Assembly: GCA_033439295.1 (NCBI GenBank) | Contig: JAVTLE010000005.1 | Location: 3,026,501 to 3,090,500 of the forward strand | Length of the DNA: 64,000 nucleotides | DNA from: Deuterostichococcus epilithicus | Taxonomy: Eukaryota > Chlorophyta > Trebouxiophyceae > Prasiolales > Stichococcaceae | Direction of reading: 5' to 3' | Shown here: positions 1 through 64,000 of the stretch, piece after piece | Layout of the letters: each line of letters begins with the position of its first letter | Position numbering within the stretch: the stretch's first letter is position 1 | The notes under the pieces: model-generated | Databases searched by the model: none | The model's input: the letters and a program-made list of their open reading frames with translations, nothing else | What the model was told of the DNA's origin: nothing | Program-made: the position numbers and the translations under genes

Positions 1-3000
1 CTGAACCATGTCGCCTACATGACAGCATGCTCAGATGCAAGCGAGCCTGTTCAACCCTTCTCGGCGCCTGCAGTAACCTAGCAGTGAACCGAGAGGCGCT
101 CACTCAGCCAATCTGCAGCAAGGCAGACGGCCACGTCTCAGTCTTCCCTGCGCCTGCAGGGACTGCCGTCGTTCGAGGAGCTGATAAACCCCGTGCGCGG
201 CGGTGGCGGCAGCGGCGGCGACCAATTTGCCATGGGCGGCGCCAAGCGGACGAAAGTGCTGGCGCTGACGCGCAAGTTCGTCGCCAGCGCCGCCGTCAAG
301 GACCAGGCGCTCGCGCTGTACGTCAACGCCCAGGTACAATGGCGGTCAAATGCCGGCGTGTGTGTGTGATGCAGGTGCCTTGCGGCAGCGGCAGCACTGC
401 TGCCGCCTGCACATGAATCACCAGACGCCTGGGAGGGGAGCCTGACTTCCATTATGCGCTGAACGAGTCGCTGTGGCTGCTCGGCACTGCCGAAGCTGCG
501 GCGGGTGAGTCCCTTTCGGGGGGAGACCCAGAGACCAGGAGGCTGAGCCGGCGAGACGGCTCGGATTGGCTTGAACAGGGACAAGCGGGGAACGTAATGG
601 ATGTGGCGCTGTGAGACAGCGAATGCAATGCCCCAATATACCGCCTGATTGCGCAGTCTCTCACCTGCAGCTGTACGGCCCGGCGGCGGCGGCGTTCCGC
701 AAGCGCCTGCTGCGCGGCATGACGGCGGGGCTGCAGGACGCTCTGCTGGCGGCACAAAATGGCGACGCCGTGGAGGACCTGCTGTTCCCCTATTTTGCAG
801 AGTTTGCGCTGCACACCTACCCCGACGAGATCGCCGCCTACCGGTAGGCCGCCAGCCCTCTGCTCAGCCGTCATCTGCTCAGCTCTAGTCCTTGTGCGTC
901 AGCAAGTGCGCTCTGGGTGTAGCGTGCGCTGCCGCCACCACACCTTGCGGTGACAGCGGCCAGCGATCGGAGCTGGCGCCTCTGAACACTTGCAAAAAGG
1001 ATGGGCGTCCGGCGCGACGGCTAGTCTCTCCGACCCATCAGCTGCAACCGGGTCAGTGCGACCACGCCGCAGGGAGCTGGTCAAGACAGTGGACCTGCGG
1101 AAGCCGCACCAGTGGTACCCCATGGCGCGCGCGCTGCAGCGCCGCATCATCTACCACGCCGGCCCCACCAACAGCGGCAAGACCTTCCAGGCGCTCCAGG
1201 TGCCGCGCACCCCCTCGTTTTCAATCGTTTTCACGCTCCGCCTGGCCGTCCCCGCTCACACAGTCTGTCAAACAAGATGCCGTTCTTGAAGCTGCATGCC
1301 CGAAGGCATTTTCGTAGCATTGCGAGGTACTTGTGCGGCCCTGGTCGACTTTACAATTGTCGCCGGGCGCGCCACCCGCGGTAGTAGTAGAAGCGGTCTC
1401 CAGGATCGCTGCTTCATGGCTGCCGCATGCGCTCCCAGGCGATGCTGGGGGCGAAGGAGGGGCTGTACTGCGCACCGCTGCGGCTGCTGGCCATGGAGGT
1501 GGCCGACGCCTGCAACGCCGACGGCACCTTTTGCACCCTCATCACAGGTGCGCTTCCCCCGTCCGTCCAAGGTGACTGCCGCGTGGTGATCTGTAGCAAC
1601 AGGCCGACAGCTGCGCCCAGGCCAGTCGAGGCTTTGCACAGCCGCACATGGGTGCAGGGCCCCTGCATGGGCGTTACCCAATCCGGTCCTGGGCGAGCAC
1701 CTGTCGGCAAGGGGTCCGGAGGTACGGGTTTGTGCTGGGCGGGCTGATCGACGTCGGCGCCCATGGTTGCGTGCAGGACAGGAGCGGAAGGTTGTGCCTG
1801 GGGCGGGCCACACGGCGTGCACCATCGAGATGGCCGACCTGGGCACCCGCATCGACGTCGCCGTCATCGACGAGATCCAGGTAAGAATCATCAAATACAG
1901 AAACAATTTAAAAACACATCGACGATGCCGTCATTGACAAGGTCCAGGTGGCCGAGCTCGCCAACCGAGCGATCTGTCGGCTGATGGGCTGTCACGGCGG
2001 GGCTGCTGGGCCAGCCGTCGGAATATTGTTTTGTAACCTAGATATGACAGCTGGCGACCAGCAAACTTGACTGCCTCTGGGTCGGCGCCCAAGGCATCAG
2101 CATCAAAGTCGCGGTCCCGGTCACATCTACGCTCAGTTCGCTGAGCGGTTCGATCTCTGAGTCCCGAACCATCATCTGATCATCAAAGGTCCATGGTGAT
2201 GCCGCTCGCAGATGGTGGGTGACGAGCAGCGGGGCTGGGCGTGGACGCGCGCGCTGCAGGGGCTGCCCGCCAACGAGCTGCACGTCTGCGGCGACGCCTC
2301 CGCCGTGCCCCTGGTGCGTTTCGCTGGGGTCTAGGGTGTAGTGTGACCTGCCTGCCGACGAGCCGTACGTGTGCGGCTCCGCAAAGCCCTGGTGCGCTCA
2401 CCTGCCCTCAGGGTGGCTTGCGCTCGCGCTGGCTCCCGCAGCTGTGTGCTGCCATGGCACGGCGGCCTGCCTGCGCTCTGGGCAAGAGTGGTCCGTGCCA
2501 GAAGTCTCGGATGCCCTTGCACTTGCTCCAGAATCATACCTGCAACATCGCTGCTCTCAAAGCTGCTTCCCGGCCCCAGTTGATGCAAGTGCGGCGTCTG
2601 TGCCCGGAGATGGGGGTGCAGGTGGCAAGGTCTCACGTGTACACCGACCCCAAAATCTCAGAACAAGTTTGTGCATTCGTTGAGCATCCCACGCGGCCGG
2701 CGCAGGTGCGGCAGCTGTGCGCGGAGATGGGGGAGGAGGTGGAGGTGCGCAACTACGAGCGCTTCACGCCCCTGGCTGTGGAGGCGGCGGGCCTGCGCGG
2801 CGGCTACCGCCGCGTGCAGCCAGGCGACTGCATTGTCGCCTTCTCCCGCAAATCCATCTTCACCATCAAGCGGGTAAAAGCACTTGAAGAACCGAGCCCT
2901 GATGCTCGGGGTTGTGGTTGGACCACCTGCCAAGAGGCGGCACAACTGCAGTCAGGTCGATCTTGCGTCCCTCATTAACGCTGCTGTTGCTGCAGTTGCA

Positions 3001-6000
3001 GCAGGCGGCCCCGATGCCGCTGCAAGCGAGTTGGGCGCAAAGCGCCACTTTTCCGCCCGGACCTGGGTGGTCCGTCCAAAGCATTGCTGTGCTGCCCGCT
3101 GCAGATGATAGAGGCGACGACGGGGCATAAGACGTGCGTGGTGTACGGCGCGCTGCCGCCGGAGATGCGCCGCCTGCAGGCCCGCCTGTTCAACGACCCC
3201 GACTCCGACTATAAGGTGCGTCTTCGATGGGGATTATGCCCCCGGGGGGGGGTTGAGGGCTCAGTGTACAGCTCCTGTGCTGCAGCAGTGGGCGCAGGGT
3301 CAGGAGACGGCAGCGGCCTGTCTGGGTGCAGCCCCGTTCAAAGTGGTCGGGGATGATGCAGAGACCGGACCTGTGCCAGGCGGATGTCTGAAGATGCGAT
3401 GCCTGCTGACGGGGATGCGCTGCTGGCGGCAGGTGCTGGTGGCTTCGGACGCAGTGGGCATGGGGCTCAACCTCAACATCCGGCGCATCATCTTTCACTC
3501 CCTCAACAAGTTCGAGGGTGCGCACGCCCTTCTTGTCGATTCTGGTTACCCTCCAAACTCCGTTCACATTCATGGACACTGCAACACGCATGTCCAGGGT
3601 TGTTCGCCGCCCTTGCAGGCCATGCAGGGTCGGCGGTCAGCGCCTGCCGCCGCATCGTCGGTCACGCGTCTCGGCCAAAGCTGCAGTGGAGATTCACACA
3701 CAAGCGAACCAGATGAGTAACATAAAAGCAAACCAAATTTTATGTACCCAGAACGACTGACCCTGCTCACCGATTGTGCGCCGCAGGCAAGACGTCGGTG
3801 CCGGTGAGCGTCAGCCAGCTGAAGCAGATTGCGGGGCGCGCGGGGCGGCGCAACAGCGTGTGGGGCGAGGGCCTGGCCACCTGCCGCATGCGCAGCGACG
3901 TGCCCGCGCTGCAGGCGGCACTCGCGGTGCCGCTGTCGGAGATGAGCACGCCGAACGCGGGCCTCTTCCCCGAGTTCGAGCACCTAGAGGTTTGTACGCC
4001 CCTGCGCTCCTGCAAGGCGCCAAACTTCACGACAGTGCGGCGGGGGTTCAGAGTTCAGGGTTGGCGGCGGCGTGCCTCGCCACTGGCGTTTGCCTTGTCG
4101 GGGTTGGCTTGCGTTGGTCGCTGCGCCTTCGAGCCAACGATAGCCTAGGCTGCCAGACCTCGTGCAGCGCCTGGCCTCCCGCCTCACGGTCGGTTAGCCG
4201 TCTGCGCTCGCCGCCGCAGGTATTTGCGGGGCAGGTGCCGGAGCTGAGCTTCCCAGAGGTGCTGACGCGCTTTGGGGAGGAGGCGCGGCTGGACGGCACC
4301 TACTTCTTCTGCCAGCAGGACTCCGTCATCGCCATTGCCAAGCTGCTGGAGCAGGTGGGGCGGGTCCAGGGGATACTAAATTCGAATTGCGTTAGTCTTT
4401 AATCCAGGAAATACTGAGTCCAACTGGACTTGTAATCGCCTGGCGGGTCGCAGCGCCTCTGAACCTCCTGTGCAGCTGGTTGCAGAAAGTTCTGCGTGGC
4501 TTTCCAGTGGGTGGCGGCGCCCATGTCTGCCGCCAGCATGCCGCAACTCGGTGGCCGCTATGAATCAGCATCTGGCTGTGTTCCCACCGAGCAAACCACG
4601 GGCGGCCCTGCATATAGCGTCACCGCAACAGTTGTCGGACTCAACTGCACAGTCAGATTTGCCCAAAAACCATCCGTCGGCCGTCGGGGAACTTGAGGCT
4701 GTTGCGCCACCATGTCCGCGCAGGTGCGGGGCCTGTCGCTGGCGGACCGCTTCACCTTTGCGATGAGCCCCACAAGCACGCGCAACCCGGCGGCGAAGGC
4801 GGCGCTGCTGTCGTACGCGACCGCCTTTGCCGACGAGCGGCCGGCGTCGCTGCGGGTGCGGGTGCCGGCCGCGGCACCGGCTTCGCCCGACGAGCTCAAG
4901 ATCATGGAGGGCTCCTACCAGGTGCGGACGTGAACAGCCGCCGGCACCTTGAAGCGACAGCCGGGCCGCGGCGCAGCCTGCTGTTGCGCAGGTTGAAGCT
5001 GGCGGCCAGGTCCTTTTGGATGCGGCAGGCGTCTGGACGCCGGGGCGTGCAACCCTTTGCCGCGGTGCGCCCGCACAGGTGGCGGCGCTGTGGACGTGGC
5101 TGTCGCTTCGCTTCGGCGAGGAGGCGTTCCCGGGGCGGGAGGCGGCCGCGCAGACATCGCGACGCCTCGTGGCGCTCATGGAGCAGGGCCTACAGGTGCT
5201 GCTTCCAGCTCCTCCAGCTCTTGCCTGCTCCGCACAACCTTGCGTGTGCCACTGCTTTGGCGCCGCCTCAACCATGCGCTGCCATGCATACGCTACCGTT
5301 CCAAACTTCAAGCAAGAAGCCGCTCACTCGTTAGGAAACCGCCCTGCGACACAATGCTACCAGTGCCATGCAACGACACCACAGCTGTGGCTGTGCGCGG
5401 CAGGCGCTCAGCGAGCAGCACGCCAGCGAGCTCACGCAGGACGAGGGCCGCCGGGTGCGGCGCCGGGAGCGGCGCGGCGGCGGCGGCGGCGGCGGATCCA
5501 GCGACAGCGACGCCGAGGAGCCCGCGCAGCAGCAGCGCGGGAGCCGCCGGCAGCACCGAGCTCGCCGCGATGTCAACAGCGCCGGCGGTGGCGGCAAGGG
5601 CGCTGGCTCCGAAGTTCAGCAGGCAACGGCAAAGCCCCGCGGGCAGCCTGCCGCAGCACCCGAGCGCGGCCGCATCTGCTCGCGCGCGCCGGCTGACGCC
5701 AGCGGAGACGAGGGCCCACTGCCGGAGGGAAGGTTAGCATCAGTGCAGGGCACTGGCTGGGAGCTGGGGACGGCGCTGGGAGGCAGGGGCGGCGGCCGAC
5801 AGGGCGGCGCCGCACAGGCTGATGCCGAGTGGCCTGGCTTTGACAGCAGCCGGCGCGTGGGGCCCATGACCATGCGGCCGGAGGCGGCTGCCGGCAGCGG
5901 CCGCGGCAGCATCGCGGCGGGCTCAGGCCCGCGTGCTGCTGCGCGTGCAGCACAGTATGGCGACGCGCCCGCCGTTGGCGCGGCGCAGCGGCAGCGTGCC

Positions 6001-6926
6001 GCGGCGATGGCGCTGTCGCCGGGCGTGCGCCGCGGCGCTCACGCCGCCGTCGTTGCTGCCACGCCCGAAGGCGGCCCAGCGGACGCAGCTTCCGACCGAA
6101 GCGGGAGCGAAGGCGGTGGCTCCCTGTGGCAGCGCATCGCCGGGCCTGTGCCGCCGCCCCGGCAGCCCAGGGTTTCGACGATGCAGCGACGGGGCGAGTT
6201 CGCAACGCGCTGGCCCCGCCACGGCCCGAGCCACTACAGCGGACGCCCGCGGCGATTTGCGCTGTCTGGCAAGGCGACGTCGGCGCTGCCACTGCACATC
6301 CTGCGGGCCGGCGCTGTGTGCACAAAGGTCAGCGCTGTGCACACACAAGCTTTGCGAATGAACTTCCCGCCTACCTTCTGGCATGTAGATGCAGGCGCCG
6401 CAGCACTTGCGACTGTGCCAACACTCCCAGACAAGATGGTGCGGGTACTGCTCCGACCGCGAGCACTGCTCCGGTAGCGGGATGTTGCATTCCTGGGAAT
6501 GCTGTGCCTGATCAACAGGAAACTTTATCAGGGACCGGGAGAGCTAAATTTGCGGTTACATGCTGGGCGCAGGTGCCTCAGCCATATGGGCCGCAGTCGG
6601 CGGACCTGCTGGTAGCACATGCGGCGCGGCTGGCCACCCCCTTCGACGAGGCGTGGCCGGATGCACACGCTGGCGGCGCGGGTGCAAGGGCCGCCGGCGG
6701 CGGCGGCAGGAATGCGCACTCCGCGCCTGCGACAGGACGAGCCTGGCAGCCTACTCAGCCCTCAGACGGCATCGGCAGCGGTAGCGGCAGCACATTGAAT
6801 GGCCGGCAACGGCTGGAGTCAGAGAAGGGGCCTGCTGCCGCGAGGCCCTCGCGGCTACAGCCGCCGCCCGCGCCGGTGGAGCAGTCCCTGTGGGGGCGCG
6901 CGAAGCAGTGGCTAGCGAATGCGTGA
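1..6926 (+). CDS. SUV3: SUV3-type ATP-dependent RNA helicase (mitochondrial/plastid), 5' end uncertain
   Basis: Superfamily 2 helicase of the SUV3/SUPV3L1 family, which unwinds RNA in the organellar degradosome. Exons I can place: up to 333, 425-504, 671-843, 1073-1199, 1439-1547, 1777-1880, 2212-2313, 2706-2873, 3105-3215, 3433-3517, 3787-3989, 4220-4354, 4724-4921, 5079-5195, 5404-6327, 6573-6926. Motifs in order: [10 protein letters not shown] (Walker A), [18 protein letters not shown] (DExH-type Walker B), [27 protein letters not shown] and QIAGRAGRR (motif VI), then a SUV3 C-terminal helical region to about 5195. Exon phases join cleanly where tested, for example CG+G restores Arg before ELVKTVDL. 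The last two exons add about 425 residues of Gly/Ala/Arg-rich low-complexity sequence not typical of the family; the frame there rests on openness alone. The initiator and targeting peptide are not identified, so the start is given as the window edge. Confidence 0.9.
1851..1947 (+). repeat. Exon-end copy inside SUV3 intron
   Basis: The exon tail at 1851-1880, encoding [10 protein letters not shown] and ending CAG|GT, recurs at 1918-1947 in the following intron with about 25 of 30 bases matching. The copy keeps the frame ([10 protein letters not shown]) and a CAG|GT donor. Confidence 0.7.
2262..2397 (+). repeat. Second exon-end copy inside SUV3 intron
   Basis: The exon end at 2262-2318 ([11 protein letters not shown]..., donor GTGCG) has a diverged copy at 2349-2397 in the intron ([11 protein letters not shown]..., followed by GTGCG). 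The offset is about 87 bp. Confidence 0.6.
2586..2756 (+). repeat. Exon-start copy upstream of SUV3 exon
   Basis: The exon start at 2703-2756 (cag|GTGCGGCAGCTGTGCGC) is preceded by a diverged copy at 2586-2638. Both read in the same frame: VRRLCPEMG in the copy and VRQLCAEMG in the exon. The offset is 117 bp. Confidence 0.75.
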
Positions 6927-7451
6927 TCCTGAGCCTGAGCGGCGGTGCATGTAAGCTGCCGCGCGGACTGAAAGCTTGACTACGGTTGTCAGGTGCAAAG
7001 TCGGGGCTCTTCGAGCTCTCACAGGGTCGCTATCCAAAGCCGGACGAGAGGAATGCGCATTTGAAACCCTCAAAACGCTATCACAGCACGCCCAGCACAT
7101 CTGAAAGCATCGAGCTCAATTCACCAGAGGCGCAGTTGCTGTGATCGAGGTGGCGTGCCACCATCACCTCGCTGCACACGCGGTTCGTTGCGCAAGTGGC
7201 TTGAGGTCGTGAATTTCGAAAGCTGTCAATCTTCTGATTTTCGCTGTGCTTCAGCAGATACCAGACAGCGGCAGGCGATCGGCGTACACATCGAATGGAT
7301 TTGCTCACCCGGAAGCCATGCCGAATGCCTCCAGGGATCACGGACACCACGCATCGCTTGGCCATCCGCCGAACGACTGTGATGTCCAAGCGACCTGACA
7401 TGGTCGCGTCCCTGTAGCCCCCGAGACAGCAGCCCTTGAGGGACGCTCGCC
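6927..7451. other. Intergenic region between SUV3 and TopBP1-like genes
   Basis: About 525 bp between two genes on the same strand. It should hold the SUV3 3' UTR (TGTAA at 6950-6954) and the promoter and 5' UTR of the BRCT gene. The sequence is slightly less GC-rich than the flanks. I see no TATA box or repeat I would defend. Confidence 0.5.
6950..6954 (+). terminator. Candidate TGTAA polyadenylation signal of SUV3
   Basis: TGTAA lies 24 bases after the stop. Chlorophytes such as Chlamydomonas use TGTAA as the poly(A) signal; the short distance makes this only a candidate. Confidence 0.35.
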
Positions 7452-10400
7452 ATGAGCTCGTCCGAGCCAGCGGGTGGCCAGGACAGCAATGCTGCAGTCG
7501 AGAAGCCGGCGCGGCCGCAGCCGCTGATAGGCGTCAAGGTGCACTGCACCGGGCTGGATGCTGAGCAGCGGGATGCGCTGCGGTCGCATGTTGAGGGCCT
7601 GGGCGGCGCCTTCCAGAGCAAGATGGACCTGAAGGACTTTCCAAATGTGCTTGTTGCCCGCTCCGTGGTTTCGGAGAAGTACAAGGTGAGGGGGACCCCG
7701 CTGCTGCAGCGCAGAGGCAGATGCTCTGGCAAGCCCGCGTGTGCGTACTCCGCATCAGCCCATGCAGCCTGTGATGCTGCTGCTGCACCTCGTGAAGTAT
7801 GCGCCGAGTTCGGATTGTGCACCGTGCGCAGTTCTGCTGGAAACAAGGCATCCCAGTGGTGGGCCTCAGTTGGTCGGCCGCCTGCTGGGCATCCAAGCGC
7901 CTGGTGCGACATCCGCATGTTCCCCTTCTACCTGCCTGCGCGAGCGCGCTCCACACATCTGCCTGCCACCTCCGGCTGCACAGATGTCCGCGCTGCTCAT
8001 CAGAGCGCGCCTCACACCAACTTTTCAGGATCATGGCGGCAGCAGCTGAGTCCGCCTTGGTGCAGGAGCCCGTGGCGCCGCACCGCCTGCTGGCGCTGGC
8101 TGGCACGCGCATCAGCTTGACCGGCTTCCACCTGGACACAAAGCGGCGGCTGGGGGCGCTCATCGAGCGCGGCGGGGGGCAGCACTCCGCCGAGCTGAGC
8201 AAGGACTGCACCCACCTGATCGCGGAGGCCACCACCAGCGACAAGCACAGGTGCGACGGCAGCATTGTACTCCGGCAGGAACACAACGCTGCTAGTATTG
8301 CGGCTGCAGCGGTGTTGCAGACGGTGGGGGAGCCGCTCGGAGTCTGTTCATGTTCTCAGTCCAGGGTCAAGCCTGTCGCTCATCAGCTTGCCGGCGCAAC
8401 AGACATCATCAATGTGGTGAAGCCGGCGAGCCGTGGAGTCTCGTTGCAAGCCCACCGCCTGCTGAAGACTGCGGCCCGCTTCAACTCCCCCCTGCAGGGC
8501 GGCCGTGGCATGGGGCACCATCGAGATCGTGACTCCCGCCTGGCTGAAGGCCAGCGTGGAAGCCGGCGCTGCTGTGGCGCCCGACAAATTTCGCATCCCA
8601 CCCGCCGGCGGTGCCCAGCCCAGCAGCGGGCGGGCGTCGGCCGCCAGCAACGGCAGCGCCGCGCCGGCGCCGGCGGTGGGCGGGCGGCGGAGGCAGACGC
8701 CCGCCACCTCGACTGCTTCCGTTGGCCTGGCCAGCCGCGTGTCGGAGACAGAGCCGACGGCCGAGGCCGGGGCGCCGGTCCCGGCGCCGCCACGGCAGCG
8801 CCGCCAGGCGGAGCCTGCGACCATGTGAGTGTGGGCCAGGATGCCAAGACCCTGTCCCCTCTGTATCGTAGAGCCTCGCAGGCTTGACTGAAGTGGATGC
8901 AGAGGCTGCCCTCAAAGTCAGAAGCGTTACAATCGCCGGCCGCAGTGACTGAAGCAGCACAGCAAGTCGTCCCATGCATCACAGGAGCAGCGCGGCGGCC
9001 GCCATTAGCGCCGGCACTGGCGCAATGTCCGGCGCGCCGTCTGCGGCGGAGCCCAGCCGTGGCGGCGGCAGCGGCGAGGCCACCTCCAGCGGCGGCGGGC
9101 CGGCGCGCGCGTCGCAGCTGTGCGGCGGCTGCAGCCAGATGTCGCAGGGCGGGACCCGGCCACGGGGCAAAGGTGGGATCGCCGCCCGCAACGATGCTGC
9201 ACGTCCGGCAAGCGTCGTGTGCATGACATAGCTTGCATTCCTGGGCAGTGAGTGCGCTCTACTGGTGTCGGCGCCGAAGCGGCTGGGCAGCGAATGAGTA
9301 CCCTGGCTGCCATTGAGCACCAAGCCGACCAAACACCCTGGAAGGGAACAGAGTCACATTGAGTTGATGTCTCGCTGCTGTCCACATTCCTGACAGGCAA
9401 CTACCTTGGAGGCGTGCGCCTACACCTTGCGGGCTGCGAGGGCGAGGAGCGCACCCAGCTGCGCGTAACTTGCCGCCATGGCAACGCCCTTGTGCACACC
9501 GCCCTCGGCCCCATGCTGCGCTACATCGTGGTGCGTTCCCTGGGCAGCTGCTCCCGTGCGGTTCCCTGAAGTCCTGACGCTTCTGATTCGATATTTCTCT
9601 CGTGCTGTCCCCCGTCGCTGCTGCAGTATGTCGGGTGCTCGTGCGGAGTTTTGTGGAGGGGGCAGGGGGAAGGCTGAAAAGTGCGCCTCACTCCCGCAGC
9701 GGCCTCGCAGTGAGTGACAGCTGTTTGTGGGACCGTGCCATGTGATGACCCCCACGACAAGGGCCATCGCTGCTGCAGGTGGGCGCCACGCCGAGCGACA
9801 AGGAGCTTGAGGGCGTGGCGAAGCACATGGTTGCGCACCGCGGCAGCTGCGAGGTAGTGGCGGCGGCGTGGCTGCAGGACTGCGCTGAGCAGCGGCGGCT
9901 CGTCGGCACGAACGACTTCCTGCTTCCGCCGGAGGCGCTGGCCTCTGCAAACTGCTTCCGGCAGGTCAGCAGAAGTACACCCCAAAGGGCCCTTGGCATG
10001 TGCCTATGTGCAACAGCGCTAGCGCGGAAGCACTGACGCCACCATTTGTGGGGTGCTGTCAGGCACAGAGAGCCGGTTTCCATGCCGCCATAACTGCGGC
10101 GTCAGGATTGGCGCCGTCGGGTACAACAGAGCTGGCACGCTGCCCAACCATGTGGTGACTTGAAACTCAGCCTGAAATTCATGCTTGGAGGTGCGTTCCT
10201 GCAGGCCGCCTTGACAAGGGGATGGGGCATAGTTGCGGAGCCGGCGGGGGCTGCGGAGGAGGCCACCCGCGATTTGGCCAGCGCTGGTGCCGCCACTGTT
10301 GCCTCAAAGTGAGCCCAGTCTGCGTCTCGGTTTGCCATCTCCGTTGCTTCATGCGTGTGCCTCTCTGAAAACTTCCATCATGTTGGCGGTCGCAGCCTGA

Positions 10401-13400
10401 ACGCAGGCGTTTTGGCTGCTGCAACTGAGGCGGCCATGCAGACACGGCGGCCCTACGCAGGCCCAACCTCCAACTTTGTACTAGCAGCGAAGACAAACTC
10501 GTCGCCAGCAGCTCGCTGTCCGCTGTCCCGCCAAGCGGCCGCTAGACGGCTGCTGGTTCACGCAAAGCGTGCCCAAAGCCCCGGGCAGGGCAGTCAGACA
10601 ATCTGCATCATCATCAACGAGAACGACTTGCCCACGCCCAACCCCCTGATTGCTGTGCCGGTAAGGCGGCTGCTGGACGGCTGCTGGTTCACGCTGGCCG
10701 GCATGGGCGGCAGCCCGCCAGACGACATTGCCAAGGCGGAGGGGCTGCTGAAGGAGGCGGGCGCCCGCGTGTTCGACCAGCACACCGCCGGCCTGGCCAC
10801 CGCGGCGGGGACGCCCGCCAAACTGTGCGTCTCTTCGCATTGGTGTCCGCATCATCTCCGTTTTGTCTCCGGCCTGCCCCTTGAGCCGCGAGCCCCGCAC
10901 AGCGTGCAAGAGCGCGCCTGACAGGCTGCAGGGTGGCCTGGGGCCTTGGCGCGGCCCGAGGCTGGCTGCTTTGATGCTCGCGTCCACCATGCACCTGTCC
11001 CGCCGAGCAGCTGTGCAGTTGCCGTGCATGTGCGTGTGCGCTCTCGTCATGCCTTGGTGGGGAAGTCCTGACGCTGCAGCTAACAGATGTGCTCCCTGCT
11101 GGCGGCAGGTACGCGATGTGCCAGCCCATGGCCGGGTTGACGAGGGAGGATGCTGCAGCGCTTGCTGCGCGGCGCCCAGACTTCAGGCTTGGTGTGCTCG
11201 CCCAGCTGCCCTGTCTCTGCTCTTCGTGTCACGCCGTGCCCAGCCACGCACAGGTCCCAGACCCTAAACCATAGACCCTGCAGCGTTTATTGGTCAATGC
11301 GCGGTGCAAGCCTTCACATCTAGAGCAGCACAGCAGGCGCTCGGCTCCCTGCCCTGCAGCACAGCATGGCACAGCAGGCGCTGGGCTCCATACAGCACAG
11401 CACAGCCGGGCGCCTATCGCCTGCCCGGCCTCATACATTCGCTGCATGACAGCATGCGCCTTGATTGAGTCCCTTCCTGAAGCTCAGGCTGAAGGCTATC
11501 AAGCCACAGGGCGAGGTGGCGGAACAGCAGCCGTGCGGCATTGCAGCGCTGGGTGGAAAGATAGCCCACAAAGGGGACCCCTGCCAGCACCCTGCCAGAG
11601 AGAGCTGACCTGCGGCTTTGGAACCCTAAACTTTAAAACCCTGGGGCGCAGTGGCGGAGGGCAACCGCGTGACGCCGCGCTGGGTGCGCGAGAGCATGGA
11701 GGCGGGCGCCCGGCTGCAGCTGACGTCCGTCAACAACCGCCTCATCTACCGCCCACTGCCCTTCCGGCTGCCGCTGCGCGGCATGGAGTCCATCCGGTGC
11801 GGTTCGATGCCCTTCTGTTCCCACAGCAAAGGCGACAGGCGTGATGCCTGTGACGCCACCTGAGAAAGTCTGTCACAAACGAAGCATATTCGACCTTCGA
11901 GCCAGTCTGCACGTCTCGAGGCAGGCTGAGCGTGAAGCAGGCTCGGCCCCCGCAGCAGGGTGGCTCGGCGCCCCTTGCGCGCCTGCAGGCTGTGCGCGAG
12001 CCCGAATCGGCGAGAGGAGCCCGCTCGGCCTGGCACCGGCTCAAAGCTTGTATCAAAGCTTGCATCGGACGCCCGTCTGAGGAGAGGGGCTGTGTCCTTT
12101 GTGTCGCCACAGGCTGTGCGCGAGCGTGTATGGGGAGGAGGAAAAGAGGTACTTGGTGCTGCTGGCGCACCTCCTGGGCGCGCGCTTCACCCACGCCATG
12201 AAGACCACCAACACGCACCTCCTGGTGATTCTGCGTTCCCACGTTCAACCTCCTCAGTTTCCCTAAGTAGCCCCTTCCCCGTTGTCGCCCTTACCCGTCC
12301 CCCCTTCCACACACCTTTCGCCTGCTGCCTCCCCCTTGCCCTCCTTCGGTAGCAGCCGCAGGAGTCCATGCTGCCTGCTGGGTCGCCCAAGAGGATGCCC
12401 CAGTCCGGGGGGCGCTGCTCCATGGCATCATGAGAGAGCTTTCAGTCAGGCAGTTGGTCGCCTGCTGCGGCTGAGGGCCTCGCTGGGGCTGCGCCCCTTG
12501 CCGCATTGGGTCCCACTGCTGCAGCTGCCTGCTGGATCAAGTCTCAGGATGTCTGGGGCGACACAATGTGCCTGCGCCGCTCACCACTCCTGGCACCCCA
12601 GCCTCGACACGGTCACCTCTGGGGCACTGCCGGACCATGACCTCAACCTCCAATGGCATCTTGACTCCGCAAGCAAGATCCCAATTCGTTTCAAACGTGT
12701 CTGGTGCTTACGAAGTTTCCCTCGCTGCGCAGGTGCCGCGGCGGGTGGGGGAGAAGTATGCACGAGCCTCCACCTTTGGCGTCGTGCCCGTCGTCGCGCA
12801 GTGGCTGATCGATGCCGCCATCCATGGCTCTGTGCGTCTCAAGTCCACAGCCATACCTGTTTCCACTTTTCTCCACACCGGTTGACACTGCCTCCTTGGA
12901 GCGTACGCGTGTTGGGGCATTGGGAAGGGAAGTCGCTTCATGCGCAGGTGGCAGTGCACAGGCACTGTGCAATGCCGCAGCTCAGGAGGAGCGCCTGTTG
13001 CTGGGTGCTGTCGTGGATGCTTGATGGAGCACCCACCCCGTGCAGATGCCGGACCCCAGGGCCGACAAGTACCGGCCGGGCCCGCCGCTCGACGACGAGC
13101 AGGAGGCGGTGCCCGCCACCACACAGGTACCACATCCTCATTGCATGTTTCGCAACCTTTGCAGCGATTGCTGATCTGCTACCTGGACAGTACTTGCTGA
13201 TTTGCTTCTGCGGCGAGGGGCGACCGCCTGTGTTCTGGCGCTCATCTTTCGGGCAGGAACCCTCACAACTGGCGCTGCCGTTTTGGCTTCCCACATGTTT
13301 TCGACAAAGTGCAATGGTGCTGCTCTGGAGCCAGGCCGCCAGCATTGCGTGGGGCGGACTGATGCGCTGGCAGCTGAGCCAGTAGCCTGACAGTGACACT

Positions 13401-16257
13401 TTCGTGGCTGGCAGGTGCCGGCGGGCGTGCAGGCACAGGTGGACAACACACAGGGTGCCAGCGGCCCCCGCGCCAACTTGACCGACCGCTTTGGCGAGGT
13501 GTTGGGTGCGCAGCGAACTCTCGTGCTGGAGCCGTCACCTGACTGCGCTGGCAGGAGCTGCGCACCTACTGTTTGCTGCAACACCTGCTGCAACACCTGT
13601 TGCTGATCGGTCCGTTGATATCTGTCATATACTTCGTCTAATTGATCATAATTGAGACAGACCTGGGCTCGTGTGGCAGGGCCAGCACAGGGCGGCGCGG
13701 CGGCAAGGGCAGGTGCGCCGCCGTCCGGCTGCCTTGCTGAGCGCGACCGCAACTGTCCGCCACCCATCCCGCGTCCATCGCCCCGCCCACCACGTACTAC
13801 AACAGCCCACCTCTCGATGCAACTAACGGCCCACCACATGCCACTTGCCTGAGCCGCAACCCGGCATTCGTACACTGCAATATGCTTGTGACAGCGGCTG
13901 CACCCGGCCATGCCTGTAAGATGGCTGCCTGTGCCGCCTTTTAACTGCCTTGTTGCTGCCGTAAACATCTAGTCTGCCGCCGCCCAACGTCAGGAGCTGC
14001 TCCTCCCGCAGAGGCGCTGCGAGGCGATTGCTCCCAGGAGGCGGCGGTGCTGACGGCGCGACCTGCGGCGGCGGGGGCGCAAGTCTCAGCCGATCGGGCG
14101 GGACCAGCCGCAGCGATGAGCGGGGTTGCAGCTGCCAACGGGGCGGGCATGGCCGCTGCGGCGCCGACGGTAGCGGAACCGACTTTGGCGCCGGCTTCGG
14201 CGATTGCTGCAGCGCAGCCGGGCCCACCCCCTCAGCCTGCCGCACAGGCAGCCCAGCCGCTGGCGGCAGCGGGAGCAGCGCCTCCNCTGACGGCCGCCCC
14301 CTGCTTGCTGCAGACACACGGGCGGCCACGGCCGCGGCTGCGACTGAGCTGCTGCCGCCGCTGCCATCGGCGCCGCCGCCATCGGCAATGCTGCCCTCGG
14401 CATTGCTGCCATCGGCAATGCCGCCGCCGGCAATGCTGCCACCGGCGACGTTGCCATCGGCAATGCAGCTGCCGCCGGCCAAGCCAAAGGTTAACCTGAT
14501 GGAGCAGCTCCTGGCAGACACGAGCACCCGACGCAGCCGCCGCAGCGGCCGAGCCTCCAGGGCAGCTCAGGGTTCCGGCGGCACACCGTCTGGTGCAGAC
14601 TCGCAGGGCAACGGCGCACCGGCGCTGGTGGCGGCGTTGGGCGGCGACAATTGCGTTGTGGCCGTATCGACGCCAGACGGCAGCAGCGCAGGCGGCGCCG
14701 GTGCGATCACAGCGGCCACCGAGGCTGCTGGAGAGATGCCGCCCCTGCGGCCTGGTGGCAGCAGCGGCATGGCTCAGCGGGCCAGCCTTCTCAGGTGTCA
14801 CACCTGTCGCTTCAAAGCGGCTTGACGCTCTACTGCAAGCATGGCTCAGCGCAGAAGGGGATGCATAGCAACAGTGTGCCGGCAAGGACGAGCAGCGCAT
14901 GCTGTAATTGCGTCTTCTCCGCTGCAGCAGCCATTGCAAATGCTGAGCTGCCAATGTGATCCTGCAAGACCCCTTGCAACATGCAGGCAAGCCGTCGCAG
15001 CGTCAGCACAGCCAGCAGCGCAGCCGGCGGCGCAGGCTGCGAGCGTGCCGGGCCAGAGCAGCGACGCGCCAGATGCCGCTGCCCGGGCAGCCGCAGCGGC
15101 TGCGGCGAGCTGCGGCGACGGCGGCGCCGCCAGCCGCGATGAGGCGTCCTTAGACGTGGACTGGGCGTGTCTCGAGGGCCTGGTGGAGCGCAGCAGGGCA
15201 GCCGCGGCCGCAGGCGTGCCGCCGCGATTTGTTGACTCCCAGACGCAGGACTGCCCAATGGGTGCGTACGAGCCCCAATGACTGAGTTACGCAATGACCC
15301 AATGCAAGACTTTGCATGTTCCAGACCCTGACAGTTATATGCTGGCTGACAAGCGGCTCCGCATTGGGAGATGCTGCTGCGGATAAGGTGTCCTGTTGCT
15401 TCGCTGTGGCTGCTTAGCTGCTCTGCCACCGCTACGGCAGCTGCGACTGTGTGCTTTTGCGGCCCTGACAGCAGGTGATCGAGCAATGGTTTGTCTGGGC
15501 GCAGACGTGCTGCCGGGGCTGCCACCAGACGCTGCTGCCGCAGCCCGGCGCAACAGGTGATTCCTGTCGAATGCTGCACACGTTTGGGCGTCACCTGGCT
15601 CACTGCAATCAAGCGGTTCCTCTTGTCGGACGCTTTCCCGTCCACCGGACCTTGATGGCTGCTCGGCATCATTCTGATCCGTGCTATCGGACTCTGGACC
15701 ATGCACGATCACGCAGGCGACTGAGCAATGGGGACTCAGACAACGGCTCGCGCGGCTCGGGCGGCGGCCGCAAGCGTTCAGGCGGCGCTGAAGCGGCGGC
15801 TGCGGCCGGCCGCGCCGGCAAGCACGCCAAGGCAGCTCGTCAGGGCGATGCTTTAGGCGCCGACGCGGCGGCCGCCTCCCAGATGGTGGACTGCTCGCAG
15901 CAGGTGTGACCAGGAAACAGGGGCGGGGCGCCCGCGGGGGGATGCTGCACAGCGCAGCGTGCTCCTGCAGGCTATGCCAACCTGTCAAGCCGATAGAATG
16001 TGCGACGAAATCGCCAGAATCTGTGTGCAAACACTGTCAACCATCCCTGGCATTCTGCTTGCCGACAGGTCGGCTACGAGGCGTCGGTGCCAATGCGGCT
16101 GGTGACACGGCGGGCGGCGGCAGCAGCAGCCACAGCCGACGGCGCTGCAGAGGAACGCAAGGCACGCATCGCTCAGGCTGTGCGCGCCAGTGGGGCTGGC
16201 AGGAATGGCGGCGGCAGCAGCGGAGGCAAGGCAGCAGACACGGGGTTGATTCTGTGA
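7452..16257 (+). CDS. TOPBP1: Multi-BRCT DNA damage/replication scaffold, TopBP1/Dpb11 type
   Basis: BRCT-repeat scaffold of the nuclear replication-initiation and checkpoint machinery. First exon 7452-7685 starts MSSSEPAGGQD. Later exons: 7832-7903 (GIPVVGLSWSAACW), 8066-8250, 8498-8824 (VTPAWLKASVEAG), 9397-9530, 9779-9964 (EVVAAAWLQDC), about 10206-10310, 10650-10826 (LLDGCWFTLAGM), 11109-11193, 11651-11797 (RVTPRWVRESMEAG), 12113-12223, 12733-12830, 13045-13127 and Ala-rich exons to the end. Each BRCT ends in the W-containing helix typical of the fold; I count about six. Exons 8066-8250 and 8498 join through a split Arg codon. The last exon (16069-16257) ends at TGA and contains VGYEASVPMRLV after an SQ-rich stretch, as in plant TopBP1 tails. 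Position 14286 is an ambiguous base. Some tail exons (13414-15907) are placed by open frame only, and two adjacent genes cannot be fully excluded. Confidence 0.8.
10522..10693 (+). repeat. Exon-start copy in BRCT gene
   Basis: The sequence at 10652-10693, leading into LLDGCWFT, has a close copy at 10522-10562. Both contain GACGGCTGCTGGTTCACG. The offset is 130 bp and the copy lies upstream of the coding version. Confidence 0.75.
11326..11406 (+). repeat. Imperfect tandem repeat in BRCT gene intron
   Basis: Two copies of a roughly 40-bp unit beginning GCACAGCAGGCGCT and rich in CAGCACAG, at about 11328-11366 and 11368-11406, inside an intron. Confidence 0.6.
11509..11691 (+). repeat. Exon-start copy in BRCT gene
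   Basis: The exon start around 11643-11691 (gtggcggagggcaaccgcg...cgctgggtg) has a diverged upstream copy at 11509-11557 (gtggcggaacagcagccgtg...cgctgggtg). The offset is 134 bp. Confidence 0.55.
11986..12160 (+). repeat. Exon-start copy in BRCT gene
   Basis: The acceptor and exon start cag|GCTGTGCGCGAGC at 12110 is matched exactly over 16 bp by an upstream intronic copy at 11986. Similarity then decays over about 40 bp. The offset is 124 bp. Confidence 0.65.
13574..13597 (+). repeat. 12-bp tandem duplication
   Basis: TGCTGCAACACC occurs twice head to tail, with a third partial unit following, in an intron of the BRCT gene. Confidence 0.8.
14286..14286. other. Ambiguous base (N) in BRCT gene coding region
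   Basis: A single N lies within a Ser/Ala-rich coding stretch. The surrounding frame is maintained, so it stands in for one base. Confidence 0.95.
14361..14466 (+). repeat. Coding 15-bp minisatellite in BRCT gene
   Basis: About seven degenerate copies of a 15-bp unit close to GCCATCGGCAATGCT. In the coding frame it gives a repeating pentapeptide of the PSAML/PPAML type, just before the conserved-looking KPKVNLMEQLLAD segment. Confidence 0.85.
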
Positions 16258-16573
16258 TTGGCAGTCGAGGCGGTGGCGCATCTGCAGGCGTGCGGCAACC
16301 AGTAGACAACCTGTTGCGTGGTGGCTAGTCAGCGGATGGTGCGCTATGAGGCGTCCGTAGGAGCTGGCCATATTGGCGGCAGGTTTGACGGTGATCGAGC
16401 TTTTCTGTAAACGAGGGCTGGCATTTGATCTACTGAAAAATCTCTTCCAAAATTCCGGAGCTGCACGTGTCGCCTAGCTGCCTTGGGCCACGTGGTCGTC
16501 AGGCACCCAAGCAGTAAGTTTTGAGCAACTTCCATGTTCTTCGCGGTGTCTTCAGTGTCTCAATTTCGCAGTC
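16258..16573. other. Intergenic region, BRCT gene to PDZ gene
   Basis: About 316 bp. A TGTAA at 16406-16410 is a candidate poly(A) signal for the upstream gene, about 150 bp after its stop. The rest should be the promoter and 5' UTR of the PDZ gene; no core element is evident. Confidence 0.45.
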
Positions 16574-17848
16574 ATGGCGAGCAATTTGGCTATGCAGGCG
16601 CAGGTGCAATTGCAGACGCGTTGCCAGCTGATATCAAACAGGCAGCAGTGCAGAGCGGCTGCGATCAGCGCTCGGCGGCCGTCGGCCGCCCGGCAAACAT
16701 CGCTCACTCAGTCGCTGGAGCAGCATCGCAGACGCCTCAGCTGTGCGGGCGCCCAGGCCAGTTCGACAGAGGTCGAGGCCGACCTCAGGTGCATTGACAC
16801 CGGAGCGCTGCCTGCACTGCTCTGGCAAGGGTCATATCATCCTCACATTGTCTGTTCATGCGAAACAAGGCGCCAGATCAGAGCTCGCACACTGGAGACA
16901 GAGCCCTGGAGCTCTGTGCTATACTGAACGCAGTGACGAGCCAGCAGCGGCAGTAGGCCGTCAGGGCGATGGTCAGCAGCGCATCAACGTGACGCTGCGC
17001 AAGCCGATGGGCATGGTGCTCGCCGAGGGCAAGGACGGCAACGTCTTCGTGGAGTCGATCACTGAGGGCGGCAATGCGGCAGAGGATGGCAGCATAAAGG
17101 TGAGCCTTGCGGCGTCTGCCGCCTTGCATCTGCCTGGATGTGTTGGCATCCGCAGGAGAGCTTCGCCATCGACTGATCCAGACTGCTGTCCATGGTGCCT
17201 CTGAAGCAGTGCGGCATGTTGTCGTGCAGCAGCCATGCAGAAGGCCCACGGCAACAACAACGGCCAAATGCAGCAGCGCAGATCTTTGCATAGTGTTCGT
17301 AAGATGGCCCCAAAACATGCGTCCAACGGCTCAAAACAACCGCCCACGCACAGCCGGCTGCCAGAGTGCCGCTCTGCGCTGTCAGCTGCCATCCTTACTG
17401 ATCCCAAGGGTGACGTCAGGGGCCGCCACTGGGTTGTGTGCAGGTGAACGATGTCGTCCGCAGGACGTCGGCGTATGTCCTGAAGGAGGGCAAGTCGGGG
17501 GAGTATGCCAAGCGGGGCCACGGGGCGAGGCCCTTCGAGGACTACGTCCCCATCATGTTTGAGTGCGACGGCGAGGTGTGTGCACAAAACACGGTTATAC
17601 CCCCAAATCGTTGTCATTCTCGAGCCTTATACGTGGTTCGCTGCTGCTCTTCTGCGCATGACATGACAAAGATGGAGCCTCACAAATTGCGGGGTGCAGA
17701 TGCAGCAAACCATGCTCATGCGAGGGCTGAACATGTGTGTGCTCGGCATGCGCAGGACTTTAAAACGGTAATGGCCGCTATCGCCTCAAACAACGAGCGG
17801 TGGGGGATCTTCAACGTGGACCTGGAGCTGTCACGGCCAGCGGCGTGA
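16574..17848 (+). CDS. Small PDZ-domain protein, probably plastid-targeted
   Basis: First exon 16574 to about 16788 begins MASNLAMQAQVQLQTRCQL and is rich in Ser, Arg, Ala and Gln with few acidic residues, like a chloroplast transit peptide. Second exon (about 16957-17099) gives a PDZ-like start: INVTLRKPMGMVLAEGKDG then VFVESITEGGNAAEDGSIK. Third exon 17444-17575 (VNDVVRRTSAYVLKEG... FEDYVPIMFECDGE) and last exon 17756-17848 (DFKTVMAAIASNNERWGIF) complete it, ending at TGA. The GM-VLAEG carboxylate-binding-loop region and the GGNAAEDGSIKVNDVV stretch are the PDZ signature. The exon 1/exon 2 junction does not join in phase with the obvious donor at 16789, so that boundary is uncertain. Function is not known to me; plant thylakoid PDZ proteins have similar starts. 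Confidence 0.7.
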
Positions 17849-18531
17849 GGCGGGCAATCTGTGAATACGTATGCCGGGGGCAGAAGGCGGCAGCCTGTCC
17901 TCGTTGGTTGACCGCGGGCTTGCGATGCCACGGTGGCCTCTGATGCAGCAGCACCGTTGTGCTTTCCCGAAGATCTGTCTGAGTCCCTGCAAGTCTGCTT
18001 TCAGGAGATCTTTCTGGCAGATTTTACTGCCTTCTGCCCTCTGGCGTTTAGTGGTCAGTGTGCTTGAATTTTTTATGATGCGCTACGTATCTGACCGCCG
18101 CACAATCAGCTCGAGGCTGTTTGATGCATGGGTTGACTGGATGAACGACTAGTAATGATGTTGCAGAGTCCGGCATGCAAGACATTGACCAGCAGGTACT
18201 GCGCTTGATTCGATGTGTTTCAACAACCGTCAGAAGCATTGCACAGTAGTGCTACGACAAGCCGTTGTACCCGCCAGAGAAGTAGTCACCAGGAATTTGT
18301 TGATAAGGTTGCGCTTGATGAGGTTGCTCCTGTGAGTGATCGCTGCTGTGCACGCTTGACCTTTAGCTCATCGTCAGTGCATGCCTCCCCGGCCGCCGTG
18401 TGTCATCAGTTACCACATCTGCAATAGACCTACACCTGATGCAAACTCCTGTTTAACAACAATTCTTTGCCATCCGAAGGAGCCAGGGTGACATTGCTAT
18501 GTCACCCAGCCGCAAATGAGTCGTTGATCCG
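17849..18531. other. Convergent intergenic region
   Basis: About 680 bp between the stop of the PDZ gene (+) and the stop of the armadillo gene (-). It is comparatively AT-rich. I see 3' UTR-like sequence only, with no RNA gene and no repeat. Confidence 0.5.
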
Positions 18532-21500
18532 CTAGGTGCTCGCACCTTGCAGCACCTTCAGTGCAGTCGGTGCTAATTCTTGTAGCACCGGGCTGGATAT
18601 GCTGTTCGGCCGCAGCTTGGTCAAAGCCCTCACAGCCTGCAAAGCGCCTGCCGCTGCGGCCGCCTTGCGGGCGGCATCTGAAGCCGATGTAATGTCCGTC
18701 AAAAGCAGCAGCAAAGCCTGCACCCAGTCATGCATGCAGCTTTAGTATCATCGTGAGAAATCTTACAAAGCGAACAAGGCGATTTAGCATGAGATATCTT
18801 GATGCAAATGCTTAAACCATGCTGACGGAGTGCCCATGCAACTTTCAACCACTTAAACCATGCGGCTAGCCCTGCAAGCTTTGAGCAGCGATGCGTCATT
18901 GAAGTCTACTGGCTGGACGAGATTGACACACCTGGTAGGCATTCCATGCATCTGTGCTGCTGCTTCGGCGCCGCAGCTGCAGAATGATGGCGTCATACCC
19001 GCCGAGGCCGCACACTGCCGCCTGCATTCGTGTGCTGTCGTCGTCAGGCTATGCAAGGCACGAGTGTGGTGTCATGATCACTACGACAGCACGGGTAATG
19101 CTGGATCTGAGTGATACTGCATCCTCTCAGCTGGTAACCAAGCATGAAATCCTGAGCGCAGGCCGATGAGAGTGCTGGTGGCGTACCTGGTTGGCAGGAT
19201 TGTTTTGGCACGTCTTCCACAGCGCAGCAGCTGCATTAGCGACCACGTTCAAACTGCTGCCTTCCCGCCGCAGAACCCGTAGCATGCCCAGCAGACCGCC
19301 GGAAGCAGCAATGGCATGCTGTGCCGCCACTCCATTGCAGGCCAGCACGTAGAGGATGCTGCAGGCGACGTGCAGCTGGTTGCTCGGGGACCCAGGAAGC
19401 AGCAGCACCCGGGACACAGCAGCAACGCCACCAGACGCAGCCAAGAAGAGTGCCGCTGTCACGGGCTGCCGGCCGTCATGCTGCAACAGGTAATTTGACG
19501 TGTTAGAAGAGCATGACCCAATGTCAGCATGTGATTCAACGGATCCCTGTAACTGCGAGAAGGGGTGTGCTTGAACAGAAGGGACCTCTTGATGCGCAAG
19601 GGACTTCAAGAAACCACAGGTGCTCGAAGCAACCCACCGAATCTGTGACGATGAGCCTGAGCAGAGCGAGCACTTGGTCAACCACGAATTGGTCGACCTT
19701 AAATGGGTTCAGCTGCACGGCTGCCCCAAAGGAGAGCAGCGCCGCCAGACGCTGCACCGGCACTGCCCTCCGTACGTCGGCGGCATGTTGCGCCGACAAC
19801 TCATAGATGCGGTTGAGGGCTGCCGCATCGACCGATGGCGTGTCGCCGTTGCTTCCCAGCTCGACGTCCGGAGGGTGGTCCGCACGAAGCAGCGCCGCCA
19901 GCGCGGCAATGCCGCCCGCTGCGGCAACTGCCGATGCCGCTTCCAACGATCCGTCAGCAAGGTAGTGGAGTACACAAGCTGCAGTCGACCTGCAGCCCCA
20001 GCAAGGTCGATGCTCAAAGATCTCACTGCAACGTGGCAAGTGAGCAAGCAGATGCCAAGATGATGCCACGCATCACGTTTTGCACATACAGCAGATGTAG
20101 CGATTGCAAGAGGCTTGCGGTGATTTTATTTCCCAGCAGCCATTGGCTCCAATCGTCTCTTGCAGATCATCGCTGCAGCTCGGCAATTGCATAAACTACC
20201 TCGTCTCTGGCAGGCGCAGGAGCGGCATGAGGTGGCCTGGTGCGCCGGCGGCAGTCAAGGCAGCAAACACAGCTTCGTCCCTGCTGGTGGCAAGCTGGCC
20301 CAGCGCATACACCGCCGCTGCCGCCGCCGACGGCAAGTCCGTCCTGGCATTGATGTTAGCGCTGGCGCGCACTAGAATCACCAGCCGCTTGATGGCCCCG
20401 GCATCCAGTGCTGCTGCCTGACCCCTGATAAGCACCAGAAGACTGCCGTGGAAGGATGCCCCATGTACAGTACATAGTATGTCCTGCCCGAGGTCAGGGG
20501 AACTTTTGCACTCGTTCATATAGTGGTAGCAATGGCAACCAAGTTCAAAGCAGCGGCAGCAGTTCACCCAACTCAGACCGACTCCAAGGTGGTGCCAGGG
20601 CACCTGTATCCACTTTTCCAACGGTGTGTTCCAGCACGGCAAAGCCTACATGTCTTTCACCAGGTGCGGTGTCGGGATGCAGTCGACATTGAAACAGCAG
20701 CACGCATGACGCGGGTGCACCTGGCGTTCCCACTGCAGATTGCTGCAAGCGCGCCAGCCGCATTGCGTGCCTGTTTCCCCTCGAGGTTCAGCGTCAGCAA
20801 CTGCACTGCCCCAGCAGCCACAGCTGCATCCTGAAACCTGTGGAGAGGTTAACACGGCGTCAGGAGCGGCACAGGCCGTTGCTGTCCATGCACTTAATTT
20901 ATATTGCCGGGAGCGGTTCTCATGACTGCTTTCGGAACGTCACATATTCCATTGAGGGTGTGGCTGATAATAGGCTGTCGTCAAATCCCATCTATGCGCA
21001 GGGAGTCCCGACGATCCGGCTGCCATGGCTCACCGGGGGCCTTGCGCGGCAATGGTCTGAAGCACGCTGGCGGCAGAACCAGCCACGTGTCTGTAGCCTG
21101 CATCGCAGCGCTTCAGGAGGGCCACCAGCTGTGGCAGCGCCCCGGCATCCAGCACGGACTGCGCGGCGGCGGCAACAGCAATGACGTCTTCGGTCGGCCT
21201 CAGCACACTGCGGTAGACATACGAGGTAAAGTGGGTTTGTGGCACCAGGAAGTCAGACAGCAGGGCTTTACAAACTAATCGCCTAGCCGATGATGGTTCT
21301 ATCACTGGGTTTGAAGAAAGCTGCCGTGGGATCGATCTACAGCATGCGGATTGTCCTCATAGGACGGAGGGCAGCGCCGCAGCACATTGCATGCCACACT
21401 TCGCACATTCATGCGCACCCCCTGATAAATGATGAGCAAGAGCATCGCATTGGGCGGGACTCTCACTGAGAGAGCACGGGGAGGTAAGGGGGGTCCGCCA

Positions 21501-22998
21501 TCTCCGACAGGCGCGGATCGGCTAGGCAAGCCGCACAGACGCTCGCGCCGTTCCAACGGCGGAACTCCTCGACGAATGCACCGAATGCCCGAGACCAGCA
21601 GGTAGCTGCAAATTGCACCACGGCACATCAGCATCATGATGTATGAATCCATGCAATGTACACATACAGCCTGGTGCGAGGCACAGCACTGCAGCGAGCA
21701 ATGCCGAAAGCATCGTCACAGGGGCACACCGCAGCATCTGTCCCGGGCATGATCGCTGGGTACTGGCGAGCGAGTGGTGACGGACCCACATTTGCCGAAC
21801 ACGCTACGAGCAGCGAGGGCCTGCGGACGGGCCATGTTCACCTGAGAGCCCTTGCCGCTGCGGACGCCGCATTGACTGTCAGCTTCCCGGCAACTGACGA
21901 CAGGTCTGCTGAGCGGCTGGTGCGCCGCAGCAGCTGCAGCATTTGCCGCACGGTCACCAGCAGCTCCCTCGGCCGTGGCTCATTCATCAGCGAGCCTAGC
22001 CCTGCGAGGGTTTCCAGAACGCGAGCCGCGGCCACACGGAAGACATCATCCGCCTCCTCTGGCCCCAGCAGCTGTGCGAGCCTCGGCACCAGGCCGGCCA
22101 CCTCCAATGCCTGTTTGGGGCATCACAGAAATGACACTGGCTGCGTCTGGGCACGAAGCGCATCATAGCAGAACGGCGACATGTGCTGCATGGTGATACC
22201 ACCACAACCGTGCTTCCCACACCCAGTGCAGCTCATGACGGATCAGTCCAGCAGCAGAAGTGCAACACCAATCTCATCGACTCGGAACTGATCAGCAGCA
22301 GCATGAGCAGCTGACGATGCACTCGTGCTTCGAAACAAGGCAGTTGTGCCACCTGCTTGCACGCGTCCGGCTGACCTTCCAGCAGGAAGAGCAAAGCGCC
22401 GCAGGCAGGCATTGTGGGGGACCCTGCCAAGCCTGGGCTTCGCCGTGAGGACGGCCAAGCACCTCACGCAGCCAGCATCGATGAGCTGCCGCGCAAGTCG
22501 TCGGCTATGCCCTTTTATAAGTCTGAAGATTGCGCTGCATATGAGGCCGGCCGCCTGGAGATAAAACACCGCCCTTGAGTTGCTGGCTCGGCAAGTGTCT
22601 GCCGTCAGGGTTGGCACTATCAACTCGTTTGAGACGCTGCACATATGGCTCGGCATCGAAAGTTCAGCTTGCAATTGAGCAGCCATAGCAGGTGCGTTGC
22701 GCCCTGCAGATGCTAAATCTCGACACAGACTGTGTGTTTGAGAGTCTGCGCCTTGTGCCCATTTGCACCACACCTGTATGTGCCATGTGGGCTCCTCGGA
22801 TGGCAGCTGCAGCAGCTTCAGCACCGCCTCGGGACCATGGCGCTAGCCGCAGATGTCTGCAAGACTTAGCTGGCCGGACTTGAACAGCTTGAGCAGCTCC
22901 AACGTGGCCTGCTGCCGCATCTGAGTCTGGCTGGACGACAGCACCCCCGCCAAAAGCTGTGCCGCCAGCGCGGAGCTGCTACTTATCAGGGTCGCCAT
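18532..22998 (-). CDS. Armadillo-repeat protein, reading frame interrupted
   Basis: At least ten exons on the minus strand encode Ala/Leu-rich helical repeats of ARM type. Examples are AGLVPRLAQLLG (22110-21841), SVLDAGALPQLVALL (about 21250-21034), AALDAGAIKRLVILV (20418-20212), AVAAAGGIAALAALL (near 19950) and HAIAASGGLLGMLRVL (near 19330). Last exon 18735-18532 ends at TGA. The likely first exon starts at 22998 (MATLISSSSALAAQLL). In that exon the frame reads ...LADIC-G, then TAG at 22845-22843, then continues in the same frame with HGPEAVLKLLQLP to a good donor at 22773. A second break near 22425-22435 needs a one-base shift to join CLAVLTAKPRL to the next helix (MPACGALLFLLEGQ). These may be assembly errors, or the gene may be decaying. 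Partner and function unknown; ARM repeats usually bind proteins. Confidence 0.7.
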
Positions 22999-24270
22999 TG
23001 TCAGCAAGGGTGCACGCACACCCGCAGGTGCCTCTCGAGGAATTGAGCGCCAAGCCGTTATCAGCTGGCATCATGCCCTCAGATGGTCTGTATGTCGTGA
23101 GTCAGTGTAGAGCCTGCGACATTCAGTGATCAGCCTACAGGCCTGCCTCGCGAGGTCCGCTCACTACTATTGCAGCATAACACGGCAGCAGAAAGTTCAG
23201 CCTTTTCAGCAACCTTCGGTTGCCACCCTTCGATCGGAGGATTAAACCCGAGATGGTTGACACGCCGGGCAGCCCTTCAGGCCTTCATTTGGCCTCAATG
23301 CTTGTCCCAGGCCAATCAACCAGGTCTGGTCACGCAGCCGCGAAGAAATCGGCGGGCAACCTGGAGCAGAGCAATGCAGCCTCGTTCAGGCTGATCAGAG
23401 GCGTGAATCAAACAAATCAACGATGTATGTCTCGAGTCAAAAGTGTTGCAGTAACTCTCACTGCATCGTCATATGGCATTTGAAGCGCTGCCGATATATA
23501 CAGCCACCAAAATTGCTAAGGACCACCCGCCGCTGCCACCGCATCACCATCGCAGATCCCAGTAGACCTGCAGCCCAGCTCTTGACACCATGCTGCTGAG
23601 CAGCCACCAGACTATCAAAAGCAATTGCCCTGTATATCGAATCGTGGGGAAAAGAGGCGAAAAAGTTCTACAATCAGCGGGAGAGAGAGTTGCCACTGCA
23701 TCTGCAGGGCGGGGAAAGGGTTGAGCTCCTGCAGCATGACAGCTGTGGGCATGGACCACCGCACAAGGTGCGCAGCGTTACAACATGCAGTTTCCCTGGC
23801 CTTGCCGCAGCTCTTCCAGAACGCGCGGCATGTGTGGGAGGCCCCAGACCATACGAAGCTGTTGGTTCAAGGATTGCCAGTTGTTTGCAACTCCAGCATG
23901 ACGATCACCGCGCAGTAGCAGCGCAGGATCTTATGTCGTTGACGCAGCAAGCCGTATGCGGCGTTCTGCCGCCGCTACAACTCAGGCATTGCGCCAGCGA
24001 CGATGTGTTTTGAGCTTAAGGGCAGCCCCCGACATTTGTGCTAGGTGTCGTTAACTTTACCATGGGCGGCTTGATGTTGTCAACTCACTGAAGGCTCTCA
24101 TACCTGGGTCAGAGGCATTGTGCTGCTGTTGACTATCCATCATGCCGTCGGAAGCAAGGTCAAATTATAGACCCAGAGTCAACCCGCCCCTGCCCCAGAG
24201 ATGCCTCTTTCACACGCTGCATCGAAATTCCTGTTCCGCATCTGATGCCTTTGGTCCACATCCAGCCTCC
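22999..24270. other. Gap between armadillo and CYP37 genes
   Basis: About 1.27 kb. It should contain the CYP37 3' UTR and the upstream region of the armadillo gene, both transcribed leftward. Open frames at 23625-24013 (+) lack any recognisable motif. A further non-coding or coding 5' exon of the armadillo gene could lie here, but I cannot support one. Confidence 0.4.
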
Positions 24271-27200
24271 TCAGGGCATCCCGTACATAATGCTGGACTT
24301 GACGGCACGCTCGGCAATGGAAGACGGCGTGTTGACGAGGCGTTCGCCGCCGCTGATCAGCCGCGCCGAGGTGATCACGTCCTTCGCCTGCAGCTGCGGA
24401 ATGAGCTCCGTGCCCTGCGCACGACAAAGGCAGGGTTGATGTATGCGCCCTCATATGGAGCTGTGCATGCGAGCCTTTCAGGCTTGCCCCACATGGCAGA
24501 GTATAATCCGGTGGGTTCGAGGAGGGACTCGTGAATGACAATGCTGCGCCAGCTGCATCAGCCACGGTTGTCTCTTTGGAAGCATCTGGCTGTCTGCTGC
24601 TGCTGCGCACCTTGGTCACGTAACCAAAGACGCCAAACTCGCCCTCGTCGAAGCTCAGCCCCGCCAGCCCCGATGACTGCCTATCCAGGCAGCAGCAGCA
24701 GCCGCTTGATAGCGTCTTTGCACGCCTGGTATGCCATGCTGACATACAGAGGCTGTCAACCTGGCAGCAGATATTGCCCCTGCCTGCGCAGCCCGCTCAA
24801 CAGCCAGCAGACTCCAAAAGCGGCGACGGGCAGACCGTCAGACGGCAGACCGTCAGAAGCACAGCTGGATTGCGCCTAACAGCGCGCCTGGCGGCGCAGG
24901 TAGCACCGGCAGCAGCCTTGACACGCCAGGGCTCACCTCATCCGACCCTTAAATCCACCACACCCATCAGCCATCAGACCCAAGCAAACCCTAAGGCTCC
25001 ACCTGTCGAACTTGTAGATGAAGAACTCGTCGGCGTCGGCAGTGCCATCCGCAGCGCCGCCAGGCCCGTGCGACATCGCCAGCGCGCCGTAAATGGACAG
25101 CGGCAGCACCGGCAGCTCGCCGCCGCGCACATCCAGGGGGCTCCGGTACACGATGTCGAACTGGCCGATGGGCAGAATCTCCAGCGGCAGCGTGCGCCCT
25201 GCGGCGCTTGGAAACATGACTTTCTTGCATCCACCAGAACGCCTGCCATGTTGCCCAGTTGGTACATCTGTATGGGTCACGGCTCTCCTGCAGCGCCGGT
25301 GTTCATGGGACGCCGGCAGGGCCTGATGCGCCGGCATTGGTTGTTTGCTTTCCGAACATCGGGGGATGGAATGGTCATGCACCTCCGGAAAAGCCGCCGC
25401 CGGCGAGCACGGCGCCCTGGTCCACCTTGAGCTCGGCATTGGTGTAGGCGCCCTCCAGCACGTTGCGCACAAAGTTGCCCGCCGTCAGCGGCGCGGAATA
25501 ACCGTCCAGCACCAGCGTCAGGCGCGCCTGTGGGGGTGGTTATCATTGTCATGCGGAAGGGTCGGCGGGAAGCGCTGACTGGGGCTGAGGTTCAGCTCGA
25601 CGTGGGGGTGCTTGGACAGGTCGCAAGGTGCGAGCGAGATGGGCAAGCAGGTATCCTGGCAGGGAGGCTAGGACGGACGAGGGCCTGGCTGACCGACCGG
25701 AAAGCCGCCGGCAACAACAGCAGGGTGAGGGCCAGCCAGCGGGCGCTGCCCCCGGCCATGTATGTGACTGTGCACCAGCAGCCGGAGGCGCTTTCGGACT
25801 TCAGACCGGTGGGAGGGCACTAGCGCTGTGATGCAGCGGCAGACATGGAACGCACCTGGCGCTGCGGGCCGCCGCCCTCGTTGGTCACGTAGGCCAGCGA
25901 GCCGTCCGCCTTCTCGATGGTCAGCTCCACCACCGCCCGCCCTGCGCCGCATTGTCACCGTCGGCACACCTCGACAGCAGGGCTACGCCTTTTGGGGCTG
26001 ACGCCATGAGATGCATGGACAAGTGGGGAGCGAGGAGCACATGCCAGCCCGCAAGTTCGCAGTGCCTGCAGCAAGGGCCTCGTGCGGGAGTGGCGCCAAA
26101 AGCGGCGTATTGGCACCGTGCGCAGTGCCGACAGGGAGCTGGGGGCGGCGCACCAGTGAGGTATGTGTACTCCGACAGCTCGCGCGGGATGATGTAGGGC
26201 AGCCCCGGCGCCTGCAGTATCTCCAGTTCCCCCACGTCCCTCAGTACGTCCGCCACCCTGCGGGGACCAGCAAACAGCTGTGACAGCAAGCAAGCCCGAG
26301 CTGAGCACCGCACATCCAGCTCTGCCATGCCCCTCAGCTTCCAACGTCCCTCAGCTCCGACGTGCGCGACCCTGCAGCACAAGGGCGACGCTGTGACAGC
26401 ACCTCAGGCCCACACTGCCGAAGGTTATTGGCAGTATCTCCGACTCCCGTACGTCTCTCGGTCGCGACCCTGTGCGTTGGGCAAGCTGCGCTTTTGACGG
26501 GTGTGATGCAGGTAGGTTGCTGCGTGCAGGGGCGCCAGGCTGTCCCAGCGGCACATTCTGGTCCACACTCTGCACAGGCTAGCTGTCTGAGCAGCGACTT
26601 GGGCGCCCTGAGCACCCTTTCCAAATGGAAGGGCCCTTCCCACGGTGATTAACAGCGACGCCAGCTCACCTAGCGGATACCCAAACCCGCAGTCTGCCAA
26701 GGGAAACGAAGCGCACCTGAATGACACCTTGTCAGGGTTTTGCATGTCGATGACGGCCTTGAGGCGGCGCAGCCCCTCCTGCACGTCCGCCACCAGCTTC
26801 CTGCCTTCTTCCTGCTTCCCTGCAGGCGTCCCCTCCATGACCTGCGCAGACAGACGGGGGTCCATGAGTCCCGCTCGCCGCGTCTCAGGGACACGTGTTT
26901 TGCCTGAGGTTGCAGTGCCTCCTTGCACAGTTCTGGTGCCCTCAACTGAAGTGCAGGTGCCTGCAAAGTCTGGTGTGACACAACGCTGCATGACAGGAAT
27001 ACCACAGCACGAGCAACGTGTCCCGCATCGGGTCAGCATGCGGCACGCTGGAGATTTCGTTATCGTGAACCGCCTACCTTGTCGACCTGGGCCATGGTGA
27101 GCGTAGCGTTGGTTGCATCCTCCGAGATGGCGTTCCAGGGCTTGCGCTGCGGGATGCGCAGCTTGAACTGGATGCTCTCCAGCTTGCTCTGGACGCTGCG

Positions 27201-28012
27201 CATGTAGCCGTTGTTGCCTGCAGGAGACCAGTACGCTGCTGGACCAGGCAGTGAGCTCGTGATGGCTGCTCAACCGTCTCCCTGCTGGCCGTGCCTGCTG
27301 GCGGCCATCGACAGCTCGGACCCAGCTGACATTGAACGGCGTGCTCAGGCAGGACCACAATTCTCGGCGGGGAATCACCTGGAATTGCACGTCGCAGCGC
27401 CACGTCTGCCGATCGCGCGATCTGCGCGTTGGGCGAGTTCAGCAGGGCAGCTGCCGGCGGCGGCGCCACCAAAGGGCCGCTGAGGGGGCCGAGTGCGATC
27501 GCGGCCGCCGCCAATGCTGTTGAAGCCTGCTGCAGCAGCGACAATGGGCTGCCGGAAGGCTTCTGCGCCTGCAGAGGCATCGAGCGCAGGCACATGGTCA
27601 CCAGGCGCATATTGCCAGGCTGCCTCTGCCCTCGCTCCTCGCAGGCAGTCACAAAAGTTTTGGCGCCCAGCACTGCCGAGATGCCAAGATGTCGGGCAGA
27701 CGATGGGTACAGGCAGGAACCTTTCGCTGCAGCTGGGCGAGGCGAGCAGTGAGCAGTGTCTCTACTCGCCTGTTCTGCCGGCCCTGCTGCCTGGCGCCGC
27801 TGCTGCAGGCCGCACTGCGTGCCCTGGCGGCGGGCGGCAGGCGCTGCCGCCGCGCGTCGCTGTGAACCACTGGCACGCCTGCCCCAGAGGGCCGGCTGCT
27901 GTACCACGAATGGGACAGGGCGGCGGCCTGCACGCAGGCAGCCGGTAGGCTGCAGTCCGGCCGCCGCTGCCTGGCATGTCGTGTCGCCGCTGCTCGACAT
28001 GCATGCCGACAT
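24271..28012 (-). CDS. CYP37: Thylakoid-lumen cyclophilin-like protein CYP37
   Basis: Matches plant CYP37, a lumenal relative of CYP38/TLP40 with a helical N-terminal domain and a cyclophilin-fold C-terminus; plant CYP37 is linked to photosynthetic electron transport under stress. Exons (minus): to about 27385 (lumenal signal LLQQASTALAAAAIALGPLS then a PPPAAA cleavage region and NAQIARSADVALRRAIP), 27220-27076 (LESIQFKLRIPQRKPWNAI), about 26842-26740 (LKAVIDMQNPDKVS), 26262-26165 (VGELEILQAPGLPYI), 25930-25862 (VVELTIEKADGSLAY), 25525-25390 (LDGYSAPLTAGNFV), 25225-25005 (ELPVLPLSIYGALAMSH), about 24685-24620 (SGLAGLSFDEGEFGVFGYVTK) and 24420-24271, ending YGMP and TGA. The usual cyclophilin active-site Arg/Phe motifs are not evident, as in the family, so PPIase activity is doubtful. 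The initiator is uncertain: Met at 28012, 27977 or 27594 are all possible. Confidence 0.9.
24829..24858 (+). repeat. 15-bp tandem duplication in CYP37 intron
   Basis: GGCAGACCGTCAGAC at 24829-24843 is followed directly by GGCAGACCGTCAGAA. Confidence 0.85.
26214..26476 (-). repeat. Three copies of a CYP37 exon start
   Basis: The true exon start (VADVLRDVGELEIL, plus-strand 26214-26263) has two diverged copies upstream on the sense strand, at 26331-26377 and 26430-26476. All share the ACGT[CT]..TC and CGC.ACCCTG core. Offsets are 117 and 99 bp. The flanking GCTGTGACAGCA near 26276 and 26391 is also repeated, so whole units of about 115 bp seem to have been duplicated. Confidence 0.7.
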
Positions 28013-28246
28013 TGCTGAGGAGACCCGGGGGCGAGCCGCGAATGCCGGCAGAGCTGCTGCCTGTCACTAATGCTGTTGTTGTTGCGCCCAGTGGCTGCCA
28101 GAGATGTACGGCGCAGACCTCGACCCTCTACAGTCCAAATTCTGACGTCAGGAGCCTGCTGCATGGCATGACACCATGCATCATACAGCACTTGAGCAGT
28201 CAGTAATTGGCACTTTCACTGCAAGTCGCCTTCACCTGGAACGAGA

Positions 28247-28577
28247 TCACTTGCGGGGCACGTCAGGACCGATGTCCTTCGAGCCAGTGTTGACATATGG
28301 GCCCCGCATGATCTGGTTGTTGGAAAGCGCCTCCTTCGTGTTTTGCTGCGCGAAAGAGATAGATGTCAGCCGCAACCTTCTTGAAAAACGAAGACAATCA
28401 AGCGATTAGGTTGCTGGGAGGACAAGAATCCTGGGTGAAGTCTGGCAAGGTGCGGCTCACCATGGGCCCGGCGGAGCGCGTGTAGACGAAAGGAAAGCTG
28501 GCGCCCGCAAGCGCAGCCAGAAGGAGCGCGCCGCCGATCAGAGCGTTGCCTCGGCCTCTGGGAGCAGCACGGCTCAT
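28247..28577 (-). CDS. 71-residue single-span membrane protein
   Basis: Two exons, 28577-28461 (39 codons) and 28345-28247 (33 codons including TGA), with a GTGAGC donor and GCGCAG acceptor, both in phase 0. The protein starts MSRAAPRGRG, has one hydrophobic span (ALIGGALLLAALAGASFPFV) and ends with a hydrophilic tail containing MRGPYVNTGSKDIGPD. The Arg-rich N-terminus before the span fits a signal anchor, possibly mitochondrial or ER. The tail motif looks conserved and resembles small unnamed eukaryotic proteins I cannot name with confidence. It lies 235 bp upstream of the CYP37 gene on the same strand. Confidence 0.65.
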
Positions 28578-29148
28578 GCCTGCGTGGCAACACGTCCATC
28601 TGGGCGGGTTCATGCATGGCCGTGTTTCCAGCGCGCCGGCGGCGGCAGGGCTCATGGCCCAGACGTCACCGCACAGCAGCACGTATGCAACGACCCATCT
28701 TCCGCCTTTGAGCATGCAAATCTCTGCCTTGAGCTTTGCCGGCACATTCTGCAGGAAAGTCAGTCCTTATCCTCACCCAGTGTAAATACTGAGTCCAATC
28801 CTTTGGTGTTTCCAAGTGCGCCGGCGCCTGCGATCGCCAAGTAAGAAGCACAAACACTGCAAACGTTGAAGTGCTACAGAATCCTGCCAACGCAACCGCG
28901 AGTGTGCGACCGAGAAGCCAGCCAAATCGACGAAGCCGAATCGGATCACCTCATGCTTGGTCAGCAGCCGAGTTTCTTCGTGCCTCGTTGTTCCCACATG
29001 AATATGTTTGGGTACACCTCCACTCATCGTGTGGTCTTGGCGAAGCTCAGCCGGGCGAGCATCCACAAATACGTCCGACTCGATCTTCCGGAACCAACAC
29101 GGTGTCGGAGCACCATCTCTTTGCTGACAACCTCCTGATGTGTGATCA
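28578..29148. promoter_or_regulatory. Divergent upstream region, small membrane protein and 2H phosphoesterase
   Basis: About 570 bp between head-to-head genes, likely holding both promoters. The sequence is less GC-rich than the genes. I see no core promoter motif I would mark precisely. Confidence 0.4.
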
Positions 29149-31388
29149 ATGCGAACCTTTCTGGCTCCTGATCGAATATGCGGCGTAGTCTCGCTGCCTC
29201 GTGCCTGTTCCGGACGCAGTTGCAGCGCCTTGCCAGCGCCGCGCCGACCCCGCGCCTCAGAGGCCACTGAAGGTCTGACACGCCGGTCCGTGATGTGCTC
29301 GACAAGCACGAAGGCCTGGGATCCGCAGATGATGGGTGGCAAGGCGCATCTGCAGCAGAGCAGAGGCCCGTCTGCGGCTAATGCTGCTGCATTGCCAGCC
29401 GCTGCCGGCACCGGCGCAGATGCCACTGGCCGAGCAGCCGACGGCGCTGCAGGGTCTGCTGCGTCTCTGCGCGAGGCCGCACGCCCACAAAACCGTGCTG
29501 AAGGGTCTTGCCAAGCTGGAGAGGCGGATGTTGGCCTGCTTAGTACAAGTCAGCAGGGACGGGAGGTCGCTGCCGCAGATGCAGCGGCACTCAGCCTTGC
29601 GGATGCGGACGCAGCACAGGACGCAGCAGACGCCAAGTCAGCTGCTGCTGCAGAGGCGGCTGCGGCGACTCGCAAGCGCGGACGGGGCGGCATGGCAAAG
29701 CCGCCGCGCCCAACGCACTTCCTGGCGATCCCTCTGTGCCAGGTGCATTTCTGCATTTCATGCATGCAGCGCCAGCAATCACACCAAACAACCATGTTCC
29801 TTCCATCAGCCAAGTCGTCAAGAGGACCAGTTGCGCCAAGAGGGAGTCCGAGGTCGGACCGTGTGTGTTCAAGCCTCGCGAGGCAGCCCACACGAACAGG
29901 GTGTTCCATGTGCAGGAGCCAAGGGTGGTGGCAGCACTGCAGGCGGTGCAGGCGGCGGTGCAGGCGCACGACGGCCGCCTCAGACGCGCCTGCGTGGCGA
30001 GTGCACGGCGCACATCACGCTGGGGGTATTCCACTTGGACTCGGGTGAGCAGGCCGGCGAATAGCGGCGAGGAAGTCGCACTTGCATCCTAGCACAGAGC
30101 TCCCACCTGAACCTCAAACTGCCAGCACTGCCAGCAGCATGCGACCATGGTTCACAGCAGCCCTAGAGGACCGATGCAGTTTCACAGCTGGTGATGTCAC
30201 CAAATTCGCGAAGCAGTCGCAGTCGCCATGCCCCACGGGCGTGGCGAGTCCATCTGATGACTGCGTGGCGTGCAAGCGCAGCCGAGCAGCTGCAGCTGTG
30301 CCGGGCGGCCGTGGCCGCGCTGCCACAGGACGCCCCTGCTGGGCTGCTGGCTCCGTTTCCCCTGACGCTCGCCGGCCTCAGCACCTTCCGCGGCCAGGTG
30401 CCCAAGCTTGGCCGAACTCATGTTTACTTGTCAATGATTTGCAGCTTGCAGGGCCAGTCGCTGTGCACCCAACAACCTAGTCGCTTTGCACCCAACAACT
30501 GGTGCAACATGGAACCACTGTGCAGTGCCGAGCCGAAACGCAGGCAATGTCACCGGCATTACGGCGCCATTGAGCGGCTCCCCCACCCCCAAACCGCAAA
30601 ACAGAGTGTTCATTCAACGTTTAAAGTCGATCAACTCACAGGTGCTGTACTTGGACCTGGTCCCCGATGCTGGCCTGACCACCCTGCAGCGGCTGGCGAC
30701 ACACGCGCGGCAGCGCCTGCGCCGATCGGGCATCGCCGTCGACGACAGCCGCGGCTTCACGCCGCACGTCACCGTCGCCAAGCTGAGCCAGCTGCCCGGC
30801 AAGCTTCGCTGCATCAAGCGCATCGCCGAGGTGGGCATTAGAAACAGATTTCTGACCTGTATCCAAGGAGCAGGGACTGCCGGCTCCGGTTGCCCTGGCG
30901 GCATGCATGCGTGCCGCCGCGCCCCAGCCAAGTGTGGGACCTGGCCCTCGTGACAGCCGTGGACTCGTGACTCAAGCCCACTGTCGAGCTGGGCTCAGGG
31001 AGAACAAAGGGTGCATGCGACCTGCAACTCTGCCCGCTCAATGTGCCAGCATCACCGCTCTTGTGTGCACCGCTCTTGCACACAGACTGCCGAAGGACTT
31101 TTCGCAAAATCGTCTACGTGCCTCTTCACCCTGCACCAGGAAGCCTACAGCAAGCACATCGACATTTCGGGCGGCGCTGCCATCATAGACCGGGTGCAGC
31201 TGTGCGCCATGGCCGGACGGCCCACTGGGCAGTACTACCGGACGGAGGCGGAGCTTCACTTCCTGCAGCTGCCCAGCGGCGTCGGCGGCGGCGCAGATGC
31301 AGAGCGACATGCACAACATCACAACGTTGCCGTCGACGCCGCTGCGGATGCTGCCGCAGCAGACGAGGCTGCGGCAGATTCGCAGTGA
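29149..31388 (+). CDS. AKAP7/LigT-like 2H phosphoesterase domain protein
   Basis: The 2H superfamily carries two HxTx catalytic motifs. Both are visible: HITLGVFHL near 30020 and HVTVAKLSQ near 30770. Order of AKAP7-type elements: RPTHFLAIPLCQ (exon ending about 29741), EPRVVAALQAVQAAVQAHDGRL (from 29920), PFPLTLAGLSTFRGQ (near 30360-30400), VLYLDLVPDAGL (30642-30830), and a last exon about 31140-31388 with IIDRVQLCAMAG and an Ala-rich tail ending in TGA. An Ala-rich N-terminal region precedes the domain; the initiator at 29149 is a guess, with Met at 29329 an alternative. Between the HDGRL helix and HITLGVF (29975-30015) the frame changes without room for an intron, which suggests an assembly indel or a damaged gene. 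Such proteins may process RNA cyclic phosphates or bind nucleotides; the substrate is unknown. Confidence 0.75.
30456..30500 (+). repeat. 23-bp tandem duplication in an intron
   Basis: AGTCGCTGTGCACCCAACAA is followed at once by AGTCGCTTTGCACCCAACAA, inside an intron of the 2H phosphoesterase gene. Confidence 0.85.
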
Positions 31389-31979
31389 TGGCGGCAGCAA
31401 TGGTGGGGAGGCTGTCGTCGGCTTGCTGTTGCAGTCAGGCGGCGGGGAAGACGGCTCCAGCGTGGGGACGGTGCAGCTGACAGTATTCTGACAGGCCTGA
31501 TGTAAGCTTATAAGAGCTTGGCGTCTTTTTACTATGTAGCAAGGACAGCCACTGTTTAAGGAAGTAATTTGTCAGCAAATCTTGGGGCCAGAAGAGGCAT
31601 TGCAGAGTGTACGGGGCAATCAGGTGTACGAGGCGTCTTCTGAGTTTGTGGTTTGCAGTTGTGGTTCGAGCAGGCCGATCAGCAATCCTGCAAGCAGTGT
31701 TGTTCCTAATGAACTTAGTATCCTCGGCACACTCTTTCATCACGAACATGATCCAAGCTACCTATCTCCATGCGGAGGTCAATTGCGCCAAAACAAGTGC
31801 TGCCGCAACTCCCAAAAATCAGGTCACAGCTTGCGTGAAGTCCAGAATCTTGTACGCACATGCCAGTGAACCTACCTACGATTGGTTCAGTGCTCGATGT
31901 TACTTTCCGAAATTTAGTGCATCACGTCCAAACTGAGTGCCGCTGGCGGCCGCAGCACCAGGGTCGCGCGTTAATTGAG
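31389..31979. other. Convergent intergenic region
   Basis: About 590 AT-richer bases between the 2H phosphoesterase stop and the presumed 3' end of the NTPase gene. TGTAA at 31501-31505 is a plausible poly(A) signal for the former. Nothing else recognised. Confidence 0.4.
31501..31505 (+). terminator. Candidate TGTAA polyadenylation signal of the 2H phosphoesterase gene
   Basis: TGTAA 112 bp downstream of the stop at 31388, a normal distance for a chlorophyte 3' UTR. Confidence 0.45.
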
Positions 31980-34900
31980 TCAGTAATTTTCCCTGGTGGC
32001 GCCAAGATTGACTTCCTGAATGTGGCCTGTGGCAGGATGCGACACAGTCGCCAGATGCCAACCATCATCGTCACTCCCCTGGCAGCGCACCTGCAGTGGC
32101 ACAGCGCTCAACGTCACCTCGTGTCATCTGCAGGAGGCATGCAGCTAGTGGTAGCCCTGTGCCATGCTGCCGCACATTGCCAATGGCCACACTCGTAGAT
32201 GGGCCAGCCAGCTGTGCCCAGAGAAGCGAGGGCCACAGCTGTACCGGAGGTGTGCATATCATCTCCAAAGTCATCTGTGCACATCATGTCTGTATCCAGT
32301 GTCTGAGAAATGAGGACCGCGCACATGCCACAGGTGGGGCACATCCGCATACGGCAGCTGCGCCGGCCGCGTCTGGGTGTCCAGCAGGATGTAGTCCGCT
32401 AGGTCTGCGCCGGCATTGTCGGACTGCATTGCCTGCCGGTAGGTGCCGCCTGCCGCCAGCCTGTTAGAAAAGAGACCTGCATCAGATTGGAAGCGTCTGG
32501 AAAACATCAAAAATGCCTATCGAGTGCCTTTGGGGATGGGCAGGATGGACCCTGCTGCCGCTGCAGCCGGCGCTGCTGCAGTGCCTGGTGCCGCACGGTG
32601 GTGTCGAAACATGTCCAGCAAGCATGTCAGTGGTGCAACACGCCTTCAGACCGCTTTACTTTTCCGACCGTCGTCCGTGGACGCTGTCTAGTGTTGCAGA
32701 AGTGGGTCTCGCCAACGACAGTCATATCAGTATACCTGTTGACGCCAACAGGGTGTCGTACAGTGTCAGCAAGCACAGCACCGTTACTGGGGCTCTCACC
32801 AGTCCGCGACCACGCCGAGCGCCGCCGCCAGCAGCTGGCCCTGGCGCAGCTGGCAGCCCGGCCCGGGTGCGCCGACCACCGCCGCGGCCGCGCCTTCCTC
32901 TGCCACTGCTGCGGCTGCCTCCCCAGCTGGCGATGCACCTCTCGCCGCACGGGCGAGGGCCTTGCCGGCGGCCGCACCCAGGCGCCTCACCGCCTCGCCG
33001 GCGCCCGCCGCCATGCTGGGCTCCCTGTCCCGCAACACCTGTTGAGGACCACTGCTCTTTCGAAAGGTTGTACGATCAAGGTGACTACCCACTCGCTAGC
33101 AGCATCATGCGCGCAATGCGAGAGCAACAGCCCAGGCAGTGAAATGCCCGCAAGGCATTGCCGTACGCTGTGAAACTGCATCGCAGCCTCACCTCGATGC
33201 ACCAGTCCTCCGGGGACGGCGGGCGCAGTGGCGGACCCTGCACCGCAGCGGCCTGCAGGCTACGCCCCAGGGTGCGGACATGCATCGCCGCGCCAAGGCG
33301 CGGCAGCAGCACCTCTGCGCCGCCAAAGTCGACCTCCTCTGACAGACCCAGAGCGCACGCATCGTCGCCTGGCCCGCCAAAGTGCACAAGGTAAGCTTTG
33401 GACCCTGGCAGGCCCTTCAACACGCTGCCGTGGGGGGTGATAGCCACGTGGCGCGGCAGCAGCCCCCGGCAGGCCCTGCGCATCTTGAGAGGATCCCATG
33501 TGCGATGCGGGTGGGTCATGCCTCCATGCGCTTTGGCCACCGAGCCGGGACCCTGCATGCCGCACAGTGCTCCAAGACGGAATGTGCTCGCATCCAGAAG
33601 CCAGAGCAGTTCCCTCTCCGGCCTTGGCTGCCGCGGGGCAACAGGGCAGGCGGACGTCCGTTGGGCGGTTTCCCGAGAGGTGCACCGCCAAAACTCCTGC
33701 TTCAGGTGACCTGACCGGATGCCTTCCGCGAAGCCAGCCACCATCTCCCACATCGGCTTTCCAGATGCCTCTGGCGCACCCGTCGCCACTGCCGCCGCAC
33801 CCACAGCTGCCGGCAGCGACAGCTGCGCCAATCTTGCCGCCGATGGCCATGGCGGACACGGCTCCATGGCCTCCAGCACGGAGACCAGGAAGCGGCCGAC
33901 GCTGCCGACGGCGTGGTACACCGTGCGCACGTCGCCACTTCCTGCTTCCAGCTCCTCCTCGAAGGCGGCACGCCGGGCCACCTCCGCGTGCAGCGGTGTG
34001 GGGAAGTACAGGCCCCAGGGGCCTGCTGCTTCGCCTGCCGATGGAGCGCCATCCACGGCGCCCGCCGCCGTGCCTGGTGCACCCATTGCCGCAGGGCCTT
34101 CGGCAGTGCCGGGCAAGCGGCGCACCGCGACGGCGCAGCACGCCGCGGCGTCCCATGCGGCCGCCAGCTGCATGTTGGTCAGGCCGCCCTGCAGGTCCAC
34201 CTGCGACACTGTGCCGAAAGCTCAGGCAGGAATGATGAATGCATGTGCACCAGAGAAACTGTGTTTCACGGAAGCTCAGCTCCAAGCCATGCCTATCCAG
34301 GCTAGATTCTGCCGTCAGCGTGGCTGCATTTCGGCATGGCGGATGAGCAAGGCGGCTCTTCGTCCCCAGGAAGTCGAGTGGTGAGGGCAGGACTACTCAA
34401 ATCGCACCTCGGGGTGCGGCGCCGTCTCCGACTGCAGGAGCAACTGCGAGACCACCTCTCCCCTTGCACGCTGGCGCCGGCCAGAGACCTCCTGGTGGCT
34501 GCACAAAGTATAGCAGCATCACCTTCATTGTGCGATGTAAAGGGACGACTCCTCGAAGAAAATCAACGGTCGACCACCACACCAATGATAACAGCATCTA
34601 GCTGAGCTTGCCTCACAGCAGTTGCGGGATGCACGCATGAAAACAGTGTTGCAAATGACCATGCGCATGCAAAGGTGTGCACACCAGTCTGCCACCATGC
34701 ATTGCACAAACATGTGAAGCTCCGCCATTCACACGCATGGTGATGCTTTCTCGATGACAATCATCACTCTTGGATGATCCAGTTCAAAGCTTTTGTCATG
34801 AAACGAAACAGGTAGCCAATAGCTTGAAGACGCTCACTTCATGAGGCACCGTGTGTCGCTGTAGATGGTGAACGGCCACCGCAGCATGTCGCTCCCGGCC

Positions 34901-37588
34901 AGCGTCTCCAGCAGCTGGCGACCGGCGCCGTCAGCGCCGGTCGAGCTGTCCACCTGCGCATTGGCTTACAGGCGTCTGCCGTTGTGCGAGAGCCTGACGT
35001 GCATGTCGCAGTCTGCTCTATCTACCAGGCCGGCAGGTGACAGCCTTCGCTGTGAAAAGCTTGCAGGCCAGACATTTGTGGTACAGTTCTGCAAACCAAG
35101 CATTTCATCGGGTTCCTGCTCATGCACGTCTCCTCTGGTGCATCCAGCATGTTGCAGACGCCTACCTTGAGGCTCTCGAAGCCCGGCAGGCCATCGCGCC
35201 ACAGCGCCAACGGCCTGAGCACCGTCCACACGTAATCAAACACCCTGGTGGCGGCGCCGACGTCGCCACCGGAGATGGCGCCGGCAAAGTCGAACACGCG
35301 ACGCAGCACTGCATGGTCCGGGGACATGCTGCACCCGGCGCAGGCGCTTGCCCACAGCTCCGCCGCCTCGCCAGACGTCAGGCGCAGTGCCGGCCGCCCA
35401 GGTGCAGACGGCCTGCAACGGATGAAAAAAACATGGAGCATAAATCATCAGTTGGCATGGCCATTGACAACGAGGGCCGTCTGCTCTTGTCGGCAGGAGC
35501 CTCTGCTGCCAGGGTCCTGGGTGGCGTGACACATTGGTTCGAGCGACTGATGCACATGATGTGGCGGGCTGTCTCTATGGCCCGACTGTGGAAGGGTCGG
35601 CGTGCGGCGAGATGCGTCCGAGCCTTACTAAGCCGTTACAAGGTAATTAGAATGCGAAGTGTAAGCATCTCCTCTGCATCTCCACCTGAAGCCAATGAGG
35701 TTGGCTTCTGGAAATGCGACCGGCGGTGGCACCCAGCTGCACAGCGTCACGCCGCGCTTTGGTGGCAGGGCCACCGTCTGCGCCGTCAGCACCAGGTGCA
35801 GGCCCGGTGCCTCCCCCGCCAGAACCCTCTCCACCACGTCCTGCGATTGTCAAGCACTCAATGTCGTCATCTGCCTGTTGAGTCTGCCTTCCACGACATG
35901 TATCGCTGCATCCATAAGATGTGTTTCTTGCTCTGGAAAGACAGCAGGAAAATCAGCCTTCCAAAGTACCTGTGCATAACAGTAACCAAGAAACGAGGTG
36001 TCACCATGCAGAACATGCATCGACAGCAGCCAGGGGTGCTGGCGCACAGGAGCGGATGTCGAGCATCAGTAGCCACAGCAAGACGCTGTGGCACAGTGGC
36101 CACATCAGCATATAAAGGAGCTCACCCAGAAGTTGTGGCTGATCCGCTCTGCAGGTCGAGGACCAAACGTTTTGTCGATGTCGTCGATGAGGAGCAGGGT
36201 CTTGGGGTGCCACATGTCGTCTGCAGCCGCCAGCGGTGGCGGCGGCGCCGCCACTGACTCCGCCCACTCCATGCCGGTCATCCTCTCCCTGCGACATGCG
36301 CAAAGCCCACATGTGGCGGTGCAACCTGAGGGGTGTCATAATATAAGCTGACTGCAGCATGCACACACATGGTGCTGCCACTGCCGACAGCAGCTGCTCG
36401 TAGCGTGCTGCTGCCATAGCAGGATCCCGCACATTCCAAGATAATGTTTCATGCGAGAGGCAGGGCACATTCCACGGCAGTGCAGCAGGTGTGCAAAACA
36501 GCAAACTATTGGTTGAGCGGTGGCCGCACCAGAGGGTGTCCCATCTCCAGCAGCCCACGTTTCGGAAGCTGGCGCGCTGCACCCGCGCGTAGCCGCCGCC
36601 TTCCAGCGCCGCCTGCTCGATCAGCTGCGCAAGCACTGAAGCTTTTCAACGTTCCGAATAGCTAGCCTGACGCTTTGGCTGACCTGAGCGGCGTCAGGCG
36701 GTGGCGCGTCCGCCATGCGCGCCGCCTCGGTCTGTTTCTGAAGAGCTTCCCTGGTGGTTGGCGGCGAGCCATGCCGCAGCGCAGTCTGGCGCTGGCCCTC
36801 TGCTCCCGAGTGAAGCGGCTGGCTCGTGTGCATGGTTGCCGCACATCCAGAATTGGTTGCGCTTCCAACTACATTCAGCCGCACCTGCAGGAGCGAGCTC
36901 TTCCCGGCGGCGAACGGCACGAGCAGCAGCAGCAGCCGCTTGTCCTGCAGTTCGTCGAGGATCGCGGCACAGGTGCCGGCCCGCGCGGTGTGGTACAGCC
37001 CCCATCGCTCGTCCATGCCCCAGCGGCCACGACGGAGCGTGCTTGTCACGGCGCCGGCGATGCAGTCCCTGCCGGCAGGACAGCTAAGGTCCAGCGTCCT
37101 GTCACACGGCTTCTCTCCACCTGATGCACCACGAAGTTGTACTTGATCAGGGAGGTACATGGCTGGCCATTTTCCATGCGAGACATGGTGGCATCGTGCC
37201 GCGCCGGGTGAGCATCTCAGGGCTCCGGCTGCAAGATGCCTTGATGGGCATATGCACCGGCATGAGGCATCTCTCCAATCCGAAGCGCTTCCAACACACG
37301 CATTGAGTGCTGAAGAGCACCTGGCGTCGCCTCCCACAGGCCCTTCATCAGGCAGCCATACTCGGCCGGCGCCAGGCCGACGTGCCGGAGTCCGCGCCCG
37401 CCGAGGGCCGCCAGGAGGTCCACTGCCGCCGCATCCGCCGGCCAGCCCGCCGCCGCCAAGGCAGCTGCCGCATGAGCTTTCTCCTCCGCCAGCAGTCGCG
37501 CATGGCTCAGGACCCAGCCGATGGATGCCTGCGGGCCGGCGTGTGGCAGCGGCCCCGTCGGCGGCGCCATGTGGCGCTGGTGTGCCAT
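31980..37588 (-). CDS. Large P-loop NTPase of uncertain family
   Basis: A run of about a dozen minus-strand exons with consistent coding character. The N-terminal exon may start at 37588 (MAHQRHMAPPTGPLPHAGPQ). A later exon carries AILDELQDKRLLLLLVPFAAGKSSLLQ-like sequence (about 37030-36892), with PFAAGKSS as a Walker A loop lacking the first Gly. Near 36290-36130, KTLLLIDDIDKTFG gives a Walker B. Helical exons follow (about 35850-35670, 35415-35170, 34965-34840). The C-terminal half includes 34210-33720 (WGLYFPTPLHAEVARRAAFE, WEMVAGFAEGIRSG), 33450-33190 (SKAYLVHFGGPGDDACALGL then EEVDFGGAEVLL), 33020-32795 and 32465-32350 (GADLADYILLDTQTRPAQ). This order, a degenerate Walker A NTPase then helices then a possible nuclease-like acidic motif, recalls RHS/Crinkler-type NTPase-nuclease proteins. 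That is inference from architecture, not a confident match. Both termini are uncertain. Confidence 0.5.
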
Positions 37589-38834
37589 CTCAGCCTGCGT
37601 GTGATTGTTCGACGCTCAGTAAAACCTACGCGCCGTGCGATTTCAGCGCAGCGGTGTGGTGTGTAGCAGCGCCGCGCCGAGTTCCACGAACTAAAAACGA
37701 CTAAAAACTTGTTTTTCCACAGCCTGCTGATGCAGCCTGTTGACGAAGTGCATGATGCGCCCTTGCTGCTGAAATTTCTGGTGCACTTGGTCGCACTTCA
37801 GAAACGCAAGTGCGTACGAGTATAGCTCGCGGATCGGGCGTTTGAGACACCGCTGGTTGTCTCACCTGTACAGTCAGCGCACCTGGACAGGGTCGACTAC
37901 AATCATGACGCAAACGGGGACCGCCTTGAATGCCGCTTACCAGGTTTAATATCGACAAATCAGGATCCATGTCCGCGGCGCCGCCTCGATCCCACAAACC
38001 GGCTCACGCTGAAGGAGGAGGGTCCGGCAGCCGAATGATCAGAACCGCCAGCTGAATTGGGAGCCCTGTTGAACAAGTCGCGATCGTGGTTCTTCAGCCA
38101 AGAAGCCGTCGGCAGCCAGGCTGGTTTGCGCCGCGACTGAAGGACGGAAAGGACCAACCATTGCCGACACTCGGCAGATCGGAGTCCCGCAAACCCTGGG
38201 GCCGAGCAAACCCTGGCCTGGCTGAATGTGTTGATGTAGACCAGGCGGGCATCATCACACTCGACTGCAAGGAGCTCCGATCCACCGCAGAACGAAGTCT
38301 CAGCTTGCATGTTGTAGTCGCAAAGGCGTAGATACAGGCACTTGTTTATCACTGGCGGCACACAGCTTTTCCACAACATGCTACCTTGCGCCTGACGTTT
38401 CAGCAAAGATTCAGGACACCAACACTGTCACGACCACTGTGTCATGTCTGTCTTCGTGGGCCAGGATTCGCTGCTGTCATGTCGTCGCAGGTGAGTCGTA
38501 TTGTGTAGTTGCAATCGTTTGCAGCTATTGTTCCCCTGACCTGTAGAGCACTCGAGGCCAAGCTGGCACTGAAACGTGGCTTGGACACGAGCTGCTCTTG
38601 CGTCACGCGCAGCACAGCTGGATGGTCTGGATGTCCGCCGGGTAGTGCATGGCGCAGCTATCGCTGCCGATCCAGCCTCTCACGCGGCCACCAGCACTGG
38701 TGCTGCTGATCGTGGCGCGCGCCGCGGTGCAAGCCACAGCCGCGGCTGGCCGGCACTGCCATTGCAACGGCGGTCACCCGCCAACAGCTGCCTTCGCTGT
38801 GACTTCCCCCCACACAGTCCCCACGCGGCCGCCG
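37589..38834. other. Unassigned region between NTPase and glycosyltransferase genes
   Basis: About 1.25 kb. A 147-codon minus-strand open frame (38406-37960) and a short frame starting MDPDLSILNL before a GTAAGC donor (about 37982-37953) could be upstream exons of the NTPase gene. I cannot connect either in phase, so they are left uncalled. Confidence 0.4.
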
Positions 38835-41800
38835 TCACTGCTCGTCAGAGATGGCCTTGCGCAGCTCGAGAGCTTCCGGGCTCAGAAAATGGCACAGCGC
38901 GTTTTCGTACTGCTCCGACAGCTCCTCCACCGACAGGAAGCGCGCAATCTCCAGCAGCTTGGCCGACGCCTCCTGCCGCAGCTCCGGCCTCGCCACCAGC
39001 TGGTCCAGCATCGCCGACGCCTGTGCAGGGTTCAGGGTTTAGGGCTTCCGAAACAGGAATGAGGCTTTGGCAGCGATGGAGGGGTTTGAAGGGCTGCAGC
39101 TTCAGACGCGCCACCAGCTGTCCCAACATTGCTGCCGCCCTTGCAGCTGCGGAGGGGCTCAGAGGTCTCGGGGTCACAGGCCACGCCACGCTGCGCTGGC
39201 GGCCCGGAACGCAGCTGTTGCCGCAACCCCTCATCGACCTTCTCCCTGAGCTCCATGCTCAACTCGACTTGCCTCCCAGCAGGGGATACCAAGTTTGAAA
39301 TCAGCACCCCCTGCTTCCAGTGCACCTCTCAGACCCTTGTGCGCAGGCCTTGAGCCTGAGGTGTCTGCTGCGGCTGTTCCACCCTCGATGAAACACGACA
39401 GCATGTGCATTGGATGCTGGGGCGCACCTCCTCAAGTGTCTCGGCGACCAGCGGGTACCCGAATTCCACCAAGACATCGATGTAAGAGGCGAAGGGGTAG
39501 GTCACCACCGGGATGCCCAGGCTGGCAAATTGCGCCAGCCGGCTGGTGGGCTTGTAGCAGACTGCGCGCAGGGCACACGCGGCATGGGCTGTAATTGGTG
39601 TCAGTCGAGAGTTTCAGGGGCGCTCTGCAGGCTCTGAAGATGCTGCTGTGCAGCTGTCGTTGGAAGTTCGCAGGCGGGCCCACTCGGGCATATGATGCAC
39701 AATTGATGCAGTGCAGCGTGATGTCGCCACTGAGCGGTGCCGTCCGGACGGTCGAGGGACCAGCGACTCACTGTGAAACTGGGTGTAGCCCTTGGGCCAC
39801 AGCACCGCCACGTCCACGCTGCGGAAGCCCTGCGGAAGCCAGATAGACATTAACACATGCGCTGCGGCACCTCAGCTGACGATGTGCCTTGCTCTCCAGC
39901 CCCGGACGCGCGACCGCCAAATGCTGAGAACGCCGCCAGAGAGGTCCGTCCACCAGCGAGCGGCGGGCGCCGCCGGAGTTCAGTTAGGACACTGTTGCAC
40001 AACCCAGAGCTGAAAGCGGCAGGCGCAGCTTCCGGTGCAGGTGGGAATCTGCGGTACGTCCCAGCCAGAAGGCGTCGGGCGCAGCGGCACTTCGGCAGGC
40101 AGAGTCACCCGGAGTGCGCATGGGTCAAAACAGGGTCAATGCATGGCCGTGACATTGGCCAAACCACAATGGTCGAGGCAGGGGTTTAATGCCGCACCAT
40201 GTACCAGCCCTGCTGGGCGCCATAGTTGGGCAGGCCCTCCTGGAGCATCTGCGCATACTCCTGCACCTCCCACCCGCGCCCTGTGTAGTGCCCCGACCGG
40301 AATGTGAGGTTGTTCTTCTGCGCCAGCAGAAGGGCAGCAAGTGCCGTTAGGTCGGGCAACGTCAGGGTGTTGCTCGGCGCTGCCCGCGGCGGAGCCTACC
40401 AGCTCCAGAAGTGGCCGAGGGAGCCGCATGGCCATGCCCAACAGGCCTCCGAGTCTGACGATCAAACAATAACAACCCACAGGCAGCCGCCTGTGCCGGT
40501 GACGCTGGTACTGGCGCCGCTGCAGCGGCTCAGCACCAGGCTGGAACGCTGCAAGTTCTGACGCCGCTCGCGCCCAGCATTGATCAGGTGTTGGATCAGG
40601 GGCAACCTGGCTCCCAGCAGTCAGCAAGAGGTTGTCGAAATCTCGCCCCCCATTTCTTGAAAGGAGCGCGAACCTCGCAGTACTCCTCCAGCATGGGGAA
40701 GATGTCGGAGTCGCGGGAGTGGTAGTCCCCCTGCAGCGCCAGCACCCTGACCGGCGGCGAGCGGTCCGCCCTGTGGAAGTTTGCCTGCAGATGGAAGGGC
40801 AGAGGCATGTCAGGGACAACCTCGCCTGGCAGGCTCCTCGTGCCTGCACGACCCCAGCTTGGAGAATGTCTCAGGGCCCTCGTCTTGGGTGGTGCTGCGG
40901 GGTGTAGAAACGCAGGTAAGCTTCGAGGTGGCGGGCTGACTGGGCTCAGCTGACTGACAGCTTTCTCACTCCGACGCCACCACGCATGGTGCGACACTGG
41001 TGATGCAGTGCCTCAGCGGAGGGGCCCACGCCGATCGGTGCCGAGCTCAGATGTGCGTTTGGAGGGGACAGCAGCGCACGTAGTTGGCGTGGTTGTGGTA
41101 CAGCACTTGGGCGGGAATGCCGGCCTTGTCAAAGGCGACCTTGGCAACGCGCCCTGCCGTCAGAACGCCGGCAAACGCCTCCTTCAGGGGCCACTTGCCC
41201 AGGTCCCAGAAGGGGAAGCCTGCAGGCGGTTGCACGAGGGAGCATGGTTGCTGATCAAATCACGGGAGCAACGACGGCAGGCTCAGGGCGGGCCCTGGCA
41301 GTCACGCAGTGGCGGCGTTGTGGCCGCAAGCTGGCACGGGGGCACCAATGCTGTGCTGCATCTGTGCCGCCAAAACCCAAGAAGGTTTTGTTGTTGCACA
41401 GTGGCCGAAGGAGGCCTCGTGTGAAGGCTCTTGTGGACTCTGGAAGAATTGGTTGCCAGCCACAGCGCACCGTCCCACTCGTCGACATGGTCCCAGATGA
41501 GCGGTACGCTGGAGTTTTGCAGCATCTGGAAGCCCTGCTCCAGCACCTTCACGAACACGATGGCGTCCAGTTTCTCCATGTCCACCTGCCATAGATTTCG
41601 ATTTTCAGGGTTTAGGGGGTCAATCCAAGGTTCGGTGGTTCAATGGATTGGTTGGTTGCGTCCTTCTGAGGGTTGATGGGGCGGTTGTCCCACGACCGGA
41701 CCATGGTTGGGACTGCCTGGCAGCAGTTGATGGGGCGCAACAATGGCCGTCAGGCCAGTACACAGCATCAACAGTTGCTCCAGGTGACCCTGACGATGCC

Positions 41801-43462
41801 GCCCATGTGATGGCTTGCTGCAGCGTGCAAACAGGCTGAAAATGCCGCTTCCTGGCTTGGTCAAATGAAGGATATCAAGGTCCGAGGTCACAGCGGCACC
41901 TGGTGCAGGTGGTCCGGGTCGGACACCAGCACGGAGTGCCCGCGCTTTGCGAGCGCCGCGGCGAAGGGGAACAGCCGGATGTTGACGGACGCCAGCTCGC
42001 TCAGCACCTGCGGCGGCAGGCGTGGCGGCACTGAGCTGATGCTTCACAAGCGCCTGGCGTGCAGACGGATGGCGCCGGCCATGAGCATGTGGCACGCGGC
42101 TTGCTGCTGACTTCCATTAAATGCCTACGTCAGGCTGCTCTGACTGGACGCAGACATGGAGAGGACGAGCAAACAGCCGAGGACACAATTTGGCATGGCG
42201 TTTACAGGTGTAGCAAGGAGCATCCCAGCGCCAGAGTCCTACCTCGCGGCTCTTGTGATAGTTGGCGCCCTTTTCGAGGACGAACAGCAGCCGGAACTTG
42301 CGATGCGCGCACTCGGGCAGCGGCTCCCGCTTGGGCAGCACGCCCTCGTGGAACATGTCTATCGCTTTGAACAGGTTGAGCGTGTGCAGGCAGCGGCTCA
42401 GCACGGCGTGTACGCCGGTTGCAACCGCACCCGCGCCGTCAATGCCTAGCTCCTTGAGGTCCACTGAGCCTGCAGGAAAAAAAATTATGCTTCAGGTCTG
42501 CATTGAGTGTCTCGGCTCAGGCAGCTCGATTGCTTCCAGCGGCCTGTTGCTGGCCCGCAGCTGAAAGCGCAGAGCTGGGTGCATGTCCTGCCGCCAAGCG
42601 TCTGCAGAATATTCTGCAAGCACAGTATGTGCGGGCTGCTGATCCGCCGCGTGCACGGCACAAGGCACACCAGAACCTGCAAAGACCACCGGCAGTGGCG
42701 GCACAGCAAAAGCTGTGGCGGCAACAGGGCCCGCTCACCAAACTGGCCAGACTTGAGGCGGTCCATGGCAGGCGTCGACACAAAGTCCTCGGCGATGCCC
42801 TCCGCCTGCTCCAGCCACTGCTCATTGTATACTTTAAATTTCTGCAACGGCGGCGCCGGCGCCATCGACTCCGGCTTCGTGGCAGCCGCCCGCGCGGCGT
42901 CCGCCTTGCCGTCCGCATCTGCGTTGCCGTTCGTGGCTGCGGCCTCGCCTGCTGCCATGGCATCCGCACGCGGCCGCGGCACCGCTGCCACTGCGCCAGC
43001 GTCTAGGCCGCCGCTCGCTGCTGCACCCTTCGCAGGCTGCTCGGCGGCCTCCTCCGCCTGCGCGGCAATGTTTGAAACTTGTGTGCGCCTTGTCAGTGCA
43101 TCAATGAGCACAGTGCATATGGTCATCGCGGTTCGGCGGTTCATGGCCGCAGGTGCGACACCTTGCGCATGGTCGGATACAATTGGGGCATCAGACGGTC
43201 TGTTCAGCCTGCTGCTGTTCCACTTATCCATAATTATCTAGACCACCTCGCGCAGCCGAGAGATGAGGTCGAGGCTGGCGCCGCCGATGCCGCCGAGGTC
43301 ACCAGCTGGCGCTGTCTCATCTGGCAGCTCAGTCTGCTTGATATCCGCCAAGCCGTCCTCGTCGTCTTCATCCGCCAGGCTTTTGCTCTGTGCCCGGACT
43401 GTTGGCACTGCCGCTGCCAGAGCCAGCAGCAGCAGGATGCATGCTGCGCTGGACCGTCTCAT
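38835..43462 (-). CDS. Secretory-pathway GT-B-like glycosyltransferase
   Basis: The first exon (43462-43238) encodes a clear signal peptide (MRRSSAACILLLLALAAAVPTVRA) followed by an acidic stretch. Further exons: about 43066-42741, 42466-42243 (RKFRLLFVLEKGANY), 42010-41899 (FPFAAALAKRGHSVLVSD), 41589-41469 (LDAIVFVKVLEQG), 41232-41056, 40792-40620 (VRVLALQGDYHSRDSD), about 40322-40193, 39836-39772 (VDVAVLWPKGY), 39561-39428 (CYKPTSRLAQFASLGIPVV) and 39028-38835, ending AISDEQ and TGA. The KPTSRLAQFASLGIPVVTYP segment resembles the donor-binding loop of GT-B enzymes, and the first Rossmann half precedes it, so a lumenal Golgi or ER glycosyltransferase is likely. No retention signal or transmembrane anchor beyond the signal peptide is evident. 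The CAZy family and acceptor are unknown. The start sits 583 bp from a divergent NADH dehydrogenase gene. Confidence 0.7.
38976..39146 (-). repeat. Exon-start copy in glycosyltransferase gene
   Basis: The start of the last exon (plus-strand 38976-39028, GCCACCAGCTGGTCCAGCAT core) has a diverged copy at 39094-39146 (GCCACCAGCTGTCCCAACAT) in the intron upstream on the sense strand. Both include the CTGCA acceptor. The offset is 118 bp. Confidence 0.7.
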
Positions 43463-44044
43463 GCTCTACTTCAGTTTCCTGACATGAGGGACGACCGTTA
43501 TGTATCTGGCGGGTGAAGCCCTGGTATAAAGCGAGACTACGCGCGTGCGTCCTTTGTGCTGTTCGAGATACGCGTCCCACAAGTACCAACTAGACGTCTG
43601 GTTGCCTAGAGGCCTTGCATTCCGAAAACACTTAATCCGCGGCTGCACACGTTGCAGGCGCTGATACAAGCTCCTGAGGGTCGGCCTGGTGTGAGACTGC
43701 GCGTTGAAACTGCGGCGAAACGGGCTGCACCTGCCATTGCAGCGGTTGAGGGGAACGGGAGTTATTCTGTTGTTGCGGTGCACCTTTTCCCTCCTGCCCC
43801 CGGAAAAAAGCAATGACTGATGCTCGCCTAACCCTCAGTGCATAATTCATGCGCCTGTTCGACACAAATCGACATCAGTGTTTGCGCTTCGGTGCTTTGT
43901 GGATCTGCGTGGCATAAAATTCCAACATTCAGCATTGCACGGCAAAGCTCACTATCAGTCGCGCAGGTTCAATTCCGATCCATGTCCGATAATTCCGACA
44001 GTCGTTGTATAAGATGCTCGATTGAGCTTGAAGCCTGAGCAAAT
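43463..44044. promoter_or_regulatory. Divergent upstream region, glycosyltransferase and NADH dehydrogenase
   Basis: 582 bp between two start codons facing away from each other, so it should hold both promoters and 5' UTRs. GTATAAAGC at about 43525 is TATA-like but far from the plus-strand start. No operator-like repeat is evident. Confidence 0.45.
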
Positions 44045-45584
44045 ATGCGTCGATTTGCAACCTCTTTACTAAGATCGCAGTTGGCAGGAGAACACTATAT
44101 AGAGCATAGTGCGTTCACGGGGGGTCCGTGCACATCCCATGCGTGCGGTCGCTACACCGCCGCGCCACCTTGGTGCTCGAGCCTGGCACAGCTGCCAGGC
44201 CCGGTATCTCTTAGATGCTACACAACCACGATCGACGAGCTGCCGCTCGTCACTGAGCGGCAGCGACTGGTCATTTTGGGCACAGGGTGGGCGGCGGCGC
44301 GGCTGGCAACGGACATCGACACGAGCCTGTACGATCTGACGGTGGGAAAGACAAAGCATTCCAGATGCAATTCCTCAAATAAATAGGTTGTCTGAAAACC
44401 TTGTACCTCTTTGTTCGTTTGACATGCACATAATGACGCTATGCCATGGTGTGCGGCAGTTGCTCCATCAAGGACAGCACCAGGCTGATGCCGTGGGGGA
44501 ACGTGATGTGCGCAGGTCGTGAGCCCGCGCAACCACATGGTGTTTACGCCGCTGCTGGCCAACGCGTGCGTGCGTCACCCCTAATTGAACCAGTCATCCT
44601 TGCAGCTGTGCCAAGGCCGCCTGCACCCAGCGATGCCGCTGCCGGCACCTTCGCCAAAGCCACCGACACACTCGATTGCAACATTGCCTAAGCTGCTTGC
44701 CCCTTCGCTCCCCGCAGGTGCGTGGGCACTCTGGAGCCTCGATCCGTTGCGCAGCCCATGATCCGCATGCAGGCAAGCAACCACCAGCGCATTCATGCCT
44801 CCTGCTCACACTCCTGCCCGCTGACGCGGCCTCGCACGCAGCACCAGCGGGGTGTGTGGAGTCGCTCATCGCTGTCGGAGACGACAGCGGACAGCGAGAG
44901 TGACACCAGGAGCACGTTCGGTTCAACTAGCTCAAAAACTGGCTCCAACCACTACTCGACAACGAGTGCCCTCCTTGTCGCAGCCAGCGCTGAAGCAGCC
45001 CGGCAATACGCTGCTAGTGGCGCACGCGATGGCGGTGAAACCGGTGCAGCGGGAGGTGGTGTGCCGCTCGGAAGACGGTGTGGATTTTACCGTTCGCTAT
45101 GACAAGCTGGTCATCGCCACCGGCAGCCAGGTGAGACCAAGGCCGGACGAAGTCGACATGAAAGCCTGGTGCGCCATGTGCAAGTCCGCCGCGCCACAGA
45201 GCATGGGAGAAAATGGGCCTGTGATTTATCGTCATCACGACATCACTCTCTCCCTAATCCGCTGCCTGCAGCGCAATGCGCAATCCTTCGTCCGCCACAA
45301 ACGACGTACAGAGGGTTTTTCAGGGCGTTTCAAAAATCTACTGAATTGAGGTCACTGAATCGCTTTTGACCGCTTCAAGGTTCCACCTGTGCGGCGCAGG
45401 GCAGCACCTTCGGCATCCCGGGCGTGGAGAAGTATGCGCACTTCCTGCGGGACTTGAAGGACGCGGAGAAGATCCGCAACAGCCTGCTGACAAACTGGAC
45501 GCTCGCCAACATTCCAGGCGCAGCTCCCCTCCCCTCCTGCTCGGTGTACATGGTGTCGAACTCTCCGGCAAGCACGGTCATTTT

Positions 45585-45630
<46 letters not shown>

Positions 45631-48600
45631 GCGCTTGTGAAGCTCAAGGCCTCGCGAACTGGCTAGCACGTCGTGTGGCAGCCGGTGCCCAGGAAGTGTC
45701 TGCATCCTGGCCGGTGACAGGCTGTGTGATGTGAGGTGACCTGCACGGTGCAGGGAGGTCTCGCTCGGAGCGGCTGCGCATCCTGACGACCGTGGTTGTG
45801 GGCGGCGGCCCCACGGGCACAGAGTTCGCTGGCGAGCTGGCGGACTTTATCAACAGCGACCTCGCCAAGATCGACTCCGAGCGCGCGCGAGACTGCCGGT
45901 CGGTGCATGTTGTGGCAGCGTCAACCCAGCCCTCGAAACTGACTCGTCACATTCAGCCGAAGTCGAGGCCAGCAAGCGAGGGGATGCGCATGCATGATTG
46001 GCATGGCCGCGCGAGCTATGGCCTTGAGACCGCAGCGTCTCGGGTCCTGTGCACACTGATCCCATAGGTTCGAGGCCGCGGCGTGCGCCGCCGCGCAGGG
46101 TGATGGTGGTGGAGGCCAGCCAGCTGCTGGGCAGCTTCGACAAGCGGCTGCGGCAGTACGCCGCCCGCAAGCTCATCAAGGCGGGCGTGCACCTGCGGCG
46201 CGGCATGGTCAAGGAGGCCTACCCGCAGCACATCGTGCTGCAGGCGCGCGTCCTGAACCCTGAACATCCCGGCCTGCGAGCCCCCGCGCGGTCTCTGCTT
46301 CACTTCAAATGTAATCACTACTGCGGTGCTTGTCCAGTGCACGGGTCGGCAGCGACCTGCGGAGGCCTCGCAGGAGCTCATCAAGGGGGCGGTGCCACGC
46401 AAGCACCGGGGGTGACGATGGCCCTCACCAGTCGGCGCGTTGTCGACTGGCTCAGTCAAGCCGAAGGGCGTCACTCCCCAGAGCACACGGCTGCCTGCTG
46501 GGTCCCGATGCCTCGCGAACACTGCTGCATGTGTTTGCAGCCGGGGGCGGAAACTCGTGTGTCGTGTGCACCGCAGACGGGGGAGGAGATACCCTTCGGG
46601 CTGTGCGTGTGGTCCACGGGCGTCGGTCCCACCGACTTCACCACCTCCCTGCCCTTCGCCAAGACGCCCAAGGGTGTGCTACGCCTCGACAGCCGCTGTC
46701 CACTTGTCCCCCCCAGATGCGGAGCTGGCGCCNGCTCCGTGCGGCGCACGAGCGGCTGTGCGGGTGGCATGCACGTGCGACGCTATGAGGCCGGTGCAAC
46801 AGGCCCGTGGCGGCTGCAGCTGCAGTCGCCTCTCCTGCACCTGGCCGCCCTCCTCATGAGCCACCTGCACAGCCGCCACTGCCGCGTTGTTTGCATGCCA
46901 CCCTGTGTTCCCACTCTGCAATGCACAAAAACAAGTCCCACACCGGAGACGGTCCGCTGTGCAGGGCGGCTGGCGGTGGACGACTTCCAGCGGGTCCTGG
47001 TGCACCCGTCGGTGGCGGCGCGCACTGACGGGGAGCACCACTCCGAGGACCCCGCACCTGGGCCCGGCCAGCCCAGCGAGGTATGCAACCGTGGCCGCCG
47101 GCCTGCGACCGCAGTCCCGGACCCATCCGGGCATGCAGGACGAGTCCTGGACAGCCCAATTGCAGGGCGTCCTGTTTCGTGTCACCTCTGCAGACGTCAG
47201 CCGCCGGGGGGGGGGTGCAGGACTCTGGCTCTGCCCTGCACCGAAGATAGACGTTCCCTGGGCCAGACTTGCTCGCCTCCGTCCAGGCGGAAACACCACA
47301 AGTGTCGTCGAAAGTCTCGATGTGCATGTTGTGAACACAAAACCATGCGCTGAAAGCGCCGCTGAGATCGCTGCCGCCGCCGCCGCGCTGTTGTCCATGC
47401 TGCAGGAGGAGCGCAGGCGTGAAGACGAGCCTGCACACACGGCTGAAACAAAAGGACGGCCTCCCTGTACAGAGCCACTGAGCCAGCTGCCGCCGCCGCA
47501 TCGCAGGTGTCGATGCTGCAGGAGGAGCATGGCCATGAGGACGAGCACACGCAGGAGCTGGCTCCAATGAGCGACGCCTACGCGCTCGGCGACTGCTGCG
47601 CGCGCATGGACCTGGCGCTGCCCGCGCTGGCGCAGGTGTGCGGCTGATGTGAACACTAATCGACTGGGCTGCAGGCACTCAAAACATGGTTGACGGCGCC
47701 GAGGTCTGACAGCGGTGAGCGCGCTACGCGACTGATGCTCGCGCATCGGGCCCTGGCGCTGCCAGTGGTGGCGCAGCCGCTGCAACCGCCAAAAGCAGTA
47801 ATCCGTGTGCAGAGAAGAGGCGCAGCGGGCACACTGCGGCGGCTGCTGCGCGCTCAGGGACCCGGCGCGATGGCGCCCGCCGCACGAGCCATGAAAGCCA
47901 CAGCCTGCCCGGGGGATGGTGCTGGGCACCCCATGCAGCTGTCACCCCTGCTCAGGGCGCTGTCAGTGGAGGGCGGGTCGCAGCCTGCATCCGGCACCGC
48001 GAGCCGCCTGCTGCTCGGGTGTCTAGCCTGCGCAGGGCCTAGGGCACGCGTGGAGCCCGCCTCCCGGCACCACCTGCAGCGTGCTGCCGCTCAGCCGCTG
48101 CCGCTCCCGTGCGCGGCACAGGTGGCGGAGCAGCAGGGGCGGTACCTGGCCAGGTGCCTCAACGACGAGGCGCGGGCGGAGGACGCCGGCAGCGTGCAGC
48201 TCAAACCCTTCGTCTACAAGCAGCTGGGTGCCATGGCGTCCGTCGGTGCGCGCCTTGCCCCGTCAGCCGCTTTAGATTTTGGCTTCTCAGTCCAGTTTCT
48301 GTGCTGGTTCGCAACCCTGAGCATGTCGACCGTTGTTCATCGTCTGAAACCAATCAGGCACCATGGCCCGGGCGCATTCCTGTGCCAGGCCTGGGACATC
48401 CAGATCCTGCAAGGAAGGAAAACTGGGTTTGTAGCTGTGTCCTCGCTTGCTCTGATCTGCTGGAGTGAAGATACGCAGCATCCAAGACTCGCCTGCGCCT
48501 GTGCCGAACCCTCGACTGTGCTGCAGCCCTCGCGGGCGTGACCTCTGTCGGAGGCTAGGCTGCTCCCCCGACCATGCCGCCTGTCCGCCCAGCACCGCAA

Positions 48601-49202
48601 CAGCCGCCCAGCACCGCGACAGAAACACCGCAGGCAAATACACGGGTACTGAACCGAGATCTCTCTCACTTGCCTGCCTGTATGGTGCCTGCAGGCGGGC
48701 ACAGCGCGGTGCTGGAGCTGGGGCAGGAGAACAAGGAGTGGTTCTCCCTGGCCGGCTTTTGGTCCTGGGTGGCCTGGCGCTCCGCCTACCTCACCCGCCT
48801 GGGTGCGCACGCTGCAAATTGATGCACCCCAGAGGCTCACCATCGCGTGAGGAGGTCGGGGGAGGCGCCGGCGGGCCTGGGCTGGAGGGCGGAGGGGTCT
48901 GGCATGGTGGACCGGGTTCCGGCCCCCCTTCTGCAAGCACCTGCATTGACATGCGCGACCTGATCGAAAACAGTGCGGGGCTGCTTGCACGCTGCCCGAT
49001 CAATGGCCCGGATGCCGCAACATGGTGTCGCCAAACGTGTGGTACGAGCGCCTCAGGTGCGCCGCGAGCCAGGATGCATTGCTCTGAAACAAACTAATGG
49101 GTTTCTTGCTGTTGCGCTGCAGGCACCTTTCAGAACAGGCTGTATGTGATGATCAACTGGACGACGACGCTGCTATTTGGGCGCGATGTGTCCCGCTGGT
49201 GA
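44045..49202 (+). CDS. Type II NAD(P)H dehydrogenase (alternative, rotenone-insensitive)
   Basis: Single-polypeptide flavoenzyme that passes electrons from NAD(P)H to quinone without proton pumping. The start [15 protein letters not shown] is Arg-rich and lacks acidic residues, like a mitochondrial presequence. FAD fold: [18 protein letters not shown]; then [32 protein letters not shown]; the NAD(P) fold [43 protein letters not shown]; and the C-terminal [10 protein letters not shown] and [20 protein letters not shown] membrane-binding tail, all in family order. Exons include 44045-44342, about 44514-44566, 45040-45129, 45401-45517, 45754-45893, 46098-46243, 46577-46670, 46966-47079, 47507-47635, 48121-48240, 48695-48803 and 49121-49202 (TGA). 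Introns 45518-45753 and 46244-46576 appear to use GC donors. No EF-hand insert is visible, so it is NDA/NDC-like rather than NDB-like. A single N at 46733 is intronic. Confidence 0.93.
45518..45753 (+). other. Candidate GC-AG intron
   Basis: The exon ends ATTCCAG|GCGCAG and the next starts after GTGCAG at 45754. The split codon G|GG yields [11 protein letters not shown], as expected for the family. No GT donor nearby joins in phase. The intron also holds the (CAG)15 tract. Confidence 0.6.
45585..45629 (+). repeat. (CAG)15 microsatellite
   Basis: Fifteen uninterrupted CAG units inside an intron of the NADH dehydrogenase gene. Read through, it would encode polyserine before a stop at 45664, so it is not part of the mature coding sequence. 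Confidence 0.97.
46244..46576 (+). other. Candidate GC-AG intron
   Basis: The exon ends CTGCAG|GCGCGC in phase 0 after HIVLQ, and the next exon starts at 46577 with [15 protein letters not shown] five bases further in would leave extra residues not expected in the family. Confidence 0.5.
46733..46733. other. Ambiguous base (N) in an intron
   Basis: One N lies in the intron between the [11 protein letters not shown] and [10 protein letters not shown] exons. Confidence 0.95.
47358..47566 (+). repeat. Exon-start copy in NADH dehydrogenase gene
   Basis: The exon start at 47507 (GTGTCGATGCTGCAGGAGGA) has a copy at 47391-47445 (TTGTCCATGCTGCAGGAGGA). The preceding intron end (GCTGCCGCCGCCGC) is repeated too. 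The offset is 116 bp. Confidence 0.8.
47590..47783 (+). repeat. Exon-end copy in NADH dehydrogenase gene
   Basis: The exon end at 47590-47635 (GCGACTGCTGCGCGCGCATG...CTGGCGCAG) has a downstream intronic copy at 47729-47775 (GCGACTGATGCTCGCGCATC...GTGGCGCAG). The offset is about 139 bp. Confidence 0.75.
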
Positions 49203-49911
49203 GGGCGCCGCCAGCCGGCGGAGGGAGAGCAGGGAGGCTGATACCCTCACATTTCATGGAGGGCAGAGACCAACAAGGGGATTCGCTGTGAGCTGCACAT
49301 GTTGTTTGCGTGGTTTAATACTGATGCTGGTAGGGGTGACAGCTAGATCCAATAGGTATGCTGCATGATTCTGCAGTTGGGTTCTGTGCAGAAGTGATTG
49401 TGTGGCAACGTCGTGGGCAGTATTCAACCGGACAAAGAGGACGGATATAGGACAAGGTGTTTCAAAGTGAAATCACCGACATCAAATCCCCACTTGAACA
49501 CGGATGGTGAAGTACGGTCGAGCAGGCAGGAGTTGAGCATCCTGCACACGAAGGTTCGAAAACACCATAGCATGACTGCAGACGGAACGCGTGGCAGGAG
49601 GTGGCGCGCATCAGATGCACGGCCCACGGCCAGCAACAATTGGTGGGCCCAAAAGATATAAACATATAAAGGTAGCCAGTGCCAGTGCCATCCAAGATGT
49701 GATAACAAGAATATCTCGAGTAGGCTTCGAGACTTCTGTGCTAGTTTCTGCAACCCGCCGCATACCGCATACCTCCCATGTCCCAGCTCAGCCTGCTGCA
49801 GCTCCCATTTCCTCATTTGGCGCTGTGGCCAAGAGACTATAGCTCACGGCTAACCGGCCAGCGTTCGGCGTCGAGCAAGCCTGATCGAAGACTTCGTTTG
49901 CCAATGCACCT
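49203..49911. other. Convergent intergenic region
   Basis: About 710 bp between the stops of the NADH dehydrogenase (+) and sulfate transporter (-) genes, comparatively AT-rich in the middle (49640-49700). Presumed 3' UTRs; no gene or repeat seen. Confidence 0.5.
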
Positions 49912-52900
49912 TCAGACAGCCTCGATGGCGGGCGTGTCTCCCTTCTTGAGGCCCTGCTCTGCCACTGTTCCGCTGGCATAGGACACAGCGTCCGGCACAG
50001 TGGCGAAGAGGTGCTCCCTGCAGCGGCGACGAATAGAAACCATCTGCATTCTTGCAGCAGCACCCTCTTCATTCATGCAGGCATGAATGAGCTTGCATTG
50101 ACTCGTGCACGACCACATCATGTGCTATCCTGTGCTGTGCTGTATGGAGGTGCAATGTGGCGCCAGCATGATGTGCACCTGTGCTTGTCGTCCAAGCCGG
50201 CCTTTGCCAGCAGCGCCACTGTCTGGGCACTCGGGTTGGCGAGCAGCAGCTGCAAGCCCCTGAACTCGAGTGGCACACAGCAGATATCAGCTCACACCAG
50301 AACACGAATTGGGAAGGGAGGTTGCATGCCGAGCAGATGGGCATCTGGCGCCATCAGCAAACCATGATGCACCAACAGTGCCCGTTGGACGCTCTGCTGC
50401 GCATACAGTGGGGCTGCGCGGGTCATCATTGTCAGATTGTGGCTCGCCTCCCTTGCGCACTGTCTGCTATGGACCATGCCTCACGCCTCAGAGACGAGAG
50501 CGGGATGAGCGCAGGGCCACCCACCTGCGAGTGTGCTCCTTGAACAGGTTGGAGAATTCGTGCACGACCGTGCCATCTATGGTGGGCACCGCCGACAGGT
50601 CCACCACGACGAAGGACAGGCTGCCCCCGTCCGCCTCCTGCGCAAGACGCGTGCGAGAGAGCCACGTTGCCATAGGGAAAGGACTTATGGGGCATAACAG
50701 AAGGCATGTGTTCCCTGTACCAACATGGTGAAAGACTGTTTCTCCGCTGTGCACAGGTATCGCATTATGCGCGACAGCACATGCAGGTTCCGGTGACACG
50801 CAGGCGGTGTGCTGTAGGCGGCGTCTGGGGCCCACGGCAAGGAAGGGCTACTCGCGTACAGGGGCACATCACCAGCTAGCCTGGTGCCCAACCAGACAAT
50901 GCGTGGTGTGGGCGCACCTGGGCCCGCAGCTCCTGTAGCTTGAGGCCTTCCCTCACGTTCGTCTGATTGGCGAAGTACAGCGGCCCCTGCAGCGACAGAA
51001 CGGTGCATGGGAACAGACTTTAGCCAGGCGTCCTTGTGATTCACGTATCACTCATCAGAGTTGTTCCTCTGCTACATGATGCACCAAGCTTGCGTGCATC
51101 AGGCTGTCGACCTGTTGGAGCCTCGGCTCGACACATGTATGCATGCTTGAACACCCCACTGAATGGAATTGCCGCTTGGTGGTCATGACCATCGGGCTTA
51201 AATGCTCGCCGCACCTGCGGGGCCAGCACCAGGACGCCAGGCGATGGCCTCTGTGCAGTGGCGTATTGCGCCGTGGGCCGGAAGTGCGACGGGTCCTGCT
51301 TCAGCGGGCCTGCGCAACGAGCACAGCCATTCGTCGGTACCGACGAGCCAGCCAGGGCCACTGACACAAGCAACCCCTGGACTGCTTAAACTAACAACAG
51401 GGAGTTTGTTTCTGAGGCGGGGGCGCATGGTGAATGTGTGCTGCTGCTGATTGCAGTGGACTCAGAGCACGGCAGAATGTACAGTTGACTAGGACAGGGC
51501 TTGGAACGGCGCGCACTCACCTAGGCTCTGGACGTTAGGCCACAGGGTGCTCTGCTGCGCCAGCACACGGACGAGCGAAACGCCAATTGCAACTCCCAGC
51601 CCAATTTCGATCGAGATGAAACAGGCGCAGATGAATGCTGCCACCCATTCTGGCAGCTCCGCCTTGTTCACCTGCCGGCAGAAGTGACAACGGTTGCAGA
51701 TGTGAGACCTCCTCACATCGTCTGACGAGCACTGACAGCGCTCAGGTGCCGCTCTTGTTACGCAAGTCTACTCAGCGCACCCTGTAGAGCCAGATGGCTT
51801 CTTCGATGTCGAAGATGGAGAGCAGGCCGGCGACCACGATGGCGGCCAGCGCGCTGTTTGGAAGCTTTTCAAAGACCGGCGTCAGGAACAGCAGACCTGC
51901 GAGACCAACAGAAAGCAATCAGCTGTTTGGCACAGCAGCGCTGTGGGACACTAGTCGCGTCAGCAGCCTGGTGCTAAGCGAGAGTCCCAAAGGCATGCAT
52001 GAACGTGACCACGATGCTCAGATCAATCCATACAGCTGGCGGCATCCTAGATCATGATTTGCGCCAGATCCTGGATGGACACAAGCAAGGGACAACTCTC
52101 TGATGCAGCAGACGAGATTCCGCAGCAACTCACAAAAGCCAACAAGGGTGGCGGTCAGCCAGGATCCGAGCTGGGTCCTTGCGCCGACAGTGTTATTGAC
52201 CTGAAGGAAACAGAAGCAGGCTATGACTCATTCAGACCTGCAATCCAACTGGAAGTCGAGTGCCAACCATAGCAGTTCATGCAATGGTGTGTGCGGCTGC
52301 GTATAAGTAGATGTATGTGCATCGCTGTTCGTGCGAGATGCAAGAGGGGGGGCTGCTGCTGCTGCCCATTCTTACATCATCCTGTATGCTAAACCTTTGG
52401 TTGCCAGCAACAGTGCAGCTCTGACGTTCCAGCATGTGTCTGATTCCAGCAGTGGCGCACCGCAGAGCGGCTGAAGGTACCGGAAATAGCTGTGCCATTG
52501 AACATCGAGCCGAAGAAATTGGCGAGGCCCAGGCCCAGGAACTCCTGCTCGCAGCAGCAGTCAAGAATGGAGAGAAGTTTTCGTAAGCTCCATTACATGA
52601 AAACTGCAGTCATCCAGAGCATGCAGCAATGCTGGCAAATCCTAAGGACGATGCTGCTCGCTGGCCAATTGACCTGCATCAGAGCGCAAGCTCGAACGCA
52701 GGCCTCGACCGCAGCAGACACAGGGCAAAGTTGCCATGCATCACATACCCTTTTGGGCTGCAGCTCGTAGCCATTTGCGGCGGCGAAGTTGGTGCCGATG
52801 GCGGACGCGTCCAGCAACGACACAATGGCGGCAACAAACGCGGTGATGACAACCTGTCGATATGCATGCTCATTCTGAGCTAAATCAAGGTTGGACCAGG

Positions 52901-55900
52901 TTGTCAACCCAGGCGGACAAGGCGTCGCCGAGCAGATTGGCGGGGTTTGAGATTATATACAATGCTGGAAGGCTGAGCATGATGCTGGTGGTGACGCCGT
53001 CATGAATTGGTAGAGGCGGATCTGGACCCACACGCAATAAGTCTCACACATAGAGCATGCTGCTGCACCTTGGTGCTCCCGGGGCCTTCGATAGGGAACC
53101 ACTGATTGGCAGTCCAGCCAGGCAGGCCCTCGGGAATGTTCTTCACAATCTTGATGCCCTGCGACCGTGAAATTCGCATGCTGATGGTCAGCCGCGCTGC
53201 CATGTGGCAGTAACACTACTGCTAGGTGTGGAAGCATCAGGAAAACCATGTCGCCAATTGTTGTATTGATCTCTGCTTAAACATGTGCACAGCATAGCAC
53301 TACTCACACCTTGTCCTGGAGGTTGAAGATGACAACGATGACGACGGCCAGGAGGGACACCTGTTGCGGAATAGTATGGTCGTCTTCATATCATATAGAA
53401 GAAACATATGTGCGCGGGCTGTGAGGTGGTCGCTTGCGCCTCACAGGTTGCGGTAAGAAGGCAACCACGAGGATCTGCCACGTCCTCTGGCTATCATCAC
53501 AAACAAGTGCCGAGCGCGCCAGTCCCTGCTTCACATGCTCACGCACCGTGATGGGTCCAATGACTTTGAAGACGGTAAGGTACCGCCGCTTGCTTGGGGC
53601 TGGCCTGCAAGAGATGCGACAGCGCCATTGAAAGGCGGCATTGCTGCTGTCGACCATGATTGATACGCCATATATCAATAAGATGACTGCTCGCTGCAGG
53701 TGCAAAACACGAGGCAGCCACGTGCGCGTGCGGTGGTGCTCACCTGGCATACTTGCCGATGTACTTGAATGTCAGCAGCAGGATGAGCCAGCTCATGGCC
53801 TGCACAGCCACAAGACCACGAGCAGCTCAGTCGGTATGGTCGAGGGCATTGCACTGAAATTCAGCGTATGCCCGATGACGGTAGGCAAGTGGGATTAAAG
53901 GCAGGCGGAGTTGAAGGTGGTAAGAAGAATCCTACCATCACAAACTCCTTCCACTTGAAACCGTCGATGTTGTCAAAGACGCTCTTCAGCTGCTGGTGCA
54001 CTTTGTTCGAAGTAGACGTCTTAATGCCCAGAAAGTTTTTGAATTGCGCGACAATGAACACCACGGCCACAGCCGATGTGAAACCGCTGATTACGGAGCG
54101 GCTCAGGAAGTTGACCTGCAGTGTTAATCAATAATAAACGTTCAGCACGCTCTCCTGAACTCGCTGCCAGACGAAAATATCATTTGCAACAACCAGTGCG
54201 GTGCACACCCATATGACTGCACGCATGTCACCAGCCACGACAAAGTCATCACCAAGAAGTGCAGGCGCAGAAGCCGCAGCGCCAGCTGAAACAGGCCCGC
54301 CAGCACCGCCACCTGTTATTCAGCGGCCACAGAACGCCAGAGCTTACCTTCAGCTCAAGAATGCTCCCCTGCCAAGATGCGCCACATCAGCGTGTTCAAC
54401 CATGCAAGCTGTGTGCTGTCATTGCCTCGCTGCTGTGCCTTAGCGAGACCCGTGCCCTGGTCGTGTCAATCAGCAGGTACCTGTATCGCAAGGTGATTGA
54501 AGGTGGCCTGGGCCGCAAGTTGATCTGGCCCATCTGCGAGTGCGTACGGAGTTTGTCAGCCTGTCACCATAACTCAGTCGTAGGTATCCATCATCATCTC
54601 TCTCCACGGGAAGCGCACACGCAGTGCATGCAGCAGTGTGCCTGATGCAAGGAAGCACCTGGATTGTTGTGGTCGTCAATTGCCTCGTAGCCTGGAATCT
54701 CACTCTTGAGACCATCTGAAGGGTCACCACAAAAGGCCGAATTATACCTCAACTAGGAAACATCTATGGCGGGTTGGCACGGTTGTAGTCATGACGAGCA
54801 GATGCGCATAGCTGGCGGGCATGGGAACGCACTGTAGACAATGGCGTAAATGATGGCCTGACAGGCGAACGAAATGCTTCAGGATCGGTTGATCGGGAAT
54901 TTTTATGAAAAAGGGCAAGCCTAGCATCATGCGCCGTGCATGCATTGTGCGCATTGCGTAACTGTGTGGGAATGTTCAACCAAACTGCCGTATATGGGCA
55001 GGCTGCAACACGGCACGATTTCAACAGGGAGCACAAAACGGCTTGCATTACTAGCAAGCATGGGAGGCAATGCGCACCACAGGACCGATGCTGATCTGGC
55101 GGGAGGAGCCAAACGCCGCGTATATAATGACCGGCACAAAGGCATTGTATAGGCCTGCGCAGTACAAGAACAGGCTTCGCAACGAACCTGCAGCGCCTAC
55201 TGTCTCTGGAATGTCTGGATTTGCATTTCAGCAGGGCTTGTACCGTATACAGACGGCAGGCCGCCGGCTGTGGCATACGAAATGCCTTGCGGCACGACCA
55301 TGAACGCGATGCTGACGCCTGCGATGATGTCGTACTGCGGACAACAACGCAGCCGTCTGATAACCATTTTTTTTGGTTATGCGAGCTTTCTCTGGGAGCA
55401 TGCATCAACCGGCAGCTGGAAGGACTTGCCGCCAGGTCCCTGCGCCAGGCGTAGCGGCGCAGCCAAGCGACACAGGGTAGCACCACGCCGAGCCAATCGA
55501 TCCAGTCAAGGCCTCTGTACTCCCGCACGTGCCTGCGGCAGGTACACGCAATCAAGCTGGCAATGAAAAACCCTGCCCTGTTATGTCAGCAGCCCGCTGT
55601 GCAAATGGCTCAGCCTAGACAACTATATGGCTGAAGAACAAAAGCAGGTGCAACCCAAAGGCGGGTGCTCTGCACTGTCGCGCGCTCGATAACCGTGCTT
55701 CAGCTTCACTGCGAGGGTAGTTGACCTCCTTTCGCTCATAATCGAAAACTTTGATGCACAACCGCTTTCAACCGGTTGGGCAGCAGGCCCGCAGGCAAAA
55801 CCAAGGTGAGCGCAACCCCCATTATGATGCAGATGATGGAGAAAAGGGCTCACCGCTCCTTCTCATGCGACACGAACGCCTTGAGGTAGGTCTTCAGCGG

Positions 55901-56056
55901 CGGGTCGTGGGCAGACGCGCGTGGCACCGGGATGTACCCGCCCCGCGCACCATCTGAGGATGGGGTGGTCACGCTCTCGCTTTCGGAGCTGGTGGAGAAG
56001 TCCGCGACTTTGCCAGGGCCATGCTGCTGCGCTGCCGTGGCCGAGTGCATCGCCAT
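49912..56056 (-). CDS. SulP-family sulfate/anion transporter (SULTR type) with STAS domain
   Basis: Plasma-membrane or organellar proton/sulfate symporter family. The start is taken at 56056 ([13 protein letters not shown]), giving an acidic Ser-rich N-terminus before the first donor at about 55850. Membrane-domain exons in order include [210 protein letters not shown] and [20 protein letters not shown]. The [11 protein letters not shown] and [17 protein letters not shown] motifs are diagnostic. STAS exons follow: [59 protein letters not shown], and the last exon ending at 49912. Transport substrate is inferred from family only; molybdate or other anions are possible. Confidence 0.92.
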
Positions 56057-57149
56057 GGCGATAGCCACCTGTTGAATAGCCTGCAGCTGACACAACGCAC
56101 GCTACATCTCCACGTCTGGCTGTGCACAAGAAGTATAACCGCTGCGGCAGCGCCTGCTCTACTGTAGGCGATGCAGACGCCAGCGCCACGCAGCTACGCA
56201 TTCTAATCCCAATGCGAGGTCTTCATTAGCAGACGCATGATGTCCAGTTCTTCCTGACATCCGATTCGGCAGCAACGGGCGCGGATGATCGTGGCAAGGA
56301 TGATGACTATGTCTTGTGCGCAAATCTTTTAAAAATGTTTTGTAGTTTTGTTCTGGTTTTTGTTGCGGCTGAACCCGGCGAGTCGTCGATCACCCCCTAC
56401 TGCTCAGGACGCGACCGCAAGTCCAGGACAACATAGGTATCTCTTAACAGATGATCGTCGTTATCATGCATGCCGCTGCGATCATGCGCTGCGGCGTAAG
56501 TACTGACGTTGGAGGCTCCTGCTTGCTCGCTCACCGAGCAGTGCTTCAACATTCAAGGTAGCCGCCCATCGGGGCAGCCGCAGGCCGGATATTGTCCATA
56601 GCAAAAAGCGGTGTAGGACGCCGTAGCAACACAGAGCGAGCGCACGCGATGTAGCCCTACTTTTGAGGCGAGACACGTCGATAAAGGCACAAAATTTATT
56701 TTCGGCGGCTGCGACAAAGCGACAAGCGCGTGGGGCCCACCTATATATCGGCTTCTACTTTGTGACTGTTTAGCAGACGTTTTGCGCTCTGATCGCGGCT
56801 CGCCGTCGTTGCTCACCCAAAGCCGCCAGGAGTCGACTGCTGAAGTTGCTCCGAAGCGACGTTGGCGCGCCGGCTGGGTATGTGACTGATTGGAGGAGGA
56901 GGCTGATTGAGATTGAAGCTTTGTGGCCGATCGGAGACTGAGCCTTTGTAACAAGACAGCGGAGTTCTCCGCGCCACTTTATACGAATGGGCGTGAGGGC
57001 GTGAAGGGAGCACGTGTTGACATCAACAGCTGGCCCGCAGTCAGACAGCCTTGAGAATTGGGGTTCAGTGCCTCTGCGGCTCGATAGTTCACTTGCACAT
57101 TGAACATAACAGCACACATACCTAGCAAAGGATTCAATCCGTGCAAGCC
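56057..57149. promoter_or_regulatory. Divergent upstream region, sulfate transporter and dioxygenase
   Basis: About 1.1 kb between head-to-head starts. AT-rich patches occur at 56320-56370 and around 56745 (CTATATATC), and TATAC on one strand near 56980. If the two genes share sulfur-status control, sites would be expected here; none is recognisable by eye. Minus-strand open frames at 56553-56954 show no motif. Confidence 0.4.
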
Positions 57150-60100
57150 ATGCCGTCCCTCTCCGCGGCTGCAGAAACTTACCCTAATGCTGGGGACGAG
57201 TCGGCTGCTGCTCAGCCGCTGCAGCCGGTCAACGGGCCGGCCGAAGGGCTCTGGCGCGCCAAAAGCTTTGCTACCGCGGATTCCTACACGCACAGGCTCG
57301 CAGAATCTGCTGTACAGGAGCTGGAGGCTGCAGTGGCTGCGGCCGTCAGCCGCTTTGACAGGTGCCGAACGCACGACCACACGAACACACGTGGACACCT
57401 TTTACAAGTGCACCTGGCGCTTGGACCAGCTAGCATGCTGGTTTTGAAACACCTGGAAGACCCTTCGAAAATGCTTGAGGCGCTGCTGCGCCAGGTGCTG
57501 TTGGTGAACCTCCTTGTCTGGGATCCACTGTGATTTTTATGCATCTCCACACCGGAAACAGCATCCGCCAGAGACGGATGACATTACACTGTCGCATCGC
57601 TTGACAAGCACCTCAGGAGAGAGCTGCATGCTGTCAACCCGCCGTGATCTGCAGCGTGGTGCTTGTCCGTACGCAAGCTCTCGCACCCTCCGCATATATT
57701 TTCACTCAACAAATTGCCCTGGATACGGCCACGGATACCGCCAATTGTATTCGTTCTGCACGACGTTCGATAAAAGTGCGCTGACGCCGCCGCTGGCGCG
57801 GCCTCAGCGCCGCTGCCGCCGCCAATGCGGCCGCCGCTTAGACTTCCGTTTGACTTCGCTACGCTGCGCACCGCTGCCCCTTGATTAGCGGATAATGCCC
57901 CTGGAACAACGAGATGTCTCCTGTCGGATGCTGTGCAGGATCGAGGACATAAGCAAGGATGATTTTCAGCTGCCAACACTGGCGCCGAAGCTTGCCGAGA
58001 TGCAAAAGGATGTTGTTTTTGGCAAAGGTTTTGCTTTGCTGAAGGGGCTGCCGACCCACAAGTGGACCACCAGGTGCGTCTGAGCTGCACGCTCGTTCAG
58101 CTCAGGTCCCACCATTCCTTGCGCGTTGGCAGCACGTAGCGCCGCTATCAAAGCAGTACTGACTTATTAGCAACGCCCTCCTGTTCCATGATAACTACAG
58201 GGAGTGTGCCGTCGCCTACTGGCTCATCTCCTTGCACATCGGTCGGCCGCTGCCGCAGAACAAGCACGGCCACCTGCTGGGCCACGTCAAGGACCACGGC
58301 GGGTGCGCGCCATTGCCACTTGAAAAACCAATATGCCGCCGGCATCGTTGCGTGCTGCAGCTGCCGGCTCGCGGCGCCGCCTTACTTACTTACTCCTCTT
58401 TGTACCTTGTGAAACAGGGATCCGAATGATCCCAAGACGCGCATCTACGCCACGTCCCTGGCGCAGCCCTATCACGTGGACCGAGCGGCAGACGTCGTCG
58501 GGCTGCTGTGCCTGCAAACCGCCAAGGAGGGAGGTGAGCACCAAATCACGACAATTTTGCAGCAAGTCTGATTTCAAAGACAAACATGCTGTACAGCAAA
58601 TGCCGCAGAAGTCGTTGTTGAGGCATGCAGTTTGGTCCAGTCAAGTCAAGTAGGCAACTCGACACAGTCTGACCTTCAGCCCTCCTGCTGCGGTTCGCCA
58701 GGGTTCAGCAGCTGGAGCAGCTCGTTGTCGGTCTACAACGAAGTCCTGCGGCGGCGCCACGACCTGGCCCAGGCATGACTCTCAACCTGGCTGCAACGTG
58801 TCCTCATCTTAATATGGCCAGTCTCTCACGCAGCCAAAGCATATGCCTCATGATTTGTAGCCAGCAGTTGTCACGCATGCCTCATCACCGTTGTGCGGAT
58901 TGACGGCCCAGAAAGGAGTGCTACCCAGCAGGCAGTGTGGACGCTTATCTGTCCCGGACAAATTTGTGCCCGGTGTACAAAATAAGACTCAGAGGTCGAC
59001 GCAGTCTACCAATCAGACTGGAAAAAAAATCTGCAGGTGCTGGCAACGCCGTTCTATCTGGATCGCAAGGGCGAGGTGCCGGCGGGAAAGCAGGAGACAT
59101 ACCAGTCGCCAGTGTTCACGTTCTCCAGCGATGGCCAGCTGTCCGTCAACTACTCGCGGCCGTTTCTGGAGACCGCCTCGCGGCACTCCGGCATCCCTGA
59201 GTGGACGCCGGAGCAGGTAAGGCCCTAGTCTGCAGCTCTACAGCAGCGAACAATTTTTTTGTCTGCTTGCAAGCACCGCGCGCCTGACTCCTGCCGTCTC
59301 GTTACTAGAGCGGTCTGCAGGGCTCGTGGTACTACAGCAACAGCAGCCCTGCATGCATGCTGTGCCACCTCCTGAAGCAGGTGTGCTGCACCGTTGACCT
59401 GGCATGCTGGAATCATGTCGCTGCCGGCGCTGCAGTGTCAGTGGTGATCTATGTGGACCCACCACAGAGGGAGGCGCTGGACCTCGTCGAGGAGGTCGCT
59501 GGCAGCCCAGAGCTCGCATTGCACTACAACCTGGAGCCAGGTCCGTCAGCATTCGAGATCTTAAAAGCAGCCATGGCATGACACAAGCCCATGCTGCTTT
59601 CGCAAAGTTTGAGCGGCTGGCGGCGCAGGCAACCGCGCCTGGCAGTCGGCCATTTGTGTCAAACCTGCTGCACATCCTTCTGCGGTGGTCGCACCCCAGC
59701 AGCATGGCTGCCACGGGTTTGTTGACGTTCACATGTGCACACCATTTGCACCGCTGCTGGCAATCTGGATCTGCGTGCTGACCGCAGGCGACATCCAACT
59801 GATCAACAATCACACCATCCTGCACGCGCGCACCGCCTTCCGCGACTGGGGCGACGACCCCTCCAAGCGGCGCCACCTGTTCCGCATCTGGCTGTGCCCG
59901 CCTGTGGGTCGACCGCTGGCGCCAGAATGGGCGGAGCAGGCGAGTTGACTGATGAAGTCTCTCTGCCATCTCATGCTGGCACGAGTCACGAGGGGTGGCA
60001 TTGCTCTGCTTGATTCCACAATCTCGCAAGTCTTGCATTGCAATCTGGCTTTGGTGGCAGCGTGCGCATGGTGCATCTCTGGCACAGCGCTCTGACCCGC

Positions 60101-60331
60101 TCCATCCCGTGCTTGATCGTACCAAGTTGGACTGTAACCCAGCGAGGTAAAGGCGCTGTCTCCATTGTGCACAGCACAATCATCATGCGAGCATGCGTGG
60201 ATCCTCCATGGAATCAATCTGAACACTGCTGTTGGAAGTTGCTGCAGTATGGCAGCACGGAGATCGGGAACCGCGGCGGCATCAGAGTGCCCGGGGTGAC
60301 GCCGTGGGTGGACTTACGCGGCGACCGCTGA
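57150..60331 (+). CDS. TauD/TfdA-family Fe(II)/2-oxoglutarate dioxygenase
   Basis: Non-heme iron oxygenase family; members hydroxylate small substrates such as taurine or aryloxyalkanoates. Exon 1 57150-57361 starts MPSLSAAAETYPNAGDESAA and includes GLWRAKSFATADSYTHRL. The codon AG|G joins it to exon 2 at 57939 (IEDISKDDFQLPTLAPKL...GKGFALLKGLPTHKWTT). Exon 3 from 58201 gives ECAVAYWLISLHIGRPLPQN. Later exons: DPNDPKTRIYATSLAQ then YHVDRAADVVGLLC (HxD iron ligands) near 58480; WSSSLSVYNEVLRRRHDL near 58740; 59037-59216; about 59455-59540; 59788-59940 (INNHTILHARTAFRDW and RRHLFRIWL with the distal His and the oxoglutarate-binding Arg). A final exon 60248-60331 (YGSTEIGNRGGIRVPGV) matches the usual C-terminal end and requires a GC-AG intron. 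No targeting peptide is obvious. The closest relatives I know are bacterial and fungal; the substrate is unknown. Sharing an upstream region with a sulfate transporter makes a sulfonate substrate tempting but unproven. Confidence 0.87.
59941..60247 (+). other. Candidate GC-AG intron
   Basis: The exon ends GAGCAG|GCGAGT, close to the GC-donor consensus, and the next starts after TTGCTGCAG at 60248, phase 0. Without this intron the frame stops at 59948 and the conserved YGSTEIGNRGGI ending is lost. Confidence 0.65.
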
Positions 60332-60345
60332 AACGATGATTGGCT

Positions 60346-63300
60346 CTATACCATCTTGATCTTTTTGCGCAGCTCACAGCGGCAGGTGCGCTGCGCAGGA
60401 GGGAACTGCATGAAGGCAGTTAGAGATTAGGCTCAACTGCTCACGATGGCAATATCTCCAGCCGGATTTTGTTTGCCTGCCAGGCATGTGGAACGAAACA
60501 TGGACCTACGTGGACATGATGTGGGTGAACTGGGCACCGTCTTGCGACAGCAATGCTGGAGGATACTCTTTCAAATGCTTGATCGGCGCCAGACAGGAGC
60601 ATCGCAAACCTCTTCTCAATCTCCACATAACAATCAGTATTAGCGACGCTTCGGCCAAGGCCGTTCAAACTTGAGGACTCTCGCCTCCCTGTCTCCAGGC
60701 TTCCTGCCGTACATCACTAGCACAATACTTCTTCCCGGGCTTCCCCTCTACAGCTCCCATGTCTCCTGCAGGGTGCATGGCCAGCCTTTTCGTTCGGGCG
60801 GTACAAGATGTACACACTCCAGCGGTTGCCAAATGCCCAAGGGCGGCACGTCCAGCCGCCGAGCTGCACACTGTGCACAGCGTAGCGCCAGGCCGACTGC
60901 CACGACTGGAGACTGACGCATGCACGACTTGCGGCACCACAGCCAGCTTCTTGGCACGGTGCAAGCAGGCGCGCCAGGGCGGCTTGCAGAGAGGCCTACG
61001 CATTGACCGATCAAGTCGGAAACAGGTACCTGGTGAAAGTGGAGGCAGGGTGCGCCCCTGGCGCGCTTGTCATTTACGTCGGCCGCCAGGTGCTTCACAC
61101 TCTTGACCATGCCCTGCGGCCCTGCACAGTTCATGGAGATGGAGTCAGTACAGACGGCGGAGCGCTATTATCGCCATGGGGCGCAGCGGCGCTGAAGTTC
61201 TAAGAGGGTTGCAACAGACGCTGTGGTTCCCGGCCTGCCGCTGCGTGGGCTGTGGGTCGGGGGTTTGGAAAGGTCCGTAAAGAGGTCCTGGTCTGCAGCT
61301 GCTGCCGCGCATCATGTTCAACTATCCCGTGCGTCGGAACGTAGAAGGCAAGCAGCCCACCCGCGACGTAGACGCCGACCTCGCCGCTGCCGATGTCGGC
61401 GGCCTCGGCGGTGGCCTCTGCCAGGATGGCCCGGACGTCGGGTCGATGCGGCACGATGTCCAGCATGCAGCCCGCGTCCGGCAGGCCCACGCGGCCACCG
61501 ATCTGTGCAAGACGCAATAAAACTTCTTGCTGACCCTGTGGGTCAAGCCTGTGGGTTTCAGACGTTGTGAGGGCGCAACTGCAGCCTTGGTCCCTGAAAT
61601 TGGTGCGCAAGGGGAGCTGCGAAGCTTCTGCCAGCGTCAGTGTCCTTCACAAAGCTTCCAGGCGAGCCATTGACAGCACAGATGCATCAACGAGCTGTCG
61701 GCTGAACTGACGTTGCTTCTGGTGGTGGACTTGCAGGCCATGAAATGTTTCCGGAAGATGCGATGCAGTGCAGCGCACCAGGGAGGATGCGTAGCGGGTG
61801 GTGGGCTGGACGTCCATGTGCGTGAAGTGGCTGCTGCCGAACTTGCGCATTGCAGCGGCCGCCTCCTCCGGCGACAGCGGCGCCTCGACCTCGACGCCTG
61901 CCGGGCGCCCCTTGCGGGCGTCCCTTGCCGCCTTGAAGTACCTGCACGGACAGCACGCCCAGTCATCCTCGGAACCAAGAGAGCATGGGGCCTGTAGCCG
62001 TGTGTGTTGGCGTTCATTAGGCCAGACATTTGGCCAGAAATTGCTGCCATCAGGCGCCACTGCTTCCTCCTGTCACAGTCATCGCCACCCAGTACGATAT
62101 TGCAAGGCATCTCCACACAGGCCCCGATATGAAGGCGTGATCGTTGGGGGCCTCACCGCCACGCTGCCCAGGTGTGGATGGCAAAGACGGGCAGACCAAT
62201 GGCGCCGATGAAAGCCGCAAAGATGGATAAGAACCCGTTCTGCAAGCGCAGGAACATCCGCGGAAGTTCAGGCGTAGGGCGCAGACGTGCATGTGAGGCA
62301 GTGGTCAGCGCCCAACTCGATTGCCAGCCAGGTACTGCAAGAGACCACAGCGTCGCAGGATGGAACGTCCGTGCTTCGCACTGCCCGCCGCAGACGAGCA
62401 ACCACAGCAGCGCGGCATGCCGCAGAGCACTGAGACCAGCTAACGCGAAGCACAGCTCCTTCCCGCACGTTGTAGTTGAAGAAGGTCTTCGTCTTCTTGT
62501 CGAAGCGGCCGGTGGCCTGGCCCTCTCCATTGTACACCGATGACAGCGCGACGCAGCAGAAGCCGCCGATGTGAGCCAGCAGGATGGCGGCAATCATCTG
62601 CCACACCGACCCCACTTTCGGCTGCACCGGCCTGCGCGCGGCGGCATATGAGTTGGCACATGCTTCACACAGCGCTGCACCTTGGGCGAGTCGCATGAGG
62701 TCGCCAACCAGTTCGTGCAGCGGACCGGAGCGTCTCCCAGTGCACACACACAATGGAACACTTTGTCGCTCCTATATTCCGCACACAGACGGCAACGAAG
62801 CCGCGACGCACGCATCAAGGAAGCAGTTGTTGGACAAATCACCACTGCGTTAGGAGGGAGAGGCAGATCTGGCAGCACCTGAACCGTCCCTTCCTTCGAA
62901 GGCAGCGCCAGCTCAAGCTGCATGGACGGCTCTGCCTCGCCGGCTTGCCGACACACACAGACGAGACACATAACGAGAGCCTGGGCGCGCCTGGCCAGGG
63001 AGAAGCCGAGGGGCGAGGCCCAGGGGAAGCGCAGGGCGTCCAGTCCCAGGGGGCAGCCGCCGCCACCGCCAGCCAGCTTCATGTCGTCGCCGCTGCTCGT
63101 CTGGGAGGCCGAGTCCGAGGTGTCGCTGCCCGCCAGCTTGTGGTTGATGGCGGCCGGCAGGTGCTGCGGCAGGACGAGAACGGGTCCGTGACGATTTAAG
63201 ACTGCAGGGGTGTGGGACGCCTGCTTGCTTTGGCGCAAAAGCCAAGTCATACACAAAAGCAAGCACGGAAGCGCCAGCAGTCACTGCCCTTGCAGTCTGC

Positions 63301-64000
63301 TCACGGGTCCTGGGCGCCTTGCACGAGCCACCCGGCAGGCGGAAGCCTGCTGTGCCAAGCGTGCCGACTTGCTTGATAGCTGCGTCAAAGCCCTGGGCAC
63401 ACCTTTACGGAGGAGGCGCGCTCCATGTGGGCGCCGGTGTAGTGCAGGCCCACGCTCAGCCAGCCGTCCTTCTCACTGCGCAATGTGAAACTGCCAAGTT
63501 CAGCAGAAGTTGAAGGCCCATGAGGAGATTGCTGCCCGTGATCAGCAGCTCGGCAGTGCTGCCGGCACTCGAGGAGAGCAGATTTTCGGGGCAGCGCTGA
63601 CAGGGCGGCACAAGCCTCCAGCCAGAGGCCTCCGACGCCGAAGCGTCGATGCGCCGTCCACGATATGGGCCGACCAGGCGACAGCCCACCTGGCGGCGGC
63701 CAGCACGGACTCGTCGAGGATGGTGAACTCGGCCTTGTGGCGCGCCGCCCACACCATGATGACGCGCTTGGGGCCGGCCGACGCCGCCTTGGCGTCCTTG
63801 TCGCCGCGGCGCGCCTCGATCAGGCCCCGCAGCATGGACAGCACAGGCGAGATCTGCGGGTGGTAGAGAGTGGTCTCTCAGGACTGCTCTGTGGAAGGGG
63901 CCCCAGCGCTGCCGAGAGGGTCGGCAGTGGCTGCTTGAGAGTGGCGCTGCCCACAGGCCAGCGCAGCAGGACACCAGAACAGCAAGCGCGTTCAATTGCA
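60346..64000 (-). CDS. FRO-type ferric-chelate reductase, C-terminal part
   Basis: NADPH-binding half of a plasma-membrane ferric reductase (plant FRO/NADPH oxidase superfamily). The 5' part with the heme and FAD domains lies beyond 64000. First exon in the window, about 63850-63696: ISPVLSMLRGLIEARRG (the G-I-[ST]-P motif), KRVIMVWAARHKAEFTIL. Then EKDGWLSVGLHYTGAHM (63480-63397), a Ser/Gly-rich loop (63180-62880), and two membrane spans inserted in the NADPH domain: MIAAILLAHIGGFCCVAL near 62590-62540 and GFLSIFAAFIGAIGLPVFAI near 62235-62170. Plant FRO proteins have the same insertion. The second half follows: RPDVRAILAEATAEAADIG, EVGVYVAG, GPQGMVKSVKHLAADVN and LHFHQ at about 61019. The last exon to 60346 (ending KKIKMV, TAG) is tentative; Cys-Gly-Pro near the end is split by an intron. 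Confidence 0.8.

Follow-up and report, generated by a model that had tools for sequence, protein, structure and literature searches.

Diverged duplicates of exon edges in adjacent introns of the green alga Deuterostichococcus epilithicus point to tandem duplication across splice junctions

Tandem duplication across a splice junction has been described in the potato RNA-dependent RNA polymerase gene, for which passages of Ma et al. 2016 (PMC4974935) report a duplication across the boundary of intron 1 and exon 2 and also an 83-bp duplication within an intron. The potato duplication is described there as having created a new intron, whereas in the alga considered here, according to the gene models, old introns grow, at both exon edges and in many genes. 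Earlier work on intragenic duplication, as cited in PMC4974935 and PMC3443670, likewise concerns local events, including units that carry whole introns. Intron gain of the AGGT type (Hellsten et al. 2011, as related in PMC4974935 and PMC3443670) is likewise a tandem duplication with splice signals, but as related there it needs an offset equal to the intron length, together with an exonic AGGT, and the algal introns tested show no such signal. According to the summary in PMC7407515 of Vaughn and Bennetzen 2014, nick- or patch-mediated breaks in rice are followed by insertions of 10-1000 bp that are either tandem or partly tandem duplicates or copies of sequence lying no more than 200 bp from the break. 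A lesion of this kind is plausible for the algal copies, although the rice passage in that summary does not tie it to splice junctions and most algal junctions are too old to be read. Among the matches listed in a literature search, outside which most subscription papers lie, no title or abstract opening reported the pattern in green algae.

The window is a 64,000-nucleotide stretch of contig JAVTLE010000005.1, and it was analysed together with 200 kb alongside it and 50 kb from another contig, giving a sample of 314 kb of one genome. Introns were predicted by a home-made gene finder that was seeded with exons of the window and then self-trained on the identical 314 kb; its 614 modelled introns yielded 1228 exon-intron tests, and the exon borders in all counts are its predictions, made without RNA support. 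The gene finder overlooks stop codons that are interrupted by an intron (there is such a stop in one model) and merges adjacent genes, so that a single model spans SUV3 and the BRCT gene. Its border errors include 10512 in place of about 10664 in the BRCT gene, where the exon start was judged by eye, a 23-nt exon near window position -6323, and the exon of the fresh duplication described below. Nine exon edges of the window were matched by this analysis to the initial annotation, which gave few coordinates, and a tenth was added; the copies catalogued are listed in Table 1.

Table 1. Copies of exon edges in introns of the window. Each p value compares an edge with up to 300 exon edges of at least 50 nt drawn across all introns, which could come from the same gene, and is uncorrected for number.
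Feature	Copy	Strand	True exon	Offset	Remarks	p
SUV3 exon end	1917..1947	+	1777-1880	67	26/31 identical, GT kept	0.008
SUV3 exon end	2348..2389	+	2212-2313	79-85	6-base gap	0.004
SUV3 exon start	2589..2631	+	2706-2873	117	acceptor AG changed to AA	0.007
BRCT-gene exon start	10535..10600	+	start near 10664	131		0.007
BRCT-gene exon start	11989..12018	+	12113-12224	124	weak copy	0.14 alone
Cyclophilin exon start	26304..26371	-	26154-26257	114	ragged copy	0.07 alone
Cyclophilin exon start	26431..26469	-	26154-26257	212	second copy	0.019
'Glycosyltransferase' exon start	39093..39138	-	38896-39020	118	acceptor AG lost	0.004
'Glycosyltransferase' exon start	39179-39230	-		215	further weak copy	0.07
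NADH dehydrogenase exon start	47355..47458	+	47507-47635	116	AG lost	0.007
NADH dehydrogenase exon end	47720..47776	+	end 47635	141 (139 by gapped banded search)		0.007
NADH dehydrogenase exon end	47837..47880	+	end 47635	about 250-255	second, more diverged copy	0.015

Eight of the nine matched edges are supported singly, the exception being the BRCT-gene edge at 12113, and the added tenth edge (BRCT gene, 8066) has a ragged match only, at an offset of 205 (p 0.008). Pfam supports the names SUV3, BRCT and type II NADH dehydrogenase; an exon-by-exon genome search for the SUV3 C-terminal family returned nothing, while the joined protein does match that family. The cyclophilin, initially named CYP37, matches the PsbQ domain of CYP38-like proteins, a match that does not separate CYP37 from CYP38, and two fragments of the 'glycosyltransferase' are without a Pfam match.

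The initial annotation had proposed that exon edges possess diverged duplicates in the adjacent introns, and this is confirmed as a real observation. When the near exon edge was compared with the adjacent intron, a score of at least 42 was reached in 24 of 1228 tests in direct orientation and in 0 of 1228 in inverted orientation. Masking, which lost at least one strong match (window position -93922, score 90), left 23 of 1180 tests with a copy, against about 0.4 expected from the exon edges of other introns. At a score of at least 40 the 614 introns matched their own exons in 29 of 1228 tests and exons of other introns in 15 of 6096, with 3 of 1228 for reverse-complemented sequence and 2 of 1080 for the next-but-one exon. 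A scan in which the gene models served as labels only returned 30 exon-intron pairs scoring at least 42 at offsets of 50-300; three far-offset controls returned no such pair, and none of five dinucleotide-shuffled windows held a comparable one. The copies lie in direct orientation, in the intron next to their source exon, and are anchored at its border: the aligned exon part starts at distance 0 in 11 of 23 cases (median 1), where uniform placement would give a mean distance of 45 and 0 of 10000 draws gave a value equally small.

The excess over controls and the asymmetry of side, on which the initial annotation had staked its reading, are both present in the 0.67% of the genome that was covered; were this sample typical, the full 46.8-Mb genome would hold some 3500 copies. 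The asymmetry, with copies of exon starts upstream and copies of exon ends downstream, is real, since in exons of at least 140 nt a score of at least 42 was reached by 12 of 501 near edges and 0 of 501 far edges; it follows from geometry, because a unit across an exon start spares the protein only when its second copy is placed in the intron upstream. The regular offset of 116-118 bp noted in the window did not extend beyond it (1 of 17 copies, with 0.5 expected).

The copies are linked with long introns. Copy-bearing introns have a median length of 410 bp, compared with 225 bp (p 8e-11). In the length class of 340-520 bp a copy is present in 16 of 59 introns, about a quarter, and below 220 bp in 0 of 296, so that differences in intron length within a compact genome may trace to single events. 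The mutation itself is of a known kind, and it is the recurring, junction-spanning pattern that offers a way to study intron growth. Because coding selection holds one copy while the other drifts, exon-edge copies can serve as dated markers of intron growth from which neutral substitution and indel rates are readable, and they illustrate how splicing tolerates a nearby second splice site, one that is perfect at first.

The spare copies decay neutrally, without coding constraint. In modelled introns their identity with the source is 0.69-0.885 (27 alignments, two simple-sequence ones having been removed), and in these alignments differences amount to 15.6, 15.4 and 22.6% at the three codon positions, a third-position excess that can be explained by change in the true exon. 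Changed codons comprise 122 nonsynonymous and 61 synonymous cases, 5 stops occur in 401 copied codons, and offsets are divisible by three in 5 of 26; the impression that the copies often keep the frame therefore did not survive. Among copies that reach the border, AG is retained in 6 of 11 at acceptors and GT in 3 of 5 at donors, which appears close to the fraction of about 0.65-0.7 expected under neutral decay at 16-20% per base.

One duplication, on contig C1 (L024 5753-5908), can be seen whole, in agreement with the earlier proposal of tandem duplication across exon-intron borders with a decaying outer copy. Intron tail (about 34 nt), GGCAG and exon start (39 nt) together form a unit that is doubled head to tail; the copies lie five bases apart at an offset of 78, with 37 of 39 exon bases equal after a one-base gap, and there are two candidate acceptors. 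The case was concealed in an exon model, having been read through by the gene finder, and appeared as an exon-exon pair. Few other fresh duplications can be hidden likewise, since exon-exon pairs scoring at least 30 numbered 12 near and 12, 6 and 8 in far controls. The units of other recent tandem repeats in the 314 kb measure 51-77 bp, and these repeats are found within introns or between genes; Tandem Repeats Finder, run on the same 314 kb, found no array with a period above 77 bp. Were the process constant, young copies should be numerous, and one was found, which is a counter-point to tandem duplication; assembly collapse of near-identical long units could be the cause.

These observations make it probable, with fairly high confidence, that head-to-tail tandem duplications across splice junctions lengthen introns and that the spare copy then decays. 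A unit of about 70-180 bp straddling the junction would be duplicated head to tail (in 23 cases it contains 31-76 nt of exon and 34-140 nt of intron), leaving in the intron an extra exon start upstream of the genuine one or an extra exon end downstream, so that the protein would be unchanged. The intron would gain one unit length and the spare copy would drift neutrally, with survival presumably depending on splicing at the outer sites. Old cases probably share the origin of the fresh one, and the lesion may, as has been suggested in rice, have consisted of staggered nicks or breaks closed by fill-in and joining. Some loci carry a second copy that is farther away and more diverged, as expected if border duplication recurs.

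Uniform tandem duplication with neutral decay was simulated at substitution 0.20 and an indel ratio of 0.35, parameters picked after seeing the data. At these values the simulation gave 4.1 intron-intron pairs scoring at least 42, with 3 observed (8 minus 5 with offsets of at most 77), and at scores of 30-42 it gave 13.6 intron-intron and 16.5 exon-intron pairs, with about 11.5 and about 12.8 observed above control. Exon-intron pairs of at least 42 numbered 30, compared with 8 intron-intron pairs, and a first simulation also leaned towards a preference for edges; intron pairs, however, decay twice as fast. A preference for exon edges may exist but is hardly needed to explain the counts when substitution 0.20 with an indel ratio of 0.35 is assumed, which closes most of the intron-pair gap; at 0.16 and 0.2 the gap remains, with 28 intron-internal pairs expected. 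A variant in which a past, junction-centred burst made most long introns, leaving copies of nearly one age, a process now almost silent and edges hit more than intron interiors, is rather unlikely. Were it true, introns would grow preferentially at junctions, perhaps through transcription-linked nicks or R-loops, and the copies would allow that growth to be dated.

An edge-specific process, in which the exon edge and a few intron bases are inserted as a copy in the intron, next to filler DNA, for example when a break close to the junction is repaired from a local template or from RNA, would account for the weak similarity of the intron flanks. These are similar at p<0.05 in 6 of 23 events with a wider band (combined p 0.0007) and in 0 of 9 donor-side events, which also counts against tandem duplication, since simulation at the divergence read off the exon copies (about 0.16) with few indels gives an expectation of 0.74-0.91; in an earlier narrow-band test 2 of 23 exceeded the 95% control. 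The similar divergence of the 27 copies, and their difference from intron-internal duplicates in offset and age, would also fit. Against such a process, the fresh case carries its intron tail head to tail, the splice dinucleotides are kept as given above, and some older flanks do match (L024 5121-5670, and 47355-47390, the 36 nt of intron tail that precede the NADH dehydrogenase exon start copy); most old cases are too decayed for unit junctions to be read. Tuned neutral tandem duplication, moreover, yields similar counts, and an edge-specific origin is unlikely.

It is very improbable that the copies were retained for use as alternative or decoy exons or as splice sites that regulate splicing. 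AG or GT is present in 9 of 16 border-reaching copies, but this is near the neutral expectation, and the stops, the offsets and the absence of codon constraint past the third-position excess all argue otherwise. Equally improbable is the Rogers model, under which the copies would be remnants left when introns were gained through duplication of exon sequence containing AGGT, a link drawn in the initial annotation. The mutation would be of the same kind, but the signature that the model requires was found in 0 of 495 introns at a score of at least 28 and in 8, against 5.6 expected, at a score of at least 20, and most copies sit well within introns of about 300-700 bp. Tandem joining of two haplotypes or misjoined reads in the assembly is just as remote: scattered Ns show some ambiguous bases, but the 27 copies are 11-31% diverged, some with stops, and the doubling is limited to short exon-edge pieces in 24 introns of 12 of the 48 gene models. 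Chance, codon bias or low-complexity sequence can be dismissed almost entirely, since the occasional matches of GC-rich coding sequence among exons of other introns and the one window edge not significant singly are outweighed by the masked, inverted and far-offset controls.

With regard to introner elements, a single 192-base stretch was searched genome-wide and matched only itself. Clustering of copies by gene is borderline (p 0.052), and contig C1 is richer in events than contig C5, with 10 in 99 introns compared with 16 in 515 (p 0.005).

Diverged second copies of exon edges are present in the adjacent introns of Deuterostichococcus epilithicus, and the direct repeats are plain at the places in the window that the initial annotation named. 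Eight of nine listed window exon edges were supported singly when aligned to their own introns; the edge at 12113 was not. The 46.8-Mb genome (21 contigs) was sampled over 314 kb, made up of the window, an adjoining 200 kb and 50 kb from a different contig, by a small gene finder that was trained on the joined pieces and seeded with exons of SUV3 and a few other window exons. It returned 48 gene models with 692 exons (median 122 nt) and 644 introns (about 225 bp), of which 614, those between 60 and 900 bp long, entered the analysis.

At an alignment score of at least 40, an intron matched its flanking exon in 29 of 1228 tests, compared with 15 of 6096 for exons of other introns, 3 of 1228 for reverse-complemented sequence, and 2 of 1080 for the next-but-one exon. 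After masking of low-complexity sequence, 23 of 1180 tests reached at least 42 (0.4 expected). The cleanest contrast is provided by orientation and side at this threshold: near edges gave 24 direct and no inverted matches in 1228 tests each, and in exons of at least 140 nt the asserted side asymmetry was borne out (12/501 near edges, 0/501 far edges). At a score of at least 30 the corresponding counts were 40 direct and 5 inverted, and 19 near and 1 far. A scan in which gene models merely label the pairs found 30 exon-intron pairs scoring at least 42 at offsets of 50-300, and none at that score in three far offset ranges. The pattern is real and well controlled. On the sampled pieces L022-L026 (C1:1000001-1050000) there were 10 events in 99 introns, as against 16 in 515 on the C5 stretch, or about three times as many copies per exon edge; one predicted gene model there bears seven.

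The matched exon part is 31-67 nt long and starts a median of 1 nt from the border (0 in 11/23), with offsets of 67-183 bp in a search range of 60-260. Among copies that extend to the border, the AG is retained in 6 of 11 on the acceptor side and the GT in 3 of 5 on the donor side. Some loci have a second copy that is farther out and more diverged, and two exons are copied at both ends (see table).

Exon-edge copies, tandem duplications and other features of the sampled sequence
Feature	Sequence	Position	Offset or period (bp)	Remark
Exon copied at both ends	outside the window	-7005 to -6875 (window coordinates)		start copied upstream, end downstream
NADH dehydrogenase exon	window	47507-47635		start copied upstream, end downstream
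NADH dehydrogenase	window		141, 255	two copies
Cyclophilin	window		212, 114	copy at 114 weak
Exon edge	window	39020	118, 215	copy at 215 weak
Double-copy locus	C1		118, 210	
Double-copy locus	C1		94, 225	
Young border-spanning duplication	C1, L024, minus strand	5753-5908	78	exon-exon pair
Young tandem duplication	L012	9571-9709 (window -90429)	69	intron-internal, 95% matches
Merged gene model	window	-4295 to 17848		2973 codons
GC-rich 15-bp units, about seven	window	14360-14466	15	predicted exon of fused SUV3-BRCT model
Perfect CAG repeat, 15 units	window	45585-45629	3	inside predicted NADH dehydrogenase gene
Ns	window	14285, 46732		also elsewhere on C5 and C1

Duplication of whole border-spanning units should also have left copy and exon with matching intronic flanks. 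Such matches occur in 6 of 23 events (p<0.05; combined p 0.0007): 6 of the 14 on the acceptor side and none of the nine on the donor side. A narrower flank test gave 2/23; given so few matches, an edge-specific process may have made the copies. Simulated duplication and decay gave flank-match fractions of 0.74-0.91 at a substitution of 0.16 with low indel rates, and 0.31 when substitution was 0.22 and the indel ratio 0.3. Nearby parameters (0.20 and 0.35), albeit chosen post hoc, yield close to the observed number of intron-internal pairs, so uniform tandem duplication followed by neutral decay is enough to account for the copies, and an edge-specific process is the less likely reading. The mutational explanation of the pattern is an ordinary one.

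The supposed border-spanning event is displayed prior to decay by the L024 duplication on C1, whose doubled unit the gene finder had read through as exon. The unit combines 39 nt of exon start with the preceding 34 nt or so of intron tail, the last bases of which are GGCAG. Its two copies follow one another head to tail, five bases apart; their exon parts show 2 differences in 39 bases and a one-base gap, and the intron parts also have small gaps. Splicing could use either acceptor, since the offset is divisible by three and there is no stop in between. The other copies are neutral remnants. In 27 alignments (two simple-sequence ones dropped) the copy differed from the exon at 66/423, 65/422 and 95/420 bases of the first, second and third codon positions, a third-position surplus of the kind that synonymous change in the true exon would contribute. 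Changed codons were synonymous in 61 and nonsynonymous in 122 cases, and 5 of 401 codons were stops. The proposal that the copies often keep the reading frame is not borne out: 5 of 26 offsets are multiples of three.

Across the 27 alignments of copies in modelled introns, identities range from 0.69 to 0.885, the L024 duplication being the one exception found. A process of constant rate should leave young exon-edge copies that equal or outnumber old ones. Their scarcity may reflect duplication that was once more intense, or the assembly may have collapsed near-identical units of 80-180 bp. Other recent tandem repeats (Tandem Repeats Finder, at least 88%) are intronic or intergenic, with periods of 51-77 bp; besides that on L012, periods of 51, 53, 62 and 77 were seen. 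One further pair, of 35 bases at offset 205, has 91% identity.

Copies scoring at least 38 are concentrated in long introns: 0/123 at 60-160 bp, 0/173 at 160-220, 1/145 at 220-280, 4/85 at 280-340, 7/32 at 340-420, 9/27 at 420-520 and 3/29 in longer ones. Host introns of events scoring at least 42 have a median of 410 bp (vs 225), and 40.7% of the 59 introns of 340-520 bp hold an exon-edge or intron-internal pair of at least 30 (controls 3.1%). That a burst centred on splice junctions made most long introns is improbable. The suggested intron gain through AGGT duplication found no backing, with 0 of 495 introns at a score of at least 28, and 8 at at least 20 (5.6 expected).

In a potato gene, according to PMC4974935, a tandem duplicate crossing an intron-exon boundary made a new intron, the same kind of event as in the alga. 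The copies also fit the tandem and local duplications of rice, attributed to staggered nicks in PMC7407515; PMC3443670 reviews how introns are gained through tandem duplication. Among the literature matches listed, and as far as searches show, what is new is that the event recurs at many junctions of a single compact algal genome, that the copies go with long introns and that they are mostly of uniform age.

Pfam supports SUV3, BRCT, a CYP38-like cyclophilin and a type II NADH dehydrogenase in the window; two fragments of the 'glycosyltransferase' had no Pfam match. In three of four further copy-bearing models the gene concerned has an above-cut-off match (EF-hand, Low PSII accumulation 1, Cupin_8). 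In the fourth, a chlorophyll a/b-binding gene is run together with another gene; the copied exon belongs to the latter, whose sole match, a zinc-knuckle, is below cut-off. The merged model joins SUV3 and BRCT to an unnamed gene upstream and to others, and its gene ends are unfit for use. The CAG repeat reads as polyglutamine in model exon 45594-45636, which may be a misread intron. The Ns are single or double, scattered and often a few bases apart, which suggests ambiguous bases, not gaps.
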